Below are positions 1 to 29,164 of a stretch of 29,164 nucleotides of DNA, one piece after another. The stretch spans positions 1-29,164 of the IMG/VR virus record IMGVR_UViG_3300035698_006573, one strand, 5' to 3'. This stretch comes from a virus. A program made the position numbers and the translations under genes. A model generated the notes under the pieces. The model was given only the letters and a program-made list of their open reading frames with translations, had not been told where the DNA came from and made no database searches. How positions within the stretch are numbered: position 1 is the first letter of the stretch; every line of letters begins with the position of its first letter.

Positions 1-127
1 AAATCCGTAATGTCTGCTTCAACGTGTGTATGTGAACTGCTTGCGTACATACCTGTTATAGGTATATCATTTGCACCACTTCCACCAATTTTTGCCAAAC
101 CAAGTGCTTGGAATGTTGATGCTGAAA
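1..127. repeat. Terminal direct repeat, left copy
   Basis: Bases 1-127 are identical to 29038-29164. The repeat lies inside one tail-fibre reading frame that continues smoothly across the join, so this is the overlap of a closed assembly rather than a biological long terminal repeat. A length of exactly 127 matches a commonly used assembler k-mer. The unit genome is therefore about 29,037 bp, circular or circularly permuted. Confidence 0.95.
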
Positions 128-416
128 CTGTCGCACCATGTAGAGCGTTTAACTCTTCTGATGTAATATCGCAATTAACTGAATCATTAATCTTAGGTGT
201 TGTAAGTCTCTTATTAGTCATAGTCTGTGTATCAGTCGTACCAACAATGGTACCAGTAGGTAATACTTTACCCTCTAACATATAGCCTTTAACTTCGCCT
301 AATTCAGCCTTAAAGCTCGCACTATTTGTATCGTATTGATTGTCAATTGCAACTCACTGGTCAGTATCGTACATACTTCCAGATACTAATGAACTTGTCA
401 CTTCATGTATTTGCAT
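1..416 (-). CDS. Tail fibre / baseplate appendage protein (N-terminal part, cut by window edge)
   Basis: ATG at 416-414 follows an AAGGAG ribosome site. The frame runs to base 1 and continues at 29037 down to 28887, giving 188 residues in the closed genome. The segment around residues 66-90 (TMTNKRLTTPKIND, then ITSEELNALHGA) is the repeat style typical of phage tail-fibre and tail-spike proteins, where TNKRLT..KIN precedes a beta-rich or helical stalk. One in-frame TGA (near residue 21, DQWVA) is read as Trp. It comes directly after the hub-type tail genes and before five further adhesin-like genes, so it is probably a fibre subunit or adaptor at the tail tip. The repeat style is seen in the sequence; the exact role is inferred. 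Confidence 0.75.
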
Positions 417-431
417 TATTTTCTCCTTTTA

Positions 432-986
432 TTAGAATATTTGAACTTCAATGACATTCCCATTCTCATCAGTCCAATCTACAGCACCTACGCCTTCTTC
501 AAACTTCGCTGTTTGCGTAACTGAATATGATAAGTTTGCTGGAATTCAATCCATTAAGCTTCTTTTTTCAAATTTCAAATCTATTGTTTGGAATATATCC
601 AATAAATTACCGTCTCTAATCTGAACATCACTTGTGATAATCATATCATTATAACTTCTTTGATTAGGAACTAAACTGCCACTATCAGGCACATATTTTG
701 GGAATATTGTTAAATCATTTTCTCTCATAGTACTTAGTATAGACATTAAGTTTTGTATTTGAACATAATCATATTCATTAACATTTAATAAACTTATATC
801 TGCTGTTACCTTATACCCTAAGAACTTACTTATATTTTTATTCTTTCAGTTAGTTGCTTTTTGCCATACTGGAGCATAATTAAAATTACCAACTCCTGAT
901 GTTAATAAACAATTTACAATTGGGTTGCCTGTAGCATATAATAATACACCACCAAATCCCCATACTGATTCATAATTATTACTCAT
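432..986 (-). CDS. Tail protein of unknown function
   Basis: A 184-residue protein with ATG at 986-984, overlapping the end of the upstream hub gene by 8 bases (ATGAGTAA). Two in-frame TGAs are needed (around KATNWKN and LMDWIP). The protein is rich in aromatic and polar residues with a beta-strand-like pattern; I see no signal peptide, membrane segment or catalytic motif. It lies between the large hub-like tail gene and the first fibre gene, the usual place for a small baseplate or tail-tip component. I do not recognise the family, so 'tail protein' rests on position only. Confidence 0.65.
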
Positions 987-2694
987 CTAGTTTCTCCCAT
1001 GCAGAAATCTTATAACTAAAATACTCATTTGTATCAGTTGCTAATATTGTCCTGCTTAATTTATTTACTACGTAGTGTGTGCCATTAACTACTATACGTT
1101 GTCCTAACTCAATGTTATAATTCTGTGCTAATAATTCAAACTGAATAGTTTTCAGACCTATTAACTTCTTGTAATATCTACCAAATAACTCTGATAACAT
1201 TGCTTTCTGCCAATCATCTAAATCTAATATTCCAAATACACTGGTTAAATCTTGTTTCGTATATCTAAAGTTTCCTTCTGAATACCCTTTGAGTATATCG
1301 TCTTCATTGATAGCCAATGCCTTCTGTGAGCCTAAATACCTCTTTTGGTGTATATTGAGATACCCACCAGTAAATAAGTTTTGGCACCTAACATACATTG
1401 CTAAATCTTTTACTATCATTGCTAATTTAATAATATCGCCTGTCTTTACATTTGCTGTTGCATCTTCTTCATCTAACATCTTAAACTTAAATGAATTGAA
1501 CTCTAAATCATCGCCATTTATTTTTATTGAATTGTAAGGGCTATTACAATAATATATTAAGCTACCAAACGCTGGGATGAATAATGGGTATGTTGTAATA
1601 TTAGAAGTTGGAGCACCTATTTCTGGTCATGTTGCTGTTTTCCCTGTAGTTAATGCTCATTCACTTCCTACAATATCATGCTCAAAGAATGTTTCCCATC
1701 CTGTGTATGTGAATAGAGCTTCTAATGGTGTCTGTCCGCCACCTACAAACTCAAATTCTCCTGGTAAAGGAAAGTCGCTGTTAATGTATTCAGGATATGT
1801 CCCTTCATACCATCAGTCTCTATAAACTTCTATTGCATTGAAATCATTTATATCAAATATTGATAATACTCTTATACTTGCGTGAGTAATATTATCTGCT
1901 GGATATCCAGTCTGACCGTATAATACGGTTGGTGTCCATACTCCATTTATTAAAGGTGCATCTCAACATCTTCATAAAAATAATCTCAATTGCCCTTCAT
2001 CACTTAAACCAAACTTAATAATCTTACGTGCTTCTGTAACTTGGGCTCAATCAACACATGCTTGGTTTGTGTTAATATTTACAGCCCATTGTGTTCATGG
2101 TAAGCTCTGAATAGTTTCAGTGCCTTCCATTATAGATATGCTATAACTTAAATCTGCATTGTATAAGTCACCAACATTTTGAGCGTTAATTGTTATTGAT
2201 GAATCTATTAATGTTTTCTCCAATGCGGTTGCGAATATTTCTGCTATTGGATAAAACTCATTTGCATTAACTTCAATTTCTCTGCTTAACATATCATTCA
2301 TAATGGTAAGTAAATCATATAAAACAAACTCAACCGTTGATATATCATTACCACCAGCATCTTGCTCGTACATCTTTTTAATACTACTATTTCTTAAATA
2401 CCCTTCAAATCTACAATCAGTCCCGTCGCCCATACATAGCTTAAATCTGAACTTTGCGTAATCTCTTACCTTCAAATCCCAGTCAAACATACCTGTGCTA
2501 TATGACATTACATTGTCTTCAAACCAAGCATAATTACGTATTTTAACCTTGAGTGTTCTACCTTTTGACTTAAAGTAATCAATTGCTGTAAAAGATTCAT
2601 CAGATAGTTTCCATGACATTAAATCGTCTAATGGCACTACTGATAACTGTACATCAGTACCATATTGGTCATATATTCTTAAATAAACATCCAT
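979..2694 (-). CDS. Tail tip / hub-like protein (distal tail or tail-associated protein)
   Basis: A 571-residue protein once seven in-frame TGA codons are read as Trp. Under the standard code it falls into two fragments with a gap. ATG at 2694-2692 overlaps the tape-measure stop (TAATG). The start (MDVYLRIYDQYGTDVQL) and a C-terminal part rich in beta strands (IVVNGTHYVVNKLSRTI) resemble tail-hub proteins, which follow the tape measure in siphovirus genomes and begin the tail tip. The central part (around residues 200-400) is unusually Trp-rich, with DWWY, TGW and TWP clusters, a pattern seen in carbohydrate-binding surfaces. No peptidase or muramidase motif is visible, in keeping with a host that may lack peptidoglycan. 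The functional call comes mainly from gene order. Confidence 0.7.
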
Positions 2695-4553
2695 TAAAAT
2701 TCTGCTCCTACTGCAATTTTCCCTCTGTTATATCCATCATAAAATGTTTCATCATCTACTTGGCTCATTAACAATTCACCATCTACTGTTACAAAGTTAG
2801 TTCTGTTAATTATTCTAATGCCATTATCAGGTCCATATTTATTAGGACTACTTGTAGGTGTTATACTAACACGTTCTTTACCACCTGGATTATCACCAAC
2901 TAACATCATTTGAGGTCCGTTCGTTACAAAATCACCACCAGTAGCAAAACTTGGTATAGCACTTAATGCTTTATCCATAACTCCTGATACAACTGCTCCT
3001 GCTCCTGCGGCTGCGATTAAGTTAAATGGGAATGGTACTGTTTTTAATATTGATGCTAAATATCCAGCAACTGCTTCCATAGTTTCTGCTCTAACTACAG
3101 ACTTCATTGAATCCATAGCAGATTGTCCAGATAATGCGGCACTCTTTAAGTCTGTTATAAGTTGAGCTTCTTTTCTTGATTTGCCTTCATCATCTAATTT
3201 CTTTTTAGTATTCGCTAACCATAAGTCTATCTCATGTTGGGCTACACCCGCTTCTCTATATTGTTCAACTTGTCTATCTAATAATGCTTGTTCTCTGTCT
3301 GCTGTCGCCAAAGATGACTCTCATAATAGGTCGTCAAACTCTGACCTTAAATCCATTTGTCTATTTATATTGTATATTAAATTCTTTGTTTCAGGGTTAT
3401 CACCTGGGTCAGTGACATCCATTGTTTGGTTCTCTGGTGCTTCACCAAAGTCTATATCTATTGCCTTTACGGTGTCGTCTAACAACACTAATCCTGCTAT
3501 TGTTGCTTCAACACTACTATCGATACTACTTAAATAATTACCATACCCTTCATAGAAATCTTCAACTTCTGGTTCAAGACCATTAATACTTGCAATAACT
3601 TCATATAATTTTATTAATGCTCCAGTTGCTCCTGTTGCTGGCGCCATAAATAGGTCTACTAAATCTTTATGTTTTGTATATAAGTTAATTAATGTTACTA
3701 ATCCACCAGCCATCTTACCAACTGCTGTGCCTAACAATATAAAGTTATTAGTCATTTGAGCAATATCTTCAGGGTTCATCTTGTCTAATTCAGCGGTGAA
3801 AGCCTCTGTAAATGCTCCCATTCCTTCAGTAACACTACCAGCAATCTCTTGAATCATTGGCTCAATACCTGCGGCTATTGTTTTACGTAAATCATCAAAT
3901 GTTGCCGCCATCTTTTCTGTATTTAATGCTGATGCTTCTGCTGTGCCCTTAAATTGACTTTCAAGTTCTTCTAATATAATAACTTGGGCACTCATTATGT
4001 CGCCTGACTCTTGTAATACTCTAATTTGGTCTTTTTGTTGTTGAGTAAATGTAACACCAACTCTTGTAAGTGCAGTAATTCCAACGATAGGGTCATTAAG
4101 TGCTTTAGAAAGAGAAAGTGTATTACCTGTTAATTCACCTTGTACCGCACTCATATCTATGATAGCCTGCGTTGCTCTTGGGAATATATCCTCACCAATA
4201 TTCTTAAATGTGGCAATCATTGCTTGTGACTGCATAATAAGAGTATTACTTACACCAGTTGCATCCTGAATAGCGTTTGCGTGTTCTGCCATTTGAGTTG
4301 CACTTATGCCGGCTGCGTTTCCAGTTGCCTTAATAACTGCTTCTAACTTTAAGAACTGTTTATTATCTTCACGTAATAGTTTGGCACTACCAGCCATGAA
4401 CTGAATTGCTTTCGTTGCAACTGCGGCAACTGCGGCAATACCAATAATGTTCTTTGCCATAGACGCAAAGTTTTTATCCAGTTTGTCAACTTGGCGATTT
4501 GCTTTCTTATCTCCCTGGACAATTATCTGAGTCACTAATTTTTCTACTGCCAT
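2694..4553 (-). CDS. Tail tape measure protein
   Basis: A 619-residue protein; one TGA (around residue 411, LLWESS) joins two fragments. ATG at 4553 overlaps the stop of the frameshifted chaperone (TAATG). It is helical and Ala/Gln-rich with short hydrophobic segments (near residue 40 and around the FPFNLIAAAGAGAVV stretch). Near the C-terminus it has FATGGDFVTNGPQMMLVGD, the characteristic end of many siphovirus tape measures. It sets tail length and passes into the cell membrane during injection. At about 0.15 nm per residue it predicts a tail near 90 nm, at the short end for siphoviruses. The position after the G/GT chaperones and before the hub is diagnostic. No lysozyme or peptidase domain is visible inside it. 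Confidence 0.9.
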
Positions 4554-5229
4554 TATCTTTTCTCCATCGCTTTCTTTTGTAGTCTAACTATTTCGCTCCG
4601 AGCAACATTGTAGAGCTGATTGAAAAATGCTGGTTGTTCCCACCATGAACCCTCATTTGGATACTCTTCTCGATAAGCAAATTCTATCACTATTCTATTT
4701 ATATTTCATATGAATGGCATGTCTCTTTTATCACATCTATCGTAATATTCACACCCTTCGCAGAAATACAAAACTTTATTACAATTGCTACAACTATCTC
4801 TCTCACATTTCTGACAATCAGCCTGTGCTACCTGTTCAGGTATGTTGTTTCATCTGATTGCCTTTATTAGTTTTTTTCAGCTTCATCCAACATTTGCTTG
4901 GACTCATGTTTCCTTATTTCTATACTGATATGAGAAGATACTTTAACATCTAAATCACCGAATGATTCTTCTGTAATTGGCATTATATTGCCCTTATCAT
5001 CTTCTAATGTCCATGAATCTATAGCCAATATTGCTGTTATAGCCGCATCTCTAAAACTATCATATTCGGTTACTAACTTACCATCTTCTAACTTTTGGTC
5101 TGTCTTACACCTTCTTAAAACTTCGTGAAACTCTTTTGCTGATAGGCTATGACACTCACAAATGTCCTCACCTCTATACTCTATTGTATAGTTAAAATCT
5201 GGTTGATACTTTACAAAACAATTCTTCAT
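4553..5229 (-). CDS. Tail assembly chaperone GT-type fusion, made by -1 frameshift
   Basis: The upstream 120-residue frame (5229-4870) ends GAA AAA AAC TAA. A -1 slip at the A AAA AAC heptamer (4876-4870) enters an open frame that runs to TAA at 4555-4553 and adds about 105 residues. The fusion is about 225 residues, like lambda gpGT, whose T part recruits tube subunits to the tape measure. The -1 frame needs two TGA=Trp codons (IRWNN, FIWNI). The T part carries a dense cysteine cluster (C-x2-C, then further Cys pairs, then CEGC and CDK), seven Cys in about 33 residues, which looks like a metal-binding knuckle and is unusual for T domains. It ends in TAATG coupled to the tape measure. The slip site and frame are seen directly; frameshifting in vivo is inferred from the family. 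Confidence 0.78.
4867..5229 (-). CDS. Tail assembly chaperone G-type (unshifted product)
   Basis: A 120-residue protein from ATG at 5229-5227, chosen because GAGGAAAT lies just upstream. A longer reading from 5265 starts inside the spacer hairpin region and lacks a ribosome site. It is mixed charged and helical (ECHSLSAKEFHEVLRR, DAAITAILAIDSW), as for G-type chaperones that coat the tape measure before tube assembly, and lies between the tail tube and tape-measure genes as expected. It ends in TAA directly inside the slippery site. No TGA codon is present in this frame. Confidence 0.75.
   Translation of the reverse strand: MKNCFVKYQPDFNYTIEYRGEDICECHSLSAKEFHEVLRRCKTDQKLEDGKLVTEYDSFRDAAITAILAIDSWTLEDDKGNIMPITEESFGDLDVKVSSHISIEIRKHESKQMLDEAEKN
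4870..4876 (-). promoter_or_regulatory. Programmed -1 frameshift site (A AAA AAC)
   Basis: The minus strand reads GAA AAA AAC TAA in the zero frame, so the heptamer A AAA AAC has the canonical X XXY YYZ form and is followed immediately by the zero-frame stop. The -1 frame is open from here to 4553. Tail chaperone genes of most siphoviruses use this arrangement. I see no strong downstream stem within 10 bases; the adjacent stop codon may be enough to promote slipping. Confidence 0.8.
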
Positions 5230-5253
5230 ATTTCCTCTCTTTGTTTTTGTGTT

Positions 5254-5281
5254 TTGCAGGCCCAACTTAATGAACCTGCAA
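5254..5281 (-). terminator. Hairpin between tail tube and chaperone genes
   Basis: TTGCAGG (5254-5260) pairs with CCTGCAA (5275-5281), a 7-bp stem with a 14-base loop, just after the tail-tube stop. There is no clear T run on the minus strand, so it may be a weak attenuator or an mRNA-stabilising 3' hairpin rather than a strong terminator. It would help keep tail tube mRNA in excess over downstream messages. Confidence 0.45.
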
Positions 5282-5294
5282 TTAATTTATCTTA

Positions 5295-6221
5295 CTAACT
5301 GGTTGTTATAGTTAATCCTTCAATAGAACTATCACAATCATTAAGCACTTCTACTACAGCATTTGATACAAACACACCTACATCTGGGTCAGGTAATGAA
5401 TACTCTGTATACTTACCATTCACTGCTATAGTGAATGTACCAGAAGTTGATACTAAACCTATTGTGTTATCTGATAATGATGCTGAAACCAAGTGGTCGT
5501 ACACTTCGTCGTCGTTGTCTTTATCATAATTCCAACTAAAGTTGAAAGTACCATCTATGTTTGTTAATATTTCAAGGTTCTTAGTATCACTATTTTGGTA
5601 AATTTGCTCATCACCTTGGAAACCATTAGTAAGTCCCAAATCGAAACTATTGATTGCTGTAATATTACTATCCAACATATCAGCGGTAACATTTGCGAAT
5701 AAGAATGGGTCCATATCAGGTGTACATGAACTTAATGTAAGTCCTGTTATACTACCAGATGCGGCTTCCTTAGTTAAAGTTTTACCTCTTAATGATAAAC
5801 TATATTGAACAACTTCTCCTGAATTACCAGTTATGTTCAAACTATCTGCTGTACAACCTGCTACATAATCTAATTTACTATCATCAGTATATACTCTATA
5901 AACTGTATAACTATATGCGGCTGGCTGGCTATTAACTATTGTTCTTGGTGAAGTCAAATCAAACATAGCCATGTCTAATACAACACTATGCGAAGGACTA
6001 AAGTTACCATTCATTGCAACTGTAGCAACGCTTATACCTTCTTGCGTCTCATATTTTTGTTTCTTTAATGTCCCAGTCTTTGCTGAAACATCTATTGTGC
6101 TAACTACTTTTGCGAATTCAATCGTGTCAGGCAACTCAGTAAAGGAACCACTTGCTGGCTCACCATAAGTTGTTTCTGGAGCGATTAGTACTCTGTAGTT
6201 TTTTCCAATTCTTGTACTCAT
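5295..6221 (-). CDS. Major tail tube protein
   Basis: A 308-residue protein (ATG at 6221-6219 with AAGGAG upstream). The start MSTRIGKNYRVLIAPETTYG resembles tail tube proteins of the type with a V.I..E.TYG opening. A long Ser/Thr/Asn beta-rich core follows, and the last quarter (from about residue 225, FNFSWNYDKD, then GTFTIAVNGKYTEYSL) could be a second beta-sandwich decorating the tube. It contains a single Trp, encoded TGG, and no in-frame TGA, as in the capsid gene. It precedes the chaperone pair and is followed by a hairpin, consistent with a highly expressed structural gene. Function is inferred from order and composition. Confidence 0.75.
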   Translation of the reverse strand: MSTRIGKNYRVLIAPETTYGEPASGSFTELPDTIEFAKVVSTIDVSAKTGTLKKQKYETQEGISVATVAMNGNFSPSHSVVLDMAMFDLTSPRTIVNSQPAAYSYTVYRVYTDDSKLDYVAGCTADSLNITGNSGEVVQYSLSLRGKTLTKEAASGSITGLTLSSCTPDMDPFLFANVTADMLDSNITAINSFDLGLTNGFQGDEQIYQNSDTKNLEILTNIDGTFNFSWNYDKDNDDEVYDHLVSASLSDNTIGLVSTSGTFTIAVNGKYTEYSLPDPDVGVFVSNAVVEVLNDCDSSIEGLTITTS

Positions 6222-6240
6222 TTCTTATCTCCTTTTTTTA

Positions 6241-6684
6241 CTAACACGACCTATTATCAAAATATGTGATAGTAATATTTATCCGTCTTATTGTTAAGTT
6301 AGGGTAGAATCCAGGATTGTAATAATCTTCTGTCTCTGAATAATCACCTTTCTCTACACTTTCAATTTCTGTATTTATGCAGTTTCCATCTTGTGTAAGG
6401 TCTGCTAATATAGCCTTAATAACTTCATTTGTAATTGTATTCATCGCTGATGTACGTCTATTTTTTACGTTGTGATATACATACATTGGAATGTTATATG
6501 CTACAATCTCTCTGTCGCCAGAACTACTTTCCCATATCTCATCACCGTCTCCAACCATTACTGATGGGAAGTTATGACCAATCTTTGCTACATTATCTGG
6601 ATAAGTACCTACCTTGTGTATGTTTGCAATGTCTGCAATCGTACTTATCATTGCATCTCTAATATCGTTCTGTTTTGTAGCCAT
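6241..6684 (-). CDS. Tail terminator / tail completion-like protein
   Basis: A 147-residue protein, ATG at 6684-6682, stop TAG. The layout is an N-terminal helix (DIRDAMISTIADIANIHKVG), a strand with PSVMVGDGDE, a central helix (SAMNTITNEVIKAILADL) and a final strand pair (NLTIRRINITITYF). This matches tail terminator proteins, which cap the tube and connect it to the head. It lies directly before the tail tube, the usual slot. The start is 2 bases from the end of the upstream gene, so the two are translationally coupled. Confidence 0.65.
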   Translation of the reverse strand: MATKQNDIRDAMISTIADIANIHKVGTYPDNVAKIGHNFPSVMVGDGDEIWESSSGDREIVAYNIPMYVYHNVKNRRTSAMNTITNEVIKAILADLTQDGNCINTEIESVEKGDYSETEDYYNPGFYPNLTIRRINITITYFDNRSC

Positions 6685-6685
6685 A

Positions 6686-7108
6686 TTAAATCACCTTCTT
6701 CTTATTTAATCGTCTAAACTCTCTGCCTATTAAGACTTTAAGAATCCTTTCAAACTTAGGACCAATCCCAAATCATCCTCTTATAGGTAATCTTCCTGCA
6801 CCATATTGGTGCCATATACCTTTCTTATCTGTAGATTTTATTATAGCTATATTCTTACGAGATTTAACTTTAATACTATCCAACATATCTCTATGTAGAG
6901 TTAGATTAACTTGATTTCTTTGTACGCCCTTTCTCTTTGCATACCCTTCTGAATATCTTTTGAATCTTTTGTTTTTTACATCCAATCCTGACTTGGTACG
7001 TCCAACTATTCTTACCTCTAATGCATCGCCTACCTTTTTCATAAACTTCCTACTAAACGTAAAGTTTCTTTTCAGGTTAGGTTGTTGAGTAACTTTAATC
7101 TGTATCAT
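6686..7108 (-). CDS. Head-tail joining / virion morphogenesis-like protein
   Basis: A 140-residue basic protein; a TGA at residue 112 (GWFGIG) joins the last 28 residues. A segment with GRTKSGLDVKNKRFKRYSEG followed by L.LHRDML.SI and then a C-terminal GAGRLPIRGWFGIG is the layout of the phage virion morphogenesis / HK97 gp10-like group, where the last motif is usually R.F.G.S. It lies between the connector and the tail terminator. The high Lys/Arg content suggests binding to nucleic acid or the portal ring. The family assignment is my recognition of the layout. Confidence 0.6.
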
Positions 7109-7109
7109 A

Positions 7110-7562
7110 TTACCTTATCAGTTGAATTGGTCTAACATATGGAGAATATAAATCAACCTTGCTATCAAGGTTAGTATCATAATTAATTGTTTCTAAATCT
7201 TGTTGAAACTTTAAGTCATACTTTCCCCAATATATTTTTGACTTCTGCCCATATAGAGTTTCATAATCACCACGTGATAAGTCTTCATATATCAATGCCA
7301 ATGTAAGATAATCTGATGAAACGCCCATGCATGTAGGGTTAGCAATAATGTCTAAAAGTATTTCTCCTTCAGATTCATCAACTCTAGCACCTTGTCTCTT
7401 AAGATAAAATTGTAATTGGTCTCCAAGTAATTCTTTGGCTGCGTCTATCTTACCATTCCAATTTGCATCTTCATCTGCCAATTCATTTACGTCAGACTCT
7501 CACCTTTCAATCGTATTCAGTGTTGATAATGAACTACTCGCCCATATATTTGTTGTACTCAT
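7110..7562 (-). CDS. Head-tail connector (adaptor) protein
   Basis: A 150-residue protein. The ATG start at 7562-7560 is reached only if the TGA at residue 21 (IERWES) is read as Trp. It is mostly helical (KIDAAKELLGDQLQFYLKRQG, then LLDIIANPTCMGVSSDYLTLALIYEDLSRG), similar to gp6/gp15-type adaptors that form a ring under the portal. It follows the capsid gene after a short gap holding a hairpin. TAA at 7112-7110 is separated by one base from the next ATG. Confidence 0.62.
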
Positions 7563-7581
7563 ATTTAATCTCCAAAATTAA

Positions 7582-7603
7582 GGGGTAGGGTTTAATCTAC
7601 CCC
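7582..7603 (-). terminator. Hairpin terminator after the capsid gene
   Basis: GGGGTAG (7582-7588) pairs with CTACCCC (7597-7603) around an 8-base loop. On the minus strand the stem is followed by TTAATTTT, the form of a factor-independent terminator. It lies about 20 bases downstream of the capsid stop. Partial termination here would give capsid mRNA in excess over the tail genes. Confidence 0.75.
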
Positions 7604-7621
7604 CGTTATTTAATCTGCTTA

Positions 7622-8515
7622 CTATGCAGAAGTTTGTGTTAATATTCCTACTGATGCACTTGCGTAAAGTTGGTCAGTATTGAAATAACCATTAGCTACG
7701 ATAGTAGTTAACGCACCGCTCGCATTACGTTCTGTTTCACCTACGATGAATGAACCATTATTTCCTAAATCTTTATACGCAACACCTTGCGCATTCTTAC
7801 CGAACATAAGCCCGATAGAGCCTGAAATCAATGCTGTATTTTCAGTGATTTGGTCACTCCAATAAACATTAACTCCTGCTAAAGTTCCAACAAATCCGTT
7901 GTTAGCCAAGTTTGCACCTGGGTCTGCTAAAGTTCCAACTGCACTTGTTCCAGCTTGAACTATTTCTGAACTTAAACCGTAAGGACCCCAAATTTGTTTT
8001 GGGCTAAGAACTGCGCTAAACGGTCCCATAATTCCTTCTGTATGTAACTTCTCAATAGCCTCGAACCAAACGCCCATTGTTAATGCGCCTGAACCGCTAC
8101 TAATTTGATGTACTAAACTTGAACTCATATCTGCGTAAACAGCATTGTCAAATTTTGCACTAATTGCATTTCCTAAAATGTCGCCTGTATTGCCATAGAT
8201 GTTGTCATCATTTCCCTGGATTCCAAGGTCAGTTAAATCTGCTCTCACAGAATAACGTAAAACTTCTATATCCACGGGCGATGTTGCAATATCAGTTGCG
8301 CTGGTGTCAGCACCTTCTGCTCCTGCCGCATTCGCTGTAACGTCTGAAGCAGTTATCTTAGTGTACACTGGAAAACGACCATAAATCGCTCCACCTTGTA
8401 CTGCTTTCTTGTCTATTAAAGGCCAGAAAACGTTAATTTTATTAAAGTGTATAATTGCGTCAGCTATGGCATAGCCTAAGCCTCCAGTTGCTACATTTGT
8501 ATCGGTAATTCCCAT
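7622..8515 (-). CDS. Major capsid protein (HK97-fold)
   Basis: A 297-residue protein, ATG at 8515-8513, AAGGAG upstream, stop TAG. The N-terminal part (AIADAIIHFNKINVFWPLIDK, RFPVYTKI) and the middle stretch EVLRYSVRADLTDLGIQ, followed by a long helix (ILGNAISAKFDNAVYADM), are typical of HK97-like capsid proteins, with an extended loop and then the spine helix. ALSPKQIWGP and the VYWSDQI strand are P-domain-like features. It lies after the scaffold, as expected. All four Trp codons are TGG and none are TGA, unlike most genes here. Upstream of the start a TATAAAATA stretch near 8530 could be a phage promoter. Length is normal for the family. Confidence 0.85.
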   Translation of the reverse strand: MGITDTNVATGGLGYAIADAIIHFNKINVFWPLIDKKAVQGGAIYGRFPVYTKITASDVTANAAGAEGADTSATDIATSPVDIEVLRYSVRADLTDLGIQGNDDNIYGNTGDILGNAISAKFDNAVYADMSSSLVHQISSGSGALTMGVWFEAIEKLHTEGIMGPFSAVLSPKQIWGPYGLSSEIVQAGTSAVGTLADPGANLANNGFVGTLAGVNVYWSDQITENTALISGSIGLMFGKNAQGVAYKDLGNNGSFIVGETERNASGALTTIVANGYFNTDQLYASASVGILTQTSA

Positions 8516-8565
8516 TTTTAAATCTCCTTTTATTTTATAGTCTTATAGACTGTTTATTCTTGTTT

Positions 8566-9174
8566 CTACCAATGTCCGCCATTCTCTCTCTTCCACTTCT
8601 CTGCTAATTTCCAATCTGCTGATGATAATTCAGCAGGCGTCGAATAACCAAAGTATTTGCCCTTGCCAACGGTAGGTTCGGCAGTAGGCTTTGAGCTGTT
8701 AAGTGGCTCTGTATTCGCAGGCTCTACATCGAAGTAATTTGCTTCTGTGTATATACCCATCAATTCAAAGTTCTTATCTAACTGCTCACTCGTTAATGGC
8801 GTTTCATCAGAGCCAAATGCAAACTTGTCTTTTATCTTGTTTACTCGCTCAAAGTTAGTGTCGCCTTCTTTCGCATCAAAGATTTTACTCTCTTCAGTCC
8901 ATTTGGTAACTTTCTCTCCAAGTCTGTCAGCATTCCAATCATCAAGTTTTGTTTTATAGCCTTTGTACTCGTCTAATTTAGAGTTTAGGTTGTTAAACTT
9001 TTCAGTTAATGTTCCTAACTCTGCCTCTTTAACCGCAACTGTATCTTTGAAACCTTGTCTCTCATTTCAAACTGATTTGAACTTTTTAAGACTAACGGTC
9101 TCTTCAGGTGTTTCAATAGGCTCCCCAGCCCCGCCATTTGTTGCATCAATGACTTTCTTTTCTTCGTCTTTCAT
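8566..9174 (-). CDS. Scaffolding protein
   Basis: A 202-residue acidic, highly charged protein, ATG at 9174-9172 after TAGGAG. One TGA (residue 38, KSVWNERQ) merges the fragments. The central part (about residues 38-75) is a coiled-coil-like helix rich in Glu and Lys (KEAELGTLTEKFNNLNSKLDEYK), the classical scaffold layout, and the C-terminus is a flexible Pro/Ser/Thr segment ending in a Trp/Lys-rich tail (WKLAEKWKRE) that may bind capsid. It lies directly before the capsid gene. No protease motif is visible, so cleavage of the scaffold would need another enzyme. Confidence 0.75.
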
Positions 9175-9246
9175 AATTAACTCCTATGATTTATTAAGCA
9201 GTTCTCTCTGCCATTAAAGGATAATTATTTCTTTATTTTATCACTT

Positions 9247-9426
9247 CTATATTTCTATTTTTACTGAACCAACGAACAGGTTCTCATCATCTAAATCTGT
9301 ACTATAATGATACTTACCATGTTCATCTACTACTAACGCTTTATAGCTTCCAGTTAATATCTCTTGTATCTCTTCTGAACCACTAACGAATATACCATCT
9401 TGGTTTCTCGCTAATACTATTTGCAT
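9247..9426 (-). CDS. Small hypothetical protein
   Basis: A 59-residue protein. I place the start at ATG 9426-9424, which overlaps the stop of the head morphogenesis gene (TAATG); longer readings run into that gene. It has a compact alternating strand pattern (MQIVLARNQDGIFVSG, SYKALVVDEHGKYHYS) and ends in TAG. It is not recognised. Position between head morphogenesis and scaffold genes suggests a minor head-related role. The 70 bases downstream (9175-9246) hold only the ribosome site of the scaffold gene. Confidence 0.5.
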   Translation of the reverse strand: MQIVLARNQDGIFVSGSEEIQEILTGSYKALVVDEHGKYHYSTDLDDENLFVGSVKIEI

Positions 9427-9887
9427 TATGATATTCCTTTTTCGTACTCTTCTTCTGTAATTGGTACGAAAATATGCCTGCAATTATATCTTATTCCTTC
9501 TGCGTTGAACTCATTCTTCTCTGCTTCTGTGAAATACTTTATTGTAAGACCATCTTGACATTGTGGTCTTGTCTTTGAATCATCAGGCCCTTCGTAAACA
9601 AAATGTTCTAACCCTTGGTGTCTCGCACTTTGGTCATATACCATCTGTTCGAATTGGGTCTTGAACGTGGTTATAAAAGTATCTGTATAAGTTCCAAGTC
9701 TATGGTCTAACAACTTCTCGGCTTTAGTTAATGCATGTAAGTTGCTCTCTGCTACTGACCAAGATGTTACTAAACTTCTCTTCATCGCTTCAACAGCATC
9801 ATATGCAATCGTGAATAATTCACTTCTTTCAAACTTCTGAAATGCTAATAATACTTCTAAACTTTCAGGTCCTAATTCAATATCCAT
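9426..9887 (-). CDS. Minor head / head morphogenesis protein (SPP1 gp7 / Mu F-like C-terminal domain)
   Basis: A 153-residue protein, ATG at 9887-9885. Residues 98-110 read YEGPDDSKTRPQC and residues 134-139 YNCRHIF; these two motifs (Y.G..D..TR..C and NCRH) mark the Mu F / SPP1 gp7 head morphogenesis domain, which binds the portal and enters the procapsid. The N-terminal half is helical. It is shorter than full family members, and the preceding 86-residue gene may supply the missing N-terminal part. It lies in the expected place between portal and scaffold. Confidence 0.78.
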   Translation of the reverse strand: MDIELGPESLEVLLAFQKFERSELFTIAYDAVEAMKRSLVTSWSVAESNLHALTKAEKLLDHRLGTYTDTFITTFKTQFEQMVYDQSARHQGLEHFVYEGPDDSKTRPQCQDGLTIKYFTEAEKNEFNAEGIRYNCRHIFVPITEEEYEKGIS

Positions 9888-9888
9888 A

Positions 9889-10149
9889 TTAACTCAATGC
9901 CTCTATAATTATCTCTGATTCCTTCTCAAGATAACTCTCAACTGCTTCTGTATACCCGCTTTCTATAAGCGCCTTCTGATACAACACATCTATATTTACT
10001 ATCTTATCTAAATTCTCTTTAGTTGGCTCTATGTTGCCATCTTTGTCTAAATCAAATTTAAGACTTAACATCATCACTCTCTTTAATTTATTTATTGCTA
10101 CACTGAACTCTTTCTGTGATTCAGCTATCTTATCGTCAACTATACTCAT
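9889..10149 (-). CDS. Small helical protein next to the portal
   Basis: An 86-residue protein, ATG at 10149, one base after the portal stop codon. It is all helical and charged, with a DLDKDGNIEPTKENLD stretch that looks like an EF-hand-type loop (D-x-D-x-D-G pattern), though no full EF-hand is certain. Its stop (9889) is one base from the next ATG. It may be a separate N-terminal piece of the head morphogenesis protein or an independent portal partner. No known family was recognised. Confidence 0.55.
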   Translation of the reverse strand: MSIVDDKIAESQKEFSVAINKLKRVMMLSLKFDLDKDGNIEPTKENLDKIVNIDVLYQKALIESGYTEAVESYLEKESEIIIEALS

Positions 10150-10150
10150 A

Positions 10151-11563
10151 CTACACCTCTGGAGGTGCCAATATTGTCTCTAATGTGCTTACTTGGGCAC
10201 TCGTTAATCTTTTATGTTCTTGAAACTTCTTCAACTTCTCAATGGCATCCTCTTCTGTAATATCAGGGTCTTTTTTCATTAAGATTTCAACATTACTTGT
10301 TAAGCCAGCGGCTAACAATATTGTATTAAGCCTTGCTTCTTCTTCTGGAGAACTATCAAAAACTATCTCTGCATAATTCAATATAATTTCTGTATCTTCA
10401 GGGAATGTCTTCGCTGTATTATTCAAACTCCAAGTAACCATCATTAATTCTAATAAGTCTCTAATTGGCATAATGTAATATTGTCTGTCTGATTTAACAC
10501 GCTTCAATAACGTCTCATTCGACAGCTTTAATTGATAACCTGAGTTAAGTGTCGTGTTATCTTTTTTATACGCTTGTGCTGAAAGTCCAGCCGCTTGAGC
10601 CGCATCTACTTTCTTATTTGCTATCGCAGTTTCATACTCTGATAACTTTGGAGAAGGGTTAATGTAATCTGCTGTAGGTTGTACATCACTTGTTGGGTCT
10701 GCTTTCATTGCTAACAATGACTGAGGACCCCACTCTATTGACTTTAATGTTTTGTCGTCCATGCCAACAATTACAAGGGTCGAATATGCTTGGAATGAGT
10801 ACATCATCGATAAGTTAGTCTGGTCTATATTAATCCATTCATTTGCAGGAACCAATGGGTTCTTCTTTTCGGGCCAGAAGTTGTTTATCTGTAAATCATT
10901 TGTAAATCATACTACTGGAATAACTTTATATGGGTTATCTACTATATCTTTTTCGCTTATTATCTTGCCATTCGCAATATCAACATTAACAATACTTTGC
11001 GTCTCATCTGTCCATCTAATGTATTGGTCTAATCTATGCTCTGCTTTTGAAGATGGCGTTTGCTCCACCCCTGAGATGTGAACAAACAAATCAGTTATCT
11101 TTGTTGGATTTTTAGGGTCTTGGTATGCAAAACACTTATCGCCAGTTATGATGTCTAATTCTACTTTATCATCTCTTCAAACTGGCATCACGCCAACCTT
11201 GTAAGTCAAATTAACAAAGTGGTTTACCTTATCTAATGTTGCATGAAACATGCTATCAGTTAGCATTGTTGTAAATTCATCTTCTAAATTTTCCTTATCA
11301 ATATCTACAAGCATTGGGTTTTGGAATAAAATCGATGTATCGTCAATAACTCTCTGGGTTAATGGATATGTTGACGCATATCTTGCCACCTTTGTATGTG
11401 TTGTTGGGTAAATTGTTTGTAGTAATGAGGATAAATAATAATCCTGATTGTTCTCATAGTAGTCAATGTCCTTCAATACGCTACGTCTACGCTTCAAATC
11501 TTCTTGTCATATTGAAGTCTTCTTTTGTTCAACTATTAAGTTGCTTAATGATATATTAAACAT
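10151..11563 (-). CDS. Portal protein
   Basis: A 470-residue protein from ATG 11563-11561 (TAGGAG upstream) to TAG. Three in-frame TGAs (near residues 19, 129 and 216) split it into four pieces under the standard code. The N-terminal part (TYPLTQRVIDDTSILFQNP), the central clip/wing part (PVVWFTND, PANEWINIDQTNLSMMYSFQAY) and the long stem helices with LLELMMVTWSL followed by FPEDTEIILNYAEIVF are typical of SPP1 gp6-like portals. It forms the dodecameric ring for DNA entry. It follows the large terminase subunit by 16 bases and precedes the head morphogenesis genes, the standard order. Confidence 0.85.
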
Positions 11564-11579
11564 TATTGTTATCTCCTAA

Positions 11580-12857
11580 TTATGCACCAATTACACGTCC
11601 AGGTGTTCTTACTGTGATTGGATAAAGTCTTTCAACTAAATAACCAAAACTATCTGTGATATGGACCCATGGTTTCCCTGGCATCTCTCTTTTCTTATCA
11701 ATTCTTCCGTCGTCTGTCCTTGCTGATAATCTTATATCTTTAATAAGATATGGACACCCACTCTTTAATATTCTTACTCTTCTGTGAGACAGTGCGGCAT
11801 TCACCGTGTTCAATCTATCCCTTTGAGTTGATATTTTATTACCATCTATTCTGAAATAGTATGGCGCTTCTCTTAATATCTTTATGTCTGACACTCCTAA
11901 TGGAGCATTCGTACTTCTTTTCTTTAATGAAGTCAAATCAGGGAATACAGTTATATCTCTTTTCCCGTATTTATTAACTATCACTTTCGCCATCTCTTCT
12001 GTATTACTATTAGGTAATATTATCTCTTCAAATAAGAATAAATTACCATCAATACCTATCTCGCCAACTACTGCTACCATTGGATTTACGTTAAAGTCCA
12101 TACCTATAAGTATGCTTCTTCCAATCTTGTTGTATCTGTCAATAGCAAGGCTGTCTTTTCAACTGTAATATGCAGGCATGCTGTTTATATCAACAAATCC
12201 GCCCTCAATATATTGCTCTGCTACCTGTTTATCAAACTGAGCATACAAATCATCTATATACTCCCTACCAGTAAATGGATTATCATAACTCGCCGCCTTA
12301 ATCAATTTACCAATTGGTGGCTTACCATTAATGCCCTCTATAAATAATTCATACGTATAGAGATAACCTTCTGGCGTCGTAACTATAGCACCAGTTCCAT
12401 CAGGTACCGCTCTAATACGTGCGATACACTCTCTTCAGACAAGGGTTTGGGAGTTGTAACTACTAAGAGAATCGAACTCATCTATTATGAAATCAGTTAC
12501 GGTTAAACCCTTTATAAGTCTGTAGTTCTGTGCTGTTCTAAACATAATCAACCCAGACAATCCTGGGGACTTCACTTCTATTTCAGCATTACTTAAATGC
12601 TCTGTATATTCTATTCCATAGCCGTCAAATAAAGAACGGAATAGGGGCCAAAGAATATCTTGACTCATTCTATATGTTGGACTAAGGACTAATATTTTAC
12701 CTTTGCCCTTACGTCTTTTAATTAAATTTAATACTCTTAATGGTATTGCATACGACTTGCCACTGCCGAACCCTCCCACAAGTGCTGTATAACGTGTATC
12801 ACTAACTGCGAACTCTATCTGGTGCTTTAATGCTCCAATAATTGCTCTTACGGCCAT
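11580..12857 (-). CDS. terL: Terminase large subunit
   Basis: A 425-residue protein joined across two TGA codons (residues 141 and near 225). Walker A GGFGSGKS lies at residues 28-35, with the ATPase coupling region behind it, and Walker B FIIDEFD at 123-129. The nuclease domain shows GMDFN (Asp 254), VFPD (Asp 307) and HITDSFGYL (Asp 402), the three acidic positions of the RNaseH-like terminase nuclease. It packages DNA into the procapsid and cuts the concatemer. ATG at 12857 overlaps the stop of the small subunit (TAATG). Length is normal. No intein or insertion is visible. Confidence 0.93.
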
Positions 12858-13318
12858 TACTTACTACCGTCAGGCTTCTCATCTTTATCTGGTGTATCTT
12901 TGTACTTACTCATATCAATCTCTTCAAACTTAAAATCTACAACGCCCGCTATATTTGTTACAAACTCTTTGTTATTGTATTCTTTAAGTGATAATAGGTC
13001 TTGCTTCTTGCTTTCTAATTCTGCGGCAAACTTATAGTGTTCTTTTGCAATTGCTGTTTCATATAGGTTATTTAATCTTGAAAGTGATTGGTTTAGGTAA
13101 TAATGTCGGTCTAATGCTCCTGCTGATTTCAATGCTTTGTAAGCACGTCTAATATAGATTCTGGCTTGTCTTTCTAATACGGTCCAACCCAAATCACTAT
13201 CCTTATCTGCTACAAACTGAATAATTTTCGGCGTATTTCAACCTTGTGTAATTAATTTAATAATTGTTGTTATACGCTCTTGCGTTTCATAATTTGTACA
13301 TTTAACTGTCCCGATAAT
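12857..13318 (-). CDS. terS: Terminase small subunit
   Basis: About 153 residues. An N-terminal helix-turn-helix region (ERITTIIKLITQGW followed by TPKIIQFVADKDSDLGWTVLERQARIYIRRAY) is the pattern of DNA-binding small terminase subunits that recognise the packaging site. The Trp in GW is a TGA. The open frame continues upstream to a stop near 13346 but holds no ATG, GTG or TTG at the right place. The GGGAGA ribosome site at 13327-13322 points to ATT at 13318 or ATC at 13315, so a non-standard start codon is likely; the exact base is uncertain. The C-terminal part is charged and probably contacts the large subunit. Confidence 0.78.
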
Positions 13319-13392
13319 AATTCTCCCTATATATAATACTTCTATCTACAATAGTATATATCATTGGAATGAATATTTTTATCTATTATTTT
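13319..13392 (-). promoter_or_regulatory. AT-rich leader of the late (head) operon
   Basis: About 75 bases between the nested hairpin and the terminase small subunit. It holds GGGAGA (13322-13327) as ribosome site and an AT-rich stretch with TATTATATATA just before it, but no TTGACA-type promoter like those in the early units. If the late genes use the phage sigma factor, its promoter could lie here. I see no gene in it. Confidence 0.35.
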
Positions 13393-13475
13393 TGGGCCTA
13401 AAAATAGCCACACTACCCAGGCGGTTGGTCCTGAATGGTGTGGCTTAGGAGCCCATTTGGCAGAATAGGCTATTT
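13393..13475 (-). terminator. Strong nested hairpin at the end of the early units
   Basis: AGCCACAC (13406-13413) pairs with GTGTGGCT (13438-13445). Inside it CAGG pairs with CCTG, and outside it TGGGC..CTAA pairs with TTAG..GCCCA. A rival outer pairing, AAATAGCC (13402-13409) with GGCTATTT (13468-13475), shares bases with the inner stem. On the minus strand the main stem is followed by ATTTTTA. It lies between the last early gene and the terminase genes, so it most likely ends the early transcripts; the competing folds would also allow a switch, and a packaging site is possible at this position. Confidence 0.65.
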
Positions 13476-13665
13476 ATTTGTATTCTAATTCTAATTTTTT
13501 AAGTTCAACTGGGTCTACAATAGCATCTGGATAACAATCTGTACATCCTTGCCCTGCTAAATGATTAATTGGTGTTACTGAGAAATATTTACCACACTTC
13601 TTGCAAAATATATTAATTTCTTTGAACATGTCGATGTATGTGTCTTTTTTTACTTCGTTTTTCAT
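13474..13665 (-). CDS. Small zinc-ribbon protein
   Basis: A 63-residue protein, ATG at 13665 with GGAGGGTTA ribosome site. CKKC (residues 21-24) and CTDC (41-44), with the PINHLAGQG spacer between them, form a C-x2-C ... C-x2-C zinc ribbon. The F.V.P..HL.G.GC..C layout resembles the treble-clef modules attached to phage homing endonucleases (such as those following GIY-YIG or HNH domains). Here it stands alone as the last of the short early units. It may bind DNA or RNA; no function can be assigned. Confidence 0.65.
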   Translation of the reverse strand: MKNEVKKDTYIDMFKEINIFCKKCGKYFSVTPINHLAGQGCTDCYPDAIVDPVELKKLELEYK

Positions 13666-13744
13666 CTTAACCCTCCAAGGTCTCTTTTTTTTTATCTCTT
13701 TTACTCTCTGGCTTACTTCGTTTATGGCAGAACGAAAGTTTTAT
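13666..13744 (-). repeat. Repeated leader cassette, copy without promoter
   Basis: The minus strand carries the same leader as the units upstream: AGAGAGTAAAAGAGATAAAA, then CCTTGGAGGGTTAAG before the ATG. In place of the TTGACA promoter there is a hairpin, ACTTTCGTT pairing with AACGAAGT around 13718-13742, directly after the previous gene. It looks like a duplicated cassette that lost its promoter, so this gene probably depends on readthrough. Confidence 0.55.
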
Positions 13745-14056
13745 TTAATTTGAAAGGATTTCGTCAGTGCTACCAAGTTTCATAACACTAATGCATTCCC
13801 ATTTTTTTTTGCTATCGTCAATATCTGTAAATGTTGTTGGTTCAGTATGACGAATACCGTAATGTATTTGAGACACAAATTCGTCTATATAATCATCCTC
13901 AACATTAAAGCTATCAAACATTACGCTATCACTTTCGCCTTCTGGTATAGATGCTGTTACTTTAACTATATAACTAAGGACATTTGTTGCTCTAATTGAA
14001 TCTAATATTTTTTGGATTTCTAACATTGCATCTTTGATTTCTTTTTTTGTTTTCAT
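13745..14056 (-). CDS. Hypothetical early protein
   Basis: A 103-residue acidic protein. I choose ATG 14056-14054 because GGAGGG lies 7 bases upstream; a longer reading to 14089 has no ribosome site. An N-terminal helix (KKEIKDAMLEIQKILDSIRA) is followed by strands and an acidic segment (FNVEDDYIDEFV). The only Trp is TGG. It is not recognised. It has its own strong promoter (14113-14140), so it is probably made soon after entry, as is typical of small host-takeover proteins. Confidence 0.6.
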   Translation of the reverse strand: MKTKKEIKDAMLEIQKILDSIRATNVLSYIVKVTASIPEGESDSVMFDSFNVEDDYIDEFVSQIHYGIRHTEPTTFTDIDDSKKKWECISVMKLGSTDEILSN

Positions 14057-14112
14057 TTTAACCCTCCAAGGTCTCTTTTTTTTAATCACTAATCAATCTC
14101 ACTTACAAAGTA

Positions 14113-14140
14113 ATAATAGTCTTTTTACACAATCTGTCAA
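14113..14140 (-). promoter_or_regulatory. Early sigma70-type promoter, copy 3
   Basis: TTGACA (14140-14135) and TATTAT (14118-14113) with a 16-base spacer on the minus strand, the same as in two other early units. It is followed by GTAAGTGAGA and a long A-rich leader. The consensus -35 implies use of the host main sigma factor. Confidence 0.85.
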
Positions 14141-14152
14141 GAACAATCTTAT

Positions 14153-14494
14153 TTATTTCACTTTATTTTCGCCAGTTTCAAACCAATGATTAAATTTTTC
14201 AATCTCTTCATAAACTAAATCATCAATTTCATCATCTGTTACTACATCTTCATATTCATTTCCTATGATTTCCTCTATAATTGCATCAGCAATACTATCG
14301 TAAATTCCACTAATAAAATCATCTTTACCTTTTTCGAATAATTCCCAATGTTTATCATCATCATCCCAAGGTATTAATATAGCATCTGATTCTGCAATTA
14401 TCTTAATAACTCTTTCGTCAAAACCTTTTGCACTTAACATCATTTTTATGTTCTCTTCACTACATATAATACTTTCAAGTTTTTTAATATTCAT
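14153..14494 (-). CDS. Hypothetical acidic early protein
   Basis: A 113-residue, strongly acidic protein (many Asp/Glu, e.g. IEEIIGNEYEDVVTDDEIDD) with ATG at 14494 after CCTTGGAGGGTTAG. Two Trp codons are TGG and none are TGA. The charge and size resemble DNA-mimic or inhibitor proteins that phages express early, but I see no diagnostic motif; this is only an idea. It has its own promoter (14546-14573). Confidence 0.6.
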   Translation of the reverse strand: MNIKKLESIICSEENIKMMLSAKGFDERVIKIIAESDAILIPWDDDDKHWELFEKGKDDFISGIYDSIADAIIEEIIGNEYEDVVTDDEIDDLVYEEIEKFNHWFETGENKVK

Positions 14495-14545
14495 CTAACC
14501 CTCCAAGGTTTTTTTTATCTCTTTCACTCTCTCACTTACATAGTA

Positions 14546-14573
14546 ATAATAGTCTTATTGCTTAATCTGTCAA
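14546..14573 (-). promoter_or_regulatory. Early sigma70-type promoter, copy 2
   Basis: TTGACA (14573-14568), 16-base spacer, TATTAT (14551-14546), minus strand. The stretch from -35 to the leader is almost identical to copy 1 (15310-15337), including the AGAGAGTGAAAGAGATAAAA leader, which shows recent duplication. Confidence 0.87.
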
Positions 14574-14575
14574 GT

Positions 14576-15259
14576 TTATTTTAGTTTCTTTTTAAGTCCT
14601 CCTAATTCCCAGCCTTCATTAAGAAACTTTTCTATATCTTTTTTATGAACATACTTTTTATTTACACCATTATTTATACATTTTCTTCCTAAATTTGGAT
14701 TGTCATGTGTTCCCCAGTATTTATTTCCTTTGCTACCTAACTTCCATCCTTCATTGAGAAACTTTTCTATATCTTTTTTATGAACAAATTTGTCTATAGT
14801 ACCATTTGTCATTCTTTTACTGCCCAAATTTGGATGTTTATTATTTGCTAAATAGTTTAATATGTTTTCAGAATATACTTTAGAATATTTTTTACTTAAT
14901 TTAAGCCCTTTATTCCAAGGAGTAAGTCCCTTTTTGCTTAAACTTATTTTTATTTTTGTCTCTTCCAAATGTGGCCCAAGTCTGCCACCATTACCACCTA
15001 ATGCAACGTTATATGCATCATCAAATGTATCCAAAAACTCTTGGTCAACTATTGATGCTTCCATTTCATAAGCATCTTTTTGGTTATCAAACTCAAATAA
15101 AGTTTCACGTTCAAAACTTTCATTACCATATTTATTTCTTGCATTTTTCAACACAATGCCAGACCCTAAATAATTATCAGTATCTTTTTGGCATGTGTCA
15201 TGAACGCCAATATAAAATTTCTCATTAATCAGATTAGTTGTCTTGTAAACTATAAACAT
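14576..15259 (-). CDS. GIY-YIG homing endonuclease (SegA-like)
   Basis: A 227-residue protein, ATG at 15259-15257, stop TAA. Residues 3-18 (IVYKTTNLINEKFYIG) form the GIY-YIG core, and YEMEASIVDQEFLDT (from about residue 64) supplies the expected catalytic Glu region. NUMOD3-type motifs follow (KIKISLSKKGLTPWNKGLK). The C-terminal half has two copies of a 17-20-residue module (HKKDIEKFLNEGW..G), which binds DNA in such enzymes. The two copies also match at DNA level (near 14605-14660 and 14740-14795). All Trp codons are TGG. It is likely a selfish gene that arrived with its own promoter cassette. Confidence 0.85.
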   Translation of the reverse strand: MFIVYKTTNLINEKFYIGVHDTCQKDTDNYLGSGIVLKNARNKYGNESFERETLFEFDNQKDAYEMEASIVDQEFLDTFDDAYNVALGGNGGRLGPHLEETKIKISLSKKGLTPWNKGLKLSKKYSKVYSENILNYLANNKHPNLGSKRMTNGTIDKFVHKKDIEKFLNEGWKLGSKGNKYWGTHDNPNLGRKCINNGVNKKYVHKKDIEKFLNEGWELGGLKKKLK

Positions 15260-15309
15260 ATTATCTCCCTTGTTTGTTTTATCTCTTTCACTCTCTGACT
15301 TACAAGATA

Positions 15310-15337
15310 ATAATAGTCTTATTGCTTAATCTGTCAA
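15310..15337 (-). promoter_or_regulatory. Early sigma70-type promoter, copy 1
   Basis: TTGACA (15337-15332), 16-base spacer, TATTAT (15315-15310), minus strand, upstream of the GIY-YIG endonuclease. The leader AGAGAGTGAAAGAGATAAAA follows, then a GGGAGATAAT ribosome site. Confidence 0.87.
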
Positions 15338-15340
15338 GTT

Positions 15341-15673
15341 TTATTTAACTAATTCCATTAAATCTTTCAATTCTAAACAAGCATATGTTTTAGAGTGGTT
15401 GCGTTTAAATATAAGTAGTGGCGTATGTTTACCTGAGTTTTCTTTTGCTTGTTTTAATGATTGTCACACGTTAATTTTTTCTTGATTTTTGCACTCTATT
15501 GAAAATGGGAAGTACTTTCTTGCTTTTGGTGATAATAACACATCTTCTCCACCTGCACCCATTGAGGTTGAGCGTACATCGTCTTCTTCTAAATCTTTAA
15601 AATTTTCTAAGATTAAATCACGAACTGCTTGTTGGAGTCGCCTACCTTTTGACTTACAACTTTGACTTTTCAC
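15341..15673 (-). CDS. PD-(D/E)XK endonuclease (resolvase-like)
   Basis: A 110-residue protein starting at GTG 15673 (AAGGAGTGAACA upstream). Residues 8-16 (SKGRRLQQA), RSTSMGAGGEDVLLSPKAR and FPFSIECKNQEKINVW carry Asp 44 and the E-x-K pair Glu 60/Lys 62 of the PD-(D/E)XK fold. This arrangement is common in phages as a small nuclease, probably a Holliday-junction or branched-DNA resolvase used in recombination and packaging. Trp 70 in the conserved NVW is encoded by TGA, one of the best proofs of the recoding. The C-terminal strand (TPLLIFKRNHSKTYACLEL) completes the fold. Confidence 0.82.
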
Positions 15674-15684
15674 TGTTCACTCCT

Positions 15685-15852
15685 TTATTTATATTTATTG
15701 CCATAGATGGTGTAGGCTTGGTTATCTTCTGGCGTATTCACTATTGTCCAATACCCATCAACCATTGTTAATGCTGATGTTGTTGATGTGAAAAAATCAC
15801 TATTGTCATTTAATGTATAATGGTTCAATTCCCCAAATGTTACTGTGCCCAT
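15685..15852 (-). CDS. Small hypothetical protein
   Basis: A 55-residue protein, ATG at 15852-15850, with AAGGAG six bases upstream, overlapping the previous gene by 13 bases in another frame. It has a Thr/Asn-rich beta pattern ending MVDGYWTIVNTP followed by AYTIYGNKYK. No motif was recognised. Its stop lies at the start of the next ribosome site, and a TATAAATA element (15693-15686) overlaps its end, so the nuclease gene downstream may also have its own late-type promoter. Confidence 0.55.
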   Translation of the reverse strand: MGTVTFGELNHYTLNDNSDFFTSTTSALTMVDGYWTIVNTPEDNQAYTIYGNKYK

Positions 15853-16145
15853 AATTTACTCCTTATCTGTTTGCCATATATTGTATATCTCTTTGGTGGT
15901 GTTGGTGGCATATAATGTGGCATTTCTTGTTGTTTTACTTCACGTACCGCACTAATACCAATAGAACAAGTATAAATGCTCTCGCCCATATAATTCCTAT
16001 CAACTTCTATTTCCATATCCTGCATAATATCATATGCTAATTTCTCTTTTAGGTGCTGAACTATTCTCTCTTTGTCGATTGGTGTATTTTCAGGGTATCT
16101 AATTTGGGCGTGATACTTTTTAACATCAATTGGTAGATGTGACAT
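15840..16145 (-). CDS. Hypothetical protein
   Basis: A 101-residue protein, ATG at 16145 (TAATG overlap with the previous gene), stop TAA. It has an N-terminal strand (KKYHAQIRYPEN), a helix (DKERIVQHLKEKLAYDIMQDM), another strand and a Pro-rich turn (MPHYMPPTPPKR) ending in a basic tail. The strand-helix-strand layout suggests a small alpha/beta protein; I recognise no family. Confidence 0.55.
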   Translation of the reverse strand: MSHLPIDVKKYHAQIRYPENTPIDKERIVQHLKEKLAYDIMQDMEIEVDRNYMGESIYTCSIGISAVREVKQQEMPHYMPPTPPKRYTIYGKQIRSKLWAQ

Positions 16146-16315
16146 TACTTACACCCGCAATCTTCTTTCAATTCTCAGCCACCATCTAAGTATCGGTCTA
16201 ATTCTGAGACAATTACCTTTTTATGCTCATTACCTAATGTTATCCATAATTCTCTTTCTTTAGCTCCTGCCTTTGTAATGATGTCTTCCAACTCTTCAAA
16301 TATACTTTTAGTCAT
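16145..16315 (-). CDS. Small hypothetical protein
   Basis: A 56-residue protein, ATG at 16315-16313, stop TAA at 16147-16145 overlapping the next start. It is helical (IFEELEDIITKAGAKERELWI) with a C-terminal DGGWELKEDCGCK tail holding a C-x-C pair; the Trp there is TGA. Too short for a fold call. Confidence 0.5.
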
Positions 16316-16316
16316 G

Positions 16317-16835
16317 TTACTCTCCAATTCCCTTTAATGCTGTTTGGTATGCTTCTGCCGCTTTAAGTTCATCTGTGAAATGTCCTAAGTGTTTAAGTTT
16401 ACCATCGATGAATATACTTGCTTTTCATTTGTCTAATCCAGTAAACTTAAAGACGCCTGTATATTCAGATGTACTTTTTTGCGTCTTCTGGTACTTTACA
16501 CAATTCACTCTGTTTGTTACTAAGTGTAAGTTATCGATTCTATTGTTTGATTTGCCACTAATATGGTCAACTTGTAATTTCATACCGTTTCTTGCTCTAT
16601 TACCAAAATGGTCTCAGACTAGGTGATGAACTCTAAATCCTTTTGCCTTTCCTTCTTTGGATAATCTGACAAACAGATAACCATTACCATTGTCATTAAG
16701 ATTTAATTCTCGTTCTCTGACGCTCATAAGACAGGTCCCATTTTGAACCTGTCTCTTTACAGACCTAACTTTTCCAAAATTGCTAATCTGATAATAGCCT
16801 TCGTAAAATATTATGTCTTTCCAAAGTTCTTGCAT
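16317..16835 (-). CDS. HNH homing endonuclease (NUMOD4-HNH-AP2)
   Basis: A 172-residue protein, ATG at 16835 overlapping the upstream stop (TAATG). Residues 3-45 are a NUMOD4 module (LWKDIIFYEGYYQISNFGKV). The HNH core VHHLVWDHFGN..., KLQVDHISG and N-x2-NLHLVT lies at about residues 68-110, and an AP2-like DNA-binding repeat (YTGVFKF ... KWKASIFIDGKLKHLGHFTDE) follows. Two in-frame TGAs fall exactly at family Trp positions (LVW and KW). It is a paralogue of the plus-strand gene at 20372. It is a selfish DNA element with no obvious role in virion production. Confidence 0.88.
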
Positions 16836-17164
16836 TACTCGTCCTCACGACGTTCAAATTCAATTTTGCCATCTCTAAAATATACATCATATATAGGAAA
16901 AGTCTGAATGTCTTCGTCTAATTCGTCAAATTGCTCTGAGTAGCAAAAAATATCAAATATATGTGAGTGGTATAAAAATTCACATCTCGTTATAAGTATT
17001 TCCTTATAAAGTGCTTGCACTTGTTCTTCATTCCCTCTCACGTATCACTGCTCCTTAACAAACAGCCTTCCGTATCTATTATTTTTTTCTACTAACTCTT
17101 CCGTCTGTTCGTTGAAATCGTTAAAACTTCCTACTTCTACTTCTAAACTTTTTACTTCTTTCAT
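16835..17164 (-). CDS. Hypothetical acidic protein
   Basis: A 109-residue protein, ATG 17164-17162, stop overlapping the HNH start. One TGA (KEQWYV) near residue 42 is needed. It is acidic (DELDEDIQTF, FERREDE) with a central aromatic stretch (FLYHSHIFDIFCYSE). It lies downstream of the glycosyltransferase in the same operon. No family was recognised. Confidence 0.55.
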
Positions 17165-17178
17165 TTTGAATCTCCTAT

Positions 17179-18012
17179 TTATTTTGTTTTTGTTCTAATT
17201 CAATTTTCTAATGAATAGTTTTCATTAATATACTCTACTATACCAGCACCTAAGTAATCGTCTGGGCATACTATAATCTTATCCTCATGTCTATTCAAGA
17301 ATGCGGCCCACCAACTATAACTACTATTGGCTATAATATTATGGTCACATAAACTCATCACCGCCATATCAACGAAATCGTTACCTGTTTCAACGAATAT
17401 AACTCTATCACTTTCTTCGTCTCAAATGTTTGCTTTAAACCAATTTCTATCTTGTGTACATATTAAAAATACATAGTCGTCAACATCGTCTTTACTGAAG
17501 AAGTTTTCTGTTAATGCATTGTGATAGTAATTTCTATTTAGATTTAATGATGCTACCTGAACGTAATCACCTCTTCTGTTATGAATGCTCACTAATTTCT
17601 TTTCTTTACTCAGGTTCAATGATTTGATGTATTCATTTGCTTTTTCTAATACGTCTTGCTTATACTTAAAAGTTTCATATACATAATCTCTAATGTTATC
17701 TCAGTAAGTGTGAATATGAAACATTGAATGAAATATATAATTCTTATTTTTATCTAAATTAAAAACTGCTTCATCTAGTGGTATTCTACCGTTAATCTTT
17801 TTCATTTCTCATTCGAAGTCATTCTTATCAATTCACTTAATATCTAAATCTAATACTTTATCAAACTTATTACCTCACTTACCAGCAACGCCCATTAACA
17901 TGACCGCTTCCATACCTGTCTTCTCTGCTATTCCTAACAATGAGGCGTACTGTTGTATTTGTGAGCAAGTATCTCCTATTGATGGAAAGTTATTTAATGT
18001 TATATACCCCAT
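17179..18012 (-). CDS. GT11-family glycosyltransferase (alpha-1,2-fucosyltransferase-like)
   Basis: A 277-residue protein, ATG 18012-18010 overlapping the upstream stop (TAATG), with six in-frame TGAs. Residues 143-150 read IHNRRGDY, the H-x-R-x-GDY donor-binding motif of GT11 fucosyltransferases. About residues 225-247 give MSLCDHNIIANSSYSWWAAF, another GT11 hallmark. The N-terminal QIQQYASLLGIAEKTG fits the helix after the first motif, although the usual G-x-GNQ-F sequence is degenerate (SIGDTCSQ). It would transfer fucose or a similar sugar from a GDP-sugar. Targets could be host surface glycans (blocking superinfection) or the phage's own Ser/Thr-rich fibres. No signal peptide or membrane segment, so it is cytoplasmic. 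Confidence 0.82.
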
Positions 18013-18689
18013 TATTTTGAATCCCCTTTATTTATTAATGGTTCGTCTTCTGTCATTTCAATTATTATTTTATGATTATCTTTATTGTATACGTTCAAAT
18101 TTTTGTATCTCTCTGATATTTTGCCTTCTTTAGAGCCATTTAATATCTCAACAAAAAAGTCCCTAAGTGTTTTGACTACAACGTTATTCTCTTTGGCAAA
18201 CTCTTTGAAATCTGAATTGTTCATAATCAGTCAAAATTCATTTTTTCATAATATGATTGCTGGGTATCTTCCCGCTCTATATTCTATCTTATCAATGTCT
18301 AACTCTGTTGAATAATTACCTTTTGAAATGTTATATCCAACTTCTGGGTTTCTTGTATTTCAGTGGTGAATGGCCGCACGACAACCAACATATAATTCTG
18401 TTTCTGAATGGCATATACCTAAACTTGAAACTAAAAAGTTATGTCTGCCATGCTTTTCAATCGCTTTCTTAATTTTGCTACCAATAGGCTCCTTGCCATA
18501 TAGTGGATATTTTACGCCTTCAATATAGACCTTACCATTTATCTTATTTGTTAGTTTTGTAATCTCGCCATAAGGCTTGTGTCTCTTCTCATAATTAAAT
18601 AGTTCTCTAAATGTGGCATCGTCTTTCAATCACTCTGTGTATGCTTCACTTACATTAAATGTATAAATTGTATCTCTTTTACTCCTCAT
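18012..18689 (-). CDS. GIY-YIG-like protein, probably inactive nuclease
   Basis: A 225-residue protein from ATG 18689 (one base after the sigma-factor stop), joined across four TGAs. Residues 40-58 (YGEITKLTNKINGKVYIEG) match the GIY-YIG beginning, followed by IGSKIKKAIEKHGRHNFLVSSL and a NPEVGYNISKG end, which is the usual GIY-YIG layout. The second motif reads YIEG rather than YIG, and the position of the catalytic Glu (before the I..W..NP segment) appears to be CRAA, so it is probably not a working nuclease. The C-terminal 100 residues are unrelated and helical. It may have been domesticated as a DNA-binding protein beside the sigma factor. Confidence 0.65.
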
Positions 18690-18690
18690 T

Positions 18691-19422
18691 CTACTTCTCC
18701 TTTTCCTTCTTTTGTGGCTGGAATATTCTTATCTTGCCAACTGATATTAAACTTTGTTTAAGTTCTGCAACGTAAATATTAACTTTACTTTCATTTAAGC
18801 CTGTGTATTGTAATAATTGTGTTTTAGTTATGTCGTAATTTACATATTTCCAGCTCTTGTAACTACGCATAATTAATATAAAGGCTTCGTTCATTAATAC
18901 TCTCCCCTTACCTTTAAGTTTCGTTTGGACATTTTCGCTTGTTAGATAGTCAAGGAACATATCAGCCTTTTCTAATGCGTATAATATTTGGTCTTCCCTT
19001 TCTTTTTCAATCTCATCATGATTTGCTAATTTATCCAACAAATCTGTAGCCGAATTTCCCTCGCCTTCAATATTATCATTTACTGCATCAACAAATAGGT
19101 GCCTACTATAATGTTTCTTCTGTTTTAACCCTTTTTGAGTTAGATAGTTAAATGCTACTCTGTTAAAAAAACTAAAGGCACTACCTTTGTCTACATTGAA
19201 CTTTGATAATTTCATTCATAGCCAGGATGTTGTATCTGCTACAAGGTCGTCAATTGGACCAAGGCTCTTCCATAACTGAAACTTGGCAATAACAAAACGG
19301 CTCATTATTTCGAAGCCTGGGTGTAAGTAATTCTCATAGATAAAGTTTCTTCTTGCTATGTTAGTTTCTCTTTGTCACTCGATAATTCAGGCTTCATTTT
19401 GCTCAGAAAAATATAATTCCAT
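18691..19422 (-). CDS. Phage sigma factor, T4 gp55-like (sigma70 region 2)
   Basis: A 243-residue protein, ATG 19422-19420 with AAGGAG, stop TAG; three TGAs at residues 12, 16 and 69. Residues 31-50 (NYLHPGFEIMSRFVIAKFQL), followed by DDLVADTTSWLWMKLSKFNV and KGSAFSFFNRVAFNYL (58-94), give the region 2 pattern of T4 gp55-like late sigma factors: an acidic helix, K.F....G.AF..F, then an aromatic helix. A C-terminal helical part (KTQLLQYTGLNESKVNIYVAEL) resembles a helix-turn-helix. It would redirect host RNA polymerase to phage promoters. It is the first gene of the long minus operon, next to the structured gap. The family is distant, so the call rests on pattern. Confidence 0.68.
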
Positions 19423-19440
19423 TACTTTGGCTCCTTTTGT

Positions 19441-19464
19441 TTTATATAAATAGGCTAGCCAAAA
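19441..19464 (-). promoter_or_regulatory. Outward promoter/operator of the sigma-factor operon
   Basis: On the minus strand TTTTGGCT (19464-19457), continuing AGCC and then TATTTATATAAA, lies 42 bases before the sigma-factor start. The same TTTTGGCT.GC..TAT....ATATAA pattern lies in the opposite direction before the plus-strand genes (19871-19894). GGCTAGCC is itself a palindrome. On the plus strand the same site reads TATAAATA (19445-19452), which equals the T4 late -10 sequence. A shared regulator or the phage sigma factor may act here. Confidence 0.6.
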
Positions 19465-19735
19465 CCCAAACATCAATAAATATTAATTTTTTTATGGATT
19501 TTATTGGAGTTTACGACAATAAAATCTCTGTTAATATAATAATGTTTGGGTTTCTTAACTGATACCTACTACACAGAATCCTTTTGAAAATTAAGTTAAA
19601 GAACTCAGAAGGATAACGAAGTTATTCTGATGAATAGTAGTATGAGTTTACGAATACTACTATTTTGTATATACTTAATACTCTATGTTCGAGACAAGCT
19701 CGAAATTCTTTATTCTTATTTTTTTAATATCAGTT
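19462..19735 (+). ncRNA. Candidate structured RNA (or origin-like region) between divergent promoters
   Basis: A long hairpin spans 19462-19553: AAACCCAAACAT pairs with ATGTTTGGGTTT (12 bp), ATATTAA with TTAATAT (7 bp), and GATTTTATTG with CAATAAAATC (10 bp) around the loop GAGTTTACGA (19507-19516). A second hairpin at 19578-19614 pairs ATCCTTTTGA with TCAGAAGGAT (one G-T). A third at 19633-19664 pairs AATAGTAGTAT with ATACTACTATT around the same loop GAGTTTACGA (19644-19653). A last small stem, TTCGAG with CTCGAA (19688-19704), is followed by a T-rich tail to 19735, like a plus-strand terminator. No good protein frame lies here. The repeats could equally form DNA cruciforms at an origin of replication. 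Confidence 0.55.
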
Positions 19736-19870
19736 TAAGTAGTTTAATTCATTTGCGCCAGCACATGGATATGTCTCTCTCATTCAATCTCTTGGCTTGC
19801 TAATAATAGGTATGTAGCTGGATTCCCAAACCTCAAAAAGAATAAATATTTATTTTTATTTAAGAAAACT
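19736..19870. other. Intergenic remainder without a convincing gene
   Basis: The rest of the 496-base gap is AT-rich. A CCCAAACCTC stretch followed by AATAAATATTTATTTT (19825-19860) imperfectly repeats the CCCAAACATC..TAAATATTAATTTT part of 19465-19493. Short minus-strand frames of 16-19 residues exist but have no clear ribosome site. I see no tRNA here. Confidence 0.5.
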
Positions 19871-19894
19871 TTTTGGCTGGCTATATAGATATAA
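19871..19894 (+). promoter_or_regulatory. Outward promoter/operator of the plus-strand genes
   Basis: TTTTGGCT (19871-19878), then GGC and TATATAGATATAA (19882-19894), 48 bases before ATG 19919. This is the counterpart of the site before the sigma-factor gene, facing the other way. The spacing to the ribosome site leaves a leader of only about 20-25 bases. Confidence 0.6.
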
Positions 19895-19918
19895 GTGTTT
19901 ATAAAAAAGGAGTGAAGT

Positions 19919-20332
19919 ATGATATTAAAAACAGGCATTTGTATTGATTTTTATGGTAGCAAGGTGTTGATTTCAAGACGTAAATTAACTAAAAATGGTA
20001 AATATAAACAAGAATTTTCTATAAAGGCATCAGTATTCGTAAAACTACTGAAAATAATAAAAGATGAAAATAGGCTTGACTTTGCTGTTAAGCTATCTGA
20101 TAATGTTGTTGTTCAGAGTTTAGGTAAGATTAAAGGTATCGATATTAGAGAATGCTATTTGAATAATAACAATGAGACAAAATATAGTAAGAGAAAGTTT
20201 GTTCAATTCTATATTTGGGATTTGAGTGAAATAAAAAGAATTATGAATAACATAGTTGAAGAGGCGTTATTCAAATTAAAAAACTCAATAGATAGTGATT
20301 TAAAAAAATCATTTAAAGAATTAACTAAATAA
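19919..20332 (+). CDS. Hypothetical protein, plus-strand unit
   Basis: A 137-residue basic protein, ATG at 19919 with AAAGGAG 6 bases upstream, stop TAA. N-terminal strands (GICIDFYGSKVLISRRKL, then YKQEFSIKASVFVKLL) and a C-terminal long helix (DLSEIKRIMNNIVEEALFKL) suggest a small DNA- or RNA-binding alpha/beta protein. The only Trp is TGG. It is the first gene transcribed away from the sigma-factor operon, a typical position for a regulator or replication-initiation helper, but I recognise no family. Confidence 0.6.
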   Translation: MILKTGICIDFYGSKVLISRRKLTKNGKYKQEFSIKASVFVKLLKIIKDENRLDFAVKLSDNVVVQSLGKIKGIDIRECYLNNNNETKYSKRKFVQFYIWDLSEIKRIMNNIVEEALFKLKNSIDSDLKKSFKELTK

Positions 20333-20371
20333 AATACATAACTTTAGAAATATAATTAAATAGGATGCTGT

Positions 20372-20929
20372 ATGAAAGAAGAATGGAAACAGATTGAAGG
20401 GTTTGAAGGTATGTACGAAATTAGCAATATTGGTAGGGTTAAGAGTTTAAGTAGGAATGTTATAAATGGAATTGGTTGCTTTAGAACAGTTAAAGAAAGG
20501 ATATTAAAGCAAAACACAAGTACTTCTGGGTATTTATATGTAAGTTTGTGTAAAGAAGGTAAAAGAAAATTACACAGAATTCATCATTTAATATGAGACA
20601 ATTTTGGTGATAAACCTAGGAATGGTAGGAAACTTCAGGTTGACCACAAAAACGAAATCAAAACTGATAACAGAATTGGCAATCTTCAGTTATTAACAAA
20701 TCGTCAAAATACTACAAAAAGCACGTTATTATTGAAAACTTCAAGCAAATATACGGGAGTTTGTTGGAACAAACAAACAAAAAAGTGGGTTGCAGTTATT
20801 GGTATTAACAGAAAACCCAAACACTTAGGTTATTTTACAGATGAACTTAAAGCATCTGAAGCATATCAGAAAGCACTTAAAGAGCATTTAGATACAAAAA
20901 TAACCCAAAAAGGTATTAGTATAATATAA
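20372..20929 (+). CDS. HNH homing endonuclease (NUMOD4-HNH-AP2), plus strand
   Basis: A 185-residue protein, ATG at 20372, stop TAA; a TGA at residue 75 joins two fragments. A NUMOD4 module (EEWKQIEGFEGMYEISNIGRV) spans residues 3-50. The HNH core IHHLIWDNFGD, LQVDHKNEI and GNLQLLTNRQN follows at about 70-115, and an AP2-like repeat (YTGVCWNKQTKKWVAVIGIN, KHLGYFTDE) at 125-165. Compared with its minus-strand paralogue (16317), the LVW Trp is again TGA but the KW Trp is TGG, which shows both codons serve the same residue. It ends in a tandem two-way terminator. Confidence 0.88.
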
Positions 20930-20932
20930 TAA

Positions 20933-21010
20933 CCCCACAGGTTCTGAAGTTATGGAGAGGTTACCTGTGGGGCTAATAATACCGTGTGAGGTTACACATC
21001 AGGTATTATT
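20933..21010. terminator. Tandem bidirectional terminator between convergent units
   Basis: The first hairpin pairs CCCCACAGGT (20933-20942) with ACCTGTGGGG (20963-20972), 10 bp, 20-base loop. The second pairs AATAATACC (20975-20983) with GGTATTATT (21002-21010), with inner GTGT/ACAC. On the plus strand the second stem is followed by TATTTATT; on the minus strand the first stem is followed by TTATTATATTAT. Each stem thus serves one direction. Both loops contain GAGGTTAC. Confidence 0.8.
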
Positions 21011-21137
21011 TATTTATTACTATATTCTTTATTACGACTTTATCTCTTAATTTACTTAAATTTATATCTTCAATAATTTCATCTAACTTATAACAAAGTT
21101 TCTCAAGGTCGCTTAAATTTTCTCTCAATGTTTGCAT
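21006..21137 (-). CDS. Small coiled-coil protein
   Basis: A 43-residue protein, ATG 21137-21135 overlapping the upstream stop (TAATG). It is one predicted amphipathic helix (QTLRENLSDLEKLCYKLDEIIEDIN) with a basic end. It is the last gene of the late minus-strand region and is tightly coupled to the membrane protein before it, so it may be its partner (for example an antiholin-type role), which is inference only. Confidence 0.5.
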   Translation of the reverse strand: MQTLRENLSDLEKLCYKLDEIIEDINLSKLRDKVVIKNIVINK

Positions 21138-21370
21138 TATTTACCATTCCTTTCTCAAAATTTAATTATTATTTCTATTTTACCACAAATTTTATTCAAT
21201 GTCTTATTAGTTTCAGCAATATCATCCTGTAAGTCTCGTATATCTTTCCTGATACCAATATGTTCATCACATGAATCATCAACTTTTTTATTTAAAACTC
21301 CATATTTGTAAACGACGGTTATAATACTAACCAATATTGTAAACCCTAATCCAATTATGTAAGGTGTCAT
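21137..21370 (-). CDS. Membrane-anchored coiled-coil protein (holin candidate)
   Basis: A 77-residue protein. One membrane helix (YIIGLGFTILVSIITVVYKYG, residues 4-24) is followed by a charged coiled coil (IRKDIRDLQDDIAETNKTLNKICGK). The last six residues (WERNGK) follow a TGA. The layout, an N-terminal membrane segment with a soluble coiled coil, is common among small phage holin-like proteins (BhlA type). No endolysin is visible in the genome. In a host without peptidoglycan a membrane-disrupting protein alone could cause lysis. It starts right after the bS21-like gene (TAA then ATG). Confidence 0.55.
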
Positions 21371-21556
21371 TTATTTTTTCTCCAACTTCCATTTTGACCG
21401 TCTTATAGACAGTTTTCTGCTTTCTCTATTAACTTCACTTTTCTTTCTGTAATATTTATGTTTTTGGAATTCTTCATAAAAGTTTTCATCTTTAAGCCGA
21501 CTTTTTCAAACGCTTAATGCTTTATGTAAATCTCCATTTCTAACTTCAATTATCAT
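21371..21556 (-). CDS. rpsU: Ribosomal protein bS21-like
   Basis: A 61-residue highly basic protein, ATG 21556-21554, stop TAA. It opens with IIEVRNGDLHKALSVWKSRL, matching the V...(N/D)...AL...K start of bS21, followed by a charged middle (FYEEFQKHKYYRKKSE) like the E...R...Y.KPS segment and a Lys/Arg-rich helix to the end. Size and charge pattern are those of bS21, which sits near the 3' end of 16S rRNA and helps start translation. Trp 17 is TGA and Trp 56 TGG. bS21 genes are known in some aquatic phages. Here it is coupled to structural genes, so it is made late. A distant homologue would be missed by eye, so some doubt stays. Confidence 0.68.
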
Positions 21557-21557
21557 A

Positions 21558-21893
21558 TTACACGTCTTCCACACGGCTCTTTAGGTTGATTTGTGATTGC
21601 TCTAATATGTACTCATTTCCAGAAGATGTATTCCAAATAAGCTCGTAAAAATAAGAACTTGGTGTTACGTCTGCTGTTTCTGATGGGTTTATATCAAAGT
21701 AATATATACCTAAACTACCTGATGCCGCCATACTGCTATTCGTGTCTAATACAGCTTGACTATCTAAATCACTTTTGTTGCTTTTTAATATCAATTTAAC
21801 GGTGTCTGACGAAATGTCAGGGCTTGTCCCATTAAATGTAATCGTTCCATAGAAGGCTTTAGTTTCACCTACATACCAATCTGATAAACTCAT
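21558..21893 (-). CDS. Baseplate/tail appendage protein, BppU N-terminal-like
   Basis: A 111-residue protein, ATG 21893, AAGGAG upstream, stop TAA directly before the bS21 start. The strand pattern (VGETKAFYGTITFNGTSPDI, then TVKLILKSNKSD, YFDINPSETADV and FYELIWNTSSG) resembles the small beta-sandwich at the N-terminus of BppU-type baseplate proteins (a short immunoglobulin-like module). Such modules link adhesins to the tail tip. Both Trp codons are TGG. Confidence 0.6.
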   Translation of the reverse strand: MSLSDWYVGETKAFYGTITFNGTSPDISSDTVKLILKSNKSDLDSQAVLDTNSSMAASGSLGIYYFDINPSETADVTPSSYFYELIWNTSSGNEYILEQSQINLKSRVEDV

Positions 21894-21906
21894 TATATTT
21901 TCTCCT

Positions 21907-22056
21907 TTAACTACAAGTTGTTGTAGTTTCTTGTGTTATTGTATTTACTAAAACGTCTTCTGTTATTGTATGAACCAATCCATCTGTAAACTCACCTATA
22001 CAACAGGCTGGGTTACTTCAAGTTGATTGTATTGTTATCCATGTGCAATCTGCCAT
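21907..22056 (-). CDS. Small Cys/Thr-rich protein
   Basis: A 49-residue protein, ATG 22056-22054 with AAGGAG, stop TAA. It is too short to appear under standard ORF cut-offs and holds one TGA (STWSNP). Four Cys (one near the start, a CC pair, one next to the end) and a Thr-rich C-terminus are seen. It lies between two adhesin-like genes, so a minor fibre or tip component is plausible, but there is no family match. Confidence 0.5.
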
Positions 22057-22069
22057 AATTTATTTCTCC

Positions 22070-22903
22070 TTAAAGGTTTGTGTTACCTTGTATTTTTGAG
22101 TTGCCACCTATATATGCGTATGAAAGTACATCAAATGTGCCATCTACTATAAATGTAGCAATACTATAATCGCCATCTATTGTTATTGTGTTCCCTACAC
22201 CTGTTATAATAGCATTAAAGTCTGTTGTTAGATAGCGAATAATAACTACGCCATCTTTACCATTGTGTGGGTTGAAATAATCACCTCAACCACCACCACC
22301 AGCATTACCAGCACCAAGCCCATTTGTTCCATTAGTTAGTGAAGGATTACCTGGAGTACCTGCACCACCAGCATAGTATGTTGCAGTTCCTGATATAGAA
22401 CTTTGCAATCCATCGCCACCATTACCACCATATACTCTTTCATTTGGTACAAAATAATAAGGTGCCGTGCCAACTGCGCCAGCGCCACCACCGCCTCCGC
22501 CAAAACTTTGATTAAATTTTGCATTCTGAATATGAACACCGTTGCCGCCATTATTTCCTTGTGACGGGTCTGTTTCGGGAGTATTTCCAGCACCACCAGG
22601 ATAAACATCAGTCCCGCCGCCACCAGAGCCACCTGCTAATATTGCAACTTCGTCTTTACCACCGCCACCAGAACCTCCGGCAGAAGTTATTGTATCAAAA
22701 ACAGAATCTCCACCAGAATTACCAGCACCAAAAGTTGTTGTACCACCAGAGCCAATAGTTACAGAGTATGTTTGTGAATGTACGGTTAGATTATCAAAAT
22801 GACGATAACCGCCTGAGCCACCTCCACCACAACCAACTTGGTTTGTTGAGTCATATCCGCCACCGCCGCCGCCTGCTATTACTAATAATTCTACATTTCC
22901 CAT
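22070..22903 (-). CDS. Glycine-rich tail tip adhesin, copy 2
   Basis: A 277-residue protein, joined over one TGA (GGGGWGDY). The first 205 residues are about one third Gly in runs (GGGGGG, GGAGT, GGNGGDG), the pattern of polyglycine-helix adhesins such as T4-type gp38 tip proteins. The end (LTTDFNAIITGVGNTITIDG then GDYSIATFIVDGTFDV) is a beta module shared with the 27310 gene, so the two are paralogues. The poly-Gly loops between helices usually carry receptor specificity. Located next to the long collagen-like fibre, it may cap that fibre. Confidence 0.72.
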
Positions 22904-22918
22904 ATTATTTCACTCACA

Positions 22919-25900
22919 TTATGCCTCAAATGTTTCTGCTAATACATTACTTGGGTTAAATTGAACTGAACTCGTTGAATAAGCGATACCTAACATATTA
23001 AGTTGGTCACCTGAACCAGTTGTAGGTAATTGCGTCATTGAGCCAGAGTTGTATGAACCTGATGCCTTTGCTAAATATACAGCACTGCCTATATTCCAAT
23101 CCCAACTTTCATCACGTGCGTATCCACTTCTTAATACTATTGGATTGCCTTCTGCACTTGATTCAGATACAATCATTCCAAATGCTAATGAACTCACTGA
23201 AGCCGTTGCGTCTGCATCTCATAATTTTCCATCTGATTTCATATATACTATATTACCAAATACAACATCTTCTCCTGCTAATATATCACTTGTTATTAAT
23301 CCTGAATAAGTTAAATCAGATGCTAATGCCGAGTCTTCATCAAGGCTGCCAGAAGCACTGCCTCCGCTTCCTCCACCTGAAGTTCCAGATGTTCCTGAAG
23401 TACCATCTTCACCTGAAGTGCCTGATGTTCCAGTGCCACTTGTACCAGAACTACCTGATGTTCCTGCATCTCCAGTTGCTCCACTTGTGCCAGAACTACC
23501 ACTTGTTCCTGACGAACCTGAGGCACCTGTATCACCTGTATCACCTGTTGCACCACTCGTTCCAGAGCTTCCAGAAGTTCCTGCTACTCCAGATGTTCCT
23601 GAAGAACCACTTGTTCCTGCATCTCCAGATGTTCCACTTGAACCTGACGTTCCATCAGCTCCTGAAGTACCAGAAGTTCCTGAAGTTCCACTTGCTCCTG
23701 AAGTTGTAAATTCTAACGCTGTTGCACCTGAGTTAACAACAACAAATTTATCACCTTGGTCTGTAAATGCATTCGGCGTATCTGTCAATCCTAAGAATGT
23801 TGTTACTCCAGTACCACCAGCACCACCACCAGCTGATATATTAGGTATAGCACCTCTTAAATCTTCTGTAGCATATAATGACCAATCACCTGATGCATTT
23901 ACAATTGTAAATCTTGCAATTAAGAACCCAGTGCCTTGGAATGGTCTTGGTATATTATACACTGAATAATTAAATGCGTCTGACGTAGCATCTGATGGAC
24001 TGTTTTTTGAATAAGTTCCAATAGGTAAATTACACATTAAATGTGATTCTTCGCCAGTCTTATTTGCAATTCCCCATACAACTATACTAAATGATGTATT
24101 ATTAAGTGTGTCTCCTACAGCGTCGTCTGTTAATGTTAATAAATCTGTCACAGAAAGATATGGTGTTGTATTATGATTAACTATATGTGCATCGACATCA
24201 GGCATTGATTGTGAAACAAATATTTGCTCATGCATTTGATATACTATACCACCAGTTGTTTGTATATAAGCGTTTGTTGGTAATCCAGTAAGCGAACCTT
24301 CTATACCTGAATCTCATTGAGCTTCAAACTTTCTTAATTTTTCTGTTATGTGTGTTAAATGACCTTGTTTATCTGACCATCCAGCTAAATGGTCATTGAT
24401 ATTACGATTACCTAAAGCACCATCTGCCGCTGTTGCTGTTGCAGATTGTAATACTACATTAGCAATTTTAATATATTCTTCTGATGGATAACCACCAGTA
24501 TCAACGGTCAAAACAGGATTACTTATAGGAATGTATATAAAATTCTCTTGTGGTGAAGTATCTAATCCAGCAGTTAATGTTATCTTTAAGTCAGATACAT
24601 CAAGTATTTGCCTACCAGTTGAAAATCTCATAGTTAAATAATCAAATCCAGCTGGATTTGTTAAACTACCTGTAATATCTGTTCCATCACTTGTAATTCT
24701 AAAGTCAAATGATTCTCTTATTATACCATTGAAGAAGTTTGTTGTTGTATCGTCTGGGTTAGCACTTGGGTCAATGTTTATTTTACCTGTTGTTTCATTA
24801 ATTTCTAATACGGTTCCAACGAATGCTGAATAATAAGGAAATATTGGCTCTACATTTGTTAATGAGCCAGATTCTGTTCCTGAAAGATATAGTGCGTCTC
24901 CCATATTCCAATCCGATGTATCCATACCATATACTTTACCAACGTGAGTTGCAACACCTGAACCACTATCTAATACTTCGTGTGTAGCAATCATAATATT
25001 ACGACCAAAGTTAGCATCTCTATCAGCAATTGGTAATATTGGTGTTAATAATGTTCTTCCTGAAATTGGGTCAACTGCCGCACCACCAACACTTAAAATT
25101 GTACCAATTGTTATTGTATTACCTGTATTATTATAATATTCAATTTGTCCATCTCTACCAAGGTGTATTGCATGACCTAATCCATTATCAAGATATAATG
25201 AATAATCTGCTTCATCCCAACGTACTTGTGCCGTTCCTGATGCAATTGCAAAGTTTATAGTATCTAACTCATTAATATCTTCTACAGATAGTGAGCCAGA
25301 TATAACAGCAGAACCACTAATATCTAATTTTTCAGAAGGTGTTTCTGTTCCAATACCAACATTAGTTCCCATAAAGTATGTGTCGCCACTTGATGTAACT
25401 TCTAAATAACCGTCTACTATTATTCCATCTGTTCCAGATTGAGAAACTATACTATCAACTAATGTGTTTGAAGACCCTACTGGTATGTAATTGTCTGTCA
25501 AAGTTACCGTTACGCTCGTTCCTGATGTTCCTGCTGTACCGCTTGTTCCAGAAGACCCAGAACTGCCAGACGAACCACTTGTGCCTGAACTACCATCTAT
25601 TCCAGATGTTCCCGAAGTACCACTTGAACCTGATTCTCCTGAAGTACCTGAAGTACCTGAAGTACCATCAATGCCACTTGTTCCAGATGAGCCAGCGTCT
25701 CCCGTATCACCTTTAACTCCAGATGTTCCACTTGTTCCGTCTACACCGCTTGTTCCAGAAGTACCGTCAACACCCGAAGTTCCTGATGAACCACTTGTAC
25801 CAGAGCCCGAAGTTCCACTTGTGCCGTCTGTTCCACTTATACCCGATGTCCCTGATGAGCCACTTGTGCCTGAACTACCATCTGTACCTGCTACACCACT

Positions 25901-26131
25901 CGTTCCACTTGTTCCGCTTGTTCCAGAAGTATTACTACCACCAGCATTTTCGGCATAAGATGCTGTTACGGCATAGTCAGCATAACTCGCACTCTCTATA
26001 GAACCACTTACCGTTATTACAACAGGGTTTCCTAATCCATCTAATATTTCATTATTGCTTCCACTCACTTGTAGTAATCTGTAGAAACTTGAGCTAATGT
26101 GTAAGTTTGTTAAATTCTTTTCGTATGCCAT
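22919..26131 (-). CDS. Long collagen-like tail fibre
   Basis: The largest gene: 1,070 residues, two in-frame TGAs (near residues 606 and 972), ATG 26131 with AGGAG, stop TAA. Two blocks of Gly-X-Y triplets (about residues 66-207 and 810-928), mainly GTS, GSS, GAD and GVD with a GVKGDTGDAG stretch, form collagen-like triple-helix stalks without proline. Between them lies a beta-rich domain with GNVGIGT and SEKLDISGSAVIS repeats (from about residue 245), the usual fibre shaft layout, and the C-terminal region (AFGMIVSESSAEG, DWNIGSAVYLA) matches a similar segment in the middle (near residues 400-425). The protein is most likely a trimeric fibre that reaches the host receptor. Confidence 0.82.
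23350..23705 (-). repeat. Collagen-like Gly-X-Y repeat block 2
   Basis: About 120 residues of near-continuous GTS/GSS/GAS/GAD/GDT triplets in the long fibre, encoded by 9-base units of variable third bases. On the plus strand the same DNA gives a long open frame of P-x-V repeats, which is only a shadow. Confidence 0.9.
25512..25935 (-). repeat. Collagen-like Gly-X-Y repeat block 1
   Basis: About 140 residues of GTS/GSS/GVD/GVK triplets near the N-terminus of the long fibre. Codon third positions vary between units, so the block was kept by selection for protein rather than by recent slippage. The repeats could still recombine with block 2, which would change fibre length. Confidence 0.9.
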
Positions 26132-26164
26132 TTTATTTTCTCCTAAATATATTTCTTTTAATCA

Positions 26165-27298
26165 TTATATCCCATATAATGAAGTAATTTTTGTTGTTGA
26201 AACTCCGTATATACTATCAATATCACCTATTAAAGGTCCTGGTGCAGTTTCTTCTGTACCATATGTTAAGAGTTTGTCAGTAATTGCATTGTAAGTTCCA
26301 ATTCCTCAAGCAACAGAACGAACTACGCTACTTAAACGAGCCTCGCCCAAAGCACAGTCATCATAATTTACTGTCGTTGTGTCTGCACCCATACGGAACA
26401 ATTGTGTCGTGTATTCTGGATGGTCGTCAAGGTGATTTGTAAATGTGAAATCACCAGTAGGGCTTGAAGCGCCATTTTTGTAGACTTTAACGCTTGGATA
26501 ATCTGCTACAATTGTATATAAATCATTATTAGTTACTGCCGCATAAGTTGAAATTGCGTTTATGTCGCCGATATAAGATTGAACGTTAAGGTTACTATCT
26601 CTAAAATAAAATCCGAATGGTGGGTATACATTTGCCGCAAGGTTTCTGGCATAAATATTACCCCTTGTCATAGTACCCTTGTTGGGCATTAAAAGACTAA
26701 GAGTAAATGTATCTGATGATGGCACGGTTCCTAAATTAATGTAGTCATCTACACCATCTGCCTTTTGCCCGTAGCCAAAAGCATATTTTGTTTCTGCTGG
26801 CTCACCGCCGCCCTTTTTAGCGCCATCTTGGTTGTTGGCAGTACTATCGTGTATAACTGTATTTGCTGGATAATCATTCATGTGATGAACCATATCAAAA
26901 TTGCTATCCCATACAGCATTACTTACCGCATCATCTGGGTCGTCACCTACATTCGGGTTGTCATCGCTTCCAGAATCGTAATAAATATAAACCGATTCAT
27001 CTGCATCAATTGTTCAACTTGCTGTAGATGCGTGAATAAGGGCATGGCTATCTGCAACCGTACCACTATCATAATCCCAAAAATCAACTTCGCATTTTAA
27101 TTCTGTTGGATTTGAACCAGATGTTGCAATTGCAAACTTTCTTGAATTTGTAGTTAATTCTTCAAAGACTTTTGTGCTATCACCATTTGAACCAGAAAGG
27201 TGAATTGCTATTGGGAAGTGAGTTACACTTCCACCGATACCACCTGTATAATCAATATCTAATTTTATTCTTTTGCTATATGTTCCATACCAAACCAT
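26165..27298 (-). CDS. DUF2341-LamG adhesin
   Basis: A 377-residue protein, ATG 27298-27296, two TGAs (residues 95 and 331), stop TAA. The N-terminal part (residues 1-110, WYGTYSKRIKLDIDYTGG, FPIAIHLSG, ELKCEVDFWDYDSG and VYIYYDSGS) is DUF2341. It continues into AVWDSNFDMVHHMNDYP and a LamG/concanavalin A-like domain (DGVDDYINLG, TFTLSLLM, KVYKNGA, LGEARLSSVVRS), which usually binds carbohydrate. The TGA-encoded Trp at residue 95 lies at the W..ID junction of the first domain. Such a pair is found in secreted and phage receptor-binding proteins. It probably recognises a host glycan or glycolipid, in keeping with a host that lacks a wall. Confidence 0.82.
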
Positions 27299-27309
27299 TT
27301 ATATTTCTC

Positions 27310-28179
27310 CTAACCTGCTAATGTTACTGGAATTTTATACATTTTTACAACACGACCTGTTGCTGGTGCACCGTCAATAACCGTGAATGTCCCATCTATA
27401 ATAAATTTCGCTACGCTATAATCACCATCTATTGTAATAGCGTTTCCTACACCGCTTACGGTATTTGTTCCAAAATCTGTTGTTAATCAGCGAGCAATGA
27501 ATATACCAGAACCACCTGCTCCACCTTGGGCTTTAGAACCATCATATGTTCCTCCACCACCTCCGCCACCCGTGTTTGGTGTACCGCTTTCGCCAGATGT
27601 TGCATTTCCATATACTGCTCTACCACCGCCACCTAAACCGCCAGATGCGTCGTTACTTACTCCATTTTCGTTTCCGCCACCGGCACCACCACAATAATAG
27701 GTATCGGCTCCAGAAAGAGAATATTCTAATCCGTCAGCGCCATTACCGCCTAACTGACTTCCACGAACATTTCCAAATTGACCTATAGCAGAGGCTCCGC
27801 CACCACCTCCACCTCCAAGGTTAGCACCATTTCCACCAGCATATCCTTGTCCGCTTGTTGGCGACCCACCTGTTCCGCTTACGCCGCCTTCAGAGCCACC
27901 ACCGCCACCAGAACCACCATCGTGACCGTCTGTTTGAGAGTTTCCTCCACCGCCACCGCCAACTGCCGTAAGTGTGCTAAATGTGCTATCATCTCCATCG
28001 GCACCATCAGCATTAACGGTTGGATTGAGTGGAGCACCATCTCCTATTACTACAGAATAAGCTTGTGCTGTAACAGCGAAACTTGCTGAATAAATAAGGC
28101 CGCCAGAGCCACCGCCGCCGCCGTTGTCAGAACCTCCAGCTCCACCTCCAGCAACTAATAATATTGCTAAACTTGCCAT
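27310..28179 (-). CDS. Glycine-rich tail tip adhesin, copy 1
   Basis: A 289-residue protein, ATG 28179, AGGAG upstream, stop TAG; one TGA (FIARW) at residue 231. It starts with SLAILLVAGGGAGGSD, continues with many GGGGGSGG runs and ends with LTTDFGTNTVSGVGNAITID and GDYSVAKFIIDGTFTVIDG, the same C-terminal module as the 22070 gene. Polyglycine sandwich domains of this kind form receptor-binding tips of tail fibres. The two copies flank the LamG and collagen-like genes. Confidence 0.72.
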
Positions 28180-28205
28180 TTATATTCTCCTAAAACTATA
28201 TTCCA

Positions 28206-28886
28206 TTATGTTATGTTCCATTGTGTAATAATTCCATTTAATATTATTACTGCGTGGTTGTTAGCATCTCCATCATTAAAATTAAAATCTTTATCTATAC
28301 CATCTACTCCACCTGCTGATGCATGACCACCACGAATTTTAGAGCCTGATATTGTTTTGGTTGTATAAATATTATCAACATATAAGTCTCCACTTGCACT
28401 TACAGAGCCTGATATTGACACTCTCATTCCACCTGCTATTGGCCCAAATGATGGGTAACCAAATCAGAAGTTCTTTTCTGCTCCCACTGGATTATAGAAG
28501 AAAGGCGCCTTGTCATATGTTGTATCAGAATACGAGCCATATACAAACGACCCTTGTTCAAATATTGAACCTCTTAACATTGCACTTGATGAATTAATAT
28601 TAACTCACTCACCTGCAAAGTCCCAATCAGAGCCACTATCAATATATTTATCTGAAACATCATCATAACTACTACTTTTTGCTTCAATTGCTTTTGATGT
28701 AGTGAATGCTTCTGATGCTGTAAGTTCTACCTTTAATTTGTCCTCACCTGTATCACTTACAGGGTCTGAAAATAGACCTGATATGGTAGTATTCTCACTA
28801 TCATAACTTCCTGTTCCAGTTAATAACTGAGGTAGAGTATGTGCATCACTACCAGTTGATTGAACTAATAGTTTAACTAAATCCAT
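28206..28886 (-). CDS. Tail fibre-related protein
   Basis: A 226-residue protein, ATG 28886 one base after the previous stop. Two TGAs (residues 94 and 128) join three pieces. It has Ser/Thr-rich beta strands and a MRVSISGSVSASGDLYVDNI segment that resembles the SGSAVISGSLSV shaft repeat of the long fibre, so a common fibre-shaft element is likely. The end (AVIILNGIITQWNIT) looks like a small cap. There is no enzyme motif. Confidence 0.65.
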
Positions 28887-29164
28887 TTATATCGCACTTC
28901 CACTTCAGTTGGCAGCTACTAACGCCGCAAAACGTGTTGAGTCATATAGTTTTCCAGTCATTGCTTTAATAACTACAACTGATGCCGCACTACCACTTGC
29001 TAACTCATTAATAAATGCTTCAGCAGTAAATGGAACTAAATCCGTAATGTCTGCTTCAACGTGTGTATGTGAACTGCTTGCGTACATACCTGTTATAGGT
29101 ATATCATTTGCACCACTTCCACCAATTTTTGCCAAACCAAGTGCTTGGAATGTTGATGCTGAAA
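28887..29164 (-). CDS. Tail fibre protein, C-terminal part (cut by window edge)
   Basis: The continuation of the frame from 416-1. In the closed genome the frame runs to TAA at 28889-28887. After the LAKIGGSGANDIPITGMYAS segment it has a helical stretch (VPFTAEAFINELAS, KAMTGKLYDSTRFAALVAANW) whose last Trp is TGA. The next gene starts at 28886. Confidence 0.75.
29038..29164. repeat. Terminal direct repeat, right copy
   Basis: Identical to bases 1-127; see the left copy. It shows the ends of the window overlap and the sequence is complete. Confidence 0.95.

Follow-up and report, generated by a model that had tools for sequence, protein, structure and literature searches.

A complete tailed-phage genome that reads TGA as tryptophan, and its standard-code sister group

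Reassigned genetic codes have been proposed as a shield of cells against viruses, and a recoding of late genes has been proposed for phages that carry suppressor tRNAs. Phages that read TGA as tryptophan (code 4) are already known; what the genome described here adds is a small code-4 lineage with a standard-code sister group. The described code-4 phages include the Mycoplasma phages P1 and MAV1 as well as gut phages, crAss-like and related, in some of which a suppressor tRNA, RF1 or TrpRS is encoded (PMC11210395, PMC10746230).

The window, that is, the whole stretch of 29,164 nucleotides that was analysed, a virus record of IMG/VR, closes into a circle of 29,037 bp with an exact 127-bp repeat of both ends (positions 1..29164, no strand assigned). 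A second contig, L174 (IMGVR 3300031227_000611), crosses the end junction by running through window positions 28691-29164 and then 1-17787 at 99.98% identity, and since it spans the window ends, the joint is genuine. Terminase, portal, capsid and tape measure genes are all present according to family searches, as in Caudoviricetes, and the window is the complete tailed-phage genome of an uncultured bacterial virus, with a GC content of 0.35. Neither window bases 1-25000, compared by megablast with phage and plasmid records, nor the portal, compared with 50,697 phage records, gave a match. No DNA polymerase, helicase, primase or lysis genes were recognised in this apparently complete genome.

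The late genes lie on the minus strand and comprise the terminase large subunit (11580..12857; phrog_2, E = 1.6e-34) with two in-frame TGA codons (W141 and W233), the portal protein (10151..11563; phrog_533, E = 5.1e-8) with three (W19, W129 and W219), the major capsid protein (7622..8515; phrog_544, E = 4.6e-4) with none and four TGG, a tail protein (5295..6221; phrog_290, E = 4.3e-12) with none, and the tail tape measure protein (2694..4553; phrog_27166, E = 9.1e-28) with one. The protein adjoining the tape measure gene (979..2694), which has no family match but a 32% match to the related contig L175, contains seven. The same strand carries a PD-(D/E)XK nuclease (15341..15673; PF24608, E = 2.6e-8) with one TGA at a tryptophan position, a NUMOD4-HNH endonuclease (16317..16835; PF07463, E = 3.1e-16; PF13392, E = 1.5e-5) with two and a family-11 glycosyltransferase (17179..18012; PF01531, E = 2.8e-20) with six, and a second HNH endonuclease with one TGA lies on the plus strand (20372..20929; phrog_99, E = 1.2e-34) and is 54% identical to the first. 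A presumed tail-fibre region on the minus strand (22070..29135), recognised in the translations by its Gly-rich and SGTSG-repeat proteins, contains nine TGA codons; positions 26165-27298 within it gave no phrog match. Positions 22919-26131 encode a protein of 1,070 residues with long SGTSG repeats, two TGA and seven TGG codons.

When TGA is taken as a stop (code 11), open frames of at least 100 codons cover 69% of the window, and when it is read through, the coverage rises to 93%, so that code-11 gene callers lose about a quarter of the coding sequence of this phage. The gene set contains 53 in-frame TGA and 80 TGG over 8,979 codons, three or four of these TGA being doubtful because they fall in doubtful N-termini or a doubtful open reading frame (codons 16 and 18 of 13745-14146; 19744-19938; codon 7 of 19895-20332), and the safe count is about 49-50 TGA in about 25-26 genes. 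All window genes are open under code 4. Of 41 open reading frames, 33 end with TAA, eight with TAG and none with TGA. A preliminary description of this DNA, made from the sequence alone, had counted about fifty in-frame TGA codons in some 27 genes and no gene ending in TGA, and both statements hold with this slight adjustment of the numbers. The homologous genes of 13 standard-code relatives have TGA at 28 of 78 ends (36%), and the chance of finding no TGA among 39-41 ends at that share is 1-3e-8. A small structural gene on the minus strand (7110..7562) ends with TAA, whereas in all nine standard-code relatives it stops with TGA, about one codon away from the place of that TAA. The C-termini of the window genes are level with the ends of their homologues, so TGA has no second role as a stop. 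The TGA share of tryptophan codons is 0.32, 0.49 and 0.41 in the individual modules, an even spread (p = 0.22), and the concentration of recoded codons in one module that would mark a phage-driven switch was not found.

To find the residue encoded by TGA, we masked TGA as X, made tblastn alignments of every gene with its homologues and scored the columns with our own BLOSUM62-based approximation of Codetta, not with Codetta itself. Tryptophan is the best residue over the 25 sites that can be scored directly, about half of the TGA sites having no informative homologue, with a ln-likelihood margin of 26.9 over Phe and 58.8 over Gly, and it is chosen in 499 of 500 bootstraps. The margins remain +17.5 over Phe and +41.2 over Gly without the two TGA-coded relatives. 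All ten control codons yield the expected residue when every homologue is used; when the TGA-coded kin are left out, nine still do, and CGA (five sites) is scored as Lys. The nearest homologue has tryptophan at 13 of the 25 sites. Portal W19 is tryptophan in 25 of 27 homologues, portal W219 in 19 of 33 and terminase W141 in 58 of 157, and terminase W233 is also TGA in the related contigs L175 and L002. The TGA codons of L002 and L003 (the latter being the same contig as L175) face TGG of the window eight times, TGA seven times and Phe codons seven times. The LVW/LIW sites of both HNH enzymes and the KW site are TGG-encoded tryptophan in L211, the KW site is so also in Polaribacter phage P12002L, and the NVW site of the PD-(D/E)XK nuclease is TGG in Synechococcus phage S-CREM2. 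Ala occupies the LVW site in the remaining three or four HNH homologues, so this site is weak when taken alone. The KW site of the second HNH endonuclease is itself TGG. The preliminary description had proposed TGA as tryptophan throughout the genome, had placed TGA at these family tryptophan positions with one KW of the HNH pair written TGA and the other TGG, and had suggested comparing TGA columns of the terminase, the HNH enzymes and others with homologues; that comparison favours tryptophan and bears out the proposal. A reading of TGA as glycine (code 25), as in an Absconditabacteria or Gracilibacteria host, or as another residue would be conceivable in that these bacteria have TGA-dense phages (PMC10746230), but the 58.8 ln units by which glycine falls below tryptophan, and its occurrence at none of the 25 nearest-homologue residues, make it almost certainly wrong, as the preliminary description had already argued for code 25. 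TGA is a sense codon for tryptophan in this genome and its use as a stop has been lost.

Viral contigs were scanned with the terminase, the portal and the capsid protein to collect relatives. L174, L175 (3300031227_002543) and L002 (3300035698_004185) have a gene order like that of the window, proteins 62-100% identical to those of the window and TGA as tryptophan. L174 is the same phage as the window, with three mismatches in 17,787 bases, but its tail-fibre region differs beyond window position 28691. There, L174 17661-19166 and window 26800-28691 part, and beyond the divergence only patches of 75-81% identity are seen, which looks as if members of one phage population had swapped a receptor-binding cassette. 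L175 and L002, both incomplete, stand as another species relative to the window phage, with proteins 62-75% identical to those of the window and portals nearly identical to each other; only two code-sharing species were found besides the window phage, and one sample number accounts for two of the three related contigs. TGA occurs 20 times in 3,722 aligned codons of L175 and eight times in 1,441 of L002. That the in-frame TGA codons are sequencing errors or the marks of pseudogenes or a decayed prophage is negligibly probable: the search brought no support for it, L174 repeats the sequence over 17.8 kb at near identity, the two diverged relatives show the same TGA pattern, and the frames are otherwise intact.

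The TGA-coded phages have standard-code kin (L005/L176, L151, L154, L155, L158, L161 and others) with syntenic terminase, portal, capsid and tail genes, the terminase and portal being 35-45% identical to those of the window. TGA is a stop in these kin, whereas it is tryptophan in the window, and across the 13 standard-code contigs that have late genes in common with the window (mean identity 31-41%), not one of 20,909 aligned codons is TGA. The portal tree, which has 19 standard-code rows, unites the three TGA-coded phages in a single clade (support 100/100). These sequence comparisons suggest that TGA went from stop to tryptophan inside a standard-code phage family, most simply by one change on the branch to the TGA-coded clade; the tree is unrooted, and the direction of change rests on the 19 standard-code against the three TGA-coded rows.

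No tRNA was found in the window by ARAGORN and a permissive Rfam scan (cmscan), nor by ARAGORN in its code-4 kin. The translations of the window and the family searches, which covered the small open reading frames in part, showed neither a release factor nor a TrpRS. The UCA tRNA, RF1 or TrpRS that a phage-driven switch would bring was not found in the window, and therefore the host must supply UGA decoding. The host most likely already reads UGA as tryptophan, which is also the best reading of the preliminary statement that the host has this code. The lineage would have passed from a standard-code host into one in which UGA had already been reassigned, its TGA stops would have been swapped for TAA or TAG, and its tryptophan codons would have drifted from TGG to TGA. 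Because the phage brings no tRNA, UGA would be decoded by the host tRNA-Trp, having either a UCA anticodon or a CCA anticodon with a 4-bp anticodon stem. A like reliance on host tRNAs has been proposed for phages of AGG-recoded Bacilli (PMC8629427).

The host might instead use the standard code, and UGA might be suppressed to tryptophan in the infected cell, a mechanism that has been put forward for some gut phages. Some code-4 phages encode a suppressor tRNA, RF1 and TrpRS (PMC10746230), and a UCA tRNA is present in 11 of 73 (PMC11210395); about 6.5% of standard-code genomes have no tRNA-Trp other than a tRNA-Trp(CCA) with a 4-bp stem, and such a tRNA, when engineered, reads UGA in Escherichia coli (PMC13092985). 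The lateral genes described below are common to phages of standard-code hosts. Nevertheless, a complete genome that brings none of these factors to light, and in which TGA occurs in accessory genes too with no split between modules, makes suppression quite improbable, and we retain a host that already reads UGA as tryptophan.

The majority of known bacteria with TGA as tryptophan are mollicutes (PMC8629427), and Mycoplasma or Spiroplasma is the host of 22 of the 27 code-4 phages in INPHARED (PMC11210395). The preliminary description named a mollicute or another code-4 lineage as the likely host. The second possibility is kept, but the first, taken as Mycoplasmatales or Entomoplasmatales, is now unlikely. 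Stretches of 15 kb were taken from 20 genomes of a Bacilli-side class, of which 19 are code 4 by ORF coverage. In these 19 genomes the TGA share of tryptophan codons is 0.77-1.00 and the GC content 0.24-0.32, against a TGA share of 0.40 in the window and 0.40-0.46 in its kin and the higher GC of the window. Mycoplasma phages P1 and MAV1 have TGA shares of 0.95 and 0.77 (Fisher p = 4e-11 and 9e-7 against the window). Host-like tryptophan codon usage and GC, by which a mollicute phage would be recognised, were not found. Codons ending in A make up 64-83% of the other codon families of the window, and a TGA share of 40%, below this range, would not obviously be expected from a long-settled code-4 host, which counts against the code-4 reading in general. 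No relative of the portal turned up in the 395 genomes searched, a sample of the class of a Bacilli bin in which 19 of 20 spot-checked genomes are code 4, and the lateral genes point elsewhere. The host is therefore probably no typical mycoplasma; the mollicute reading is weakened, not disproved, as phage codon usage can lag.

Window bases 1-20000 gave only short AT-rich matches, treated as chance, both to these 395 genomes and to 380 genomes of the phylum of a Peregrinibacteria bin, the best match over both sets being 59.9 bits at 76%, and the portal gave one weak match (E = 7e-8) among the 380. CRISPR matching, limited to the genome samples, gave chance-level matches. A terminase scan of the genome collection was rejected as a host link, its best matches being 35-37% in unrelated bins (Gammaproteobacteria, Bacteroidetes and Cloacimonadota). 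Other bacteria with TGA as tryptophan are the Patescibacteriota family JAKLIH01, Fastidiosibacteraceae XS4, a putative symbiont of a marine dinoflagellate, and Pinguicoccus, Zinderia, Stammera, Hodgkinia and Nasuia (PMC13092985, PMC12213064). We consider a code-4 bacterium outside the typical mollicutes the most likely host, and JAKLIH01 or protist endosymbionts such as XS4 are possible candidates.

The accessory genes have their own affinities. The nuclease at 15341-15673 is 67% identical to a gene of Synechococcus phage S-CREM2, which suggests a recent lateral transfer; at 65-67% to T4-like Synechococcus phage genes, it is far closer to a described phage than the other genes tested. The relatives of the glycosyltransferase are nearly all cyanophage genes, and the best match of the HNH enzyme is to a Polaribacter phage. 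By sequence similarity, these genes would point toward marine phages of cyanobacteria and Bacteroidota. A repeat of about 83 nt occurs in three copies on the minus strand (13686-15347) ahead of the accessory genes, each with a TTGACA-16-TATTAT arrangement facing the genes (hexamers at 14140-14113, 14573-14546 and 15337-15310), and these copies look like copied early promoters. The protein of 14576-15259 has an internal repeat of about 45 residues, is 34% identical to a gene of L002 at 4729-5346 and appears GIY-YIG-like by eye. The protein encoded at 18691-19476 is helical and weakly matches Microcystis phage Mel-JY01 (31%, E = 9e-10); one stretch of its sequence raises the suspicion that it may be a late sigma factor like T4 gp55. 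The predicted fold of 18691-19425 (pLDDT 41) is uninformative, and its PDB comparison gave no notable match.

Taken as a whole, the observations are best explained, and we hold this with considerable confidence, by a phage that uses code 4 in every module, whose lineage would have shifted to a code-4 host and would rely on the tRNA of that host, which is probably not a typical mollicute. The more specific reading, that the phage marks an aquatic non-mollicute bacterium with TGA as tryptophan, such as a JAKLIH01 relative or an XS4-like protist endosymbiont, and that a standard-code family got past the code barrier through the loss of its TGA stops and the use of the host tRNA, without code-switch genes, has about an even chance of being correct. 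Standard annotation of these samples would overlook the code-4 host to which the genome points. Since the code-4 clade and its standard-code sister phages are comparable gene by gene, the steps of the crossing, the loss of TGA stops and the gain of TGA sense codons, can be read from the comparison. The code-4 gut phages share TGA as tryptophan with the window, whereas the suppressor tRNA, RF1 or TrpRS of some of them has no counterpart found here, and the even spread of TGA sets the window apart from suppressor-tRNA phages, for which a recoding of late genes has been proposed. Mycoplasma phages P1 and MAV1 likewise share code 4 with the window phage, but TGA makes up 77-95% of their tryptophan codons, their GC content is 0.27-0.29 and their genomes are 11.7-15.6 kb long, in contrast to 40%, 0.35 and 29,037 bp in the window phage.

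Follow-up and report, generated by a model that had tools for sequence, protein, structure and literature searches.

The boxB element of lambdoid phages is a small hairpin read mainly via its loop of 5-6 nt, and it belongs to one phage group and its N protein. The N4 virion RNA polymerase uses single-stranded hairpins as promoters; their triloop is C-GNA-G-like, and in DNA C-GNA-G triloops have notable stability. The put RNA of phage HK022 is about 70 nt long and acts in cis in antitermination, and GOLLD and ROOL are large structured noncoding RNAs known in phages. The put RNAs are described as two stem-loops located downstream of phage early promoters (PMC9378689). Structures of GOLLD and ROOL are available (PMC12286853), and at rolling-circle origins of the Genomoviridae type inverted repeats form a stem whose loop displays a short conserved sequence (PMC10378824).

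The element described here is a hairpin with a 10-nt loop. It was noticed in a viral DNA of 29,164 nt (positions 1 to 29,164 of IMG/VR record IMGVR_UViG_3300035698_006573), hereafter called the window. It resembles rolling-circle origins and the ssoA/CS-6 single-strand origins in its presentation of a loop and, in two groups of carriers (f and g, Table 1), in its position beside initiator-like genes and iterons. Unlike rolling-circle origins, it is carried by tailed dsDNA phages that lack the tested HUH families, and CS-6 (TAGCGA/T) does not match the loop. Like the put RNAs, it may be a stem-loop phage RNA 3' of promoters, but it differs from put, judged by put's general description, in having a single invariant 10-nt loop, arbitrary stems and a position that is sometimes antisense to its neighbours. 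A small hairpin with the loop as main signal is shared with boxB; however, the loop is longer, and the proteins common to the carriers are just common phage enzymes. The N4 triloop resembles that of an accessory hairpin at our locus (hairpin B), whereas the main loop has 10 nt. In contrast to GOLLD and ROOL, the element gave no Rfam 15 match at gathering or relaxed thresholds, in the window or at ten other carrier loci, and literature searches with the loop sequence returned unrelated papers only. The loop hairpin is apparently a folded recognition element that has not been described before.

Hairpins of the gap

The hairpins lie in a gap bounded by a - strand gene (start at about 19422) and a + strand gene (19895/19919). 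An earlier note on this DNA had claimed two perfect hairpins with unlike stems and one 10-base loop, and this proved correct: A1 and A2 are both fully Watson-Crick around GAGTTTACGA (Table 1), which has no other copy in the whole 29,164-base record. In first-order Markov simulations, perfect stems of 10 bp or more on a 10-nt loop numbered 0.08 on average per window-length sequence; the window has two, and their loops are identical. The 12-bp outer stem claimed around A1 is present, as is an inner extension of about 8 bp. A third stem with a single G-T pair also exists as described, at 8 bp rather than 10, and the reported small stem with a T-rich tail was recovered as a terminator-like stem on the + strand (1 found, 0.4 expected from shuffles). 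C-GNA-G triloop hairpins like hairpin B adjoin the main hairpin also in L260, the T4-like group and L269. The T4-late-type motif upstream of the outer stem has 8 matches in the window against 5.9 expected, which is not significant alone; what is suggestive is its position only. Folding of both strands, which the note had proposed, gave RNA z-scores of -5.4 (+) and -4.5 (-), each far beyond shuffles, and a DNA z-score of -6.9 for the + strand; in none of these three cases did any shuffle fold as well as the gap.

Table 1. Positions of window features, and stems of the other loop carriers
Feature	Position	Strand	Description
T4-late-type promoter motif, tentative	19445-19452	+	TATAAATA, about 10 bases 5' of outer stem
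Outer stem of A1, 5' arm	19462-19473	+	AAACCCAAACAT, 12 bp
Hairpin A1	19497-19526	+	GATTTTATTG-GAGTTTACGA-CAATAAAATC, 10-bp perfect stem, loop 19507-19516; model R1 44.6 bits
Outer stem of A1, 3' arm	19542-19553	+	ATGTTTGGGTTT, 12 bp
Second, weaker outer stem	19587-19603 / 19706-19722		76% complementary, surrounds right-hand hairpins
Hairpin B	19610-19628	+	AGGATAAC-GAA-GTTATTCT, 8 bp with one G-T, C-GAA-G triloop
Hairpin A2	19633-19664	+	AATAGTAGTAT-GAGTTTACGA-ATACTACTATT, 11-bp perfect stem, loop 19644-19653; model R1 48.4 bits
Terminator-like stem	19688-19704	+	TTCGAG-ACAAG-CTCGAA; T-rich tail to about 19725
Genes cited for TGA = Trp, examples	10154-11563, 11583-12857	-	
G004/G005			stem 17 bp
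G002			stem 15 bp
G001, 131-kb phage			stem 12 bp; second hairpin 125 nt away, 11 bp, loop GAGTTTTGCGA
G006			stem 11 bp
G003, T4-like			two sites, stem 10 bp
G007, relative of G003			stem 10 bp
Group f (G008, G011, G013, G014)			stem 8 bp
Group g (G009, G010, G012)			stem 8 bp
L278, MAG contig			stem 13 bp; from scan of one genome per species

Several other features of the window were recorded. A 37-nt direct repeat (19465-19501 and 19825-19861, 73% identical, both copies starting CCCAAAC) lies on either side of the hairpin region and possibly represents two related promoters or origin repeats. The divergent neighbour gene (18694-19422, -) resembles a phage sigma factor by eye, with no support from Pfam, PHROGs or PDB sequence searches. 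The gene at 17182-18012 (-) has a glycosyltransferase family 11 (fucosyltransferase-like) domain (E 3e-20), and that at 22922-26131 (-) encodes a 1070-aa collagen-like protein with GTSG-type repeats, probably a tail fibre. Two genes (20372-20926, +, and 16320-16835, -) belong to one NUMOD4/HNH endonuclease-type family, with further members in G001, G002, f and g that are not next to the hairpin. TGA is read as tryptophan in this phage: under code 4, open-frame coverage goes up from 0.47 to 0.81, and where its terminase and portal have TGA codons, relatives mostly have W or F.

Phages that carry the loop

IMG/VR was scanned for exact matches to the loop with two or three flanking pairs. Including the window, GAGTTTACGA was found as the loop of differing perfect stems of 8-17 bp in at least 19 hairpins from at least about nine lineages; groups f and g are related to each other, and at least eight lineages are unrelated. 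Among the matches listed, many coding or chance matches have stems of at most 5 bp and a separate set has stems of 8-17 bp, with none between, and the scores of model R1 leave a gap between 41 and 29 bits. The carriers include a 124-kb phage besides the 131-kb one. By terminase comparison, group f falls close to Bacillus phages and the G003 group among T4-like phages, and G001 is a distant neighbour of Bacillus phages. The nearest terminase relatives of the window, L003 (100%) and L004 and L005 (about 75%), are fragments from which the element is absent, and a search for relatives via the neighbouring - strand protein of the window found none.

The genes beside the element differ among carriers (integrase and helicase in G002, a head gene and phoH in G007, a methylase-like gene and terminase in G006, a ligase, tRNAs and an anticodon-binding domain in L278), and its orientation relative to genes is mixed. 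Around the L278 hairpin, at 3400-4700, there is a run of several other hairpins, together with tRNA genes and an anticodon-binding domain that stands alone; genomes of this MAG's phylum are mostly about 0.5-1 Mb. Blastn searches with the hairpins and their flanks against cultured or annotated phages and plasmids gave just chance or promoter/coding matches. Those rejected include an 18-base match in Vibrio phage 501E54-1, where the stem is merely 4 bp, and an AT-rich match in Yersinia phage GN1 that lacks the loop. Across 1,079 bacterial genomes, the MAG's own phylum yielded one positive among 286, this being the MAG itself, and two other phyla gave 0/398 and 0/395 under stricter filters and without a positive control. 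The tie to recoded phages drawn in the earlier note did not hold: when nine larger carrier records were measured under code 4, the window alone gained much coding from reading TGA as tryptophan. The element is thus no speciality of recoded phages, and recoding is not needed for it.

Loop constraint and stem freedom

The matches were retrieved by their exact loop, so the counts of the pair table are conditioned on that loop, and the pattern might be held to reflect chance or an artefact of searching with one loop. In that table, double changes occur at all 10 pairs and 97% of positions are paired, against about 31-46% when slid, figures that agree with a free stem but depend on the way the sequences were chosen. 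Three free-loop scans, ATTATGAGNNNNCGAATAAT, AGTATGAGNNNNCGAATACT and AGTATNNGTTTACNNATACT, left parts of the loop open and escape this conditioning. With the first, TTTA loops lay on stems of 10-15 bp in 3/3 cases, and all eight other tetraloops stayed at the 5 bp imposed by the pattern. With the second, TTTA loops had 11-17 bp stems in 4/4 cases and the seven others 5 or 6 bp; combining these two scans, long stems accompanied TTTA in 7/7 cases versus 0/15 for other bases. With the third, GA..GA loops were on 11-17 bp stems in 4/4 cases, and the 48 others had 5 or 6 bp. Fisher P values for the three scans were 0.006, 0.003 and 4e-6, or conservatively, given that several matches are copies of one another, 0.02, 0.008 and 6e-4. 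Stems on other loops reach at most one pair past the required 5 bp, and chance or artefact, which we find hardly credible, is excluded by these scans as far as sequence allows. The scans also exclude the idea that any GAG-N4-CGA loop, by tandem G-A geometry alone, would serve.

Closer comparisons show how the stems vary. Among the T4-like copies, a single one has G-C at a stem pair where the others have A-T, and in group g one pair is either A-T or T-A. At the homologous loci of f and g, which share the order initiator-like gene, hairpin, DnaB, primase, 3/8 pairs differ, every one compensated, and the loop is identical. Covariation, which the earlier note had suggested looking for in related phages, is seen among related carriers within the T4-like group, within g, and between f and g. 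The three loop-proximal pairs are TAT/ATA in all aligned hairpins except A1 and the second G001 hairpin, and TAT-GAGTTTACGA-ATA may be taken as the practical core, in part since the fullest scan demanded it. The hairpins, their constrained loop and free stems, and their recurrence in many phages are direct observations. The tested loop bases are constrained and the stem is free, a hallmark of folded single strands that are recognised through their loop. The note's argument that a constant loop with varied pairs signals a selected structure is strongly supported by the unrelated phages and the free-loop scans, and on this comparative evidence we regard the hairpins as real and selected, and the loop as the signal common to unrelated phages.

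Transcript, origin and other readings

The interpretation we favour, at somewhat short of an even chance, is that the gap acts as a folded single strand, likeliest a + strand transcript of roughly 265 nt (about 19458-19726), whose loop would be recognised by a conserved partner. Such a transcript would show GAGUUUACGA twice, on the tips of rigid stems. The loop would be the recognised part, and the stem a scaffold whose sequence is free while pairing holds, with UAU/AUA preferred beside the loop. Since this display recurs in unrelated phages, its partner should be common to them all. We infer recognition in trans by a partner that every carrier encounters, for instance a conserved component, protein or RNA, of the host's transcription, RNA decay, translation or defence machinery, which the phage RNA might engage as a regulator or a decoy. 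A bolder version, which we consider doubtful, would make the fixed 10-nt loop GAGUUUACGA the whole signal of an undescribed class of phage hairpins, kept or regained by capturing one deeply conserved host factor; this class might possibly be an RNA decoy or counter-defence element.

The earlier note had named a regulatory RNA, a decoy or an origin. Promoters speak for a transcript, and an initiator gene, iterons and one GC-skew minimum speak for an origin. Transcription of the + strand is supported but not proved. Sigma-70-type promoters on this strand (TTGACA-17-TATAAT, -TAGACT or -TAAACT) lie 80-220 nt 5' of the loop in G002, G001 and all three T4-like sites and exceed the 95% shuffle level, and no - strand promoter does so in any lineage. 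A + strand match in G010 also passes, yet it sits inside the adjacent, non-conserved gene, and the window's own + strand promoter is weak. In G003, a unit of promoter, about 110 nt, hairpin and ATCCGAAGGAT occurs in two copies with different neighbouring genes. These two loci (L270 and L273, at 23.4 kb and 46.0 kb) have a moron-like look, the promoter with its conserved start GAGCGGGGAAA being duplicated along with the hairpin. The terminator-like stem of the window, on the + strand 3' of the second hairpin, counts for a transcript. Of the features of an independent small RNA gene, promoters are seen in three lineages and a terminator-like stem in the window. Folding energy is lower on the + strand at 9/11 sites, and accessory stems carry G-T pairs on that strand (hairpin B of the window, L266). 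Against a transcript, the + strand is antisense to neighbouring genes and has no convincing promoter in f, g, G005 and G006. No internal G-U was seen in about 126 independent bp of main stems, which were chosen for perfect loop-proximal pairing, and where the pairing is first interrupted, G-T was counted three times and A-C four times, which does not discriminate between strands.

The perfectly Watson-Crick main stems, and the stability of C-GNA-G triloops in DNA, would suit a single-stranded DNA hairpin at a phage origin, a serious competitor to the transcript that we judge possible but on balance unlikely. The strand would fold as the origin opens or is traversed, in the manner of rolling-circle or single-strand origin loops, and a replication factor would bind the invariant loop or use it for priming; a transcription-primed origin would account for the promoters as well. 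In f and g, the hairpin is directly 3' of an initiator-like gene (PHROG O-like/initiator, E 1e-5 in g, 3e-3 in f) and 5' of DnaB and primase. Three iterons separate that gene from the hairpin (L264, L266), namely AAAAAGAAT every 14 nt in f and ATAAAGAAT every 15 nt in g, and as 9-mers they are confined almost wholly to that spot in their contigs. In G001 (L259), six AGATCT repeats fall within about 250 nt either side of the loop, and in G002 the cumulative GC-skew minimum (83 kb) falls at the hairpin (84.4 kb), which adjoins a UvrD-type helicase gene. This 131-kb G001 phage also has a CGCGCG-rich stretch and repeated CGCTCC near its two hairpins. For an iteron-type origin, then, initiator gene and direct repeats are found together in f and g and repeats in G001, and neither the T4-like group nor the window has a comparable combination. 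One copy in the T4-like phages occupies a small island flanked by the major head region and phoH, the element of G006 sits between a methylase-like gene and the terminase genes, neither G001 nor G005 has a skew minimum at the site, and no replication protein is common to all carriers. An invariant loop on a variable stem, as at HUH origins, is observed; however, the HUH families Rep_OBD, Phage_GPA and Y1 transposase were not found in nine carriers, several of whose records are fragments, and the loop as an HUH nick site was rejected on the lack of an initiator of these three families.

A leader acting in cis in nascent RNA, which like HK022 put or lambda boxB would modify RNA polymerase or capture an antiterminator, would agree with the strong promoter 80-220 nt upstream and the same-strand gene downstream at the G001, G002 and T4-like sites; put RNAs likewise sit 3' of phage early promoters as two stem-loops (PMC9378689). 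We nevertheless rate it improbable: neighbouring genes oppose the + strand in f, g, G005 and G006, group g keeps the block although the next gene differs from phage to phage, and in the window the terminator-like stem is directly 3' of the element. Still less probable, to the point of being remote, is a recombination site of a tyrosine integrase, in which inverted arms would enclose a fixed overlap. The distance from the hairpin to an integrase gene is about 200 nt in G002, about 1 kb in G005 and 2-3 kb in f. Against this reading, recombinases read the arms, and here the arms are unrelated across lineages; G002, G005 and f are also the only carriers in which an integrase was found nearby, none having been noticed next to the element in the window, G003, G006, G007 or g. 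Two further candidates were dropped. A leader peptide starting at the ATG of the loop would have later codons that vary with the stem, and its ribosome-binding site would fall in the stem (by eye). Pairing of the loop with 16S rRNA (7 bases, GUUUACG) is at chance level for a 10-mer.

The motif is simple enough for immediate use as bait. A fixed loop on a free stem in T4-like myophages and Bacillus-like siphophages alike implies a common partner, and the identity of that partner would expose either one host target that unrelated phages have in common or a common step in the start of their replication.

Follow-up and report, generated by a model that had tools for sequence, protein, structure and literature searches.

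A divergent bS21 gene near the end of the structural-gene run of a 29 kb phage that reads TGA as tryptophan

Introduction

The stretch of viral DNA analysed here, referred to as the window, comprises positions 1 to 29,164 of IMG/VR record IMGVR_UViG_3300035698_006573; on its minus strand, from an ATG at 21556 to a TAA stop at 21371, lies a 61-residue ORF that encodes the ribosomal protein bS21. bS21 is the ribosomal protein most often carried by phages; it is found in many aquatic phages and is thought to retune host ribosomes late in infection. A first-pass annotation of the same DNA had recognized a bS21-like protein at 21371–21556 in a recoded phage, with one tryptophan encoded as TGA, and had noted that phage bS21 occurs in some aquatic phages and has been linked to late translation. 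These points all hold: the gene lies at those coordinates (on the minus strand), and precedents for phage bS21 have been described (Mizuno, 2019, PMC6375957; Chen, 2022, PMC9723584), so that the window gene adds one divergent member to a known class.

In this 29 kb genome no translation gene other than bS21 was detected among the proteins that were searched. The complete genome, from a recoded lineage with standard-code relatives, offers a compact comparison case and raises the question of whether small phages, and phages of hosts with a non-standard code, benefit from bS21. If the role proposed below is true, ribosome remodelling would not be restricted to large phages or to standard-code hosts.

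Genome organization

The two ends of the window are identical, forming a direct repeat of 127 bp (1–127 and 29038–29164). The junction is spanned by IMGVR_UViG_3300031227_000611 (loci L002 and L184), an independent contig that matches the window to base 1 and then 29164–28691 at 100% identity. Since the terminal repeat is accompanied by a junction-crossing contig, the window is a complete circular phage genome of 29,037 bp; a gene of 188 aa runs over the circular junction.

Apart from two genes on the plus strand (Table 1), every listed gene belongs to a single minus-strand run that starts near 19.5 kb, passes the junction in descending coordinates and ends at 21.0 kb. Along this run the order is terminase, portal, head, tail tube, tape measure, fibres, bS21, two small ORFs and then a hairpin, with bS21 third from the end of the run. 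The hairpin lies where the minus run and the plus-strand HNH gene converge and is likely to be a shared terminator. A tape measure and a tail tube with no recognized sheath suggest a siphovirus.

Table 1. Coordinates of features in the window
Feature	Coordinates	Strand	Remarks
Packaging, head and tail genes	432..13192	-	Same run as bS21
Tape measure	2694–4553	-	
Tail tube	5295–6221	-	
Major head	7622–8515	-	
Portal	10151–11563	-	
Terminase	11580–12857	-	
Homing-endonuclease-like genes	13474–13665, 14576–15259, 16317–16835, 18012–18689, 20372–20929		GIY-YIG/NUMOD3, NUMOD4/HNH
Glycosyl transferase family 11	17179–18012		E 2.8e-20
261-aa protein	18691–19476	-	Head of the minus run
Plus-strand exceptions	19895–20332, 20372–20929	+	
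Hairpin	20925..20985	.	-22.2 kcal/mol, z -4.0; between converging gene ends
43-aa ORF	21006..21137	-	End of the minus run
77-aa gene	21137..21370	-	Directly downstream of bS21; weak phrog_7824
bS21	21371..21556	-	ATG one base after the upstream stop
111-aa gene	21558..21893	-	Immediately upstream of bS21; phrog_1084 (function unassigned); strong AAAGGAG site
Tail-fibre genes	21907..28886	-	Upstream of bS21, same run; include 26165–27298 and 28206–28886
Glycine-rich proteins	22070–22903, 27310–28179	-	
Collagen-like fibre	22919–26131	-	1070 aa; long (GTSG)n-type repeats

The first-pass annotation had placed bS21 next to structural and lysis-type genes. The structural genes are indeed on the same run; for lysis, none of the proteins searched matched a lysis family, most of the small proteins matching nothing. 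The next gene encodes the 77-aa protein, in which a hydrophobic N-terminus, a putative membrane segment judged from sequence only, is followed by a charged helix-like stretch. A search for relatives of the 111-aa neighbour returned none.

Several other genes deserve mention. The 261-aa protein with which the minus run opens has a very weak match to sigma-70 region 2 (E 0.14) and could be a late sigma factor. Several genes resemble homing endonucleases, notable in a genome of 29 kb, and a 35% homologue of the GIY-YIG gene is found in two related phages, sited elsewhere, among head genes (L003, 4729–5346; L004, 3366–3983). The glycosyl transferase has cyanophage relatives at about 30% identity. 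The L184 phage is near-identical to the window phage in its head and tail proteins (98–100%) and only 51% and 71% identical in its fibre genes (L184 9319–10543 versus window 26165–28886); the fibre cassette varies among close strains.

Identity and fold of the bS21 protein

Under code 4 the ORF translates as MIIEVRNGDLHKALSVWKSRLKDENFYEEFQKHKYYRKKSEVNRESRKLSIRRSKWKLEKK, with a single TGA, at codon 17 (Trp17); the plus strand across the same interval is interrupted by stops. The protein matches Pfam Ribosomal_S21 (PF01165) with an E value of 3.1e-6 and 27.2 bits, passing the gathering threshold of 27 narrowly; in a six-frame search of the genome the ORF scored 24.4 bits, under that cut-off, and PHROGs returned its S21 family weakly (E 0.043). 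Owing to the thin Pfam margin, a second test was made with a leave-one-out profile built from 34 other bS21s, the window sequence being excluded, and with 2000 shuffles of the protein's own residues as the control. The protein scored 50.4 bits and the best of the shuffles 12.9.

An AF2 model from a 29-row alignment has a mean pLDDT of 82 and a pTM of 0.45. In a Foldseek search of the PDB with this model, the top 11 matches were all bS21 or bS21m (the organelle forms), none with E < 0.001; modest E values are expected of a short, simple helical protein, and the fold is supportive and alone not decisive. The predicted fold agrees with 13 solved bS21/bS21m chains, which realign with VIA Z scores of 5.0–6.7 over 54–61 residues. 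Pfam, the leave-one-out profile and the predicted fold agree: the ORF is real and encodes bS21. The first-pass annotation had proposed profile comparison as one check on its assignment and would have given the assignment up had neither profile nor fold resembled bS21; both do.

The protein keeps the conserved Ala13, Lys18, Glu29, Tyr36, Lys38 and Ser40. It departs from the usual pattern at the KPS motif, where the profile alignment gives KKS (Pro to Lys, a change seen in two of the 34 other rows as well and hence not exclusive to it), and at Gly25, the glycine before the second helix, which is replaced by Asn; both KPS and this glycine are common in bS21 and are no strict requirement of the family. 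Trp17 occupies a site that is Leu, Met or Phe in other bS21s. Arg52 stands in the column where a Bacteroidetes-type phage bS21 (L083) has Tyr, and the aromatic residue that stacks on the anti-Shine–Dalgarno (anti-SD) sequence in Bacteroidetes bS21 thus appears to be absent, the column having been set via L083 in place of the F. johnsoniae protein.

The long branch of this protein in the tree described below (1.19), its KPS and Gly25 changes, and the fact that the gene adjoins fibre genes and not head genes would all suit a protein that works off the ribosome, for instance a small one that binds RNA or DNA, or one that is packaged in the virion. We regard such a role as very unlikely in view of the bS21 fold over residues 1–61 and of the six conserved residues that are kept.

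Relatives and phylogeny

Searches with the single protein against viral contigs and a phage collection found no relative. With a three-row alignment as the query, 220 relatives were found in phage contigs; among the 80 of these that were kept, the best have 52% identity over 46 residues, and these are bS21s of marine phages. The best phage relatives have in common the pattern EVRNGN-EKALRV-K...YYxKPSE, and relatives from named phages include those of HTVC008M and Mosig. Genome contigs gave no confirmed bS21 relative in a first scan, and in a second one only distant cellular bS21s and a gene of phage type from a bin assigned to Parcubacteria; the few cellular-genome loci returned have 30–47% identity to the window protein. 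By sequence, the nearest relatives found are therefore phage bS21s. None of the related bS21 loci shares another protein or synteny with the window.

A phylogeny, which had also been proposed at the outset as a check, was computed from 52 rows and 69 columns and puts the window protein on the phage side, beside L111, with modest support (86/84). Its long branch and odd composition leave its exact place unsure and, since the tree is sparse in cellular rows and lacks a full-length mollicute bS21, a host origin of the gene is beyond its reach. Judging from its sequence, the L111 locus also has ClpX-, Hsp20- and ClpS-like genes. The phage-like gene in the Parcubacteria-binned contig (L173, 768–968 of PBQF01000053.1) groups with phage bS21s L121 and L130 at 99/99; the bin holds a second bS21, and the contig may be a misbinned phage contig.

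A search for the exact 29-base pattern of the gene found no further copy, and the available stretches of L199 and L200, relatives of the fibre gene at 26165–27298, contain no bS21. With no second copy found in a near relative, no sign of selection is measurable.

Genetic code and host

TGA ends none of the listed genes and accounts for 53 of the 133 in-frame tryptophan codons, TGG for the other 80. At the TGA sites of the window, aligned relatives have Trp in 77 cases, Phe in 63, Tyr in 15 and Gly in nine, which indicates that TGA encodes tryptophan across the genome. Glycine (code 25) was considered and rejected, as Trp, Phe and Tyr far outnumber Gly in the relatives and the bS21 profile scores 50.4 bits with Trp versus 47.2 with Gly. 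Two relatives at 75% (L003 and L004) are recoded as well and three at about 44% (L006, L007 and L009) use the standard code; UGA = Trp thus appears to have arisen inside this phage group.

No tRNA gene was detected in the window by ARAGORN or Rfam, nor in the junction contig by ARAGORN, and a phage-borne suppressor tRNA is unlikely. Given a complete genome with no detected tRNA, Trp at UGA is most likely supplied by the host's own code. A suppressor route in a standard-code host during infection, such as misreading of UGA by host tRNA-Trp, seems unlikely to us. It would accord with the modest share of TGA among the Trp codons, with the standard code of the ~44% relatives and with the existence of standard-code hosts of recoded phages, which two reports describe (PMC9523058; PMC10879173); the lack of a detected tRNA gene in the complete genome and the spread of the 53 TGA codons over structural genes, none of them a stop, argue against it.

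If the host itself reads UGA as Trp, several lineages come into question, including Mycoplasmatales, the Patescibacteriota family JAKLIH01 and some symbionts (PMC13092985). The mollicute host assumed in the first-pass annotation fits UGA = Trp with no phage suppressor tRNA and is a guess, given these other lineages; the undetected lysis gene would, as a weak indication, suit a wall-less host. No portal homologue was found in 379 Patescibacteria genomes, in a search run without a positive control. The portal and tail tube have no match among named phages, and the matches of the terminase and tape measure are so distant that they give no clue to the host. A Bacteroidota host, with release of the anti-SD by the window bS21, was also considered and is held unlikely, there being no tRNA, and SD use extending to the relatives.

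Translation signals and proposed role

An SD-like site, defined as a duplex of -5 kcal/mol or better, is present at 31 of 43 starts (72%), compared with 12% of internal ATGs. AGGAG occurs at about one third of the starts and AAGGAG at fewer, so the earlier statement that nearly all late mRNAs carry AAGGAG was too strong. The SD of bS21 itself is weak (-3.3 kcal/mol) and its ATG lies one base past the upstream stop; the gene is therefore probably translated by coupling to the 111-aa gene. In two standard-code relatives with no detected bS21 (G006 and G011), SD use is 77% and 81%, with starts assigned by a simple rule, which selects the best ATG among the first few, on contigs that may be incomplete. 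SD richness is a trait of the lineage or host and, as these relatives are equally SD-rich, SD use is no sign of mRNA selection by bS21.

With moderate confidence we favour the reading that the phage bS21 is made late together with the structural products, takes the place of bS21 on the host 30S subunit and shifts initiation towards the phage. We infer the timing of expression, the incorporation into ribosomes and the bias to phage mRNAs, and the steps would be as follows. bS21 would be produced alongside the other products of the minus run (head, tail and fibre), coupled to its upstream gene, and with TGA at codon 17 would be producible only in a UGA = Trp host. It would then occupy the exchangeable bS21 site on the platform of the host 30S subunit, next to the point where mRNA leaves and to the 3' terminus of 16S rRNA. 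Late-infection ribosomes would then carry phage bS21, and initiation would move in the phage's favour. The gene follows the tail-fibre genes on their strand and precedes a strong hairpin, a location that supports this reading, and precedents in other bS21 systems, described below, count for it as well. The Lys for Pro in KPS, the Asn for Gly25 and the lack of a second copy found in a near relative count against it.

The bS21 of pelagiphage HTVC008M enters E. coli 70S ribosomes, with in vitro reporter translation at ~5%, preference for phage mRNA being no part of that result (PMC6375957). That cut, and an SD use that is the same in the relatives without detected bS21, likewise count against the favoured reading and favour another possibility, which we judge rather improbable: that phage bS21 depresses host translation (shut-off), or replenishes a loosely bound subunit protein that is in short supply when new ribosomes are made, with no preference for phage mRNA. 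The gene stands at the end of the structural run, when phage proteins are needed and a general block would harm the phage, and the HTVC008M test used the ribosome of a foreign host; both points weigh against shut-off. The earlier interpretation stands in part: the bS21 identity, the recoding, the late structural position and the common SD sites are supported, and a bias of host ribosomes in favour of late phage mRNAs is a conjecture whose SD argument is lost to the standard-code relatives with no detected bS21.

Combined with the host reading, the late-bias reading yields a broader and more tentative picture, which we consider possible though somewhat doubtful as a whole: a tiny, tRNA-free phage of a native UGA = Trp bacterium would remodel the host ribosome by its own bS21, encoded at the end of the late run, and shift initiation to SD-rich mRNAs. 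Here the genome, code and gene are observed and the ribosome step is proposed.

Comparison with known bS21 systems

The window protein resembles the bS21s of HTVC008M and marine phages in family, in being of the aquatic-phage type with an EVRNGN...KALRV...YYxKPSE-like pattern, and in being phage-borne; identity to them is 26–41% over the protein. It differs in its setting, a 29 kb window in which TGA = Trp and with which they share no genes or synteny; the related bS21 genes read contain no TGA. Cultivated bS21 phages exceed 130 kb (PMC6375957).

In lake phages, bS21 is reported to be co-expressed at high levels with structural genes late in infection (PMC9723584). These freshwater Bacteroidetes phages resemble the window in having bS21 among late structural genes, and a late-stage role was proposed there. 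However, their genomes are 293–331 kb and use the standard code, whereas the window is 29 kb and recoded; their bS21 is opposite in strand to the structural genes, whereas in the window it is on the same strand; and their bS21 has an aromatic residue stacking on the anti-SD where the window protein has Arg52 at the aligned place. The strong SD use of the window is unlike that of Bacteroidetes, the hosts of those phages.

Among cellular proteins, bS21 of Mycoplasma pneumoniae (PDB 7ooc, chain T), from a bacterium with UGA = Trp, was the second of two PDB sequence matches, and a weak one (E 0.24); it has no special kinship to the window protein in the tree and does not establish a mollicute host. 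The bS21 of F. johnsoniae (Bacteroidia) occludes the anti-SD, and altered bS21 shifts the mRNA preference of its ribosomes (PMC9976891). The window protein belongs to the same family and, by family, to the same place on the 30S platform; unlike it, it appears to lack an equivalent of Tyr54 by the alignment via L083, and the phage uses SD sequences. Measured against the phages of PMC6375957 and PMC9723584, a set narrower than the whole published range of bS21 phages, it is genome size, genetic code and strand arrangement that set the window apart from the bS21 phages described.
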